The position numbers and the translations under genes were made by a program. The notes below the pieces were generated by a model. It ran no database searches and was not told the origin of the DNA. It saw only the letters and a list, made by a program, of their open reading frames with translations. Below are positions 1-64,000 of a stretch of DNA of 64,000 bases, one piece after another; the stretch's first letter is position 1, and each line of letters begins with the position of its first letter. The stretch is from Hymenopus coronatus (taxonomy: Eukaryota; Arthropoda; Insecta; Mantodea; Hymenopodidae), in NCBI GenBank assembly GCA_030762935.1, contig CM060900.1, positions 374,747,132 through 374,811,131 on the forward strand, given 5' to 3'.

Positions 1-845
1 GCTTCATCTTAATTTACGCTTCACTGAATAACGACTCAATATCGCGCAGTAAGTGGACATGTATAATACAACTATAGTTTAGAGATGCATGATGACAAGA
101 AAAACTTCGTACTCAGTGGCACTTGAACGTAGGAGTGTCGCTAAGTCTCCTGTCAAAACATTGTAGAACACACAAAAAGAAATTATACTCACGATACCAA
201 TAACAAGGGTAAAAAGCAAAGTTTTGAAAACTTTAGGAATGAGCAGTTAGTTAGGGAAGTTGTTCCGAATAAAATAAATAAATCAAAATCACAATAAAGA
301 AACAGGCATTATAGATATCGGTTACGCTAGCAGAGGGACCATTTATACCATCTAGAATTCCTCTTTCAGGTGAGCAGTAATTAGTGGAGGCAAAATAAAC
401 TAGGACATATTTTGGTGTACGGTTCAGTGGTTCTAGATATGTTTACAGATGACACAAGATTCTGGAAGCTAAAATAGCTTCATCTTAGTTTACGCTTAAC
501 TGATTTATCATTCAGCATCGTGCAGAATGTCAACATGTATATATAATACAACTAATGCTAAGAGATGCATGATAAAAAGGAAAACTTATCATGCTTGAAC
601 GTGGGAGCGTTCTCCTATCCAAACATTGTGGAACACGCTCAACCGTGAAAGCTTTCATATGAGTAAGGTAATTTGCCACGGATCCATTCACGCCTACGGG
701 TATTCGTTACGTGTCACTTCAGCTTACTTGGCATATCCATAACTGCGTGACAACATAATATGTGAGGACAGAGTTAAAGGACCCTCAGTCTCTTTTAGCT
801 GCACACATGAAATTTACATCGGGGTTGAGGAATTTAAATACTTTT
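1..845 (+). repeat. R2 repeat, copy A (partial tail plus a second partial unit)
   Basis: This shares long stretches with 3530-5045 and 8749-10118. The motif 'gcttcatcttaatttacgct' occurs at base 1 and a close form at about 477, so the copy holds the tail of one unit (about 1-180) joined to most of another (about 180-845). The shared landmarks 'gagatgcatgata', 'cgtgcttgaacgt' and 'cctcagtctctttt' keep the same order in all copies. No coding frame is conserved, and no terminal inverted repeat or target duplication was seen. It runs off the left edge of the window. Class unknown. Confidence 0.75.
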
Positions 846-1994
846 CTGTTAGAATATCTTAAATAGGAGGAGATGCTGTAATGGGTTGGACGTCATGTTT
901 GTTATGTCCACACGTTATCTCTAAATGTGAATTGTTTAAGATCTCCAGTACAGCAGATGTTATTAAGAGATTTTATTACTTATTACAACCCGGACATTTG
1001 TTTAGGCTGCTGCTGCTGCTGCTGCAGAAAGTTAAAATGGACAGATTAGATTTTAGAGGCCTTCACTGTATTTTATGACAAACATGAGAGAATAAGAGAT
1101 TTACTGTTATAATCTATAGGTCAGAAATTCCCACTCAGATTGATCGCTTATATGTAAATCTGTCAGAGCAAGTGCAAGATATGCAGTTTGTGCCCGCTGC
1201 GATTAGCCACCACAATGCTATCTCACTGCAGTTTGACTTAGATTGTCAATTTCCCACTTATGGCTGGGAATATGGCTAGAAACTCAATAATAGGTGATTA
1301 GAGGTTGATAATACAAAAAAGGCCCCTTCAGGGATGGTTGACAAGCTCTGAAGCACAGGTGGCGACGTAGCAAACTGTCAGTTATTCACCAATAGTTTTT
1401 AGTTAAACCACACATCCAATCCTTTTTCAAGAAAATGGGTATTGTTAAAGCGCGAGACAATCGTATGGAAATGAGCTACTATTATGAATTCCTGCATGAC
1501 CTTGATAGGTTACAAAGAAAAGGGCGAGAGATGAGCGTTGAACTAGTTCAAGTTAAACAAAAACATTTTTGCCATCACGGAAGAGCCGCTATAGGGAGTA
1601 AAAATAAGATATTGTGCTAAACTGATTGCAGGGGATGAGAAAAATTGTTTATTGCTAATAGTCTTAGAAGATCAGGGTGCTCAATCCAAATATGTAGTTG
1701 GTGTGCCATTGTCAAATAGAAGGGTAGCGTCCACGGCTACTGAAAGTAATCAGGCTCTCCAGACATAATTTTATGTTCTTGTTCTCTGCACAATCAAGTT
1801 CAACTGCAGCTACCATTGAGATAGTGAACAAATCTCGCCAGACCAACAAGACTAGAAACAACCACCGAGGAAGTACGTTATGCGTACAGCATGCTAGTTT
1901 GCAACCGGCAACCGGCACGCACCTCATGATTCACTATGGCTATTATAACATTTTCTTACCAGTAATATGACAAAAGTTTGTTCAGCTTATAAAT
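846..1994. other. Interval without recognised features
   Basis: There is AT-rich sequence with only short open frames that match nothing I recognise. The only simple repeat is a five-copy CTG run at about 1011-1026. The right part probably belongs to the decayed LINE that becomes recognisable near 2000, but I could not trace it further upstream. Confidence 0.5.
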
Positions 1995-2390
1995 GGCGTG
2001 TTCAATATTGCTGGTATCGTGATAATGTTTAGTGACGGAAATATAGTTTGGTTGCCGAAAGTGTCTCCTTCCGCTGTATGGGACTAGAATACCATAGCTC
2101 TTTTGAGCGTAGACTATGAGCTATCTGTGAAAGCGAGGCACAAATTTCGTCAGAAAATACCAACAGTGACAGATTGGTCACAGGAAATTTACACATTAGC
2201 TTTCTGCCATTAGTGAGACAATTTCTGTTTTTAAATGCACCCTGCGGAGAGTGGATGTTTTGTGTCTATTGACTTTGAAAAAACATTAGATAGTACACAT
2301 CATAATTATTGGTTTCCGAAGTGGCACGGTTTGAAATTCCAGCTAAAAAATTACCCATATACAATCCTTTATTTCTTTCGATAATGTTTA

Positions 2391-2634
2391 TTTTTTGTAG
2401 TGTTTAACGTCCGCTTTAACTGCTTATGGCACCGTAGGCGGTGACACTAGTGATACATGAATGATGATGGAGCACCGGTGGAATGTGATGGCGGGGGAAA
2501 CCGGAGTACCCGGAGAAAACCCGACCCAGCGCCGCTTTTTCCACCACAAATCTCATTTGCGGTCGCTTGGGATCGAACCCCGGCCGTCTAGGTGAGAGGC
2601 AAGTTGTCTAACCACTCGGCCACGGCGCGGCCAA
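2391..2634 (-). mobile_element. SINE-A copy 1 (tRNA-derived), nested, with target duplication
   Basis: Read on the minus strand, it starts with a tRNA-like head ('gccgtggccgagtggttaga', A-box like, and 'ggggttcgatccc', B-box like). A body with 'ttctccgggtactccgg' follows, then an end 'cgttaaacactac' and six A residues. Perfect 10-bp direct repeats ('ataatgttta') flank it at 2381-2390 and 2635-2644, as expected for target-primed insertion. The target is the 3' edge of the next SINE. Confidence 0.9.
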
Positions 2635-2878
2635 ATAATGTTTAACGCTCGCTTTTTCTATACAGATACCGCAGCCAATGACACCGATGATCCATAGAAT
2701 GAAGGTGGGGCAGCGGCGGAATGTGATGGGAGGGGCGGACGGACCAGAGAACCCGGAGAAACCTCGCCCCTGCGTAGGTTTGTCCACCGCTAATCCCATA
2801 TACAGTCTCATGCCATCCAACCCAGGCCGCAGAGGTGAGAGGCGAGAGATCAAACTACTCGACCACGGCGCGGCCAGT
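2635..2878 (-). mobile_element. SINE-A copy 2 (tRNA-derived), host of copy 1
   Basis: This has the same order of tRNA-like head, 'ggaatgtgatgg' body and 'gcgttaaacattat' end as the neighbouring copy, but is more diverged (for example the B-box region reads 'caacccaggccg' on the plus strand). It is the older of the two: its 3' edge contains the 10-bp target duplicated around copy 1. It interrupts the LINE reverse transcriptase between motifs A and B. Confidence 0.85.
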
Positions 2879-3611
2879 TCTTGAATGAGATGGCACACTC
2901 CAGAGGGAAAGCTAATAACTTCTTCACGTTACCAGTATCCACAAACCGGCCTGTGCGGCATGGATTTCCGATGTCCGCGAGTTTGTTAGTTTTTTGCCTG
3001 GAAAGACTGTTGCAGAAACTGCACAATGAGTTATGTATCCCCCTTCCTGCGAATAAAATCTTCATTATCCGAGCGTATGTTGAGAACGTCCAGTATTGTT
3101 GGGAACAGAAAATCACCCGCAGATACTGCGTTGCTACAATTGTATGAACAAGCTTCAACAGGCAAAGTAAATTTTCAAAAATCTACGTTGATGCCTTTTG
3201 GAGGATGGGAGGGCCTTTTAATGTATGGCATTCAGCAGAAAGCTCAGGTGAGGTGTGAGGCCTACAGATTTGTGAGACAATCGTTAGTATGATAGAGGTA
3301 AGCGGAATGTATAGGTGATGCGCACTTAATACGTGTTTGTACTGCAAGTTAGCACAGGACTGAATCTATTTTAAAATGAGTAATACATACATTAACATCT
3401 ATACGATATCAAAGACATGTTATATGGCGCAAATTCTGTGCATGCCTGAGAAATATTCCCAATTGATGGACGAGCTGTAGGCTATTACATTTGGCCTGGC
3501 TACGGGAATGGCTACAGTGCGTGACCGGGAACAATTGGAATAATTATTGATTGGCAATAATCAATCGATTTATTATCGTGTTAACCTTGGTTTGGTTTAA
3601 TTGGGGTTTCT

Positions 3612-3635
3612 ATTTAAACATTTTATGTCGCACAT

Positions 3636-3672
<37 letters not shown>

Positions 3673-3800
3673 ATACTTCCAAACCTTAAGAAGGATAAAG
3701 TATCTAGATGAAAAAATACTCCTATTATCCAGCCTGTATCGAAACCGGGACCGCTGGATTATAAAAGCTAGAATGCTGACACAAGAACACAATGATACAT
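3612..3800 (-). mobile_element. SINE-J copy (diverged tRNA-derived), inside R2 copy B
   Basis: On the minus strand a degenerate tRNA-like head (B-box like 'ccggtttcgatacagg') is followed by a short body and a pyrimidine/purine dinucleotide tail (CT run at 3639-3669). The same element lies at the same place in R2 copy C (8820-9005), so it was there before R2 was duplicated or is an integral part of R2. Confidence 0.5.
3639..3669 (+). repeat. (CT)n microsatellite
   Basis: About fifteen CT units. The matching position in R2 copy C has a CA run instead, so the tract changed after the copies separated. Confidence 0.95.
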
Positions 3801-5045
3801 GTTTTTAATGCGTTTTCCTCACATGTATTCAAAGAGAGTTTTGCGATGGGGGTATTAAAGATGACACAATAATTATATTTTATATCTTTGGATTTTATAT
3901 TGACAACTTCGTTGTAAAACGTTATCAAGAAGATTTTTGTTTTGTTTTAAAATGAATAACATACTTCGGATATGAGTCGTATTGTCTTGTGATAGACTAT
4001 GCAGCACCACAAATATATTGTTGTTTACAAATAATCAATCTTGTTAGAGTATTCCTACACATTTTGATCCTTTTTAATTTCGGTGAATACTGGGGTAAGT
4101 GTTATCCATGTAGTATAATTTTTTTTCTTATTATTATCCCTAAAAGTTGTTTATTAGAAAATGCTTCCAACTCTGACAATTTAAATTTGAATTCAAATTC
4201 TTGGCTTTAGGGAATGTGCATAAAAAGTTTGAAAGTATTCTAAGCTACGGATTGGTTAAAAGATCGGGGAAAATAATTGGCAGCAAATGAAATTCTAAAA
4301 TTAAATTGGCATTATTAAACAAAATAGAAATATCAACGATATTAATAGAAATTGTAAATGGCATAGCTTTGAGGACTTTTAGGAATGATCGCTCAATTGT
4401 AAGTATCGTTTCATTAGAAATGTTGCCAGGACTTCCTGTCTTTATTTCTGCAGTCCCTTTAATTAAAATTAAAATGAAAGCTACGATAAGGAAATACAGG
4501 CTTTAAATTTGGTTACGTAACAAAGGGACTATTTTTACTATCTACAATTCGTCTTTCAGGTGAGCTCTGATTAGCAGAGCCAAAATAAAAGTCGGTATAT
4601 TGTTGTACGGTTTAGTGGCTCTGGATATGTCTGCAGATGACACAGGATTCTGGTACCGAAAATAGCTTCATCTTAATTTATGCTTCGCTGAATAACGACT
4701 CAGCATCATGCAGAAATTCGACATGTGTGTTACAGCTAATGTTTAGAGATGCATGATAACAAGAAAAGCTTCATTCTTGGTACTCAACCGTGCTTGAACG
4801 TAGGAGTGTCGCAACGTCTCGTAGCAAATCATTGTAGACCACGCTCAAGCGTGAAATCTTTCATATCTAAGGTAATTTCGCATCGTGCGATGACGCCTAC
4901 GGATATTCGTTACGTATCGCTTCAGCTTACTTGACATATCAATAACTGCGTGCTTATATAATATGTGAGGACAGAGCTACAGATCCTCAGTCTCTTTCAG
5001 CTGCTGCATCAAATATACACCCAAGTTGATGAATTTCAATACCTT

Positions 5046-5390
5046 ATTTTGAATACAAGCAAATAGAAAGAGATACAGTTTATTTATTATATTTAGTTAA
5101 CCATTTCTGAATTTAAACAACATTTTAGATATTCACATCCCTTTTATTGTGTTGTTATTGATTGCTATGTGTGCAGAACTTTGTTTTTTTTTTCAGATCT
5201 GCCCATAATTGATGCAGTGTCCTAGCAGCATTTGAAGTGTGGATCTCAGGTACACGGTTCCGTGTTTTAACGACCTTCCGTCACTCTTTTCGGTTTCTTG
5301 GAAAGTATTTAAATCCTATGTGCTTTACTATGACTATTATTGATACATATTACATCCTTTCCTGATTACAATTTATAGTACCAGATTGAA
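5046..5390. other. Interval without recognised features
   Basis: AT-rich sequence with no repeat shared within the window and no coding potential that I can see. Confidence 0.4.
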
Positions 5391-5600
5391 GTTTCTCCTC
5401 ATTTGCTTCAAATGCGGATCGTGGGTTCGAGTTCCGCCTTGGATGTTTATATGTTTGTGAAATGCGTGTGTGTGTGTGTGTCAACAAAACAGAAAAAATG
5501 TAATCAAAACAGAAAACACAGTAAAACTTTAGAAAATCGGGAAAAAGTGTATACAGCAAAAACAAAACAAAAAAAAATTTAAAAAAAAATAAACAAAATG
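5391..5600 (+). mobile_element. SINE-D copy 1, 5' part degraded
   Basis: It contains the diagnostic 'gatcgtgggttcgagttccg' (B-box) and 'gccttgg', then a TG-rich stretch, repeated 'aaaacagaaaa' and an A-rich tail. The same order is seen at 19090-19306 and 54660-54870. The A-box part is not recognisable. Confidence 0.75.
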
Positions 5601-5879
5601 GTTTCACATTTGCTGTTTTCTTCTGAAACTGTTGGAGCAGTTTAGATGTGAGTTTCACAAATGGTAAAGCCAACTAAAATTATAATGTGTGAATCTCCAC
5701 TCATAACAATTACTTTAGCAATTGCTATAAAGTCCTGCTTTAGTGACTATTCAGGAGTAAAATAGAATTTAAGGGGAAATTATAAATTGCCTCAGAATGT
5801 AAGAGCACTTCTATGAGGATCTTCCGTAAAAAGTAGTTATCCAACAGAATACATTTCATGAGAATTCGTTTGTAAGTTT

Positions 5880-6080
5880 AGTAGTAGTAGAAAGACCTTT
5901 ATCAACCGGCCGGGAGGGACTCGAGGCGCTTACCACGACTCACCCTCAAATACTACACCCCATCTACGTCACCTGTCTTCGGCCGAGATGGGGGATGTAG
6001 CGGCTGGGCGGTAGGCCTTGGCCTCTTGTGGGCTGTTGCGCAGGAGTTTAATTTAATATAATTAGAAGGGTCTTTATTGC
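5880..6080 (-). mobile_element. Possible retroelement 3' end
   Basis: A GC-richer stretch that on the minus strand ends with 'gataaaggtctttcta' followed by a short CTA repeat. Just to the right, the minus strand has a similar string, 'caataaagacccttctaatt' (6063-6082). Such a sequence with a poly(A)-signal-like motif and a short tandem tail is typical of LINE 3' ends, but no coding homology supports it here. Confidence 0.3.
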
Positions 6081-6689
6081 CATTGCATGGGCCTCATGGC
6101 CGTACATGCTTTTCCTTTCTTTGGATATTTACATTAATATATTTGTTACATATTGGTGAAATTTAACAATTACAAAATAACAGTAGACAAGTGAGGAAAA
6201 AAAAAAAAAAGAGTCAGAAAGAATTAAAATTAAATGCAATCACAAACTTAGCACTACATGTATTATATACAGTGATCCGACAATTAAGAGTAATCACACC
6301 TTTTCCTCGTGTACCCTGTTTCCACTTCTGTTTTCTATGGTAAGTATTTTTTTGTTGTAAAACATATATATACAGTTAGTTACTGCGTAATAACATAGCA
6401 GAGAAATTAATTAGGAAGAAAGATACAAGAATTAAGGTGAAGTCTAACTACAAATGTATGATTACATACAATATAATACAGTGTTCTAGCTTAATAATAG
6501 AAAAAACTTAAATTTAACAATTTTGAACGTTTAATGGAAACATAATAGAAAAGTAGTTTTGAAATCGTTCTTAAAACATTTGACACAGATTCACGAAACT
6601 AATTTTTGAATACTGAACACGAAAGGATATTAATATGCAAATACAAACTATTCATTGTTTATCCAAAATAAACTTTTGATTAAATATTA
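6081..6689. other. Interval without recognised features
   Basis: AT-rich, with an A run near 6200. It may be the 3' untranslated part of an old retroelement on the minus strand, but I see no supporting motif. Confidence 0.3.
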
Positions 6690-7400
6690 AAATATCTGAT
6701 ACATTCCATTCACATGGCGTTCTCTGTCAGTTCTGCAAACCATCTTTCTTCCAAAAGCTATTCTATTTATTTCATGCTAATCCAGGTAAAAATTAACAGC
6801 AATGGTATTAGTTCTTAGTGCCTTATAAGCAAAAGGTAAATAAGGGAACACATTATGCTAACGCAACAGTCAAATCTTTTAAAAGATGAGGTTATGTGAT
6901 TGTCATTGACATTGATTCAGGAAAACAAACAGAGATATGAAACAGACGAGTGCTTCTGGTTTGAGAAAAGTAGTATTTCAACATTTAAACCAATAACATG
7001 GGTTATCTCGGAAATATTTATATCTACAGCAAAAAAAAATCTGCGGGACATTTTTATGCAATAAATTTCTGTGTATCTGTTACACAAGTTTAACAGTTAT
7101 GCAAAAGTTCTTAGGAATGAAGACTTCAGGAGCAATTCCCAAGAAATTCAGGATATAAATGTTATTGGCCATGTAAACACCTTTAATTAACGTGTTTTAA
7201 TCTAAATTTGTAATGATGTTTTAGAAAATCGAAAATGTTAATAATGTTCTATTTATTGGCGTGCGGGGGGGGGGGACGGTTTTCCTGAAAATCTTTGGCC
7301 GCATCGTTGGAAAATACAAAACTTAGTTTAGTGCTTAACCGTCTTGTCGTTTCTGAGCTATGCTGTCCACACACACACACGCGCGCGCGCGCGCGCACAC
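6690..7400 (-). repeat. R1 repeat, blocks i to b
   Basis: The minus-strand copy begins at the tail block ('tccattcacatgg') and runs through 'cttataagcaaaagg', 'ccaataacatggg', 'aggagcaattccca' and 'gatattttt'-type spacer to 'gagctatgctgtccac' and the CA tract. A run of nine or more G lies at about 7265-7275 where other copies read 'gggtggggggat'. Block a is missing. Confidence 0.8.
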
Positions 7401-7404
7401 GCAC
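7371..7404 (+). repeat. (CA)n/(CG)n alternating tract
   Basis: An alternating pyrimidine-purine run at the block b CA tract of R1. Other R1 copies have a much shorter CA tract here. Confidence 0.9.
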
Positions 7405-8159
7405 TGTCCTTATTCTAGACACTGTCCTTAATATTTCCCGTATTTCTGTTTGCTATACATTTTTGAGCAAATATATTCTTACTGCTCAAACGCGTTCCTT
7501 GAATAAACATATTAAGATGTTTTATGTGCTTATGTCTATTACTGAAAGGAACAAAAAGTAACCTCTTCTTCTCTGAATCTCTACCGCAATGTGTTTTACT
7601 ATATGCTGTGCTTTGTGATCGAGGGGATTTGAATACCGATATTAGCATCCCCTTGTTTCAAAGTCTCGGCATGACCCCTGACCTTCAGTTAACCGATATC
7701 GACGATATACTGGGAATAAAGGCTTTGCGGCCACATCCTGCACATGGAAGCTAGCGCGGCGTTTCAAATTTTAAATACACATACATGACATACGCATGCT
7801 TTAACTCTGTCTTGTTTTGTTTGTGCAACCTGAAAATAAATAAAATAGTGATGCTAAATATTGCAGTGAAACAACCCTCACACTGAACACGGTGTGAGCG
7901 AGAAAATGCTGCTGACGGCTAACCAAGGGTAGAAAAACCTCACATGTGCTATGTGTATAGCTTTAAGACTATTTCGTACTGTAAAAAATGCGCATGCTCG
8001 TATTACGAAATATTTTCCAACTCATTTTGAAAGAAATTATTTCCAAAATCCTAAAGCTGACTTTAGGGCTACTTTTCTAGCATAAATATTCATTTAAGCC
8101 TATGATTGGTGTTTTCATAAACAAAGACATGTGAAACTATTATTATTATTAGTTATATA
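7405..8159. other. Interval without recognised features
   Basis: AT-rich. The short open frame near 7524-7754 follows from the edge of R1 into single-copy sequence and matches nothing known to me. Confidence 0.4.
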
Positions 8160-8516
8160 TTTTTACTTTTCTAGCCCACACACATAGTAGCTAGAAAAGG
8201 CATTGTATTCCCTCAAAAAATTAGATGTCGAGATTTCGCCGAAAATAAACATTTTAAGAAAAAGGTCCATATGTACCTGTGGACAGAATATCTCAAAAGC
8301 GGAAAGATCGTTAAAAGCCAAACTTCGTATTTATGTTTAGTGTCTTTAGTGTGCGTCATGAATATTTTTTTTAAAAAATCATCCACAACAAACTGTCCTT
8401 TACATGGAAAACTTTCTGAAACTTTTGTTTTTCTTAAAAACACCTCTAACTATTTTTATTAAATAGTATATATTAAAAATATTTATATTACAAATAAAAT
8501 TTATATTTTGAATTAG
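8160..8516 (+). repeat. R1 repeat, blocks a to e
   Basis: It starts with the R1 head ('ttttacttttctagc'), then 'gattt' with a degraded 'ccgaaaataa', 'gtccat...ctgtggacag', 'ctcaaaagcggaaag' and 'ttacatggaaaac'. It ends at the 'gaatt' of block e. It has lost the right half. Confidence 0.8.
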
Positions 8517-8748
8517 CAAACGCACTGCATTAAAGGAATAATATTTTAGTAACTCTCTAAACCAGAAAAAAAAAATATTAAATAGGTGTGAACTGCTGTG
8601 CAACATGTTCATTAGCGACATATTCTGAACAGATATATGAAGTACAAAAGGGCATATTGCGGAAAACGGTGTTAAAACACAGAGTCCATGCAACACTCCT
8701 TACATCCAATCTATAACATCTAATCTCATATCGCCATATTTGCCTTTG

Positions 8749-10118
8749 GAACAATTGCTCATTGGCAATGATCACTCATTTTACTGTTGTGTTATCTTCG
8801 GGTTTGTCTATTTGGGTTTTATATTTAAACCTTTAAAATTAGGCTCACGTGAGTGCACACACACATATTTATATTGCCTCTCATACTTCTTAACCTTAGG
8901 GAGGCTAGACAATAACCCTGGATAAAGAAATGCTACAATCCCCCAGCCAGTACTGAAACCGGGACTTCTGGATTTAAAAGCTGATATGCTAACACTAGAG
9001 CACATGAAAAAAGCTGTTATTATGTTTCCTCACATTTATCCTGAAATAGCTTTGCGATGGGGACATTAAACATGAAGGCAAGACAATGAAGTAATAATTA
9101 TATTTTGTCTTTGGATTTCATATTGACAACACCCTTATAAAGCGTTGTCAGGAAGACTTGTTTATTTATAATTAATAACATACTTCGGATATGAATCGTA
9201 TTGCCTTGCGCTAAACTTGATAGACAGTAGAGCACTAAAACTATATTGTTGTTTACAAATAATTGATCCAGTTAGACTACCCCTACATCTTTTGATAATT
9301 TTTAATTACGGTGAATAGAATGTTATGTGCAATCCATATATATTGAATTCTTTTCCAGTTTGCTATTGCTAAAAATCATTACTCGGAAACCATCCCAAGC
9401 TCTAAAAATGTATATGTAAATTTAAATGGGGATGCGCAAAGTATGAAAACGTAACAAGCAATGGATTGATTAAAAGCTCTTGGAGAATTGTTGACAACGA
9501 ATGAATTTCTAAAATGAAATCGGCTGCGTTAAACAAAAACGAAATTATACTCACGATATCAATAACAAGTGCAAAAAGCATTCGTTGAGAATTTTAGGGA
9601 TGAGTAGTCAATTGTAAGTATCATTTCATTAGAAATGTTGTCTCGACTTCCCAACCTTATTAATGCATTCCCTTAAAATAAAATTAAATCAGAATAAAGA
9701 AATACAGGTATTGTAGATATTGGTTACGGTAACAGAGGGACCATTTTTACTATCTAGAATCCCTGTTTCAGGCAAGCTCTAACTGGAAGAGACAAAATGA
9801 AATAGGATATATTGTTGTACGGCTCAGTGGCTCTAGATATGTTTGCAGATGACACAAGGTTCTGGAAGCTAAAATATCTTCATCTTAATTTACGCTTCAC
9901 TGAATAACGACTCGGCATCATGTAGGAAGTCCACATGTATATTACAGCTAATGCTTAGAGATGCATGATAACAAGGAAAATGTTGCCCTACATACTCCAA
10001 CCGTGCTTGAACGTGGGAGTGTCGCTACGTCTCCTATTAAAAAAAAAATTTTAGAGCACGCTCAACCGTGAAAGTCTTCATATGCGTAAGGTGATTTGCC
10101 ACGTGTCAGTTCACGTCT
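8749..10118 (+). repeat. R2 repeat, copy C
   Basis: Collinear with copy B (3530-5045). Its right edge, at 'cacgtctac', is joined directly to block e of an R1 copy, so R2 lost its last part there. About 5.2 kb separates equivalent points of copies B and C. Confidence 0.75.
8820..9005 (-). mobile_element. SINE-J copy inside R2 copy C
   Basis: Counterpart of 3612-3800: a degenerate tRNA-like head on the minus strand ('cccggtttcagtactgg'), a 'gaagtatgagaggca' body and a TG/CA tail. It lacks the long CT run of the other copy. Confidence 0.5.
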
Positions 10119-10120
10119 AC

Positions 10121-10220
10121 AAATAGAATGTATGTTTTGAATTTTCTGGGAATAGCCTCTGAATGAGCTCCTAGACGAGTTCCGCAGAATTTTCTATAAC
10201 GGTGAAACAGAGAGAGAGAT

Positions 10221-10251
<31 letters not shown>

Positions 10252-10622
10252 TTAAATCTTAATACATAAAAAATATAGATCTCGTTAAAACACATAATTT
10301 ATGCCATCTATGTTTTTTCTTGTAGAATTAACCGTTTTTGAGACATTCCTTGCTATTGGTTTCAATTATAAATTACCTAACTTTTCTCAAACGGGATCAT
10401 GCAAAGTGAATCGAGCCTCAAATGTTTCACATAGTAACAAGCTTGTAAAATATTTTACTACGGCTTTAGCATAATGTATTCTCTTATTTCCCTTCTGCTT
10501 ACAATGAAGCAAGTAATAAGACCGATTCTGCAAATGTTTATCTCCATTAGCATGCAGCAGATAGAGGAATAATGTTTTGTAAGAAATTTGTATTTGGAAA
10601 AGCTAAAGAAAGTTATATGATT
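10121..10622 (+). repeat. R1 repeat, blocks e to i
   Basis: It reads 'ttgaattttctgggaatagc', then, in place of most of block f, a GA microsatellite, 'ctcgttaaaacaca', 'attggtttcaatt', 'ctcaaacggga', 'ttatttcccttct' and 'gctaaagaaagttat'. The tail is cut at 10622 by a SINE-C insertion. Confidence 0.85.
10209..10251 (+). repeat. (GA)n microsatellite
   Basis: Imperfect GA run inside R1, grown where other copies have 'agagatagacaaaaac'. Confidence 0.95.
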
Positions 10623-10862
10623 TTTTTATAGTTTACGTCCTTAACCTGGTAGGTTCATATAGGATGATGAGTGAAATCGGTGAAATGATGCTTAATTTCG
10701 TGATTCATTGAGCTGAAAGTGACTCGACATTCGTCTTCTAAGGTTAAGGAAAAAACCGAAAAAAAACCTTATCCGGGTAACTCAAACTTTCCGAGATTCG
10801 AACTCGGGACTTTCTGTATGTGAGGTAGACACATTACCACCCTCACTACTTAGGCGGGCATG
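10623..10862 (-). mobile_element. SINE-C copy 1 (tRNA-derived)
   Basis: On the minus strand the tRNA-like head runs 'tgcccgcctaagtagtgagg' with the B-box like 'cgagttcgaatctcgg'. The body follows with 'tttgagttacccggataagg', and the 3' end reads 'ctaccaggttaagga'. It lies against the truncated tail of the R1 copy to its left. Related copies are at 36785-37010 and 42989-43226. Confidence 0.85.
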
Positions 10863-10989
10863 GACATTTTTGTAACGGTTACTGTTAATGCGCAACCCTC
10901 TTTCGTCAGAACTGTATTAGCCTTGTCTCTCGCAGAAGTAAATTTTCAAATGAGCCATGGGTTACCAGAAGTTCTTTCCCTTTTATCCT

Positions 10990-11252
10990 CCTCATATGTA
11001 GGACTTTCAAGCCAGTGCCTGAGGTCAGGCGTCTGCGAAAGAGCAGAGGCTCTGGATCAGAAAGCCCAGGATGTGTGATCAGCTCGATGCCTGGTATGAA
11101 AATGAAGTGGATGATATAACATGACGGTGAAATGCACGACAGGAAAGATAATTATGAAGTAATTGGTAGAATGAATGGCGGGAGAAACAGGAGCACCCTC
11201 ACAAAGCCCGACTAGACGCCGCTTCGTCCACTGCAAAACCGAAATGCGGTCT
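10990..11252 (-). mobile_element. SINE-B copy 1, tRNA head degraded
   Basis: Plus-strand text 'cctgaggtcaggcgtctg', 'gtgatcagctcgatgcc', 'ggtatgaaaatgaa', 'gaatggcgggagaaac' and 'gccgcttcgtccactgca' follows the same order as 62170-62505 (minus) and, reversed, 17810-18118. The head near 11240 no longer has clear A and B boxes. Confidence 0.75.
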
Positions 11253-12114
11253 CCTGGAATGGAAATATGTACGCCGCACGTCAACAGAACTGTGTGTGGG
11301 TAGATATGTTTCCTCTTGACATCTTGTCGAGACAACTCTCTCAACCGAGAAAACGAATCCTGCGAAGCAAGACAGGCGCATTATGCTCACTCCAGTGAGA
11401 TAGATCATAAGCGTGACATTTATGTAACCTTTAATAGCTGTGGAAACCTTTTTGAAGAAATCTGCTGCTATCGTACAAACACCTTGTTACGGTATTCAAT
11501 TTTCTTTAGAAATGGCTGATTATGCCACTCGTGTGAGTATCAGAAATTACATATTTGCTATAGTAGTGACGTAATACCGATATTACAATAGCCAGTGGCT
11601 TATAAGGAACGAATGAAATCAATTTCTGATATTTTCTCTAAGCACCGAAGAAACCAATACCTGTTTACATAGAGTTAGGAATGTTAGGTGCTGCTTCTTG
11701 ATTTTATGTGGCCCTGAAAATGCCCAAAAAGATTGCCTTGCAAAGAAAATATGAAATAAATACTCCCACCTGTATTTTTTGCACCTACTTTTCTGTATCA
11801 GCACGTTTTGCACCTTGTTCTATTTTTTACACCTCGCTCCCATATGTTTTCCCCTTCGCTGTATTTTTTTCTTTCTATTAAAATTACAAACTGCTGATTA
11901 AAATAGATATACAAATTACCTACCTAATAAATAAGAAAGTTGGAGCAGATATTAGCTATAACTGTCAAAATTCGCCTTACTTTGAGGCTGCTGCAACAAA
12001 AAATTTGTAGTAGTATTTAATACCCGTTCTAACTATATGGCAGCACAAGCGACGGACACCAATTAAAAATGAAATATTTGGGGAAGAAAACTGTTAACAA
12101 AGGCCGTTTTAACT
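11253..12114. other. Interval without recognised features
   Basis: No repeat shared within the window, and only short frames without recognisable domains. Confidence 0.4.
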
Positions 12115-12285
12115 ACGCTTTTTATAGTGAGTGAATATTTGTCATGTGCCTTTGCTATTTTTGTAATGAATACTTACAAGTAACATTTATTCCTTTATTG
12201 CACATTTATCAATCAAATTATCACTTTTTTGATTAATATTTTGAACCTAAATTTCCTAACTCTAATTATTTGTTACAGAACAACT
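12115..12285 (+). repeat. R4 repeat, copy 1
   Basis: Shares 'atag(t/c)gagtgaatatt', 'gtaatgaatacttac'-like spacing, 'caatcaaatta' and 'cctaaatttcctaactctaa' with 45488-45665. Short and unclassified. Confidence 0.6.
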
Positions 12286-12714
12286 CAGATCTGAATTTGT
12301 AACTGCTTACTATGATTATAGGTTACAGCACAATCTGTAACTAATACTCATTTATTTCCCAGGAAGCGAATGCATGTAAATGGCTGGCTTGTTCCTCGGT
12401 TCAGCATATCAGATAGTAACAATCGGCAGGCAGACAAGCTAACGCCTCATTTACGAACATCCTGTTATGAAATTTGACTCTCGTGAAAGTTGTCGCACGC
12501 ACGGCAGAAATTATCAGCTTGTTGCATATATTACTATCAGTTGTTTCAGATTTGTACCAAAAATACACATTTAATTAATTGCTCACTAGATAATTACATT
12601 TTCAGCTAGTATTAATCACCATACTCAAATACATAGCTTTACATCATAAATTTAATACATATTTTGATAATTGGAGCAAATAGCAAAAAATTCACAGTTC
12701 TAACCTTATTTAAA
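12286..12714. other. Interval without recognised features
   Basis: AT-rich single-copy sequence as far as this window shows. Confidence 0.4.
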
Positions 12715-13540
12715 CATTTTTATTTCTCTACTATACAATAAATAGGGGAATTATTATATTTTGTTCAAAAATTCTAAGTAGAGATTTCACCGGAAATATA
12801 TTCTTTGGGCAAAGAGTTACAACTGAAACAAAAAACCGTAGTAAAGAGAATTTGGTAATATAATATGTTTTGTGTGTTTAAATGCCTACCCCACAGCATC
12901 TGGCAAATTAAATATGTTTAGTGGCCTCCTGAACTCAAAAGAAGATTTAGCAAACGTTTAGTGTGCGCGCGTGTGTTTCTTTGAAGTACATAGCTCAAAA
13001 ACAAAGAATAGTTTAAATAGGAAACTCTCCACCTCTAAATTAACGTTTACACTATAACAACAACACATTTAAGATACTTAGATAGGGAATAAATTATAGA
13101 AGTATTCTTCATTATGAATAACGTTTGCATACTGGTAAACTGTAAGAGGTGGAAAAAAACTTGTTACACAAAAACTGTAGATCTCGTTAAAGCACAGAGT
13201 TTACGTCGGAAAAATTATTTTTGATGAGTTAATCATTTTCAGGATATTCCTTGTTACAGTTAGGCTTTTAGAACGCTATACTTTCCCAAATAGGTAGTCA
13301 TTATTAATTTTTTCTCTTGGCAATATAGCAGTACAGAAATTCGAAGTTATCGCATAATAACCGCTCTTAAAAGATTTGAGCATTGATTAAAGTCTACCAC
13401 ATCCCCTTAATTCCCTTTTACCCAAAAAGAATAAATACAATCTTTATATATGTTATTTTGATTAATATGAATTAGATAGAAGAACAGTTTTGTACGAGAG
13501 AATAGAGAAAGTTATGTGAGTGCAACAAATCTTATATATG
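12715..13540 (+). repeat. R1 repeat, full but strongly diverged unit, first of a tandem pair
   Basis: The head 'tttctctactat' and 'agagatttcaccggaaata' are clear. Blocks b and c are degraded ('gtgcgcgcgtgtgt', 'tagctcaaaaacaaag'), with an extra stretch at about 12830-12900. Blocks f to i are recognisable ('actggtaaactgtaagagg', 'ctcgttaaagcaca', 'ttcccttttacc'). It passes directly into another head at about 13540. Confidence 0.75.
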
Positions 13541-13700
13541 TTTACATTCTATAGAACGTATGTACAATGTATATGGCAGATAGAGATTGTATTATATTCC
13601 ACCCAAAAATTCGATGCCGAAGTGTCACCGGAAATACATCTTTTGAGGATCACTAAATCCAAAAAAATCTACAAAGTAGTTTAAGAGCTCATTTCAGATC
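13541..13700 (+). repeat. R1 repeat, blocks a and b, second unit of a tandem pair
   Basis: It follows the previous unit head-to-tail: 'gtatgtacaatgtat', 'cacccaaaaattcgatgccg', 'tgtcaccggaaatac' and 'ttgaggatcactaaatcc'. It decays after about 13700. Equivalent points are about 840 bp apart, matching the unit length. Confidence 0.8.
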
Positions 13701-13844
13701 GCAAACTTGATCTTTATGGAATCCATACGCAAAGCAGTGGAGCAAGCGTAAAATGCAAGCGTAAAGTTATTCTGTTGCAACTTTATGCTTGCTAAAATAA
13801 TTCACGATATTAGTGTGTATACATCACTGTTCAACAGATAAATT

Positions 13845-15335
13845 TTGGATTCAGGGGTCCTAAAATGTGTATTTCCGGTGAAAATTCGGTATCTAATTTT
13901 TGGGCGGAACACAATACCTTTTCTATTCACAATGTACATTGTACATTGTACATATGAAGCTAGAGAAAGTAATAATATTTTTTGTAGCAGTAGTTTGTTT
14001 GCTGAACAGATAGAAAGAATCATGTGAATGGAATACAAGAGTTTTTTTTATTGTTTTGTTTTTGTTTAAATTTTACCTACGGCACAGATAGAAGAGCCAC
14101 CACTTGATGCAGCGTCAAATATTGTGACGAATCTTCATTTTCGTGTTCTGGCCTGAACAAATGAGTAACATTCACAATGATTTATCTAGTCCGCCTCCGC
14201 CTTTACATTGCCCCACGTTGCTTGCAATTCTCACTTGATGAACACTGGAGGTTAACAAGATCGCATATGCTACTCCAGCAGCTTTCTATTTGGAATAAAT
14301 TCACGTATCTAGTTTCCTGCCTGTAAGCCAATTGACTACTCCACTGTAAACTGCTGGATCACTTTGAAAATCCAATAAGTGTAATCGAAAATTAGTTAGA
14401 GAGTTTCAAGCATGCAAGGATGCTAAGGAGAAAACTATCCAGTATTTGCTAGCTAATTATCAGGCAACCTGACAGCAGATAAGCCTGTCTATAATCCTGC
14501 TTACCTATTCACTAGTGCTGAGAGAGCTTTATAATAAAGCACAGCAAACTCTTCAGTAAATCAGCTTCTAGCACCGATATACTATGTGGCTCATTAAATT
14601 ATCAGCTCCGGGAATGTACATAAAAACTGAAGATATTTTACAAACTATTTTATATAATTATCACATTAAAAAGCTTAACTTGTGTAACATCTTAAAGATT
14701 GCATTTTTTAACCCTACCACAAATAAAATGTTAGTGCTTAGAATACATGGGTCAAAGGTGACTTGTAAGTTCTAAATGGAAAAATGACTAACAGAGAAAT
14801 ACACCAGAATCAGTTGCTCTGATTTTGCACCAAGAACATTTAAATTATGTTTGATGTATCTAAGGACACTAGATCCGCGTTTTATAGTGTTTTTGGCTTT
14901 AACTTGAAATCTACTTATCTGAAAATTAACATACCTACTTAAATTAATGCATCTGTAAAACTTGGAAACTGCACAGAATGGAAGGTATATTATTAAAATG
15001 CACACCAGTTATTATACTCGGTAACTGTGACATTTTTCCTATATATCTAAATTCTAGCTTACATAGTTATTTGAATGGCAATTTTGTACTGTATAAATCA
15101 TTGTTCTAATAAAACTGAGTCACGGTATGCATTTATAAATATATTCATATAAAACAGCAGGCTTTACTATGAATGAAATATATATATATCATATATGCTT
15201 TTATATTAACCCGAATTATTGTAGAAATTTATTACCTTTCTTCTCCCCATAACAGTTCCTGCTTTAAAATGGAGGAGTACTTACATTTGAGAGGCAATAT
15301 GACATTTTAAAACAAATTAGCCACAAATTGCATCG
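13845..15335 (+). repeat. Duplicated 1.5-kb block, copy 1
   Basis: Nearly identical to 22337-23837, with a handful of substitutions seen over several hundred compared bases and one 21-22 bp indel near 15288. It begins with an R1 blocks b/a piece on the minus strand (13845-13955) and an R1 block i piece on the plus strand (13965-14045). About 1.29 kb of sequence not found elsewhere in the window follows. No convincing protein domain was found: the same 77-residue minus-strand frame (14772-15005) exists in both copies but resembles nothing I know and is not evidence of a gene, since the whole block is conserved by recency. Confidence 0.9.
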
Positions 15336-16204
15336 TATGGAGTACTTTGAGTAGGCATATGTGTTGGAAAAAATATTAGAAATCAAGCTTTAAAGTTGTT
15401 GAAATTATTTTTGTGAATTAATTTAAACAACTTTAAGCCTTTTTGAGCGTGCTTATTAATAAGCGTGCGCCTGCCCATTTATACCTTCAATTAATTAGTG
15501 GTTAATAGTGTGCCAAGTGCGAAATACTATACTTACACACTTTTTGCATTTACATATTTTATTATAAAGAAAATAATTTATTACTTTTAACAAATGTTTT
15601 GTCAAATCAACAGTATGTAAGTTATGTATGTTCTATAAACAGTTTCATAGCGATTTTGTCATTCTTGTCTGAAACTTTAACATGAAACCACGTAGCTCAA
15701 ATTTAATATGAAAAAGAAAAACTAAACTTCCATTTCAGAGCAAAGCATTAAGCATAATAAAATCAATTATTGATCCAAAATTGAATATTACCAGAAACTT
15801 TTCGATTTCATTTTAATTATAATCTACATATGTACATTATCTCAGCTAAGACTCAGCCGAGGAGGTAAAAAATCCTTCCTCCAAATTAACGAATCCAGCA
15901 AGTACTACAAAACTTCCTAAAAATAGTATATTTGGAAATAATTCCTAATTATTCCAAAAGAAGACCACATGTAAAACCCTACTTGCTAGCAAAGACATTG
16001 ACAGAGCATCGTCATTTTGCTTCACGGCTAATTTCTGATTTTAGAAGAATATAAAGAAAATTTGATCAAAGTAGCTATAGAAAATGTTGTATTTTACTTT
16101 TATGACATTTATATTGTCTTAAAATGGATTCTTTACGATATTATAAGCTGCAGAAAATTATTTTTCATTGAAAAGTTTTCTATAATGTTCGATCCATTCT
16201 TTAA
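15336..16204. other. Interval without recognised features
   Basis: AT-rich, with no repeat shared within the window. Confidence 0.4.
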
Positions 16205-16422
16205 GTGTTATAGTGTTTAACGCCCACTTTCACCGCAGGCGATGACACTGATGATACATGAAAGGAAGATAGAACACCGGTGGAATATGATGGCGGGGGA
16301 AACCGGAGAGCCAGGAGTAAACACACCCCAACTCCATTTTGTCCACAAATCCCACATGCGGTCGCTTGGGATCGAAGTGAGAGGCAAGTGGTCTAAATAT
16401 TCGGCCACGGTACGGCCCCTCA
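16205..16422 (-). mobile_element. SINE-A copy 3, internally shortened, with target duplication
   Basis: It has the same body as the other SINE-A copies ('ccggtggaatatgatggcgg' and 'cacatgcggtcgcttgggat' on the plus strand). The B-box segment between 'gggatcgaa' and 'gtgagaggcaag' has lost about 13 bases. Direct repeats 'attctttaa' flank it at 16196-16204 and 16423-16431, consistent with a target duplication. Confidence 0.85.
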
Positions 16423-17198
16423 ATTCTTTAATGTCTAAATCTAAAGAGCACGATTGTTATGAGAGTTTGAATTAGTTTAGGATCTTAAATGCATTGCTGC
16501 TTTTTAAGTAAAGAAGCAAGTTTTAATTTATAAATTATTATATTGCTCCCGTTGTTGCATTTATTGATAAAATCTCACTTTTCTGGTTATTAAATTTTAG
16601 AATAATAAGTATTTCTGTAAAACCTCTCTGTAATACTGATTGATAGTTCACATAAAAAGTGTATATATATTTTAGCCATATGTATTGCAAGCGCCCATTT
16701 TAAAATTATTTCTATGTCAAATGCGCTTTAGGAATGGCCAGCCGCTACCATATGGCTGTGGAGCCACAACTCTCCCACCGGCGAGTCCGTGGCCACCAAC
16801 ATATCGCTTGAAGCTGTTGTAAGAATTCATTAAACACTATCACCCCAAACATAAGACATTAGTTTTGTCCAAACACTACCAAAAGTCGTATCAGTGAAAC
16901 TTTATTCTTAATACAAAATAATCTTTGGTTGAAATGACTATACCTCAAAGTATATGCTTTAGAGTTCCATAGGAGTATGTGAGATAGGTACTGTTTCTAT
17001 TTACCGAAGATATGACTACAATTTTATAGAAGAAAAAAAAAACACTGCTATATTCAACAAGCAGGGTTCTACCCGACCACCCATGGGGATGTCATACTAC
17101 ATCACAAAGTCGTATAAGATTGTTCCCTACTGTTAGTAGCTTCATATACTGTCGCATTTTATGTTTTTGTTTTCTTTCTTTTATATACCCTTGATAAT
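16423..17198. other. Interval without recognised features
   Basis: AT-rich sequence; nothing recognised. Confidence 0.4.
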
Positions 17199-17232
17199 GA
17201 GAGAGAGCGAGAGAGAGAGAGAGAGAGAGAGA
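17199..17232 (+). repeat. (GA)n microsatellite
   Basis: GA run with one GC interruption. A second shorter GA run lies at 17376-17402. Confidence 0.95.
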
Positions 17233-17489
17233 TGATAATGCGGTGTAGGAAGGAGATGGACGGATAAGAAAATATCTGTTTATATTTTACAACTACGCAG
17301 AGAGGTGTCAAAAACTCTCAGACCTTTGTCAAACACTGTCCTTATCCGAGGTAACTGCACTGAAACCAACAATGCAAAGAGAGAGAGAGAGAGAGAGCGA
17401 GAATAGGAGATAGTGCAATTTATAGAGCGAGGGAGAGAGGCGAGGAAAGAAATTGAGGAGAAACTCAAGTTGTGTTTTATTTATGGAGG

Positions 17490-17722
17490 CTCTAATTACT
17501 ATGGTTCTCCGTGTTATATTCAATATTGGGTGCAAAACACGGGTTAATTTTGCTCAGAGGCCCGCTTATCAGACTTGAGGTTTTTCTCCCCATCCGAAGG
17601 GAGCCACGCTAAGGATTTTTCCCCCGAAAATAAATCTCCAAAGCCCTCCGCGGGCTAGAACCTGCGAACTTCGGAATCAGAGTCTAGCATGTTTTCTCTA
17701 GACCACAGAGGACGACAAGGAG
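17490..17722 (-). mobile_element. SINE-E copy 1 (tRNA-derived)
   Basis: On the minus strand the head runs 'tctagagaaaacatgctaga' and a degenerate B-box, 'gcaggttctagcccgcgg'. The body includes 'gctcccttcggatgg', and the end 'attgaatataacacgg'. It is collinear with 58977-59255 (minus) and, inverted, with 18292-18545. Confidence 0.7.
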
Positions 17723-17809
17723 AGAGGGGACGACAGTGAATGGAAGGTGAGGTAGAGGGAGAACAGACTGTGGAACGCAACGCACTCAAATTTGGAAACT
17801 AAGTTTTTG

Positions 17810-18118
17810 TTAATTGGCTAGTAGACGAGTGATCAGATCGTTTGCCTCCGACCTTGGCGGCCCAGGTTTGATCCCAGAGGATCGCAATCGGGATTTTTGG
17901 AAGGCGAAGTGGCGTCCAACGGATTTTTCCTGGGATCTTCGGTTTCCCCGCCATCCATTCCGCCAATTGCCCCTGTCATACGTTCCATATCATTCACCTC
18001 CTCACTTTCATACCAAATATCGGGATGATCACCCATCGTGGCTTGTCTCTGGTATAGAGCTTCTGCTCTTCAACAGATGGCTGACCTCAGGTGCTGGCCT
18101 GTAAGCCCTGGTGTTGTA
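17810..18118 (+). mobile_element. SINE-B copy 2 (tRNA-derived)
   Basis: A tRNA-like head ('tggctagtagacgagtgatc', B-box like 'ggtttgatccc') is followed by 'ggatcttcggtttccccgcc', 'ccatccattccgcc', 'caaatatcgggatgatcacc' and 'agatggctgacctcagg'. This is the most complete SINE-B here. Its long open frame is an artefact of the GC-rich body. Confidence 0.85.
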
Positions 18119-18291
18119 AGCCTACAAACAACGAGGGTAAGCAGAGAAAGAAAATCGTGTATTTTTATTTCATTTCTCCCAAAAGGCGTAAAAACAGCTT
18201 TGAGGGAACATACAGAATCAACCGATAGCTTTCGAGAGAGTAAACGCTTTTCTTGTGATGTCACTTAAGACATCAATCTCTGGCCTCCTTC

Positions 18292-18545
18292 CTTTTAGTC
18301 TTCCACGTTTAGGAGTAACATGCTAGTCTCTGGATACCAAGGTATGGCTTCAAAGTCGGTGGAGGGGATATCTTTAGTTTGATTTCCTTCGGAACGGAAG
18401 TGAAGCTCTTGCTCCTATACCGTAGATTTACGGCACAGAAAAGAACCTCAATCGTGACACAGTGGGCTCTGAGCAAAATTAGGCAGTGCACCACGCCCAA
18501 TATAGAATGGGACGCTGAGTACCATCATAATTAAGGAACGCCTAT
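18292..18545 (+). mobile_element. SINE-E copy 2
   Basis: Inverted relative to copy 1: 'taacatgctagtctctgg', 'gatttccttcggaac', 'ctctgagcaaaattaggcag', 'caatatagaatgggacgctg' and 'gtaccatcataattaa'. Copies 1 and 2 flank the SINE-B copy as an inverted pair. Confidence 0.65.
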
Positions 18546-18949
18546 AAACAAAACTCAATTTAATTTTAATAAATAAGTTCTGGTCGACAAAGAAGAGAAA
18601 AAAATAGGATTTGAAGATATAAAAGAAAAGGGAGAAAAATTCAAACTAGAGACACCTAGGTGGAAATTACAGAAGCCCAACTCTGCCAGACATTCACAAA
18701 AATACCAACAGTTCTGCATCTATAAAACCTCAAAGGCACATTTTCTCGCTGAAAAGGAGCAAATTACAAAAACGCTCATATCTGTTCATTTCTTCATAAA
18801 TAAATTTAATAATGTGTGCATAAAAACTATTTCAATGTTTAAACTGCCCGATTGTAGTAAAAGTGAACCACAAAAGTTTCAACTCTGACTTTTGGTATAA
18901 ATTCGTGCTGTTAGTGAACCCAGACAAACTCATAAACCCGTGTTTTCGA
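18546..18949. other. Interval without recognised features
   Basis: AT-rich; nothing recognised. Confidence 0.4.
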
Positions 18950-19089
18950 ACCTGTTACCGATCGGGATGGCTCAGGATGTTTCGTCTGTGGTCCGCTTTC
19001 GGGAGGTAGCGGATTCAATCCCCGTGGCCGTTCTACCTAATCCATATATTTTTCGGGGTTTCCTCGGGTCGCCAGACGAATACTATAGC
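18950..19089 (+). mobile_element. SINE-F copy 1, 5' part
   Basis: A tRNA-like head ('gggatggctcagg', B-box like 'cggattcaatcccc') is followed by 'ggggtttcctcgggtcgcc' and 'agacgaatacta'. The same order is found on the minus strand at 39119-39490. It is cut by, or fused to, the SINE-D that follows at once. Confidence 0.7.
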
Positions 19090-19306
19090 CGATCCCGGTG
19101 GCCGCGCTCGCTAAAGTGTCTCGCTTTGGCGCTTCGTGGTGCACAGGATCGTGAGTTCGAGTCCCGCCTTGGGTATGGGTGTTTCTGTGTTTGTAAATGT
19201 GTCTATGTTTGTATATGTAAAAGGAAAACGTTAAGAATAATGTCTACTAAGGAAATATAGAAAACTGGAAAAAATAAAATAAATAAATAAATAAAATATA
19301 CTTGGC
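19090..19306 (+). mobile_element. SINE-D copy 2
   Basis: 'tggccgcgctcgctaaag', 'ctcgctttggcgct', 'gatcgtgagttcgagtcccg' (B-box) and 'gccttgggtatggg' are followed by a TG-rich stretch and a (TAAA)-rich tail. Well preserved. Confidence 0.85.
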
Positions 19307-19760
19307 GAGTTCATTAAATCCCCCTAAATTCCTGGTCCATAATTTTTGTTGCCATCATCATCTTCAGGGTTGAAGGACCAGGCAACGGTGTTCTGCAGGT
19401 TAAGGCTGGATGGTGGTTTGCACATTCCAAAATATCATCCGGGCCTTGTCTTCGGGAAAACTCAGTTGGGACCTACCTTCGAGTCTGAGGGCCCGCATTG
19501 AGGGTTCGCCGTACGGCTCGGGTCGGTGAACAGAACCTGGGGTGGCGTCGGATGATTTCCAAAAGTAATCGATACGGATCGCATCCTTGATTACGCCCGT
19601 CGTCATCCAGATCTGGTCACTCTTCCGGCCTCATCCTCATCCCTCCACCTGGGGTGGTAAAGGGCCACAAACACCCACGTCCAGTGCTCTGCCCTTGAGT
19701 CCCCGGGCCTCGTCTACGTCTAATCCTGTCTTACCTGTTTGCGTGCTATTCTGACACCAA
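19307..19760. other. GC-rich island of unknown origin
   Basis: This is clearly richer in GC than its surroundings ('gccttgtcttcgggaaaact', 'cctccacctggggtgg'). It may be the tail of a retroelement linked to SINE-F or part of another element. I see no protein motif on either strand that I would trust. Confidence 0.4.
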
Positions 19761-20465
19761 TTCCAAGAATAACGTGAAACTGGAGCCATTTACTTTGAAC
19801 ATATTAAGGACCGCCACAACAGCACAACTAATTCCACAATCCCTGGGACTACAGATCAGTTTGAATAAAACAACGCGCTCCAGTTCTCGTTAGAACCACA
19901 GACAGGATTATCGGGAATGACTTCAAACAAGCATTATGCGTTGGCGTTGAAAGCGGCTTATAATATACGGGAAATTTTGAATAATCCCTGTAATTAGGAA
20001 TTCCTATTCCTGATAGCTGTCATACTTTCCTTCAACATTAATATTTTCAGTCAGTTGAGGTGGGCACTATATAGCTAAATTACCTATTTTAAACTTTTTT
20101 TCAGATCACCTTTTGTACTTTTGATTAAAACAGACGCTTTACTATTTAAAGTTATAAAGAGTTTTACAATCACAAAGACCTAAAAATCAAGATTTAGATC
20201 GTCCGTTCATGGAAATTTGTTCAAATATTTGTGTGACATTTAAGTCAACTCACTGTATATATTTATGGTTCCAGTTATCTATATTTAACCTAACATTACA
20301 TCCGCAAGTCATTTCTTTCTGCAATTAGAGGTGAGGTAAGGGAAACCATGATTTGTTAGTAGTACATAGTCTCTCAATAGGACAGCAATGTTGTACTCTA
20401 TTGGTCCCTAATTTTACATTTTATATGTTAAAGAGACCATTAGAGTAGAATTCATGTAACATTTA

Positions 20466-20467
<2 letters not shown>
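19761..20467. other. Interval without recognised features
   Basis: AT-rich; nothing recognised. Confidence 0.4.

Positions 20468-20510
<43 letters not shown>
20468..20510 (+). repeat. (CA)n microsatellite
   Basis: About 21 perfect CA units, not inside R1. Confidence 0.97.
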
Positions 20511-20514
<4 letters not shown>

Positions 20515-20884
20515 AAACTTCCATAAATGAGTGGATAGATATGACGTACAGAGATCTAAGACACTATAATGACATAAAGTCAAAATTTATGGCAATTTCA
20601 TTCAATCTCTCCATGAATAAAACGATTGTGTAACAATACGAATTATATAACCCAACAAGATTTGTCTTGAAGATTGAAGAGTTACGATATTCCCTAGCTG
20701 TGTCTCTCACTTTTACATTTGACATAGTTTCACGACCACAAAGCCTTCGTCATATATAGGCACCCCCCCCCCATTTAATGGAATGACCTGAAGTTTCAAT
20801 AGTTGAACAATTGCGAACCTACAGGATTATTTTCGGAATTAAATTTCTAAAACAGCTATTAACTGTTGACTGCTTTCAAATGTT

Positions 20885-21735
20885 TACTTTTTCTAGCACG
20901 TACAACGTACACAGAAGGTATGGTGTTTCAACCAAAAATTCTATACCGAGTTTCCAATGAAAATACATGTTTTAAGAGCCCCTGAATGCAAAAAAAGCAT
21001 TTTAGTTAGCTTTCCGTGTGTCTGTTTGTGTCTGTGGACAACATAACTCAAAAACGAAAGTCCGTTAAATATCAAACTTTGAATACGACAACAAGATTTT
21101 CACTAAACTCCTCTCACCCCAAGCTACCCTTTGCAAAGAACATTTTTCGAAATTTTCAATTTTATCAAAAAATGGCTCTAGAAATTTTGATTAAAACGCC
21201 GCATATTGAAGATACTTACAAGGTAAGTAAAATGTAACATTTTTAAACATTTTCGAATTTTTAAAGAAATGGCTCTAAAGATTTTGTTTAAAATGCCGTA
21301 TATAAAAGAAGTTTACATGTCAAATAAAGTGTATTTACTTAATTTCTTGGGAATAGCCCTTGAACTACTGGTAAACCGTAAGAGATAGACAAAACTTACT
21401 GCACAAAAAATGCAGAACTCATTAAAACACACAATTTATGTCATATACACTTTTTATAGAGGTAAACATTTCAGAGATATTTCCTGTTAATGGTTTTAAT
21501 TTGAAAATACTTAAATTTTGCTTAAACGAAAATCACTAATCCGTTTCATGTCTCTTTTGTTTTACTCCCAGCCTGGAAATATAATCGGATTTCAGTGACA
21601 AATGCATAACAACATCTTTAAAAATGTTTTGACTGTGGCTTTACCCTAGTGTATTCTTTTATTTCCCTTATGCTTATAAGGAATAAGGCTATTTAAGATA
21701 ATGCTTATCTTGATTAGCATTATTGAGATAAAAAT
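20885..21735 (+). repeat. R1 repeat, full unit with internal duplication, left arm of an inverted pair
   Basis: Head 'ctttttctagcacgtacaac', then all blocks in order up to 'gattagcattattgagataa'. Block d occurs twice in tandem (about 21140-21240 and 21240-21340, each with 'atggctcta' and a following 'gattttgtttaaaatg'-type string). The unit stops before its tail and meets a minus-strand unit. Confidence 0.88.
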
Positions 21736-22460
21736 CTGAAGTTATACATTCATTTGACTCTCTCTAGCTGCTCTACAAACAAACTTCTTATAAAAGATTC
21801 CTTATAAGTAGTAGGTACCTAAGGAAGCCGCTATACTAAAGTAATAGTCAAATGTGTTATACGCTGTCGTTGTGCGATTGTCATTGCAAATCGCTTCTTT
21901 GCTAGGCCAGGAGTAGATAAAAAGGAAAACGGACATTTCCTGTCTAAGAAAAGTATAAGTAATTTACAATTGAAATTAATAACAAGGAATATCTCGAAAA
22001 CGACAAAATCCAAGAAAAAAAAAATATACCACATAAATTGTGTATCTCAACGAGATCTACACTTTTTGTGCAGTAAGTTTGTGTCTATCTCTTACGGTTT
22101 ACCAGTTATGCAAAATTCAGTAAAATTCATCCAGAATATGTAGGTCTTCAGAAGCTATTCCCAGAAAATGTAAGATACATATTTCGTTTGTGAAGGATAG
22201 TTAGGGGTGGATGGATTTCCTTGAACATCTTCGTGTCGCATCCTTGGAAGATACCAAACTTAAATACCGTCTTTTTTGAGCTATGCTGTCCACAGCCACA
22301 CACACACGAGGACCTTTTCCTGAAAATGCTTTTTTTGGATTCAGGGGTCCTAAAATGTGTAGTTCCGGTGAAAATTCGGTATCTAATTTTTGGGCGGAAT
22401 ACAATACCTTTTCTATCCACAATGTACAATGTACATTGTACATATGAAGCTAGAGAAATA
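21736..22460 (-). repeat. R1 repeat, full unit, right arm of an inverted pair
   Basis: It starts with the complement of the R1 tail ('aaaaatctgaagttatacat', 'ctctctagctg') and runs through all blocks to 'ccggtgaaaattcggtatct' and 'caatgtacaatgtacattg'. Together with 20885-21735 it forms a near head-on inverted repeat with almost no spacer. The region from 22337 onward also belongs to the duplicated 1.5-kb block. Confidence 0.88.
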
Positions 22461-23837
22461 ATAATATATTTTGTAGCAGTAGTTTGTTTGCTTAACAGAT
22501 AGAAAAAATCATGTGAATGGAATACAAGAGTTTTTTCTATTGCTTTGTTTTTGTTTAAATTTTACCTACAGAACAGATAGAAGAGCCACCACTTGATGCA
22601 GCGTCAAATATTGTGACGAATCTTCATTTTCGTGTTCTGGCCTGAACAAATGAGTAACATTCACAATGATTTATCTAGTCCGCCTCCGCCTTTACATTGC
22701 CCCACGTTGCTTGCAATTCTCACTTGATGAACACTGGAGGTTAACAAGATCGCATATGCTACTCCAGCAGCTTTCTATTTGGAATAAATTCACGTCTCTA
22801 GTTTCCTGCCTGTAAGCCAATTGACTACTCCACTGTAAACTGCTGGATCACTTTGAAAATCCAATAAGTGTAATCGAAAATTAGTTATAGAGTTTCAAGC
22901 ATGCAAGGATGCTAAGGAGAAAACTATCCAGTATTTGCTAGCTAATTATCAGGCAACCTGACAGCAGATAAGCCTGTCTATAATCCTGCTTACCTATTCA
23001 CTAGTGCTGAGAGAGCTTTATAATAAAACACAGCAAACTCTTCAGTAAATCATCTTCTAGCACCGATATACTAAGTGGCTCATTAAATTATCAGCTCCGG
23101 GAATGTACATAAAAACTGAAGATATTTTACAAACTATTTTATATAATTATCACATTAAAAAGCTTAACTTGTGTAACATCTTAAAGATTGTATTTTTTAA
23201 CCCTACCACAAATAAAATGTTAGTGCTTAGAATACATGGGTCAAAGGTGACTTGTAAGTTCTAAATGGAAAAATGACTAACAGAGAAATACACCAGAATC
23301 AGTTGCTCTGATTTTGCACCAAGAACATTTAAATTATGTTTGATGTATCTAAGGACACTAGATCCGCGTTTTATAGTGTTTTTGGCTTTAACTTGAAATC
23401 TACTTATCTGAAAATTAACATACCTACTTAAATTAATGCATCTGTAAAACTTGGAAACTGCACAGAATGGAAGGTATATTATTAAAATGCACACCAGTTA
23501 TTATACTCGGTAACTGTGACATTTTTCCTATATATCTAAATTCTAGCTTACATAGTTATTTGAATGGCAATTTTGTACCGTATAAATCATTGTTCTAATA
23601 AAACTGAGTCACGGTATGCATTTATAAATATATTCATATAAAACAGCAGGCTTTACTATGAATGAAATATATATATCATATATGCTTTTATATTAACCCG
23701 AATTATTGTAGAAATTTATTACCTTTCTTCTCCCCAAAACAGTTCCTGCTTTAAAATGTAAATAGTTATTTCTCTAAATTGGAGGAGTACTTACATTTGA
23801 GAGGCAATATGACATTTTAAAACAAATTAGCCACAAG
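22337..23837 (+). repeat. Duplicated 1.5-kb block, copy 2
   Basis: Near-identical copy of 13845-15335, about 8.5 kb away in the same orientation. It carries 21-22 extra bases near 23760 ('taaatagttatttctct' and following) that copy 1 lacks. Its right edge passes straight into R1 block f/g sequence, whereas copy 1 passes into unrelated DNA after 'attagccacaa'. So the block ends at the same place in both. Confidence 0.9.
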
Positions 23838-24195
23838 TACATTTTTTCTAGAATTAACCGCTTCCATTACTTGTTTTCCATTATTTATTGGCTTCCATTT
23901 TAAACTACTTAAACTTGTATCCGCTTTTGTTTTAAATCTCTTTTGTTTTACTCCCAGGAATGCAAAAGAGAACCAAATTTCAATTGTTTCACATACCAAC
24001 AAGGTTTTAAAGGTTTTGACTCTCTCTTTAATCTAGTATGCTCCCGTTTTCCCCTTCTACTTACAAGGAAGGAGTAATAAGACAATTACTACTGATGTTT
24101 ATCTCGATTAGCACGATAGATAAAGGAGTATATTTTGTGACAATAGTTTGTATAAAATGTCATTGAATGCAACACCTGTATTTTCAAGCTAAAAG
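23838..24195 (+). repeat. R1 repeat, blocks g to i
   Basis: 'ctagaattaaccgctt', 'ttttaaactacttaaac', 'gttttactccc', 'ccccttctacttacaagg' and 'gatttatctcgattagca'-type text, ending at 'acacctgtattttc'. Confidence 0.82.
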
Positions 24196-24722
24196 TATTT
24201 AAAAATGTATAACGAGTAATATTTTTGAAATCAAATAATAACACAAATACTAACTATTATAAGAAGTAAAACATTGAAAGATATTTTGAAAAATTTAATT
24301 TGACATCTATAGCTAAAGGCTTTTATTCTTATTGTACTCTTCACAAAACCTTAAAAAGTTACATAAAAGCTGACATATAATTTTATGCGACGCAAATTTA
24401 AACGCCGATAGTTGGAATTTATATTTAATTTAATAAAATACAACTTAAGACCATATTATGATATTTATGCATATCAAACGATGCACATCAAAATTATTTC
24501 TTTGTTTTTGGTAATAAGAAACAAAATTCGTCAAGATATATTTGAAACATTTATATGTATATAAATATAATTTTTAAATACTGTTTTGTTGACTAAAATG
24601 CATTGTGATTAAAGAGAATATTGTTTAGCACATTGCGCAATCGTAGTGGTATGAGATTGCAGGTCAAACTTCCGAGTATCCGATCCACTAGAGGGCTCTC
24701 AATCCCTTAGATACTCGGATAA
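24196..24722. other. Interval with a small hairpin
   Basis: AT-rich. Near the right edge 'ccgagtatcc' (24673) and 'gatactcgg' (24710-24718) form a short inverted repeat just before R3 begins. Function unknown. Confidence 0.4.
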
Positions 24723-25565
24723 TTCAAGGATAATACGCCAGGTCGTCCCGCAATTTACTGAGAACTCGTTTTTGTGCGTTCCCATGGATACGTATGACGT
24801 CATGGAGCATGTTTAAAGTTGCTAGCAACATTATATGAACATATATGGAGATCTGCGCGCTATTGCCAGGCGTTCTAATGTATGAAAGCTTTCTAACTTC
24901 TTCAAGCTCTGGAAGCATCTGCTTCATTCACTTTATATGAACAATACAGAAATTGCAGCTTTCATATTTACCTCAGTTCAATATGCATGTGCTTCCTCAT
25001 GACGGTATCAGTCATGTCGAATCATTGGGGCAAAATGTCCTTTGAACATGTTCTCAATAGGTTGCAAAAGTCTTTCTTTATATTTTGCTTTTCAGGCGAG
25101 TGCAATGGAAATGCTTTTCTAGGTGTAGAGAATGGATATAAGAAAATTTGCAAACTGGTGTAAAATCATTCTATTAGAAATGAAAAAACGTAAGTAAGGC
25201 TAACACTGGAAGCCCTGAATTTACTGAGTTCCCTCTATACACTCCTTCATTCATACAATATATGCCCATTTTCATTATCCGTTAAATTTTTATGATTTAA
25301 TTCGCGTTTATTTCTCATTTATTGATGGAATCAAGTCGAAATGAATGTTTCGCATCACACAAGAGATATGCTATGCCTGTTTTTATATGAGCATCTCTGG
25401 GGATGCCACTCGACAAGCTGGCAAGCAACATGGGAACGTGCGAACATAGTTCAAGATAAACTATCATGTCCTCATGTCAACACATTGCGTCCTGCATTTC
25501 TGTTTGCGAACACTGCATAGCTAAGTTTTCCTTGGTTTCATGTTACCTACACCAAAACTATATGC
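24723..25565 (+). repeat. R3 repeat, copy 1, main part
   Basis: Collinear with 41403-42185: 'gccaggtcgtc'/'gcctggtcgtc', 'catggatacg', 'acgtcatgga', 'tgacggtatcagtcat', 'aatgtcctttgaacatgttc', 'tgtttcgcatcacacaagag' and 'gctaagttttccttggtttc'. The final part (about 26385-26500, 'cttccgagaataaacaatg') is separated from it by about 820 bp that copy 2 lacks. Class unknown. A minus-strand peptide (HDVIRIH in one copy, HDVMRIH in the other) is shared but lies in broken frames. Confidence 0.75.
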
Positions 25566-25769
25566 CGATACACTAGCCAAGGTTCACTCTGACGACAGGT
25601 ATTGTTGTGCTAATCTAATTAACATGAGGCACATCAAAGCCGGGTGAGAATATAAAGGTATTAAATTGTCAGGTTTTCTCCAAGAAAGCGTTCGCATCCC
25701 ACGCGAAGAAGAAGAAGAATGAGAGGGAAAACGGGGATGTGTATCTTACTTATTGCGGAGTTAAAAACT

Positions 25770-26290
25770 GTTTCACTTATGGTTGCTTTGAACTTTGCGA
25801 ACTCTAACTACCACTTAAGCTACAAATGGGAAGGCTCATACTTATTAATATGTACCCCAAACTCTAAGACCTTAATTCCTCGCAAACATTTTATTGACAC
25901 TTTTCCATGTTCAAAATGTTCCATATGATATAATTTTTCAGTAATTTGCGTGAACACTTTTATACTGTTTTTAAAAGCACACTAAAGAAAATGGCAATAT
26001 TTTTTTTCTCAAAATAATGCTTCAGATTTGATAAATAAATTATTAAGCTTTGAAAAAGTTAAGAGTTTTGGAGAGTACGAAAAGTAATATTTTTTCTTCA
26101 CTAATTAGGGCTAATATAAAAGTATATATTATGACAGATCTGTTTGTAAACTCATTTACTGAAAATCTTGACTGCTTGTGAATATTTTTAAAAATGCACC
26201 AAGTGGCTCACTTTTAGTAGAACAATGAATTTAAACGATAGAATTATTATTTCAATAACCAGCAAACTAGACGTTTGATAATTGACAGAA
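25770..26290 (+). mobile_element. M element (700-bp family), partial, inside R3
   Basis: It matches the middle and right-middle of the complete element at 40158-40859 ('taattcctcgcaaac', 'aaatgttcca', 'aaaagcaca', 'ctactaatta' or 'ttcactaatta', 'aatatttttaaaaatg'). It sits in the stretch by which R3 copy 1 exceeds copy 2. Terminal repeats are not preserved. Confidence 0.6.
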
Positions 26291-26384
26291 ATATCATTAT
26301 TATTACGTACAATAACTAGTATGAATTTCAATAAGTTACCTTCCATGCTGTGTACTTTCCAAAGTCAGGGGTGCATTACTATAA

Positions 26385-26505
26385 ACGACATGGCCATGGG
26401 TACAATGAAACGTCAGCGACTTCCGAGAATAAACAATGTATGCAGTGTGTTACACGAGAAGCCTTCGTCCTTCTTAGAAAGAACTATCCCTGAAGACTAA
26501 AGCGT
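26385..26505 (+). repeat. R3 repeat, copy 1, end part
   Basis: 'cgacttccgagaataaacaa' and 'gtgttacacgagaa' match 42215-42300, where they lie close behind the main R3 part. Confidence 0.6.
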
Positions 26506-26581
26506 TTCCAAAGGTAGAACACCATCGACCAAAGTATTTAAATTATTTTATTTATATGCCTCCTTTTAACACATAAAAGTT

Positions 26582-26782
26582 GCTTGTTAACGACACTATT
26601 GATCGCCAGGGTAATATTAGTGCCACCGGTGTACCGGAATTTCGTACTGCAGGAGCACTTTTACATGGCAGTAATTCGCTTTTAAGAACGTTTAAACGTC
26701 ATCAGTCTGGGCCGGATTTGAGCCCGCGAATTTGGATCTGAAGGCCAACGCCTAACCAAATGAGGCACATAGCTCGACCTAA
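26582..26782 (-). mobile_element. SINE-I (tRNA-derived)
   Basis: Minus strand: head 'tgtgcctcatttggttaggc' (A-box like), 'gcgggctcaaatccggcc' (B-box), then 'gctcctgcagtacgaaattc', 'cggtacaccggtggcac' and the end 'gtgtcgttaacaagc'. Near-matching 7-bp strings flank it ('aagttgc' on the left, 'aagtggc' on the right). It resembles SINE bodies that I recall from insect genomes. Single copy in this window. Confidence 0.8.
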
Positions 26783-26859
26783 GAAGTGGCAACTTTGACT
26801 TGAGAAAAGCTGACGGTATTATTGCTCGCTAAACTGTAAGTTTTTTTTTTTTTACCCTA

Positions 26860-27725
26860 TTCTTACTTTCCCTACATGTACTATGCAAATAGAAGGTAGA
26901 AAAGGTATTGTATTCCACCTACAACTTCGGTATCGATATTTCACTGGAAATATATGTTTTGAAGTCCCCTGAATCATAAAATGTGTTTTTAGAAGAATGT
27001 CTGCGTATATCTGTAGACAGCATAGCTCAAAAACGAAAAGGCCGTTAAACACCAAATTTTGTATTTATGTTTAATATATTCCAAGCATGTGACACGAAGA
27101 TATTAAAAAAATAATCCCACCCCAAACTATCATTCACAATGAAATATTTTGACCATGTATTTCTCAAAAATGGCTCTAAAATATGATTAAAGTACCGTAT
27201 ATTAAAGGTGTTTACATGAAATATAAAATGCAATTCTTGAATTTTCATGAAATTGCACGAAAGAACTCTTCGTTTAGAATGAATTTTGCTTAACTGGTAA
27301 ACATTAAGAAATAGACAAAAACTTACTACACATAAAATGCAGATCACGTTAAAATACAATTTATGTCATATACATTTTTGTAGAGTTATCCGTTTCCGAT
27401 GGTTTCCTGTTATTTGTTACTTAAACTTTTCTCAAACTGGAGGTCATCTTTCGTTTGGTATTTCTTTTCTTTACTCCTGGCTATACAAAGCAAACCGTCT
27501 TTCAATTTTTTCACATAGCGAACGGCTTTACAAAAGATTTGACTACCGCTTTTGCCCAGTGTATCACCTTATTTCCCTTCTTCATAGAAGGAACTAATAC
27601 AAGCAATTTTGCTGTTTGTTTTGATTACACGATGCAGATAAAAGAATTATATTTTGTAAGAATAGTTTTTGGAGTAAATCATATGATGTAACTCAATAGA
27701 TTTTTTTCAATCAAATTGACCACTA
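26860..27725 (+). repeat. R1 repeat, complete solitary unit
   Basis: A good reference copy. a: 'ctttccctacatg' and 'tttcactggaaatata' (26865-26960). b: 'tgtagacagcatagctcaaa'. c: 'ccgttaaacacc' to 'gtgacacgaagat'. d: 'caaaaatggctctaaa'. e: 'tgaattttcatg'. f: 'taaacattaagaaatagaca' to 'cacgttaaaatac'. g: 'ccgatggtttcctg'. h: 'ttactcctgg' to 'caaaagatttgac'. i: 'tatttcccttcttcatag' to 'catatgatgtaactcaat'. Open frames across it are short and differ between copies, so I see no sign of coding. Confidence 0.88.
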
Positions 27726-28588
27726 TAGGAATAGTACAGATCAAGGATTACGTTAAATAGATTATTGTAAAGGCCTGGTGTTTACATTATACTTGAGATG
27801 TTAGGAAAGCAATGCTTAGAAATTTGACGTCGTCGTCGCAATTCATCGGTAATTAGACGAGATGCTGTGGGCGCACCACCCTTATTCCGAATAATCCCTC
27901 GCGTTAGCGGTCACAGATAGATTCAGATGTGAGAACGGTTCTTTGAAAATTCTCTAAGCTTCTTGTTACTAGGTATTCTTGCAAGAGATGATCTTCTAAG
28001 CTTCACTCACCATAAACTAAGCTAGGCTGTGAAGCAAATCCGCCTATAGAATTATTGAGTAATACCGTTCATAGCTGGCAGACTAAGAGGAGAACGTCAA
28101 TATAACGGGAAATTAGGCAAGACAATTAAATATTTATAGCTGGTTTTCTTCCGCTTTTGGTTTCGCGAAATATACAAATATTGTTTAATCACAGTTAGAA
28201 GTTTAAATAAAGTATACTAATTAAGTATATTTAAGGCTATAATTTTAACGTGTCGGTCTTGAAAATGTGGAATTTTGCATTCTAAAAGGCACAGGTTTTA
28301 TAGCAAAAACTGCTTAGAATGCAACTTTCAGTAATTAACATTTTAAAATTTATTTTGCGAAGAACCTTGTGACCCTCCCCCTTCGCTCTCCCGGGTATAA
28401 TCCGTAGGTACTAGAGGTAAAAACCCGTGCCACTCTCGCTCGTTACTCGTAAGCCACGCCACTTCTCGATAGTGTGGCAACGAGAATCTCGGTATCGAGA
28501 ACTAGTGCTCACGAGCGAGGCGACTTGAGTATTCTCGTAACTCCAGACGAAGTAGGTTCACGTGTGATCTGTAATATAAACTGGTTAC
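27726..28588. other. Interval with a GC-rich end
   Basis: AT-rich up to about 28365, then a GC-richer part (28370-28588) with inverted strings such as 'cgagaatctcggtatcgaga'. No domain recognised. Its right edge supplies the target site of the hAT relic. Confidence 0.4.
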
Positions 28589-28596
28589 GTAATAAC
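28589..28596 (+). repeat. 8-bp target-site duplication, left
   Basis: 'gtaataac', identical to 29412-29419. An 8-bp duplication is the hallmark of hAT insertion. Confidence 0.9.
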
Positions 28597-29411
28597 CAGG
28601 GCCCGAATTTTAGGTTTTAACCTATTTTTTCCCTTATAAGTAAGTTAGAAAGTTTCAAACTACTTTTATGTTTCAAGCAGTTTGGATGCTAATGTGTGAA
28701 TCTTATTCCACCTAAAAAAAGAAAAGAAAAAAAAAGAAGCTAAATGGGACGTAAAGACTTCGCTAAACTTAAGTTTTATTTTATATTATTTTTTTAAAAC
28801 TCGGTAAAAAATCTATCAATTTTTTCTTCAATTTATCTGAATTACAATTTTTGTTCAACAATTCGTTTATTTTGTTTTGAGTGTAGTGTGGGGTTAGCCA
28901 GGGAAAGAATTTATCACGATTTTTATCTTGGTATAGAAATTACGTGTGTGAAATATCCGCCAGCGACATCTTACAATATTGAAAGATCTTTTCCTGCCTA
29001 TAGGAATATATTAAAAAGCAACAGAAAATTTGCAAATGTGGCTAGTTGTGTACAACAAAACTACTGAAATGTGAATTTTGTTTTAAATGAGTGCTACATA
29101 TTAAATATACAAGCTAAACTTTTAGTTAAAGTATTCGAGCACGAGTATACCGTGTAGATAAATTACCATAAAGTACAGTACATATTAATAGCATGCTTCC
29201 GTGAAGTAATATAGTTTTCATATATTTATCTACATTATTTTACAAAAGGCGTTTGTCGTCAACTTCCTTAAATAGGTAGGAAAACTGTTTTAAACCCTGA
29301 CAAAAAAGAGGGAAGAAACATTGTTAGAAAGCTAAGAAAATTGTTTAAAAACCTAAAGAGTTAACAAAAGGCTAAAACTGCATTTATAAAAAGCTAAATA
29401 TCCGGGCCCTA
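28597..29411 (+). mobile_element. hAT-type DNA transposon relic, 815 bp
   Basis: It begins 'cagggcccgaattttagg' and ends 'gctaaatatccgggcccta'. These are imperfect terminal inverted repeats ('cagggcccg' against the complement 'tagggcccg', then 'gattttagg'/'gatatttag'). Identical 8-bp direct repeats flank it. The C-terminal end of a hAT transposase survives inside (28880-29067). The element is far shorter than an autonomous hAT, so most of the transposase was deleted. Confidence 0.92.
28880..29067 (+). pseudogene. hAT transposase, C-terminal dimerisation domain fragment
   Basis: In one open frame ending with TGA at 29065-29067 the translation includes IYHDFYLGIEIT, then PPATSYNIERSFPAYRNI and LKSNRKFANVAS. 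This is the hAT family dimerisation signature (PATS...ERSFS, followed by an R-rich stretch and an N-containing end) that closes hAT transposases. In an active protein this region mediates dimer formation after the DDE catalytic core. Here there is no BED zinc finger and no catalytic core, so the fragment cannot act alone. The call is firm because it coincides with 8-bp target duplications and CAGGG-type ends. Confidence 0.88.
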
Positions 29412-29419
29412 GTAATAAC
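29412..29419 (+). repeat. 8-bp target-site duplication, right
   Basis: 'gtaataac', identical to 28589-28596. Confidence 0.9.
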
Positions 29420-30099
29420 ACAAGATGACTTATCATTTAACAGTACATCTATCCGAAATGCGTCCACAGTAAACAGTTGGAATCAGCGATATTAATCGTA
29501 ATGACATAACATATACTTATTTTAATAAAAGTGGATACCACGTACACATAATTGCAGATCCTGTGATACCACATTTTGATTTTAACCCTTTCCCTAGTGC
29601 GGGTTATTTATATATCATCTTTATCCTGGTAGGTTATTTAAATCTTAAATCATTTAAACAGATGAACTAATATAACTTGCAAGACTGATTAAGCGGGTTT
29701 CCGCGCATTATACCGCAGTCCTGCTATTAGTGAGACTCAGGAGTCTTGCCAAAGTCGAGACTCTCGAGACTCCCGTAAGCTTGCTGGCCAAGCTCTCTCG
29801 AGCCAGCTATGCGTTCACCTGCTACTGGCTGTGAGAGGCGCGCTTAGCGGCAGCGAGAAACGAGCGGGGCTACAAGCTGACTTGATTGGCTCTAGAAGGT
29901 ACCCAACAGATCCCAGTAATGGTCCCTCCATTATGTAACAACTCCTGCTACTGATACTTATAAAAATAAAATTTGTAAACAAATATTCTTTTCTTTCCTT
30001 TATTACAATAAGAATTGAAAATCTTGACCCGAATACGTATATATTATTTCTATCTCGATTTTGTCCATTTTTCACCCAGCATAAGCACCTTCATCAACG
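29420..30099. other. Interval with a GC-rich patch
   Basis: 29690-29935 is GC-rich with several near-palindromic strings ('gactctcgagactc', 'gctctctcgagccagc'). No gene or element recognised. Confidence 0.4.
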
Positions 30100-30925
30100 T
30101 TTTAATTTACATGACCTTCTCTGCCTATTCTCTAACAAAGTAATTTTACAAAAAGAAACTATTCTTATATCTACTTCATTCTAATAAAGATAAACATTAG
30201 CAAAAGTGGTCTTATTACCCAATTACTCATAAGTAGAATGGAGATAGGCAATTACATTAAGCAAAAACACTAGCGAAATATTTTAAAAGGTGGAAGCTAT
30301 GTGATTAAAATTCAGTTCTCTTTACATGGACAGGAGCAAAACAAAAGAAACGGAAATGAATAATTCCTGTTTGAAAAAAGATGATAAAGTGTTTTAAAAT
30401 TGGAACCAATAACACACAAAATGTCCGAAATGGTTCATTTCACAAAAAATATGGGTATATGACATAAATTATGTAAATTGACTGTTTACCAGCTAAGCAA
30501 AAGCCGTTCAGATTGAAGACGTGTTTAGAGTTTAGTCCATTCCAGATATATATTTTATTTCTCATGTACATATATTCAATATACTGTATTTTAATCAAAA
30601 TCGTTGGAGCCATTTTTGAGAAAATCAAAATATTTCCATGTAAAGAGTAATTTGGGTTTAGGGGATTTTCTTGGCAATCTTTGTTTTGCAATCTTGAAAG
30701 ATACTAAATTTAAATACCAAGTTTGGTATCTAACGGACTTTTCGTTATGTTGTCCACAGACACACACATACACACAAACGGTTATTTTTCTAAAAATCAG
30801 TTTTATTCAGGGACCCTCAAAATACATATTTCTGGTAAAATCTCGGTATCGAATTTTTAGGTGGAATACAAAGCCTTCTCTACCTACTACGTATGTACTT
30901 ATGATAGAGAAAGTAAAAGGAAACT
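30100..30925 (-). repeat. R1 repeat, full unit
   Basis: Minus strand. It runs from the tail complement ('ttacatgaccttctctgcc') to the head complement ('gtacttatgatagagaaagt'), with all blocks present, among them 'gttatgttgtccacagacac' and 'ctcggtatcgaatttttagg'. Confidence 0.88.
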
Positions 30926-31429
30926 GAAAGCATGTCCTTATTCTCGTACTTATGGGTGTCCACACCGTTAGAAATTGTAGCCTCTGAAGCTTTAATGGAA
31001 TGCTGTGTATTTTACACACGCTTCATACAGAAAATTACGCTGTTACACAATTGTCAAAGCTTAACTTATAATAATGTAGTATGATCCTGCCACCGTAAAC
31101 TTGAAAATGCACCTAGCGCAAATAACGGCAACTGTCTGGTATTATTGTGATACGCTAATGATTAACATGCGGTGCTTCAAAGCCAGGTGAGAAATCAAGT
31201 TTGATTCTTCAACTGTTTTACCATACGACAGGATAGCTGTACACATCAAATACGGGGCTGTTGGACCACCTGGTACACATTTACTCTCGGCTCCAGAAAA
31301 CAGAAAGCCTTTGGAACAATTATTTTCTTCGGTTTTAAGCCCCTGAAGCCCATGCTACCTGCCAGCATTGTGCCCACCTTAACAAAGAAGTTATGTTGAG
31401 AGAATCAACATAATATTATGCACTTTTTA
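30926..31429. other. Interval without recognised features
   Basis: A string near 31145-31190 ('gattaacatgcggtgcttca') resembles 25612-25655 in the extra stretch of R3 copy 1. Otherwise nothing was recognised. Confidence 0.35.
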
Positions 31430-32300
31430 GGTAAAGCAGAGACTATTTTTACTTTCTCTACACAGTGTATTGAGAAGGTTTATTGCAACCGAAAATTCAA
31501 TGTGGAGATTTTAACGGAAATATATCTTTTGAGGCCCCCTGAGCCCAAAAAAAACATCTTTAGAAAAACGTCCGTATGTGTGTGTCTGTGGACAGTATAA
31601 CTCAAAAACTAAAAGACCGTTAAATACTAAACTTGGAATTCAAATTTCATATCGTCCAGGGATTCGACACCAAGACTTTCAAGAAAATCCCTCCACCCTA
31701 AAGTACCATTTACATGGAAAAATGTTTCAAAATTTCGTTTTTCTTAAAAATGGCTCTAAAGATTTTGATTAAAATACCGTATAGTAAAGCTATTGACATA
31801 AAAAATAAAATGTATATCTTGAATTTCCTAAGAATAGCTTCTGAAGACCCGCTCGTTCTGGATGAATTTTGCTGGGTTTTGCATATCTGGTAATAGGTAG
31901 ACAAAAACGTTCTGCACAAAAAATGTAGACCTCGTTAAAATACATAATTTATGTCATATACACTTTTGTTGTAGAGCTGAATGTTTCCAAGATATTCCTT
32001 CTTGTTGGTTTCAATTTTAAACTAGGTATTTTCTCAGATTTTCTGGGAATGCAAAGTCAACCGAACTTCAATTGTTCACATACGACCGGCTTTTAAAAGA
32101 TTTGACTATCGCTTTAGCCAAGTGTATTCCCTTCTATTTACAAGGAAACAAGTAATAGGATAATTTCTGCTAATGTTTATCTCTGTTGGCATGATATAGA
32201 TAAAGGAATAACCTTTTTTAAGAATAGATTGTGTGCAGAAAAGGTAGAGAAAGTCATGTGAATGGAACACTTAAGATCTTTTCATTTTCTGAAGACCTCT
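31430..32300 (+). repeat. R1 tandem array, unit 1
   Basis: Head 'actttctctacacagtgt', all blocks, tail 'gtagagaaagtcatgtgaat'. A block-a-like echo ('tctgaagacctctttattct') follows the tail before the next head. Confidence 0.88.
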
Positions 32301-33185
32301 TTATTCTGCTAAACCGTACTTTCCCTGCACTTACTATGAACATAATGGATAGAGAAGGTGTTATATTCTGCCCAAGAATTCGATGTCGAGATTTGACCGG
32401 AAATACATGTTTTGAAGCCCCATGTGTCCAAAAAGTATTTTATGAAAAGATCCATGTGCGTCTGTGGACAGCTTAGCTTAAAAACGAAAAGTCGGTTAGA
32501 TACCAAAATTGGTATTTAAGTTATGCTGCTTCCAAGGATACGACACACACATTTTCAGGAATATTCCCCCACTTTTTACTGCTTAACTTCTGCTTTTACA
32601 TGGAGCATTTTTTGAAATTTTCTATTTTCAAAAAATGACTAACAATTTTGAATAAAATTCAATACAGTAAAGACATTTACATCTCAAATAAAATGTTTAT
32701 CCTGAGTTTTTTTGGGAATAGCCCCTGAAGTACTCTTCATTCTGGATGACTTTTGCATATCTGGTAAACCGTAAGAGATAGACAAAACCTTACCACACAG
32801 AAAATATATATCTCGTTAAAATACAATTTATGTCATATACTTTTTTGTTGAGCTAACAGTTTCCAAAACCTTCCTTATTATTGGTTTCAATTTTAAACTA
32901 CTTAAACATTTCTCAAGCGGGAAATCATACTTCTTCCTTATCTATCTCGTTTTACTCCCAGGCGCGCAAAAAGAACCGAATTTCAAATGTTTCACATAGT
33001 GATAGCTTTTAAAAGACTTGGTTACCGCGTTATTTTAGTGTGTTCCCTTACTTCCCTTCTGCTTACAAAGACGCAAGTAACTAGAGAATTTCTGTTAATG
33101 CATTAGAATGATGTAGATAAAAGAATCAAGTTTTGAAAGAATAGTTTGTTTGCGGAAGAGATAAAGTTATGCGAGTCATTTGAAT
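32301..33185 (+). repeat. R1 tandem array, unit 2
   Basis: Head 'actttccctgcacttac' with 'gatagagaagg', all blocks in order, and tail 'agataaagttatgcgagtca'. It is joined directly to unit 3. Confidence 0.88.
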
Positions 33186-34070
33186 GTTACTTTCTCTGCA
33201 CGCACTATGTACATAGTGTATAGAGAAGGTACTGTATTGCACCAGAAATTCAATACCAAGATTTCACCGGAAGTATATGTTTGGAGACCCCTTCAATCCA
33301 AAGAAAAAGTGTTTTTAGAAAAAGATCCGTGAATGTGTCTGTTTTAGTGTGTGTGTGTGTCTGTGGGTAGCATAGCTCAAAAACGATAAGTTCGTTAAAT
33401 ACAAAACTTGGCATTTAAGTTCAGTATCTTCCAAGGATGCGACACGAAGATTTTCAAGAAAATCCCCCCACTCCCAACTACCCTTTACATGGAAACATTT
33501 TCGAAAATTTTCATTTTCTCAAAAATGGCTCCAACGATTTTGATTAAAATATTGTGTATTAATGATATTTACCTGAATATAAAATGTTTATCTTGAAAAT
33601 TTCTGGAAATAACTTATGAGGACGTCTTTATTCTGGGTGAATTTTAAGGAATTTTGCATACCTAGTAAAACATAAGGGATAAACAAAAACTTAGTAAACA
33701 AAAACCGTAGATATCGTTAATGCTTATGTTATATACATTTTTTCGTGGAGTTGACGTTTTTGAGATATTCCTTGATATTGGTTTCTGTTTAAAAAAGCTT
33801 AATACTTTTCTTATGTGGGAACTTGTCAACTCCTGGCTATGGAAAGAAACGGATTTCAATCCCATAGCAACTACATTTTAAAACATTTGACTTTCGGTTT
33901 AGCCTAGTGTATTCCCTATTTCCCTTCTAGTTATAACGAGCTAAGTAATAAGACCGTTCCTGTTTAGTTTATCTCTATTAGCATGAAGTAGAACGAAGAA
34001 TACGCTTATTAACAATAATGTATTACAGAGAGGTAAAGAAAGTCATGTGAATGGAACACATCAAAATTTT
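33186..34070 (+). repeat. R1 tandem array, unit 3
   Basis: Head 'actttctctgcacgcac', 'ttcaccggaagtata', an enlarged TG tract ('gtgtgtgtgtgtctgtg'), 'gacacgaagattttcaag', and tail 'gtaaagaaagtcatgtgaat'. The array ends in unrelated sequence after 'catcaaaattttcat'. Confidence 0.88.
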
Positions 34071-35164
34071 CATATAGTAGAATATGAAGCTTCTTTTAGC
34101 GGCCATTGCAGAATAGCATTCACCTTTATGTACTGCATTTGACATGCAGTATGCAAGGTATTGGCACGATACACATACCCCTTTAAGATATTGAAGGTTG
34201 AGAGGAAGAATGAGAAAGACGGAGAGAGAGTGAGAGAGAGGGAGGGAAAGAGAGGGAGGGAGAGAGAGGGAGGGAGAGAGAGAGAGGAGATCGGATTCTG
34301 TGCCATAACCCTTTGTCCCGCATATGTGTATCTGAATAATTTCCTTGTCCATTCATATGCTATTATCAATGTTGTGGTTTGGTACTTGTCTCTTCAGCTG
34401 TGTTGCTGAGAGCAATATTTGGAGCGCAAATCCGGTAGATAATCTCTGCATAATACCAAACACAGTCTGTCACATAAATCTCTTTCAGGAGGCTAAACTG
34501 CATTTCTTTTTCAATATTTCACAACGTTGTGACTACTCATTGTGTTCAACTTAGTATTTTTCCCTGATTCTCGAGAATGGCAAGTCGGTCACCTCGGCTG
34601 GGTCTACCCCGAAAGAGATCCCTGCAACCGCTTCACGTTCTCACAGTTATAATTACAAACATAACTTTTTTTTCTTCAGTATATTTTTTTAAGGTTTTTT
34701 TTTTTTCTACTACAATGCTTAGAATAAAAATATTGCTATGTCATCATTGTGACGTGTTTTTTTTAATTTAATTGTATTTAGGGATGGCTTTCTTTTTTAT
34801 TATTTTTGGGGGAGGGAAGTTGATAAAGACAGAGGAAGATGCAGTAAAAAAGGCGGGACCAAGGCAGGGCTATGTGTATTATTATTTTTTGTTAATGTTT
34901 ATTTCATGTCATTTGATTTTGGTTACTTCGCCCTTGTGATCAGTTCTATGTCACGTCTTCGGGAATTTTGTTCTTTTCGTCGGTAGTGTGTGTAATTTTG
35001 CATACTGAGTCCTCCGCACATCAGGCCTTAGGTTTGAGTCAGCGGGAACACAATTACCGCGAAAACTTTGAATTGCAATTAAAACATCTGAAATATAAAT
35101 TATATAAACTTCATACAGATTTCTCTACCCTTACAAATCCACATATATGCCTTATATATCACAA
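34071..35164. other. Interval with GA-rich and T-rich tracts
   Basis: It contains a GA-rich tract at 34197-34290 and several T runs near 34660-34760. Open frames through the GA tract are low-complexity artefacts. Nothing else recognised. Confidence 0.45.
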
Positions 35165-35389
35165 TTCAGAATGATGGAAATGGGATGCAGAGCTATTGTT
35201 AGGTCTTGTTTAGCATATGGGGCCGAAATTTGGGGGTGGGAAGATATGGAAAAACTGAATCAAGTCCAAATGAATTTTCTGAAGCGAATTCTACAGGAAG
35301 GGAGGGATACTGCAAACATTGGGGTTCTGAAACAATTTGGTTTATACAACGGAATTATACGTTTAAAAATAAGAACAGTGAAATACTAG
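35165..35389 (+). pseudogene. LINE reverse transcriptase fragment, same family as 46969-48853
   Basis: The frame gives VRSCLAYGAEIWGWEDM, FLKRILQEGRDTAN and LKIRTVKY before a stop at 35387-35389. These match the segment after the RT catalytic core of the LINE at 46969-48853 (VRSTMTYGGEIWGWGQT, FLKGILGVGRDTAN, CKIRAVKYW). They differ at many residues, so this is a different, older or separate copy. Only about 70 residues remain. The upstream catalytic core and the downstream zinc knuckle are absent. Confidence 0.88.
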
Positions 35390-35593
35390 TTACGATAGTG
35401 TGGGGAGGACGCTAAGGAATGCAGCGGCCATGATGTCGGCTTTGGCGCTGTCTGTTTTGAAATTATAACCTAAAAGTGTACGCTTTCATATTGAGAATAT
35501 AATGGCTACTACTGAAGATACGTTATGTGTTTATACGCCAATCCTGTCGTGGGAAATACCGTGCTTAATTCTATGATAAGTTTGATTTATTAC

Positions 35594-35624
<31 letters not shown>

Positions 35625-36784
35625 ACTTTAACTGAAGTAATGCACACAATATAATAATTAATGTTGTCTTAATGAAACTTATGGATATAGGCAAAGAACG
35701 GACGGGGACACCTCGCTCACCTTGTGGCTAACACTCCTGGCGTAGAAGGAATGAGGCAGACACAGACCGACAACTAAGCATAGGAGAGACCAATGACAGA
35801 AACGCATGGACGTCTCTAACAAGAACAGTTTGAATCTATCAATGAGCACGCGCATCCACGCCATCTGCCCAATGGCGTCCAAAGCCGTCTTTAACCCTTT
35901 CAACACGAAACTGAAAGTGGAGTGAACTAAACACTTATCCTCTGTAGTTTACTCAAGAGGTTTGCATAATATATGCAATTCTTTCCCCCATCGTTTGAAA
36001 TGAACATTACGGTGCTCACCGTTCGCTGTTACTATGGTCACAAGAAATTTCTATACCGCTTATTTAACCACAGTCTGAAGAGAACCTGTAAATCATTGCC
36101 CCCTTTGTTCGTTAGTGACACTGAATTATGTTGTAATGCATTTATCGTGCTCAGCAGTTCTCCTTTATGTGCTTAAAGTATAAGGAGTGACATTTCTTTC
36201 TCTATGTAGAGCGTTGCATGTATTCACAAAGACAAGTCGAGGCACATTAGATTATCTTCCCTTATGCCGCCCTCACACACATACACACTCCTCGCCTTAA
36301 ACGGAAAATGTAGATTCAAACAGATGTTTCTAGTGCGCTTTGCGTCTTGAGAAAGATAGCTTCTCAACCTCCTTCACGTTTTGTTACTTGGAACCTTCAT
36401 AAGGCGAAACGTTTCTTTATTTTCCTCTTTGAAAATAAAACTCTAAGCATTTTGGTAGTAATTTATTTTATACGAAATACTTTTGATATATTAATAAATT
36501 GTAGCTGGCGTACAATTCTTAGAAAAGAAAAATGGTGCTTCAGTAGAAATCATTTGAAATGTAGGTTACGTTTTTTTAAAATTTGAAACGAAAAAGAAGT
36601 TAATATTTGGTTGAAATACAATTAAAAATTGTATAACATTGTAATATTACTAAATTTGATAATGTTTGATATGATTTATAACCAAATGCATATGCTTAAG
36701 TTATTTTTATCATTAACTTCAGTTATATTTGCAGCACACATACAGTTGGTGTCTGGCTCACTTCATTATTCTCTAATAACTGCA
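35390..36784. other. Interval without recognised features
   Basis: It holds a (TTA)n microsatellite at 35590-35622 and a moderately GC-rich stretch at 35680-35900. No gene recognised. Confidence 0.4.
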
Positions 36785-37010
36785 TAGCCTCCCGCCTCTG
36801 TGGTGTAGCGTGTCCGTCTCTCATTCAACAGATACCAAAATGAATCTCACAGTGAGTTTCTGAAACCTTATCAGTCTGTGATTTTTCTTTATTGTGAAAA
36901 GACGAACATCGGGTAACTTTAAGCTCCATGGACCCGGCCATTTCATTAATCTTCCGGTATGACCTAACAGGTTCTTCTTCCTCTTCTTCTTCATCATCAG
37001 TGGATTACCC
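36785..37010 (+). mobile_element. SINE-C copy 2
   Basis: 'gcctctgtggtgtagcgtgt' is the A-box like head. Then follow 'gggtaactttaagctccatg' and 'catttcattaatcttccgg', and the end 'acctaacaggttc'. The order equals the complement of the other SINE-C copies. The B-box part is decayed and a CTT-rich run follows the end. Confidence 0.7.
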
Positions 37011-37087
37011 TTCTCTTTGTAACACTTACACCTCCCCCCAAATTTACAAGCTAATTTACCTATCAGGTTAAAGGATCTTACACTTCA

Positions 37088-37660
37088 AGTTAACATTTTT
37101 TATATGTTCCATTCACATGGATATCTCTATTTATTCCGCAACGAATAATGATTACAAAACCTTATTCTTCCTTGCACTTCATGCTAACGATCATAAGCAT
37201 TAGCAGAAATTGTTTTACTGCTTAATTTCTTATAACCAGCGGGGAAATAAGGGAATAGCCAAGCTATGGCGACAGTCAAATGTTTTAAAATCTAGTTGCT
37301 ACTGATTGAAATTTGGTTCTCTTTGCATGGACAGAAATAAAACAAAAGAAACAGGAATGCAAAATGCACGTATGAGAAAATTGTGTTTTTAAAAATTGAA
37401 ACCAGTAATACTAAGGAATAGCTCAGAAATTGTTAGCTCTAGAAAAACATGTATATGACATAAATTACGTACTTTAAAGAGAGCTGCATGTTTTTGTGTT
37501 TGCGTTTGTCTGTTTCTTACAGTTTATCAATTTTGCAAACGACTTCCAGAATGAATAGGTTTACAGAGGCTATTTCTAAAAAAGTCATCAAAGTCGTTAG
37601 GGCAGTTTTGAAAAGACAAAATTTTCATTGCCATGGAAACTAATTTTTGGGACATTAAAA
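37088..37660 (-). repeat. R1 repeat, blocks i to d
   Basis: Tail complement 'gttccattcacatgg', then 'ttataaccagcgggg', 'aaccagtaatactaagg' and 'tacagtttatcaatttt', ending near 'aattttcattgccatgg'. The head half is missing. Confidence 0.82.
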
Positions 37661-38974
37661 TGTATATTTTGAAACAGAAGTATTACTCGAATAAGTTCAG
37701 CATTCATTAAATAGCAGAAGAAGAGGCTTAAGGATACACGAAAGTGATACAAGTGATTTTCTGAAGTGGTAAAGCTGGAGATTTAATTTTTTGCACAGAC
37801 ATTACTGTCAACAAAATAAATAGTCTTAGTTTCATTAAAATACGTGTTTTTATTCTGGATATATTGATTTGTTTATTCCAACTAAATAGCTATATTCAAA
37901 ATCTATTTTCCCTACAGATATTGAGCTACAATAACTTTTTCAAATAACGTTCTTTAGTACATTTGTAACAACTGTCTGGTTGAACTTTTCCTAAATTGAA
38001 TAGTCTTCTATTTTAAATATTTATATCACAAAGTGGAAAAACTGCAAAAACAGGGCATGATTATACTTATTAATTTTTTAAAACTAATCTATGAACACTA
38101 TTAAAATTCTGACCAGACATTTGATTACACATATTCTGTATTACTTTGGAGAAAATTTTAAGACTGTACTTTATTTTTGTGGTCGAGTTAAGATTTTGAA
38201 CATGGACAAATAACAAAACAAAGTTAATCTGAGAAAATTTGCTTTATAATTTCACATAGGCATTTAACCATCGCAACGGTTTAAATGACTTCCATAAATG
38301 TGTTGCATCTGTCCTAAGAGAATCTAACATTGCAAATATGCTCTTTAAAGTATGGTGCATTTTTAAATGGACAATTTTCACCAAAATCGCTAAAAAAGAA
38401 AGAAAAGAAAAAAAATTGTGTCCGCTTAAAGTAAAGTGCTACTGTGTGTCAAATATAGCAGTGCGATTTTTGGAAAATAATAATATTTGGGTAAGTATTG
38501 TGCAAAAGTATGAAATAAGGAAGATTTATAAAGTGGTAAATTTCATGAGGTTGTAGCGTATTTTATTATCAGAAATAGTTTGATAGTTAGTCAGAAAGAT
38601 ACATCATATGTCTGCATCTAATTACTCGTATAGTTTCTCAGTAGGGGTATGCCTTTTGATATTGAACCAACTTCTAATTTTTAATTAGGCTGTCAAAACA
38701 CGCGCGCGCACACAGCATATAAAACAAACAAACTCGCACACAAGTGCACAGTGAAAGTCTTTTTGTTTCAAATGTGTCTAAAAGTTCATTTATAACAAAA
38801 TTTCGATTTTCATTTTTGAGAGGAGCGGGGGAATATCGCTTCCATCTTACATAACGATGAGGAAACAATTACAGTTTTCCTGATACAGGGAGTTTTGCAG
38901 TGCTATTTTTCAAATTTTCAGCCATAGATTTGGTGGCGAAATTACTCCCAAAGCGGCGGGCGATACTTGTGCTT
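37661..38974. other. Interval without recognised features
   Basis: AT-rich. The short minus-strand frame at 38674-38868 runs through a CA/CG tract and has no recognisable domain. Confidence 0.4.
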
Positions 38975-39085
38975 AAGAATTAACAACCCACACCTGCACC
39001 GATTTGTCTTCCACAAATCCCACATACGGTCGCTTAGAATTGTACCCGGGCCGCCTAGGTGAGAGGCGAGTGGTCTAACCACCAG
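38975..39085 (-). mobile_element. SINE-A copy 4, head part only
   Basis: Plus-strand text 'ccacaaatcccacatacggt', 'cgcttagaattgtacccggg' and 'gagaggcgagtggtctaacc' equals the head half of SINE-A. The body is lost. Confidence 0.8.
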
Positions 39086-39118
39086 GAAAAAGAACCACCG
39101 TGGAGTGTCCGTAACATA

Positions 39119-39490
39119 GTTCTTGCACTCATCTCGACGCGGGGAGCACTAGAAGCGCCTCAGGTCTGACCAAACCCCCTGGGCCTTACAGACGACTCCA
39201 CGTCATCCGGCCGCCGAGGGTTGTTTTTTCAAAGCGCATTCACCACTACGAAAGAGTGCCACCACCGCAGACCTCGCCGACACTTAGAACCTGAAAGAGA
39301 CCGGTTTAAATGGAGATGAAATAAAGGGACAGAAAGTTCGGGGTAAACAAGCAACCTCACCAGCATTAGTCTAGAGACCCGGGAAACCCCCGGTAAAACC
39401 CATGACTCAGAGAGGTCGGCCATGGTAATTGCATGTATGACCTCCCGAATGCAAGTCCTACACAAAATACCTGAGCCTCCTGGTTCGGTT
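39119..39490 (-). mobile_element. SINE-F copy 2
   Basis: The minus strand reads 'aggaggctcaggtattttgt', 'gcattcgggaggtcata', 'gggtttcccgggtctctaga' and 'ctaatgctgg', matching 18950-19089. It then continues with a longer body ('cggcgaggtctgcggtgg', 'cggatgacgtggagtcg'). It is longer than the plus-strand copy, which is truncated. Confidence 0.65.
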
Positions 39491-40157
39491 ACAACGATGT
39501 GTTCAGTTACAGGTACTTTGTGGTTTTCTTGGTTACAACTAAATTATATGCAGAACTAAGACTTTGCTAGCGAATGCTGAAAGGTGTAGCATTGATTAAT
39601 TTCTTATATTCAGTAAAATGGAGAGGTGAAGTACGCTAATAGCTCACAGTGGAAAATGGGCAGGTGGCGAGCTGTCTATGTAGGCAAGATAAATCGTTAA
39701 CTGTTCCGCAACGATAGCACAGAGAGGGAAAATGCCACGACACCATTTGTCGTGCCATCGTTAGCTTCACAGTTGATCGTCCCCGTAACGTCGAAATGAG
39801 AGGAAATTCAGTAAGCCTCCAGGAAGTCTTAAGGGTTGGGACTGACTCGCCGTTGGCAGAATTATCACTTCCAACTAAAGGAGCAGAGCCGATCTGTAGC
39901 AAAACATATTCGTTGCGCACAGAATGGATGCTATAATCACAGTACTCTTTCTTTCAGTACTAAAACACTCAGAAAGCATTAATCCATTTAATGTTCAACT
40001 CAAAGTACACTCGCTTTACAGCTCTTTCAGAGAAAGTAACATACATGGAATATTTTCGAATGTAGGTACTAAAGACTTCAACAGATGTTCCATCTGACAA
40101 AAAACATGTACTTATGAAGTAAAAAGAAATAGCGATAAATTCAGTTAAGCTGAACTT
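39491..40157. other. Interval without recognised features
   Basis: 39636-39920 is moderately GC-rich and open for 94 codons on the minus strand. The peptide shows no domain I recognise and no second copy supports it. Confidence 0.35.
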
Positions 40158-40859
40158 CTTTAAGGGGCTACATCAGTGAAATTTGACCAAAAATAGTAAA
40201 ATATTAGAATAGTATTTTAAGTCATAATAAAATAATATGAATTCTAAAATTTAAGAAAATATTAATTTTTCTCAATTGGAGCACTTTAACTACAAATTAA
40301 CTGAATCTATAAATGGATAGGCGAATGCTTATTAACAGGAACTCCAATATTTAAACCTTATATTCTCGCAAACTATTACACTTTTCTATACTCTAAATGT
40401 TCCACACGATGCAATTTTTCATTAATGTATTTCAAAAATGTTATATTGACTTTCAAAAGCACATTTAAGAGAATGTTCATATTACGTTTTGCAACATTGT
40501 TGGTGTTTTGATAAAACAACTATTAAATTTAAAAAAATCATAAGTAAATCATAAAGTAATAATTTTTCTCTACTAATTATACCTAATATACAAAAATATA
40601 ATATGAGAGATTCATTTTTAAAGTGATTTTCTCAGAGCTGGATTTTGCATGCATATATTTTTAAAAATGTCTCACGCAGCTAATTTTGATTAGAACATTG
40701 AATTTAGACAATACGTTTTATAACTTAAATTATCATGCTAGCTAGAATTTTGAAACATGGCAAAAATTTCACTATTGTGGTTTATCAAAACTGGTTTAAA
40801 TTTCAATATGATATCTTAGACTGTGGATTTTCCAAATTTCACAGATGCACCACCTTAAG
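40158..40859 (+). mobile_element. M element, complete (about 702 bp, terminal inverted repeats)
   Basis: The left end 'ctttaaggggctacatcagt' is followed by 'gaaatttgacc'. The right end read in complement gives 'cttaaggtggtgcatctgtg' followed by 'aaatttgg'. These imperfect inverted repeats of nearly 30 bp define a non-coding, AT-rich DNA-transposon-like element (MITE type). Two other elements (55183-55885 and 60052-60760) have the same length and similar ends. I could not identify a target duplication, so the superfamily is open. Confidence 0.7.
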
Positions 40860-41148
40860 TATCGAATTTAGAAGGAAAAGTAGATGGGGATTATTAACCT
40901 AAAATTCATATGATAGGTTGCAAAATATTTGCATACATTAAGAAAGGTTATCTAAACAAACAGTTTTTTATATACTATCAGACACTTACCTATGCTGATA
41001 CAATTATTATTTAATCGATCTAGAAGACAATTGCTACAATCCATATGAGAGAAAATGTTTGTAATATGCCTACTCATTAGTATTACCAATATGTGCTGCA
41101 TGCATCAGTAATTCAGAATTTCCCTTAATTGAATTGTAAGTCACCTTC
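40860..41148. other. Interval without recognised features
   Basis: The right part probably belongs to the LINE fragment that follows, but the frame is not readable. Confidence 0.35.
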
Positions 41149-41303
41149 TGGAACATACTAACTATAAGAGGCTTCCCAAAACATATTATTAGGGCGATTT
41201 GAATCCTATAAGTAAATGAAATATCAATATAAAGAGTGGAAAATAAAATCAAAACACGAATTTTTAGTAAGCCAGGGACTAACACGAGGGTGTCCTCTAT
41301 CAC
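41149..41303 (+). pseudogene. LINE reverse transcriptase fragment cut by R1
   Basis: The first frame gives LWNILTIRGFPKHIIRAI (41149-41199), the segment after RT motif A in many insect LINEs. After a stop and a frame change, a second frame gives FLVSQGLTRGCPLSPTS (about 41260-41305), the motif B region. The fragment stops exactly where the head of an R1 copy starts (about 41302). Only about 50 residues remain. It looks like the same general type as the LINE relic at 57671-58125, but the two do not overlap, so this cannot be tested here. Confidence 0.82.
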
Positions 41304-41403
41304 CCACTTCTTTACTTTCTCTAGCACTTATGTACAATGTACATACAAAGCGGGTAAAAGAAGATATTGTATTCCACCCAAAATTAGATACCAAGGTTTC
41401 ACC
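41302..41403 (+). repeat. R1 repeat, block a only
   Basis: 'ttactttctctagcacttat', 'gtacaatgtac', 'cacccaaaattagatacc' and 'ggtttcaccg'. It is then replaced by R3. The left edge shows the R1 terminus against LINE sequence. Confidence 0.82.
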
Positions 41404-42300
41404 GAGGATAAGCCTGGTCGTCGCGCAATTTATACTGAAAACTTGCTTTTGTACGTCCTCATGGATACGCATTACGTCATGGAACATTTTTTAAAGTCGC
41501 AATTTGCAAATCTAACATGCTATGCTGCCGGACGTTCCTATTGTATGAGAGTTTCCTAACTTCAGGCTGTAGAAACTTTGGCTTCACTCACTTTATATGA
41601 ACAATAAATACATTTTAGCTTTCATATTTACTTCAGTTCAATATGCACGTACTTTCTCGTGACGGTATCAGTCATATTATATGTCGAATCAGTGGTGTAA
41701 AATGTCCTTTGAGCATGTTCTCAACAGCATGAACAATCTGAGTATATATTTTGTTTTTTTAGAGAATGAGTACAAGGAATATTTGCAAACTCGTGTAAAA
41801 TCATTCTATTAGAAGTGAAAAAACGCAAGTGAAAAACGCAAGTAAGACCGAGTTCTCTCAACGCGCTTTATCATTCATACAATATATCCGTATTTTCATT
41901 AACCGTTAAATTTTTATGGTTTAATTCGCTTTTATTTCTCAGTTATTGACGGCATCAAGTCGAAATGAATGTTTCGCATCACACAAGAGATATGCTATGC
42001 CTGTCTTTATATGAGCAACTCTTGGGATGCCACTCGATAAATTGACAAACAAAATAGGAAGGTGCGAACATAATTCAAGATAAACTATAATGTCCTCACG
42101 TCAACCCATTGCGTCCTGCATGTTCTATTTGCGAACACTGCACAGCTAAGTTTTCCTTGGTTTCATTATACCTACACCGTTATGGTTTCTTTGATTACAC
42201 TAGCTTAAGCAACACGACCATTGGTGCAATATGAAACATTAGCAACTTCCGAGAATAAACAATGCGTGCGGCATGTGTTACCTGAGAAACTTGTGAGGAT
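41403..42300 (+). repeat. R3 repeat, copy 2
   Basis: Collinear with 24723-25565 plus 26385-26505, without the roughly 820-bp stretch between them. Landmarks: 'gcctggtcgtc', 'acgtcatggaac', 'gacggtatcagtcat', 'tgtttcgcatcacacaagag', 'ttttccttggtttcat' and 'cttccgagaataaacaatgc'. Confidence 0.75.
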
Positions 42301-42624
42301 CAAAGGCAAAACGGCAGAATAATAAACTCAGTCTGTCCAAACCCCAACAGATATTGCCCGGGATGGGGAGTGGTTGGTTACCTCAGCGCCGCTGCCTATA
42401 ACCCATGACGTTCAGCTTTATTTCTTTCGACCCGTTTAGAAATTCCTATCCCTGGTGATTAAGATTTTTTCCATGGTTTAACATTATTGACAGACGTATT
42501 TATATGTTTTATTTATATATCTCCTAACCTTAAAAATTGCTTACAGTAAGAGTTGAAGTTATATGTTGTATAGTAATCTTTCTAATTCTTTTCTATTGGT
42601 TGTGTTCCAAAGGTAGTTGTGGTA
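42301..42624. other. Interval without recognised features
   Basis: Nothing recognised. Confidence 0.35.
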
Positions 42625-42910
42625 GGGCTTCTCCCGAAAATGTTTATGTCACATCCTTGGAGGATACTGAACTTAAATACCAAGTTTGGTATTTAAACGG
42701 CTTTTCGCTTTTGAGTTATGCTGACCTCAGGCAGACAAACACACACATGAACCTTTTTCTCAAAATGCTCTTTTCCCTATTTTTTTGGATTTCGGGGACC
42801 GTGAAACACGAATTTCCGGTGAAATATCGGTATCTATTTTTGGGGGGCAATAGGTTTACTAGCTACTAGATGTATTGTTACATACGTGCAAGAGAAAGTA
42901 AAAAGGCAAA
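42625..42910 (-). repeat. R1 repeat, blocks c to a
   Basis: 'gtcacatccttggagg', 'accaagtttggtatttaaac', 'ttttgagttatgctg', the CA tract, 'ccggtgaaatatcggtatct' and the head complement 'acgtgcaagagaaagt'. Confidence 0.85.
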
Positions 42911-42988
42911 GGAAAGAGCAAATAATTGCAAGATATAAAAGCTCCAGAATAAACTTTTTTTCAAAAGCTGTTTCACACAAGAGTTTAA

Positions 42989-43226
42989 CGCCCCCTTTTT
43001 TTTTTGTAGCTTAAGCCCTTCAACCTGGTTGGTCATTTTGGACAATGAATGAAATTGGTGAAATGATGCTCAAATACTCTTGGGATCCATGGAGCTTAAA
43101 TCTACTCTATATTAGTCTTTTCAGGATAAGGAAAACCCCTTATCCGGGTAAGTCACCCTAACTCAAACTCGCGAACTGTTGAATATGAAGCAGACACGCT
43201 ACCACCACACTACCCAGGCGGGCTAG
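42989..43226 (-). mobile_element. SINE-C copy 3 (tRNA-derived)
   Basis: Minus strand: 'gcccgcctgggtagtgtgg' head, degenerate B-box, 'agttagggtgacttaccc', 'ggataaggggttttccttat' and 'ccaaccaggttgaagggc', with an A-rich 3' tail (T run at 42996-43006 on the plus strand). 'agtttaa' at 42982-42988 and 43225-43231 may be a 7-bp target duplication. Confidence 0.87.
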
Positions 43227-43959
43227 TTTAATCCTTGTGTTATATAGAAACATAAAGGGAAAATTATTCGTAACGCTTCATTATGTTAGAGATCCTAGAA
43301 CGTATTTGAGAATTATTCTTGAACAGAATTACGAAATGGAGAACATCTAATTGTATTTTACCGAAACGTTTATAGCTTCTTGATGTTTCCTGAGTTGTGG
43401 TAGTACTATTATTACACAATGATTTACTGTCATCGAAAGTAGGGGAAAGTTTAACAGTTCCCAGTCGTAGAGAAGAGTGAATGCGCAGCAAGCACGCGAG
43501 CAGAACATCGCTAGGCGTTCTATCCACAGGTAGTGTATACTTCTGCTAGTGGTGGTCACGCTAGACATAAAGTACAACGTTCTATTGCCTTAAATTTACC
43601 AATGGGTCGCCGATTCTTGAGGATGGAAAAAAAAATGCTTACCGAGCACATTGTTTGTAATATCCATATGCCACAAGAACCGAAAATGTTATGGATTGAC
43701 AGTGTCATTACTACGACTGAAATAAACACTGTTAACACAAGTATTTGCAATGATATCAAGTAAAGTTTTAACGCGATTTCGTACAAAATCACAAATTTTC
43801 ACTCGTAACGTATTTTTTTTTCTAAAGTATTAGTCGACTTAGCAGGATGTTATAAATTTGTACACTAATAATCATTAGATCTCCTATTTTTAGTATTTAT
43901 CAGCCTCTAAATATTGCAGAGCAATAGTTTTAACAAACCGATTTGAAATCACCAATCAA
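43227..43959. other. Interval without recognised features
   Basis: Overlapping open frames on both strands near 43260-43790 show no domain that I recognise. Confidence 0.35.
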
Positions 43960-44786
43960 ATAAAAAATCTTATGTCTTCCATTCACATGACTTTCTCTAT
44001 CTGTTCTACAAACTAATTATTCTTACAAAAAAGTATTCTTTTATCTACATAATGCCACTCAAGATAAAAATTTAGCAGAAATATTCTTAGTGCTTAGTTT
44101 CTTCTTATAACTGTAAGGGAAATAGTGGAATACACTAGACCGAAAGGTTTATCACTATGCGATTGCATTGAAATTTGGTACCCTTTCTTTGACCAGGAAT
44201 AAAACAAGTGGGATATGTAACGGATGAAGACCATTCTTTTTAAGAAAATTTTAAGTATTGTTAAGTTGAAACCAATAAAAGGGAGTATCTCTGAAATGGT
44301 TAGCTCTATAAAATTGAATACGACATAAATTGTATATTTTAACGAGAACTACACTTTTTATACAGCAAGATCTTGTCTGCCGCTTAAAGGTTTACCAGTT
44401 ATGTAAAATTCGTCAAGAATGAACAGGACTTCAGGAGCTATTCCCAAGCAATTCAGAATATACATATTATCTGTTATGTAAAGATATTTAATATAGGAAT
44501 TTTAATCAAAATCGTTAGAGCCAATATTCAGAATATCTAAAATTCGAAAAATCGCCATGTAATGCGTAGTTTAGATTGGGGTGATTTTCCTGAAAATCTT
44601 CTTCATGTCGCATCTTTGGAAGATACAAAACTTAAGCACTAATTTTGGTATTTAAGCGACTTTTCGTTTTTGAGTTATGCTGTCCTAAGACACACACAGA
44701 ACAGACACATTTAGGACCCTTTTCTAAAACACAATACCTATTCCACTACCAAGTACACACATTAATATACGTGCTAAAGAAAAAAA
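43960..44786 (-). repeat. R1 repeat, full unit, first of a minus-strand tandem pair
   Basis: Tail complement 'cttccattcacatgactttc' through all blocks to the head complement 'atacgtgctaaagaaa'. It is followed at once by another tail complement, giving a head-to-tail pair with a period of about 820 bp. Confidence 0.87.
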
Positions 44787-45487
44787 AAGTATGTGTTCCA
44801 TTCACATAACCTGTCCTTTCTGTTCCACAAACAAAACATTCTTGGACTGCCTCCGTGGTCGAGTGGTCAGCGAGCTGACTTCTCACCCGGGGGTCTCGGG
44901 TTATATTTCCGCCTGGGGTGGGGAATTTTTCTCTAGCCAGAATTATTCTCTATCCCCCACAGAGTCTGGAAGTGAATGTGTGCGTGTTTGAATAAAACAA
45001 AACGATTTAAACCAACGTAAAAGTACCTACAGACAACGAGTTGTTTCAAGTGGAAAGCCCCCGATATGACCTTAGATGTTAAAGAAGGCTATATAAATCA
45101 AACAATAAAAAAAAATCTTATAAAAGAGAATTCTTTTGTCTACATAACGCCTAATTAGAATAAACATTACCAGACATTGTCATATTACTTTGTTGTTTAT
45201 AAGTAGAAACGAAACAAGGAAGTACACTAGGTTTAAGCGATAGCTAAATATTTTAAAACCTGGCACTATGCGTCTGACAATGAAATTAGGTTCTCTTTCC
45301 AAGGGCAGGGGTTGTTAAACAAAATAATTATGAAATGAAAGGTAAGTTACCGTTTGAGAAAAGCTTAAGTAGTTTAAAACTGAAATCAATAACAAGGAAT
45401 ATCTCGGCGACGGTTAACCCTAAATGTATATGACATAAATTGTTGTTTTAACGAGCTCTACATTGTTTTGTGTTGTAAGTTTTTGTA
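44787..45487 (-). repeat. R1 repeat, blocks i to f, interrupted by SINE-G
   Basis: Tail complement 'gttccattcacataacc' up to 'aaacaaaacattctt', then the SINE. It continues with 'ataaaagagaattcttttgt', 'cactaggtttaagcg', 'caaggaatatctcggcg' and 'taacgagctctac', and ends before block e. Confidence 0.85.
44848..45113 (+). mobile_element. SINE-G (tRNA-derived) inserted into R1
   Basis: The head 'gcctccgtggtcgagtggtc' (A-box) and 'gtctcgggttatatttccg' (decayed B-box) are followed by 'agtctggaagtgaatgtgtg' and a tail ending in an A run near 45103-45112. The R1 sequence on its two sides joins into the normal block i, so the insertion site is clear. A possible short target duplication is 'tctt'. Confidence 0.85.
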
Positions 45488-45665
45488 TATTTATTTTTAT
45501 AGCGAGTGAATATTGTGCTATAATTTGTCATATGTCTATGGTACCTATTGTAGTTAATGTTTACAACCACAATTTGCACTCTTTTTGCACATATCAATTA
45601 AATTAGCGGTGCTCTTTTGGAACTTTTTGATCAATATTTTGCACCTAAATTTCCTAACTCTAAAT
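45488..45665 (+). repeat. R4 repeat, copy 2
   Basis: Counterpart of 12115-12285 ('atagcgagtgaatatt', 'gcacctaaatttcctaactc'). Confidence 0.6.
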
Positions 45666-45929
45666 ATAACATATACAAAGAGTTTTAAGGTTAAACTCAG
45701 CAAAGACAGATTTATGACTTTGGAAATGGGATTACGTACCTCCAAATTTATGTATTTCAGTGAAACTTTGACTAAGATGCATTTGGTGAACTATTAAAAG
45801 TAAATATAATAATTTTAAAATCAATGTGATAATATACTTCGTTGTTTACGAGATAGTTAATGACGCCTACCGATGTTCTGATACTGCAGGGAGGGCCAAG
45901 TAGCACATGGATCTCGAAACGCATTGAAA

Positions 45930-46685
45930 TCTGATGTGTTACATTTACATGACTTTCTCTTGCTGCTCTACAAACAAACTTTTTACAAAAGATTATTCTT
46001 CTTTCTACAACATGCTAATCAACATAAACATTAGCTGAATGTTCTTATTACGTAGTTCCTTATATGTAGAAGGGAACTAAAGGAATACGCTATGATAAAG
46101 GGATAGTCAAATGTTTTAAAAGCCTTCGTCATACGATTGTCATTACAAATCGCTTCTTTGCTTGGCCAGGAGTACAACAAAAGCGCACACTTCCTGACTG
46201 AGAAAAGTATAAGTACTTAAACAGTTGAAACCAATAATAAGGAATATCTCTGAAAAGGTTACCTACAACAAAAGTGAAAACGACATAAATTCCGTGTTTT
46301 GACGAGACCTACACTTTATGTAGAGTAAGTTTTTTTCTATCTCTTATGGTTTAGCAGTTAAGCAAACATAGGCAAAATTTGTCCAGAATAAAGAGGTATT
46401 CAGAGGCTATTCCCAGAAAGTGAAAGATATACATTTTATTTGGGATGTAAATATCTTTAATATACGAGATTTTAATAAAAATCGTTAGAGCCATATTTTT
46501 CCATGTAAAGGGTAGTTTGTCGTCAGGTATTTCCTTGAAAATGTTCATGTTGCATCCTTGGAAGATACCAAACCTAAATACAAATCCCAAAATATATATT
46601 TCCGGTGAAATCTCACAACGAATGTTTGGATGGAATACAATATGTACATTGTACATGAGGGATAGATAAAGTAAAAACAGACAGC
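45930..46685 (-). repeat. R1 repeat, near-complete unit, block b deleted
   Basis: Tail complement 'gttacatttacatgactttc', then blocks i to c. Directly after 'gaagataccaaacctaaata' comes 'aaatatatatttccggtgaa' (block a), so the TG/CA-rich block b is missing. The end is 'gtacattgtacatgaggg' and 'atagataaagtaaaa'. Confidence 0.85.
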
Positions 46686-46968
46686 ACATCCGTGAACAAA
46701 CAGCTATCATAACGATGGAAGAAGAAATCAAATGATAATCACGAAATGATAGTGCTGCGAGGATGTATTCACATTTAGCAATGAAACTGTCGATAAACGT
46801 ATAAGTACATATGTACTTACGGTTTTACACACTTGGCTGTATGAACATCATAGGTTTATAAAACACAGGATAAAATACTAAATTTTGAGCAGTAGGTATA
46901 CCATTAAAATGAAGTTCATTCGTTTTCCTAAGAGATGTAATATATTTTGTCTCTTATTTTCGTTAGAA

Positions 46969-48853
46969 TGCAGAAGCCTTAAGGCTCTGTCGGAAGTTTT
47001 TAAAGCCGCAGCCAATGTTAATGAGTTTGGTAGGAGTATGCTCCAGATATGTAACAGATTGTTTATTGAGGGGAATTACCCTACCTGTTGGGGAAAGGGC
47101 ATTATTCATCCCATTTATAAAGGGAAGGGAACTATTGGAAATCCGGATAACTATAGGGGGGTTACTCTTTTGCCAATTATGGAGAAAATTTATTGTAGAA
47201 TGTTATATAACCGGATAAAGGACTGGGAATCTAAATTTGGCAAACTTTCAAAATTTCAAATGGGTTTCAGAGAAGGACACAGTACCATAGATGCCGCTTT
47301 TATATTAGACACTTTAAGGACGAAGGAACTGTTAATTAAGCGGGGAAAGCTCCATTGTGCTTTTGTGGACTTTAAGAAGGCATTAGACTCTATCAATCGA
47401 AATGCATTATGGTACAAACTAGGCAGAAAGGGGTTATCAAGTAAAATGATTAGAACATTGCAGGCAATGTATCAAAATGTCGAATTCTGTGTGAAGTACG
47501 ACAGAAACAGTGTCCGAGAGCTGCCGAAGCTATAAGGGAGTGAGGCAGGGTTGTATTCTATCTCCCTTGCTATTTAATCTCTTTGTGGATGATATTACTG
47601 ATACAATGACAGCAGAGAATATCCAAGCACCAGTAGTAGCGGATTTGCAGATCCCAACACTTTTATACGCAGACGATGTAGTATTGTGCTCTACGACAGT
47701 AAACGGATTGCAACGAGGTCTGAACAAACTTAAGAATTATTGCAATGAATGGCTACTTACAGTTAATGTGAATAAGACTAAGGCAATGACTCTCAAAAAG
47801 GATTGTGTTTATAGCAGGGAGGAGACTTGGACATATGCAGGACAGATACTGGACAATGTTAAATATTTTGTGTACTTAGGACTCACATTCACAATGAACG
47901 GAAAATGGACAAAACACATTGACATTACGAAACACAAGGCGAGGGTGAAAGCGAAGGAAGCTCTCCGGATACGCTACAGAATACCAAATATATCCATAAC
48001 CTTAATGGAAGCTGTATACGGAGCGACAGTTAGATCCACGATGACATACGGAGGAGAAATATGGGGTTGGGGACAAACAGGGAATCTGGATCAAGTGAGG
48101 ACCCAATTTTTGAAAGGAATTCTGGGTGTAGGGAGGGATACGGCAAACTGCGGAATAATGAGGGAATTCGGGGCACATAGTGAAACGATAGAGTGCAAAA
48201 TCAGAGCAGTTAAATATTGGCTGAGAATCGTTCACGGAAACCAATCTCTAATTAGGGCAGTCTGCTACCGTGAACAGTTGCGAATGGAAGGTAATTCGAC
48301 GTGGGCATCAAAATTAAAGAAAGGGTTGGAAACCATTGGTATGTGAGACATTTGGATGGCGGGGCAGGAAAACAGGCGAAGTATTTGGAGAAAAATTAAG
48401 AACCGCCTCTGTGATATTGACAGACAGCAAATAATTGCGCAATGCACAGAGAAGGTGTCATTAGAAGTACAGTCTGGGCTGAAATCGGAGTGGGGTATGG
48501 AGCAATACATCAAAACAGGTACCAAACTCATTAGAGAGGGGCTCGCGTGGATTAGACTAGGAGCATGGAGGGGCACGAAAATTTCTGACGGGTATGGTAC
48601 GAGAATCTGTCCCATTTGCGAGGAGGAAGAGTCGTGGACTCACATCTTGGCAAGATGTAGGGGTACGGAGGAATGGCGGGAAAAATATTTGCCGCGATTT
48701 TTTACCACTGCGAATGTAGAGCTAGAAGCATGTTGGACACTACTGGCAGGCACGGAAAACATGGACGGGCTAGGTAAATTTATACTTAAGGCAAGACAGC
48801 TGAGATCTGAGGAGGCTGTCAATAGAGAAGGGGGGGGGAATAAGATCAACTAA
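46969..48853 (+). pseudogene. LINE reverse transcriptase with C-terminal zinc knuckle, one frameshift and one stop
   Basis: This polymerase copies LINE RNA into DNA at the nicked target. Visible in order: WGKGIIHPIYKGKG and NYRGVTLLP (start of RT, about 47090-47180), GFREGHST (about 47263), motif A FVDFKKALDSI (47361-47393), motif B GVRQGCILSPLLFN (about 47538-47579), motif C YADD (47666-47677), a thumb-like region with WLLTVNVNKTK, GGEIWGWG (about 48050) and a C-terminal CPICEEEESWTHILARC knuckle (48608-48658; C-x2-C-x8-H-x4-C). All three catalytic aspartates are present. A frameshift near 47510-47535 separates motifs A and B, and an in-frame TGA at 48344-48346 interrupts the C-terminal part. 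The start is lost by 5' truncation. The clade is uncertain: the knuckle suits the endonuclease-bearing LINE groups (I/R1/Jockey-like). Confidence 0.92.
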
Positions 48854-49217
48854 ACAAAAGTGACTACATTTTTCTACATACATATATATTATGTCATACT
48901 TAGGTCACTGTTGTGCTATGGTTTTATATATGTTGTATATATTATGTGTACTCTGTGCTGTAAATTTAAATTGCTATATTTGAATATCTCTGTATTTTTT
49001 ATTTTCGGGTTCACTCTGAATTCTTTATTGTTGTTTAGTAATGCTTTGGACTGTGTATTTCCTTTGTCTTTTTATTTTCGTGTTTACTCTTTTAATTATT
49101 TGTTGTTGTTGTTGTTTTAATATTGCTTGTAATGTGTATTACAAAAGCACGTACGGTCTGTTGAAATTGTATGTATGATATTGCTTTGTCAATAAGTACA
49201 CTTATTCATTCATTCAT
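46969..49217 (+). mobile_element. 5'-truncated LINE (non-LTR retrotransposon)
   Basis: It comprises the reverse transcriptase and C-terminal region (46969-48853), then an AT-rich 3' untranslated part ending in a short ATTC repeat at about 49203-49217. The endonuclease part expected upstream is absent. The 5' edge was set where RT-type similarity begins, and no target duplication was identified. Coding GC content is visibly higher than the surroundings. Confidence 0.88.
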
Positions 49218-49523
49218 ACATAAAAGGGTTAAAACGCCATTGTCTATTCCTTGCTTGCCACCCCTCTCTTGTTCCTAATTGCATCAACTGCTCATTTTGC
49301 TTTCACGCTTCCCCTGCCATTAAGATAATTAAGTTCTTAAGCAAATAACCAACTCCTGTAATTAATCCCACAAAACGATGATTTTTTCCCCAGTTTTGGT
49401 ACATAGTGCCTTTAAATCGTAGTACGACTACTTTGATCTTACGTGACTTGTACTCCTTTTATTTTCGCATTAATAGTATCAAAATACGTGAATGAATATC
49501 CACGAGTAGGCAACACATACATC
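49218..49523. other. Interval without recognised features
   Basis: Nothing recognised between the LINE tail and the SINE. Confidence 0.35.
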
Positions 49524-49725
49524 CCTCGACACGGGTAGCCGAGGTCATTAAGGCAAGGACTTGTCAAGGGGAAGTACGTAGTTCAAGTCCCGCCGGGACC
49601 TGCGCCTCTGACTGAACTGCTTTATATTTTCCTCTGACCCCATAATCAGCAAATGTCTGGAAGTTCACAAAACTTAGAGCTTAGAGCTTCCTGCCTATAT
49701 TTCCTTCTTCGGTTGATATTTAATT
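49524..49725 (+). mobile_element. SINE-H (tRNA-derived)
   Basis: Head 'acgggtagccgaggtcatta' (A-box like) and 'gtagttcaagtcccgccgg' (B-box), then a body with 'cctctgaccccataatcag' and 'aatgtctggaagttcac'. This body resembles that of SINE-G ('gtctggaagtgaat'), so heads of different tRNA types may share a body. Confidence 0.75.
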
Positions 49726-50440
49726 TCATACATATTTATTTATTTATTTATCTATAATGGGAACATTACAGATTTCCCCATTTATAATGCTCACTTAAAA
49801 TTTACAGTATATTTTGATTACAAAATAAGTGACAAGGACATCACAAAATTAATTACAAAATAGACCATAGCAGATAATAAAAAATAACGCAACATAAACA
49901 CAAAAACAGAATTGGTAACACTGATTCATTTGTGCACCAAATCGATCTACTATTGGAAATAAATAACCATAGGATATAGCAAAATTATTAATATTCTTAT
50001 GAAATATATCAATGTTTAAGGGAAGTAGTAGTTTATAGTGATTGCATTCTAAGTATATACGAATACTTAAAAATATTTATAAATTTATTTGGTGCAATAT
50101 TTGGAATGTAGTTTAGGTATTAACTGTCTTAGTTTAGGATTATCAATTATATTATGCAGCAGTTTGTAAAAAGAAAAGTAACAGATGGCAATTTCTTCTA
50201 TGTCATAAGCATTTATACCCAAATAAGTGATGCAATGACTCATACGATAAAAGCTTAGGAAAATATAAAAATGTTTCAGAAACACATACCTCAGAAGTTT
50301 ACTTTGAACAACTTCAATAAGTGTAATATTTATAATATTATGAGGATTCCATACCAGTGTCCACAGTCTGTGCTGCCGTATGCTGATAAACAATATAAAT
50401 AATCTATAATACACACAAATACAGATTTCGTGTAGCAATT
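49726..50440 (-). mobile_element. 3' end of a Jockey/CR1-like LINE
   Basis: On the minus strand, the C-terminal end of a reverse transcriptase (50085-50438) is followed by about 350 bp of AT-rich untranslated sequence and a final (AAAT)n tail (49731-49755 on the plus strand as TTTA repeats). Confidence 0.8.
50085..50438 (-). pseudogene. Jockey/CR1-like LINE, reverse transcriptase C-terminal region
   Basis: The minus-strand frame reads LWTLVWNPHNI, then IEVVQSKLLRYVFLKH, then YLGINAYDIEEI and FYKLLHNIIDNPKLRQLIP, and ends at a stop at 50085-50087. This is the order found after the catalytic core in Jockey, CR1 and related LINEs (a W.P......IE.VQ..FLR pattern, a Lgl..L..RR pattern here decayed, and an fyKllhg.id.p.L pattern). 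No catalytic core remains upstream. Where the family has a conserved arginine pair, this copy has EE, another sign of decay. The end is close to the natural C terminus, and the upstream break is probably 5' truncation. Confidence 0.82.
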
Positions 50441-51029
50441 TCAGGTGCTACTGCATTGTTCAAACTGAAACTTATGGTTTAAAATTACAATTTTTCAAAT
50501 ACTTTAGAAAGTAGAAGTATATAAACCTTAGGTATTAATAAATGAAATGTGTGTTTAATAGGCAAAATATGTCCTAAGTACATCGCATAATATTTATTTC
50601 CTTTTCACTGCTAATAATGCAAATTCAGGACCTAAAGAAATATGGAGTTAGCGTGTTGTTTTGTGATTTTAATTATTTTGAAATTAGATTTTATCTCGAA
50701 AGTTATTAATAGAATTAATTTTTTTATGCAAAGACACTTGTACAAGGTAACAAATAATTATAATATCAAATATACATTAAGGATATAGCCTATAATAGTT
50801 ACGCAATCTGCCTAGTGACAGACCTGCCTTATATCCGTATACGTCACACACTACACCTCATTACCGATTTAGACAGGAAGCCCACGATCAGACACTGGCT
50901 CCTCCGGAGTGAAGTTCATCTAAAAAAACATGCTTTCTTCTATATAAAACAGATTTATAATCAACTTTATGAACTTTTACTTATCAGTGTATTCTACTAA
51001 CTACCTAACATATCACAATAAAAGAAACA
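50441..51029. other. Interval without recognised features
   Basis: AT-rich; nothing recognised. Confidence 0.4.
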
Positions 51030-51715
51030 CCTATCATAAGTAGTGTGTGTTTGCATTTTGGAAGCATAGCTCAAAAACTAAAAGTTGGTTAAACACAAAA
51101 CTTGGTATTTGGGTTCAATATCTCCCTAGGATGCGACAAGAAGATTTTCAAGAAAATTCCCCCACCCCAACTACACTTTTCGAAAATTTTATTTTCTCAA
51201 AAATGGCTATAATGACTTTGACAAATATAGCATATGTTTAAAATATTTTTATGACAAATGAAATGCATATCTTGAATTTCAGGGAATAGCTTTTAAATAC
51301 CTCTTCATTCTAGATGACTTTTATACAACCTTTGTGTGACTGGTAAACCGTAAGAGATTTACAGAAACTTACTATAAAAATGTAGATCTGGTTAAAACAC
51401 ACAATCTATGTCATATACATTTTTTGCAGAGTTGACCATTTTATAGATATTCCGAGTTGTTGGTTTCAGTTTAAGATACTTAAAATGTTTCTCCAACGGG
51501 AAGTCATTCACAGCAAGCAAAGAGAATCAAATTGTTTCACATAGTGCTCGGCTTTTAAAAGATATGACTAGCGCTTGGCCTGAGCGTTCTCTTATTTCCC
51601 TTCTACTTGCAAATAAGCAAACAATAGGACCATCATGATGTAGATAAAAGAATAAACTTTTGTAAGAAAATTTTGTTTGTGGAACAGCTAGAGAAAGCCA
51701 TGTAAATGGAACACA
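51030..51715 (+). repeat. R1 repeat, blocks b to i, first of a tandem pair
   Basis: It starts within block b ('agcatagctcaaaaactaaa'), then 'gggttcaatatctccctagg', 'actggtaaaccgtaagag' and 'ttatttcccttctactt', with tail 'gctagagaaagccatgtaaa', joined directly to the next head. Confidence 0.86.
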
Positions 51716-52612
51716 TCATATTTTTATTTTCTCTAGCCCGCATGTACAATGTACCTACTGGATAGAGTAGGTCCTGTATTTCACCCAAAAATTACATGTA
51801 GAAATTTCACCAGAAATATATATTTTGGGGTTCTCTGATTCTGAGAAAAGCATTTTTAGAAGAAGGCCCGTGTGTGCCTACCTGTCAGTCTGTGTGTCTG
51901 TGGACAGCATAGGTCAAAAACGCAAAGACCGTTAAATACCAAACTTGGTATTTTCGTTTAGTATTTTCCAAGGATGTGACACGAAGATTTTTGAGAAAAT
52001 ACCCCCACCACAAACGACCCTTTCCATGGACAATTTTTCGAAAATTTTGATTTTCTTAAAAATAGCTCTAAAGATATTTATTAAAATCATGTTTATTAAA
52101 GCTATTTACATCCCAAATAAAATGCATATATTGGATTTTCTAGGAATAGCCTGCATGATGTGTGCCTAATTTTGCTTAATTGCTAAGCCCTGAGAGATAG
52201 ATAAATACTTACTACACAAAACATGTAGATCTCGTCAAAACAAACAAGTTATGTTCTTTACGTTTTTGTTGTGGAGGTAAGCGTTTCCGAGATATTCCTT
52301 ATTATTGGTTTCAGTTGTGAAGTATTTATTCTTTTCTCAGACAAGAAGTGTCCGTTTTTCTTTTGTTCTACTCCTGGCCAAGCAAAGAAGCGATTTTCAA
52401 TGACAAACGCATAACGATAGCTTTTAAAACAGTTGACTAACATTTTAGCCTAGTATATTCCCTTAGTTCCCTTCTACTTATAAGGAACTAAGTAATAAGA
52501 ACATCTTGCTAATGTTATCTCGATTAGCATTGTGTAAAAGGAAGAATAATCTTTTGTGGGAAGCTTGTAAAGCAGCTAGAGAGTCATGTGAGTGTAAGAC
52601 ATCAGATTTTTT
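51716..52612 (+). repeat. R1 repeat, full unit, second of a tandem pair
   Basis: Head 'attttctctagcccgcatg', 'ttcaccagaaatatata', 'gtctgtggacagcatagg', 'gtgacacgaagatttttgag', 'ctcctggccaagcaaag' and tail 'gctagagagtcatgtgagtg'. The junction shows the inverted motif pair discussed in the findings. Confidence 0.88.
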
Positions 52613-53448
52613 CTTATCTGTTTCAGGGTTTTAGTACCAGGCGACAAAGCTTAACCTTAGCGTGTTGCGGTAGGGCAGTTGAATTTTCGCTCTGGAAATA
52701 TTTCTCCCTAGCGCATGGCGGGACTCCTGGGTCCCCTTCTCTCCTCTCCAGGTCGTGGGTGGCTTAAGACAGGGCTGGATTGGTGTCATGTGACGGTGAG
52801 GAACACCGTCCTAGCTGCCAGGCAACGTCGTCTATATTTGGTCATTTTTCACACTGGAAGCATAAAGCCCAAGTGCAATGCTGACGGAGAAGCTGGACGG
52901 TATAGAAAATTAAGAGACGTGCTGATGTAAAAAGTGCGTATTGTACCCTCGCATTAAACAGAAGCTATTTTTCTAGTATTTCATTTTCGCCTCGTAAATT
53001 AAATAAATTATACACATTATAGGTTTCGTAATTATATTAATAAACTTTAAACGTATAATATATGTTTGTTCTACATAATACACTTTTACCCATGCTGAAA
53101 GGAAATGGAACATAAGGAAAATTTTGAAGTGCAACAACCTAAATCATAAACATTTAAAGAGCATTCACTATATATGATGATACTGAACAGCCAAGCGGTA
53201 TTCTCACAAATTCTTCAGCGTTTTGAAATGGGAGAATGATTTCGAATCTTACATGGTGGTTTATCTTCCCTTACCTTTAATGTTTTTTTATTCAGGAATA
53301 TATCAAAGTTAAACATAAGTTATGCCTCCGTATACTTTACATTTAGATCAGAAAGAATTAAAAATTAATATATGTAGTACACTGCTTAAAACATGCCACA
53401 ATAATAATAAATAATTTTCCTACTTATGGAATACAAACTATGTTAAGA
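52613..53448. other. Interval with a GC-rich patch
   Basis: 52640-52930 is GC-richer ('gcatggcgggactcctgggt') and contains a 71-codon frame with no domain I recognise. The remainder is AT-rich. Confidence 0.35.
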
Positions 53449-53550
53449 AATGTTATTATTATTATTATTATTATTAATTATTATTATTACTATTAATTAT
53501 TATTATTATTACTATTAATTATTATTTTTATTAATATTATTATTATTGCC
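53449..53550 (+). repeat. (ATT)n imperfect microsatellite
   Basis: Long run of ATT units with interruptions. Confidence 0.95.
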
Positions 53551-53784
53551 AAACATTCGAATAAAATTATTTTGAATTAAAACTGAATAGATTAAAAAAG
53601 GCTTTTTGATATTAAATTTTTCCAACGATCTAGTCCACTTGATATATGAAGCACTTATCAACTCGGAAACTTAGCTTCCATTTACAATACGACAAATTTT
53701 TCCCAATAAAATATAACTGTATCATCCCAATTTACTAGTTGTACAGGAATTTTTGACCTGGAAGACTCTTCATAATGGCAGACA

Positions 53785-54260
53785 ACTAGTATACCGTAAG
53801 ATATAGACAAAACTTGCTCTACAAAAATGTAAAATACCTTAAGAGTTACAATATTAAAATTTGACTCCAATTGAATAACTGCAGCTCCTCTTTTTTATCA
53901 AGAAATAATTCGCTGAAAACCAAATCTGGAATATTAGAAATTGGTCACTTTAGAAGCAAAGTACGTGCACTTGTAGGGCGCATGTCGTTAAGCCATTTTT
54001 GAGAAAAACTAAATTTTCAAAACGTTTTCCACGTAAAGAGTAGTTTGCAGTAGGAGAATTTTCTTGAATATCTTCGTGCCGCATTGTTATAAGATACTAA
54101 ACTTAAATACCAGGTTTAGTAATTAATGACCTTTTCGTTTTTGAGCTATACTCTCCGCAGTATTACACACACATATTAGCCTTCTCTAAAATTTATCTTT
54201 TTGGATTCAGGGAACCTCAAAACATTTATCTCGTTTTATATTAAATTTTGTACGGCATAC
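53785..54260 (-). repeat. R1 pieces: block f on plus strand, blocks d to a on minus strand
   Basis: 53785-53840 carries 'accgtaagatatagacaaaa' in plus orientation. 53990-54260 carries 'agccatttttgagaaaaact', 'ttgaatatcttcgtgccgca', 'cttttcgtttttgagctata' and 'ttggattcagggaacc' in minus orientation. The pieces are inverted relative to each other. Confidence 0.7.
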
Positions 54261-54354
54261 AATGTTAAAAATACAGTAGAATACGATATAAAGATTTGCT
54301 GTCGTATGATTTTCTCTAAATTGAACTCCATTATGGCAATGAAACTAATTATAT

Positions 54355-54363
54355 AATAACAAC

Positions 54364-54456
<93 letters not shown>
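54355..54456 (+). repeat. (AAT)n microsatellite
   Basis: About 30 near-perfect AAT/ATA units. Confidence 0.97.
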
Positions 54457-54457
<1 letters not shown>

Positions 54458-54659
54458 TCTTTAGATCCTTGTTTGAGCCTTCAAGACTAGATACTAAAGT
54501 ACAAGTATGTATAAATGATTTAAGTAACGTAATATAAACTTCTAACCAACTGAATGCATTTAAAACTAGTTGTATTAACTATCATTTGCTTCTTTGATGC
54601 AAACATCTTTGTGCCATTCTTGAGCAGTCCATGGTGAAACCGCTAACAAATTAGTTGTG

Positions 54660-54870
54660 CTGGTCCCCATGGTGGCGCTCGCTAAAGAGCCTCGCTTTGG
54701 TGCTCGTGGCGCAGGGGATCGTGGGTTCGATTCCCGCCTTGGGCATGGGTGTTTGTGTGTTTGTGAATATGCATATGTATGTCTAATTGTCATAAAAACA
54801 GGAAACGGTAAGCAAAGGAAATTTAGGGAAAAAAGAAACAAAAAACAGGAATAAGAAAAAAAAATTTGCA
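54660..54870 (+). mobile_element. SINE-D copy 3, well preserved
   Basis: 'tggtggcgctcgctaaagag' (A-box), 'gatcgtgggttcgattcccg' (B-box), 'gccttgggcatggg', a TG-rich stretch, and repeated 'aaacagga' and 'aaaaaa' at the end. Confidence 0.88.
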
Positions 54871-55182
54871 GTGACAGCACTCCTGGCGTTCAAATCAAAC
54901 GTTGAGTCTTACCCGCGTTTTCTGTGAAACGTCCTTTCAATGAGTTTGGGAAGCAATATCAAATGCTGAGAGAGAGAAAGAGAGAGTGAGATGTTTCTCT
55001 GAATATAATTTAGTTGTAACAGACAGAAGGGTAACTATCAAAAACGAAAAACCTGTATATTGTAGTTTCGCTATGCCTGAATTTGGCATTTGATTCTATT
55101 CATGATACAGACTTCAAATAAAACGGTTTGAATAAATGTTACTTTAGTTTACTGTTAATTTTAATTTCTCTCAGGTCATCAG
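54871..55182. other. Interval without recognised features
   Basis: It contains a short GA run near 54970. Nothing else. Confidence 0.35.
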
Positions 55183-55885
55183 TCTTTAACGGGATAACAA
55201 ATAATTTTTAAAATGTCGAATTTTGGATTTTTGGTGCAAAAAATGCACCATACTTTAAAGTACAAATTTGCAATGTTTGATTTGCCTAGAAATGATATAG
55301 TACATATTTTGGAAGCCATTTTAAGGCGTTGCGAAAGACAAATGACTCACTATGTGAAACTTTAAAGCCGTTTTTTTTTTTAGATTCAAATTTGTTGTTA
55401 CTTTTCCACATTTAAAGTCTAACTTATCCCACAAAAATACAGCTATAACTCTGAAAAGTTTTCCCAAAACACTGCAAAATGTATGTAATATAATGTATCT
55501 TTGGAAATTTGGTTATGGTTACTGATTAGTTTTAAAAATTAATTAGTATAAATTTGCACGGTTTTTACAGATTTCTACACTTTGTAATATAAAACATTTT
55601 TTAAAAAATATTATTTACTTCAGGAAAATTTTAAACAGACAATTAGTCACAAGAATATTAAAAAAATAATTTAATAATAGTACATATAGCTCAGTATCTG
55701 TAGAAATATATTTTTATTTTAGCTAATTAAGTGCAATAAATTAATTAATGCATCCAATGAGAAGAAATAATTGAAGGTAACATGGCTGAATAATTCTTTT
55801 GTAATTCGTAATGACTGTGTAAAAATTAATACTACAGCTGTAATATTTTAAAAAATCACTTTTATCTCCTCAGTGTTCCCTTACC
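55183..55885 (+). mobile_element. M element, subfamily 2, copy 1 (about 703 bp)
   Basis: Collinear with 60052-60760: 'ttttggatttttggtgcaaa', 'tttgcaatgtttgatt', 'aatgactcactatgt', 'cttatcccacaaaaatac' and 'aattaattaatgcatccaa'. The left end 'ctttaacgggataac' and the complement of the right end 'ggtaagggaacactg' are weakly inverted. No coding. Confidence 0.65.
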
Positions 55886-56780
55886 TCTGCCTGAAAATTA
55901 TTGAAAAATTAATTCGAAATATATAGAATATTCAACAAAAATATAACTAATTAAAATTATGAATGTGAACTTTTAAAACCATTCTGAACAAAAATTACGC
56001 ATCTGTGATTATAATTATTAAGACTCATAGTCAACGATCAGATTATGATAAGCGACACGTCAAAATACTGGTGTTAAGTCCCGACGTATATGGATAAACT
56101 TTAATTCGTGATACAAAAAACTGAGTAAACGAATACAGTGCTGTGTTTCATTTCCGTTTCTTTTACAGCACTAACGGCAGCAACCGCTTTAATCGTATAC
56201 TTCCATACGTTTGCGCCCTTTTCGGCACGCACTAACAGAGGCCAAGACCCAACTTGTTGAGCCACAGCAGGTAGCACTTAAAACAGCGTTGCAACACCGT
56301 CGGAATCGTTTACGGAATCCGTGAACTATTTCAGTTACTTCTGAGAAAACGGTTCAGTGTGCCCGTAAACTGCAAAGGAATAAGTTGTTGCTTAGCAACC
56401 AGAATCACAATGTAGATGAGAATCATTATCATACGCCTAATACTTATCGAGATAATCATCACGTAACTTTACGATAACTGCATATTTTTTCACGGAACCT
56501 TTGCAAGTAAAAGCAATATCGTATTAGACCGTTTCACTTTATTGAACCAAGCAAACGCACTGTAAAAACGGCTTGCTTATTTCACACACACACACACACA
56601 CACATCTGGTGTTTATTCTCAGGATATATTTTGGAAATGTTTTCAGAAAAATTATGTGATGCCTGCTTTTATAAAAATAAGTCATTAATTATATTTCTAT
56701 CTCTGTATAAATGCTATATTTACTGATATTAAAAAAGATAATATTTGCTGTATGTATGTACATGAATGTGTGGCGCGAGT

Positions 56781-56819
<39 letters not shown>

Positions 56820-57670
56820 TAACCTCAAAAATAAATCAAACCACTTTGATAATTCCTGCACCATAAAAAAAAAGTTTATTCTTCCATACAGCCACAGGTT
56901 CCCACTGAATATGAATACCAATAGCTAGTTCTGACATATCATTGAAAAAAGTGTAGTTTTCTAGTTACCTTGACACCAATTAGTAAATGACGATCCTTAA
57001 AAATATTGTAAAATTCACTTCTTTTGGGGGCTGTTTATCGTTCATATCACCATATTATCTTCGTATTTTACCAAAGATTTATCAAACAATATTTTTTTGG
57101 ATGACAAAAACGGGTAAATTGAATTCTACAAACTGAGAAGTGCATGCTTTATACTTTCATTCAAGTTCTATTTTAAATCCCCTAGCATAACATTCTTTGG
57201 CCTATGTAGATAAAACTTTTTAGGCTTAGGCTCTAAGACCCCAAAATTATTAGCTACCTTACAGCTCTAAATACTACCCCTATCATATTTTCAACCCAGT
57301 AAATAGAAATATGCACTTTTTATACCATATGGTCAAAATACTAAATAATAACGCCATTGAGACTAGCAAAAATCATAGGTTACCTTTAAAATTCCAGAAA
57401 CAAACTAATTCTTATTTTGAATTGCATAGTGCTCGACAATTTTAAAAGCTACCCTTATTTTATTATCAACCCCATCCACATAAAACTTAATTGGTTGTCC
57501 AACCTAGACACAAATTTGTGGACTTGTGCTATAAGATTTAGCGAAATTTATATACCGTACACTTACAAAAGGCTACACATACTCATACTTTTTAAACCCC
57601 TGATGTATAAATTGTCAGTATTTGACCAATCTGGACAAAACTTTGAGCACTCACAAGTATATATAATGAT
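55886..57670. other. Interval with paired CA and GT microsatellites
   Basis: (CA)n at 56583-56604 and (GT)n at 56784-56818 lie about 180 bp apart. At 57180-57670 several strings recur loosely every 120-180 bp ('caaccc', 'gctac', 'taaaac'), perhaps a decayed tandem repeat. No gene recognised. The plus-strand frame at 57417-57803 lies largely outside the LINE relic and overlaps it in antisense at its right end. Confidence 0.4.
56784..56818 (+). repeat. (GT)n microsatellite
   Basis: About 17 perfect units. Confidence 0.97.
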
Positions 57671-58125
57671 TCACGGTGTACAAACTCTTTTCTGGCATCC
57701 AACAATTCTCTTCCTTCCTGGCGGGATCCACTCCATTATTCTTTTGGGTGATCTTCCATATTACATACTTTTCGCATGTCTATACCATTCTATTAGTTTA
57801 TGATGAATAAAATCTGAAATTGAACGTACTACTGTAATTTTACGTCCATATACGTTTATGTTAATTCTTATCAAATCTTCACCGATGGCTACCCAGTCTG
57901 TGACATGTTTTCTAAATTTACTTTTTATTAATATAGTATTCCATATTCGGCTCTTTGATTTTTGACACTGCACCATAAAATGCATTAATGAACCTGTATT
58001 TTCCGAGAAATTTAGCTTATGTTCTGATTCTAATAATATCATATCTTGGATTCTAATATGTAATTTTTACATGTCTTTCCAAATTCATTTCTCATTCCCA
58101 GTACGTTAAACGTTCCTATTTTCAT
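57671..58125 (-). pseudogene. LINE relic: endonuclease fragment joined to C-terminal fragment, reverse transcriptase missing
   Basis: On the minus strand, ATG at 58125-58123 opens KIGTFNVLGMRNEFGK, the typical start of an apurinic-type LINE endonuclease. After a frame change, MILLESEHKLNF, then KSKSRIWNTILIKSKF and RKHVTDWVAIGEDLIRININ follow, the middle of that domain (58042 to about 57840). In the same frame comes LIEWYRHAKSM, a TAA, and then PKRIMEWIPPGRKRI, which ends at TGA 57671-57673. The last part matches the far C-terminal region of such LINEs (W.GH..RM...RlPK.I..W.P.GRR.RGRP), normally separated from the endonuclease by the whole reverse transcriptase. The copy therefore has an internal deletion of well over 2 kb in addition to stops and a frameshift. 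Confidence 0.82.
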
Positions 58126-58976
58126 CGAGAGATTCCTCAGCATTTTCGAATATTATTATAATATTATTACACACTAGTTAATCACAAAATATCCCTATTC
58201 TTAATATTAAAACTAGCTGAAAAACTCAATATCACGGAGGGGATTTGAATAAGGGTCTGCCGTATCCATTGAGTTGCTGTGACAACCTGCCAATATGACA
58301 TTTAATCTTCCAACTGATTTTGTGGGTATTTTTTATCTTGTCAAGCAACCAGCATCTCCCTCCAGAGAAACTTTAATAGCGACTACATGCGTAAGTACTT
58401 AGTATCCGGGTAATATCAGCATAGTTATTACCAACTATTATTATTGTATTGGTGTTTCTCGTATATTAATGTTAGCACGGACGGCGGGAGAACCGTGTTC
58501 AAATTCCAGCTGTGACATTGTGTTTTTCTACTGATTATAATAGTAAAAATGCATTCCCAGTGTAACGTAAATACAAGAGAACTGCCAAAATTATAATAAA
58601 AATCCTTATTCTTGTTTTCAATCCCATACTTATAGAATATACAACAAGATGCCAATTAAGGCAGCTGTTTACATTAATAAAACCGTACATTCATATTTGT
58701 TAGTAGGGCGGTATGAGGTGTTTTAGAATTAGTAGATGTTCTTCCCTAATATTTACCTTCTTGAGACCTAAGACCACACATTTAGCCAGGTCAGTTTCTT
58801 ACCAACCTAGCATGAGTTAAAACCCCCTTTTTATGATCAGCACACTGCTACACAGATACAAATAATTGAGCATATGTGTACTGTTTAAATTTTAACACAA
58901 TTATGAATGAAAATTACGAGATATGATAATAGCATAGCTTAATTAAACTGATATTGAGTTTCATTTATAGACGCTC
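58126..58976. other. Interval without recognised features
   Basis: AT-rich; nothing recognised. Confidence 0.4.
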
Positions 58977-59255
58977 TTCTACTATTATGGTTCTCAAAGT
59001 CCCATTCTATATTGGGGTGAAACAGTGCTTAATTTTACTCAGAGGCCTCTTTAGAAGACTTGAGATTCTTTGATGTGCAATAGATCTATGACACGGAATC
59101 AATGGCTTTACTTCCCTTCCGAAGGAAGTCATACTAAGGAATTATTTACACTCGAAAAAATGCATCGCTTTACCTCGGGTTTGAACCCGCCAATTTGGGA
59201 ACCAGAAGCTAGCATGTTACTTCTAGAACACGCAGGACGTCATAGTAGCTTATTT
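58977..59255 (-). mobile_element. SINE-E copy 3
   Basis: Minus strand: 'cctgcgtgttctagaagtaa', 'catgctagcttctggttccc', B-box like 'gcgggttcaaacccgagg', 'gacttccttcggaaggg', 'ctctgagtaaaattaagcac' and 'caatatagaatgggac'. This is the clearest tRNA head of the SINE-E copies. Confidence 0.78.
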
Positions 59256-59481
59256 ACAATTACCCCTCTCTATCCCTCGAAAAGAGATTTTTTCTCTCAA
59301 ACTGAATTATTTACATTTCAGTGTGATGTAAATTAAAAGATGGTAATTTTCCATTTAGCCAGTTTTATATTAACGCAGCTTTTCTAAAAATGTATTAAAT
59401 CATTATTAGAAGTCCCAAATTTTAGTTGACTTTAAGATTCTAGTATGGAAATTTACTTCAGGTTTGTTTTGGAAAACAGTT

Positions 59482-59512
<31 letters not shown>

Positions 59513-60051
59513 CGGATTCACTGAAACAGTTTTGCAGTAGCTAGATCTACACTTATTTTTATTGAAACCACGTGGTTATTTATGACATATCAATAAGGCA
59601 CAATCACTGTTGAGTTTTTTCCTAAAAAGCACCACGAAGTTCTGGAGCACATAAGTTCCATCACCTTCTAAACTGAGTCCATGTGGAACAGTTTCAAATA
59701 ATTCAGACGTACGACGGAACTCATTTTCAGGGCAATGGGATTTTCCCAACGCACTCCAGCGGCTTTTTTTTGTTAGAATTAGCTGTAGGTGCATCTTGCT
59801 CTCATAACACCGACTTTAGCAGGCTCAAAATAACTTCCGATTTAATTCAGGAATCTTAACAAATATAGTTCTTAGAATAAAAACTGCTTTAAGCTGCCAG
59901 AAACCAGCATCGAATTAGCGTACGGTATCACTATTTGGTATTAATAAGCTGCACATCCCCTTAGTGGGATCTTAATAAACCTATTTGAAAATTTGGGAAT
60001 AATTCTCGAAAACATAAAAAGCTCCATATTTTTTTCATTTGTAGTGGCCGC
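59256..60051. other. Interval with a long T run
   Basis: A run of about 26 T lies at 59486-59511, possibly the poly(A) tail of an unrecognised minus-strand retroelement to its left. Nothing else recognised. Confidence 0.4.
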
Positions 60052-60760
60052 CTTTTAAGGGGACACAGACATGCTTTTTAGCGATATTGGTCAAAAATGT
60101 GTTTTGGATTTTTGGTGCAAAACATTTACGATACCTTAAAGCATATCTTTGCAATGTTTGATTTTCCTAAGATGGAAGTAAAGCATGTTTTGGGCACCAT
60201 CTTAAAGCGTTGAGCTGGTTAAATGACTGTCTATGTCAAATTTTAAAGCCATTTTTCTCAAGTTCAGTTTTTTCGTTATTTTCCCTACTAAAAATCTATC
60301 TTTTCCCACAAAAATGTTGCTACAGATTTAAAAAATTTCGCCAATGTGTTTAAGAATATTTGCAATAAAATTGTGTATTGGAATTTTGATATTGGTCATA
60401 GCTTAGTTTTTAAAAACATAATTAACATAACCATGCTCTGTTTTTCTAACTTTTTTAATTTGCGGTTTAAAATATATTTTTATAAAAATCCATCAAATAA
60501 GGGAAAATTATAGTAAAAAAGTTTGTTACAAATATTATAAAAATGGTTTTAAATATTGACACTTACGGTAAATCTGTCGGAGAAGATAGATTTTTAATTT
60601 TGCTAATAGCATTTATATAAATTAATTTATAGATCCAAAATGACGTTACATATTTTGTTGAAACTAGGTATACATATTTCCTTTGTTTCTATGCAAAAAT
60701 CAAAGCTCTAGATATTATACTTAAGAAAATAACTTCTAGCGCTTTGGTGCCCCCTTGGAG
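60052..60760 (+). mobile_element. M element, subfamily 2, copy 2 (about 709 bp)
   Basis: The left end 'cttttaaggggacacagaca' and the complement of the right end 'ccaagggggcacca' form short imperfect inverted repeats. The internal order matches 55183-55885. AT-rich and non-coding. Confidence 0.65.
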
Positions 60761-62169
60761 GATAAGCGTGTTTATGATTACGTCATAAAAGAATGCTTAA
60801 TCAGCTCAAAGCTAAGAATGTGAAATAAACTTTAATATCTAACAGCACATGCATATAAACCAATGAAATACTCACTCATACTGAAGAAGGGGCGGACCCC
60901 ATCTTTGAAGAGAATGCTACACACTCTAGGAATATGCACACACTCTTGTTATATGCACAAACTATTTCTGCAAAGAGAAAATTAAACAAATTAGATATCT
61001 AAATAAAAATCTATATATAGTTTTCTTTAAAGAAGGATATTATGTTCTAAACTGCAATATAATATATATGTATTTTCTACTTGTGATTAATAGTAGTTGT
61101 GGATAATTAGTGTAGTTTAAAAGAGCATCTGGGCTAAACGAACCAACGTAAAACTTGGTGCTAAGAATGCTATCTTCTTGTATTAGCATGCTTTACATTT
61201 AGTTCCTTAAATGATCTAGACTAAAAATGTGTATATTTTAATGCTTACATCAAAAGTCATAATACCTCATTGAAGTTCAATAGGGATAAGAATTGAGCAG
61301 GCCATATAAATTTTAAATAAACTGTTCTAAGTTGGTGTCCACGTGCTTCTAATTGACTTGTGATTAAAGGAAGGAAAACAGAAGTTTCCAAATTCCGCAC
61401 GTAAATGGAAAATTCCCGGCTTATATACCTTATTGGCATTATTTTCCCCAAAATTCTAAATGTTCTTGTGCTTCTAATTACACGATTAAGCGAAGCAAGA
61501 AAGGAATCATGAAACCTTTGCATATAAGTACGAAAATTTTGAGCTTACAGTCTTAACCTATGATATATTCAAAAATATTGGTGTTCCCGTCAAGATATTC
61601 AGTGACTTATTTGTTCGCCTTCTGAGAGCATAAAATCTGCAAGCAGAACATGTATATTCCAGGATATAGATAATATTACTGCAGAGCAGTTTACAAAATA
61701 TTTGCGCCATATTTCGAAAAAATAATCAGTGTTAAATTTGAAAAAAATGTCTATTGGAATCTAACCATAACCAGCAAGGGGTCCAGAATATTTTTGAACT
61801 TCCAAACTGACAGTTTACGTAAATATATCCGGAAAACGGAAAACTTCGATTTCTAGCTTACATACCCTAGTCCACAAATTGCAGATGTTTGGTCCCCTCG
61901 AACAATTCTAAGCAAATATTTATCCGGGCAAATGTCTCATTATCCCGCACTGCTACTTAAATTAAATATATTACGCAGATATTTTCTCTGGTAAGCTGGT
62001 TCTTATGTATACTCGCACCCAATTGGTATATGCATTTTGTGTCATCCTGTAATATAGCAGATTTTGGGGAGAAATTCTGTAGATACTTATAAGAAATTCA
62101 CAAAGCTTATACTCTAATTTTAAACTATTATTTCTTCTTCCTCTTCAGCTATTTGCCCCCTTTATATGG
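60761..62169. other. Interval without recognised features
   Basis: AT-rich. The minus-strand frame at 61257-61523 has no recognisable domain. Confidence 0.35.
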
Positions 62170-62505
62170 CGGACTAAGGACCTCTAGGACTTAGACACCC
62201 AACGCCTGGGATCAAATGCCTGTTGAGGAGCAGAAATACTCTAATTCAGAGAGAGAGAGAGTAGCCAGGTCAGGTGATCATTCCGATGCCTAGTATAAGA
62301 GTAAGGAAGAAGATAATTGCCATAAAATTGATGAAAGAAAATGAGATTATTGCGCAGGTGGTGGAATGAATGAAGGCAAAACTGGAGAATTCGCACCAGA
62401 TGCCCCTTTGTCCAACAAAAAGCCAATATACTGTCCCCTAGTATCGAACTCTGGCTACCTTGGTGAGAGGTGTCCGGTTCTAACCACTCAGCCATGGCGC
62501 CGCCT
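62170..62505 (-). mobile_element. SINE-B copy 3 (tRNA-derived)
   Basis: Minus strand: 'ggcggcgccatggctgagtg' (A-box), 'agagttcgatactagggg' (B-box), 'ggctttttgttggacaaagg', 'tcattcattccaccacctgc', 'aggcatcggaatgatcacct' and 'tgctcctcaacagg'. A short GA run sits near its 3' end. Confidence 0.88.
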
Positions 62506-62571
62506 TTAACAACTTGTTTGTATTAAATATGTAAAGTAAAACTTTAATATTTATTTAAACTTACATGTATA

Positions 62572-63490
62572 AAAATCTGATGTGTTCCATTCAATGACTT
62601 TCTCTACCTGTTCCGCAAACAACGTACTTTTACAAAATATTAATCTTTTATATTTATATCATGCTAATCAAGATACACATGACTAGAGATTGTTTTATTA
62701 TATATGGAGATACCCTACGCTAAAATGATAGTCAAATCATTTAAAAGCTGGTCACTACGTAAAACAATTGAAATCCGGTTCTCTTTACATGGCCAGGAGT
62801 AAAACAAAAAAAGAGGTATGAAACGGAGGAGGGCTTCTTATTTGAGAAAAGTTTAATACTTTTAAAAATGAAACCAATAACAAAGAATAACTTTAAAATG
62901 GTTAGCTCTACAATATATGTATGACATAAATTGTGTTTTAATGAGATCTACATTTTTTGTATAGTACGATTTTTTCTCTCTCTTAAGATTTACCAGTTTT
63001 GCAAAAGCCATTCAGAATAAATAAAACTTCAGGGGCAATTCCCAGGAAATTCAGGATATACATTTTATTTACCAAATAAACGTTCGTAATACACGGCATT
63101 TTAATTGTAATCGTCTGAGCTATATTTTAGAAAATTGAAAATTTCAAAGTATTCCATTTAAAGTATAGTTTGGGGTAGGGTATTTTTCTGAAAATCTTCG
63201 TGTTGCATCGTTACAAAACACTAAACTTAAATATCAAGTTTGGACCAACTATTCCTTTTTATTTATGCTAACCGGAAACACACACACTCAGACAGACACA
63301 TATAAACACCAACAGACAAAGACATACACGGATCATACACGGATCTTTTTCTAAAAATGTTATTTAATGCAGAAGTCATCATAACATATATTTCGGTGAA
63401 ATATTCATATTGAATATTTGGGTGGAATGCAATACCTTCTCTACTTGCATTGTTTACATTGTGCATACGTGCTATAAAAAGTAAAAACCA
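62572..63490 (-). repeat. R1 repeat, full unit, left arm of an inverted pair
   Basis: Tail complement 'aaaaatctgatgtgttccat' and 'gactttctctacctg', all blocks, an expanded CA-rich block b with two 'tacacggatc' repeats, and head complement 'catacgtgctataaaaagta'. Confidence 0.88.
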
Positions 63491-63539
63491 GTTTATATAT
63501 ATGGCATGGTATGGTATCAAGTCTTGCGTAATGATACAT

Positions 63540-64000
63540 CTGTAAAAGTATTTTATATGGATTATTTTTCGAAATGTTCTATTTTCTAAGAAATGACTGT
63601 AAAGATTTTGATGTAAATATCGTATCATAAAATGTTTTATAGCAAATAAAATGTGAATACTGAATTTCTTGGCGAAAGTCACTAAAGCCCTCCTCATTCT
63701 GAAAGAATTTTGCCTAACTGGTAAACCATAAGAGATAGAAAAAGTGAAATCCCACAGAAAATGTAAATATCATTAAAGCACAGTTTCTGTCATATACAGT
63801 TTTTGTAGACCTAACCATTTTAGAGATATTCTTTGTTCTTGGTTTCAATTTTAAAATGCTTAAAGTTTTCTCAAAAGGAAAGTCCTCGTCCGTTTTATTT
63901 ATCCTTTTATTTTACTCCTGGCCATGGAAAGAGAATCGAATTTCAATGACAATCGCATAGCAAAAGCTTTTAAAAGCTTTGACAGTCGCTTTGGCGTATT
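63540..64000 (+). repeat. R1 repeat, blocks d to h, right arm of an inverted pair
   Basis: 'ttctaagaaatgactgtaaa', 'aactggtaaaccataagag', 'tggtttcaattttaaaatgc', 'ttactcctggccatggaaag' and 'aaaagctttgacagtcgc'. It runs off the right edge of the window. Blocks a to c are missing. Confidence 0.85.

Follow-up and report, generated by a model that had tools for sequence, protein, structure and literature searches.

The 64-kb window of the Hymenopus coronatus genome (the whole stretch of DNA analysed here) was found to carry numerous copies of a repeat, here designated R1, on both strands (Table 1). A profile built from 11 copies gave 36 matches in the window at E ≤ 1e-3, 20 on the plus and 16 on the minus strand, covering 15,028 bp, which is 23.5% of the window and 26.2% of positions 6690-64000 and agrees with the share of about a quarter given in the initial annotation. 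Six of the 36 matches score below 30 bits, the lowest at 11.9 bits; an 8-copy profile also returned 36 matches (lowest 12.0 bits), and in 20 dinucleotide-shuffled windows it gave nine matches at E ≤ 10, with a top score of 5.5 bits. Merging by hand reduced the 36 matches to about 28 separate pieces, close to the roughly 25 counted previously. Full-length copies measure about 820–920 bp, and the order of their parts is constant on both strands, as described before, the head-to-tail and nested copies having gone unmentioned in that account. The other repeat families of the window (F2–F5) had no evident R1-like ends when inspected by eye, and LINE sequence is also present.

Table 1 Positions of R1 copies in the window and of the parts of the exemplar copy.
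Feature	Position	Strand	Basis
R1 copy, model 88-920	6687..7437	-	profile
R1 copy split by inserted F3 element (8161-8514 + 10119-10622)	8161..10622	+	profile
Degenerate R1 copy, three matches; head 13541-13665 comes 9 bp later	12723..13531	+	profile
R1 5' piece	13541..13665	+	profile
R1 minus head fused to plus tail, partly within 97% duplication	13827..14048	.	profile
R1 copy (20883-21733 + 22453-22538) broken by minus R1 copy	20883..22538	+	profile
Nested minus R1 copy at A/T-run; rejoined flanks rebuild host copy within ~2 bp	21727..22458	-	
R1 piece	23838..24177	+	profile
Full R1 copy	26861..27707	+	profile
Full R1 copy, worn 3' tip	30101..30918	-	profile
Full R1 copy, first of trio	31447..32284	+	profile
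Full R1 copy, second of trio	32316..33185	+	profile
Exemplar full-length R1, third of head-to-tail trio	33187..34071	+	profile 4-918 of 922, 767.9 bits
Exemplar: 5' subterminal inverted repeat ACTTTCTCT(A), Ts before	33189..33197	+	
Exemplar: partial inverted repeat TAGAGAAGG, adjoining 5' subTIR	33221..33229	+	
Exemplar: GTCY/GT microsatellite-like tract, variable length	33322..33363	+	
Exemplar: internal palindrome block, consensus AAATACCAAACTTGGTATTT, no covariation	33397..33416	+	
Exemplar: 3' subTIR, consensus TAGAGAAAGT, one mismatch	34034..34043	+	
Exemplar: 3' palindrome ATGTG-7-CACAT	34045..34061	+	
R1 3' half	37095..37587	-	profile
Weak R1 piece	38654..38716	-	profile, 16.8 bits
R1 5' piece	41311..41404	+	profile
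R1 5' piece	42609..42904	-	profile
R1 copy, head to tail with adjoining tail 44786-44843	43961..44772	-	profile
R1 tail piece	44786..44843	-	profile, 13.5 bits
R1 piece	45116..45494	-	profile
Internally deleted R1 copy	45926..46676	-	profile
R1 copy, first of head-to-tail pair, single T5 junction	51040..51727	+	profile
Full R1 copy, second of pair, other subfamily	51722..52614	+	profile
Weak R1 piece	53752..53831	+	profile, 11.9 bits
R1 piece	53985..54232	-	profile
Full R1 copy	62569..63486	-	profile
R1 copy extending past window edge	63552..63998	+	profile

R1 is an old family in the window. The copies are indeed diverged, with a mean identity to the consensus of 0.815 and a K2P distance of 0.215 over the 24 matches of at least 150 bp. 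Conservation along the element is near uniform (identity 0.74–0.87 per 40-column bin), and therefore the nine blocks singled out earlier are not specially conserved islands. The reported lack of a conserved open frame was borne out, and a coding remnant was rejected because the consensus has 12–23 stops in each frame, only 45 of 284 indels are a multiple of three and the substitution rate is 0.176–0.190 across the three phases. No Pfam match (E ≤ 0.1) was obtained for five R1-derived frames, among ten proteins tested, and protein searches with such frames returned no matches. Scanning the window for tRNAs gave no match, and nothing in it passed the Rfam gathering threshold. As for the RNA polymerase III boxes, previously not seen, the B box is absent from R1 at up to two mismatches, but three A-box-like matches occur at up to one mismatch.

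Sixteen 5' ends and 19 3' ends of R1 were anchored. The ends are sharp, since the information content, computed on the better-matching ends (15 of the 16 and 13 of the 19, respectively), drops beyond T2-5/ACTTTCTCTA on one side and CAGATTTT(T) on the other. The subterminal inverted repeat (subTIR) ACTTTCTCTA is located about 5 nt inside the 5' end and is preceded by a T-run; it has zero, one or two mismatches in 21, 14 and 8, respectively, of 43 anchored 5' ends, themselves chosen by at most two mismatches to TTACTTTCTCT. Adjoining it is a partial inverted repeat, TTCTCT/AGAGAA with a 24-nt loop. The 3' subTIR TAGAGAAAGT occurs about 27 bp ahead of the 3' end and was detected within two mismatches in 36 of 46 3' ends, against 3% of 4000 random sites. 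The inverted repeat by itself is not overwhelming: among 2,000 shuffles 36 reach 9 bp, the length in the computed consensus, and nine reach 10 bp, while 12 of 306 internal segment pairs reach 9 bp, nine of these 11 bp.

Beyond the 3' subTIR lies a palindrome with a 5-bp stem and a 7-nt loop, for which 49 of 65 cells are paired in 13 tails, with no covariation among these tails. The GTCY/GT tract, with units GTCC/GTCT and GT and a G+T fraction of 0.70, ranges from 3 to 96 bases in 44 copies (SD 18.6 versus 1.6–12.0 in 23 other segments). R1 is devoid of the central tandem repeats typical of many HINEs, and its middle of about 700 bp is unique. RNA structure was rejected for the internal palindrome, paired in 114 of 134 cells against 115.5 expected from column frequencies, and for the 5' palindrome (56 of 79 against 57.1).

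R1 is inserted at T-rich sites, and beyond the Ts there is no constant target duplication. At 11 insertions the longest direct repeat averages 3.0, compared with 2.69 in 5000 random pairs; two of the 11 display direct repeats of 5 and 6 bp near the ends, and 296 of the 5000 random pairs reach at least 5. One minus copy lies inside a plus copy, inserted at an A/T-run. The comparison of consensus, lengths, ends and flanks that the initial annotation proposed gave full copies of about 820–920 bp, sharp ends and no constant flanking duplication.

Across the window together with ten 20-kb loci picked around Helitron genes, four of 46 3' ends pass straight into a 5' end, and one further case was seen; the longest row in the sequence read contains three copies. 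Neighbours on the same strand, nine pairs that are nested or head-to-tail, resemble each other no more than pairs in general do (residual 0.029 compared with 0.026, SD 0.024, in 2,495 pairs), but in a star-like family the similarity of adjacent copies discriminates poorly between modes of row formation. The pair at 51040 and 51722 unites two subfamilies (identity 0.69), the second copy having an identity of 0.83 with that at 45926. Of the first 100 head-to-tail junctions listed, all on C1, 66 are exactly T5 and one is T10, and therefore the T-run seems common to both units. Three junctions exactly 880 bp apart, each T7, and two 899 bp apart resemble products of tandem amplification.

Exact matches to the 16-bp 3' end of R1 number 128,024 in the 3.1-Gb genome, and those to its reversed control two. 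Head-to-tail junctions number 9,249 (control 0) and head-to-head places 31 (62 counted, each twice), a ratio of about 300 for exact matches; the first pattern fixes 23 letters and the second 30, so the counts are not strictly comparable, though judged by the frequency of intact ends in the sample both should be about equally easy to detect. In the ten 20-kb loci R1 accounts for 25.9 kb, from 0 to 46.5% per locus. Exact ends are not a safe basis for estimating the copy number, the 16-mer being present three times in the 264 kb of window and loci and once per 24 kb genome-wide. No relatives were found by pattern scans of viral and genome contig collections, which are poor places for such repeats.

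Because the located ends reveal the features that characterise DINE-1/HINE and Helitron2 elements in the passages cited (PMC4067079, PMC2374699, PMC7492417, PMC5148889), R1 was assigned to this group. The assignment to the known DINE-1/HINE kind is anatomical and draws on neither a protein partner nor a match in a database; R1 is probably a non-autonomous rolling-circle transposon family of the Helitron2/Helentron branch. The earlier suggestion of a non-autonomous element is in keeping with its defined ends and missing coding capacity; the statement that it fits no common class does not hold in view of the 16 5' and 19 3' anchored ends. Among the openly available papers listed by the literature searches, no title or abstract opening dealt with this family or with junctions of one T-run.

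With Drosophila DINE-1/INE-1, as described in the passages cited (PMC2374699, PMC4067079), R1 shares a subTIR on both sides, the partial inverted repeat by the 5' subTIR, the GTCY microsatellite, the 3' stem-loop, the lack of an open frame and insertion at TT or T-rich sites. The subTIR is ACTTTCTCTA in R1 and ATACCCGTTACTC in D. melanogaster DINE-1, the 3' stem is 5 bp compared with 7–11 bp in DINE-1 and 5–10 bp in mite HINEs, and the 24-nt loop of the partial inverted repeat is slightly above the 3–22 bp of DINE-1 (PMC2374699, PMC4067079). R1 differs from DINE-1/INE-1 in having no central tandem repeats and in being far more numerous, with 128,024 exact 3' ends as opposed to 355 tabulated copies of DINE-1 in D. 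melanogaster (PMC2374699, PMC4067079). Cg_HINE of the Pacific oyster has the identical order of parts, the GTCY microsatellite and dense T-rich insertion in both orientations without TSD, but satellite-like central arrays, whereas R1 has a unique middle and its rows are made of whole elements (PMC7492417). HINE-Mo of the mite Metaseiulus also has a subTIR near the 5' end, a 3' subTIR followed by a palindrome, and a T-rich target with variable Ts; the 3' subTIR of mite HINEs is 38–60 bp from the end, farther in than the roughly 27 bp of R1, and some of these families are shown Helentron deletion derivatives, none having been found for R1 (PMC4067079). FoHeli/Helitron2 of Fusarium has asymmetric inverted repeats as well, the 3' one 20–40 bp inside (a range that includes the R1 distance), joined ends suggesting a circle and occasional tandem insertions; unlike R1 these elements are coding and have few copies, and FoHeli1 and 2 target TNAT/A (PMC5148889).

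Mobilisation of R1 as a non-autonomous canonical Helitron (Helitron1) by Rep-bearing families of the same genome is improbable. Helitron_like_N has 112 matches in the genome, and the ten 20-kb loci read among them contain two families, A and B, with canonical Helitron ends and Rep genes; the Rep motif, readable in 10 of 20 loci, is of the canonical type (RGLPH in nine, RGMPH in one). Canonical Helitrons have 5' TC and 3' CTRR and insert between A and T, whereas R1 has T-run/ACTTTC and CAGATTTT instead of TC...CTAG and is located in T-runs. R1 as a shortened copy of A or B was rejected. Counting against the Helitron2/Helentron assignment, the ten loci read yielded no autonomous element that shares the ends of R1. 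Positions 322–354 of R1 (33 bp) resemble the 5' region of B, a weak likeness attained by none of 300 shuffles with one copy and 12 of 300 with another; no similarity was detected to two copies of A.

It is very unlikely that R1 is a dispersed satellite, as had been considered, namely a tandem repeat spread by segmental events without an insertion mechanism of its own. The earlier label fits in part only, in so far as many copies are arranged head to tail. The many head-to-tail junctions and their runs at 880 and 899 bp are in its favour, and oyster HINEs are known to contain satellite-like repeats (PMC7492417). Satellite DNA forms long tandem arrays without insertion ends; in R1 no more than three copies stand in a row where read, few of the 3' ends run straight into a 5' end (4 of 46, one more seen), the same two ends recur in single copies on both strands, and one copy is cleanly inserted in another. 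A cut-and-paste MITE is just as doubtful a candidate: R1 resembles one in its short inverted repeat close to both ends and its missing coding capacity, but MITEs carry terminal inverted repeats and a constant TSD, and here the repeats are non-terminal and asymmetric (about 5 bp inside the 5' end and about 27 bp inside the 3' end), the 3' repeat is succeeded by a palindrome, and the 11 insertions have no constant TSD. Least credible is a remnant of a retroelement, be it a SINE, the tail of a LINE or an LTR-like unit, to which the short A-run ending the opposite strand and the LINE sequence in the window might point, since a SINE has a Pol III promoter, an A-rich tail and a variable TSD, R1 has neither B box nor tRNA or Rfam match in the window and a TSD not above background, and, unlike in a LINE, end loss is equal, 29 of 95 matches (matches, not copies, from window and ten loci) keeping the 5' end only and 30 the 3' end only.

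As a Helentron-type element, R1 would rely on an autonomous element supplying a Rep/helicase, which Helentrons combine with an endonuclease, that acts at both subterminal repeats and peels off one strand as far as the 3' palindrome. What is released, probably circular and bearing a single T-run, would then enter a target T-run. Single copies are commonly flanked by Ts on both sides and junctions usually have just one T5, which would fit the exchange of a circle bearing a single T-run into the T-run of the target. Existing copies may themselves be targets because both of their ends carry T-runs, on one and the same strand, and each new copy would land in the same orientation as the target copy, giving short head-to-tail rows. 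Repeated insertion into the T-runs at R1 ends is the favoured origin of the rows, circle concatemers being a possible alternative. More tentatively, the T-run may be a shared core, and therefore the ends of older copies would be recurrent targets that force the same orientation, with rows formed without unequal crossing-over.

The assignment supplies a class for a seemingly unclassified quarter of the window and brings to light a very abundant DINE-1-type element in a genome of 3.1 Gb. If self-targeting is true, thousands of junctions would make the sharing of terminal Ts between Helentrons and their target directly readable. The R1 junctions are thus a natural data set for terminal-T sharing by Helitron2-type elements and for the seeding of satellite-like rows by transposons.

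R1 was represented in the window (C21, 374.75-374.81 Mb) by 36 matches covering 15,028 bp, as determined by self-comparison and nucleotide profiles, and manual merging gave about 28 pieces, in keeping with the initial annotation of about 25 copies or pieces filling about a quarter of the window; shuffled windows gave no R1 matches comparable to those of the real one. The copies are diverged, as had been described, with a mean identity to the consensus of 0.815 and a K2P of 0.215 (n = 24 matches of at least 150 bp), and an average pairwise identity of 0.695 (SD 0.036, 193 pairs). At least one subfamily is present (copies starting at 45926, 51722 and 21798). The consensus displays neither an open frame nor a codon-like pattern, which bears out the earlier remark that no frame is conserved, and is fairly evenly conserved along its length, so that the copies look like neutrally decaying remnants of an old burst. 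R1 may include a younger group, since at other loci certain copies resemble one another at 0.89-0.93.

From 5' to 3', R1 consists of a T-run, a subterminal inverted repeat (subTIR), a palindrome and, as a separate part, the partial inverted repeat TAGAGAAGG, then a tract of GTCY/GT units (3-96 bases, 44 copies), a unique middle, the inverted subTIR partner, a 3' palindrome (ATGTG-AATGGAA-CACAT) and CAGATTTT. Parts in the same order are described for DINE-1, HINEs and oyster Cg_HINE in PMC2374699, PMC4067079 and PMC7492417, respectively, and the view that R1 fits none of the common classes was accordingly given up. Helentrons and DINEs are grouped with Helitron2 in PMC5148889; in Fusarium, the 3' repeat of Helitron2 is set back from the end by about 20-40 bp, and a circular form is suggested by its joined ends. 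In the mite HINEs of PMC4067079 the 3' repeat lies 38-60 bp from the end, whereas that of R1 is closer, at about 27 bp. This distance counts against the assignment, as do further points: among 2,000 shuffles, 36 attained an inverted repeat of 9 bp and nine one of 10 bp, 9/306 control pairs of internal segments attained 11 bp, the 3' stem is short and showed no covariation, and R1 contains no central tandem repeats. The class claim is carried by the whole feature set in the right order.

Similarity between copies ceases between the T-run and ACTTTCTCTA on one side and after CAGATTTT(T) on the other (anchored ends: 5' n = 16, 3' n = 19; column statistics from the better-matching 15 and 13). In the window and ten further 20-kb loci, the partner repeat TAGAGAAAGT was found, with up to 2 mismatches, at 36/46 3' ends, against 3% of random sites. 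In this same set, 38/43 5' ends carry two to five Ts (17/43 five) and 9/29 3' ends carry five, counts that pool head-to-tail with single copies; five Ts is the commonest run at single ends, both 5' and 3'. Flanking duplications, which the initial annotation had proposed to plot, were checked at 11 insertions and none was constant beyond the Ts; the longest direct repeat averaged 3.0 (background 2.69), two insertions having repeats of 5 and 6 bp. The flanks of the nested copy, once rejoined, rebuild the host copy within about 2 bases, and it sits at an A-run, namely a T-run on the element's own strand.

Positions of R1 junctions and of other repeats
Feature	Position	Strand	Remarks
Nested R1 copy	21727-22458	minus	within plus copy 20883-21733 + 22453-22538
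Abutting R1 3'-5' junction	13531/13541		window
Abutting R1 3'-5' junction	33185/33187		window
Abutting R1 3'-5' junction	51727/51722		window
Abutting R1 3'-5' junction	L041 3246		ten loci
Further head-to-tail R1 case	44786/44772		window; seen in sequence
F3 repeat family	8515-10096, 3535-5045, 270-844, 1-171		73-80% alike; first copy inside an R1 copy, flanked by imperfect direct repeats of ~23-25 bp
1.5-kb duplication	13843-15326 / 22333-23836		97% identity; the R1 pieces partly within are far older
LINE-like reverse transcriptase	46882-48853		RVT_1, frames broken; nearest protein 59% identical
Repeat pair	24733-25553 / 41408-42178		78% alike across 836 bp; one ORF tested, no Pfam match
~670-bp family	37722-38396, 55221-55888, 60075-60749		68-71% alike
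tRNA-SINE-like stretch	26690-26780		judged by eye; no tRNA by ARAGORN

The genome (G000) has 3.127 Gb in 384 contigs, a size that, like the LINE sequence in the window, points to a eukaryote. Across it the exact 3' end AACACATCAGATTTTT has 128,024 occurrences, against 2 for the reversed control. Head-to-tail junctions numbered 7,044 with a 28-base pattern (up to 2 mismatches) and 9,249 with ACATCAGATTTTTN{0,12}ACTTTCTCTA, and head-to-head arrangements occurred at 31 places (62 scores, this pattern being palindromic), all three controls giving 0; the window and ten loci contain one head-to-head and no tail-to-tail case. Among the first 100 of the 9,249 junctions, all located on C1, the spacer is exactly T5 in 66, T6 in nine, T7 in 13, T8, T9 and T10 in one each, and other letters in nine. 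Since T5 at both ends of each copy predicts that T10 should be usual, yet T10 is rare, the T-run is probably shared between adjoining units.

As for the origin of these rows, neighbouring copies on the same strand (nine pairs, head-to-tail ones and nested ones) resembled each other no more closely than copies taken at large (76 copies, some entered twice from overlapping loci), a weak test in a star-like family such as R1, and copies 51040 and 51722, joined by one T5, belong to different subfamilies; both observations favour successive insertion into T-runs of older copies. Three junctions at C1:9442752-9444536, each T7, are spaced exactly 880 bp, probably a short tandem array, and two others lie 899 bp apart; such spacings may have arisen through unequal exchange or through a circle concatemer. 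Probably both routes, successive insertion and concatemer or unequal exchange, occur.

Helitron_like_N had 112 matches in the genome, and the ten best loci, read over 20 kb each, represent two families of about 5.3 kb where whole: four of the loci belong to A and six to B. Family A begins TCTATAT in 3/4 loci shown, and the 3' end GTCAGCTAG is present in 8/9 loci shown, in the manner of canonical Helitrons; both were located at L029-L048. In L035 a B tail (3376-4019) abuts an apparent B start at ~4022, so that head-to-tail arrangement may occur in family B as well. The Rep motif, readable in 10/20 loci (L009-L028), is RGLPH in nine and RGMPH in one, a type indicating Helitron rather than Helentron according to PMC4067079. 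The ends of R1 differ from those of A and B. Judged by its anatomy, R1 would work like a HINE, and telling Helentron from Helitron2 takes the partner.

Pattern scans of viral and prokaryote contigs found no R1 family and protein searches no relative of its frames, results of little weight for an animal-type repeat. The kind of element to which R1 belongs is already known; the single T-run shared at thousands of head-to-tail junctions is possibly one new point.
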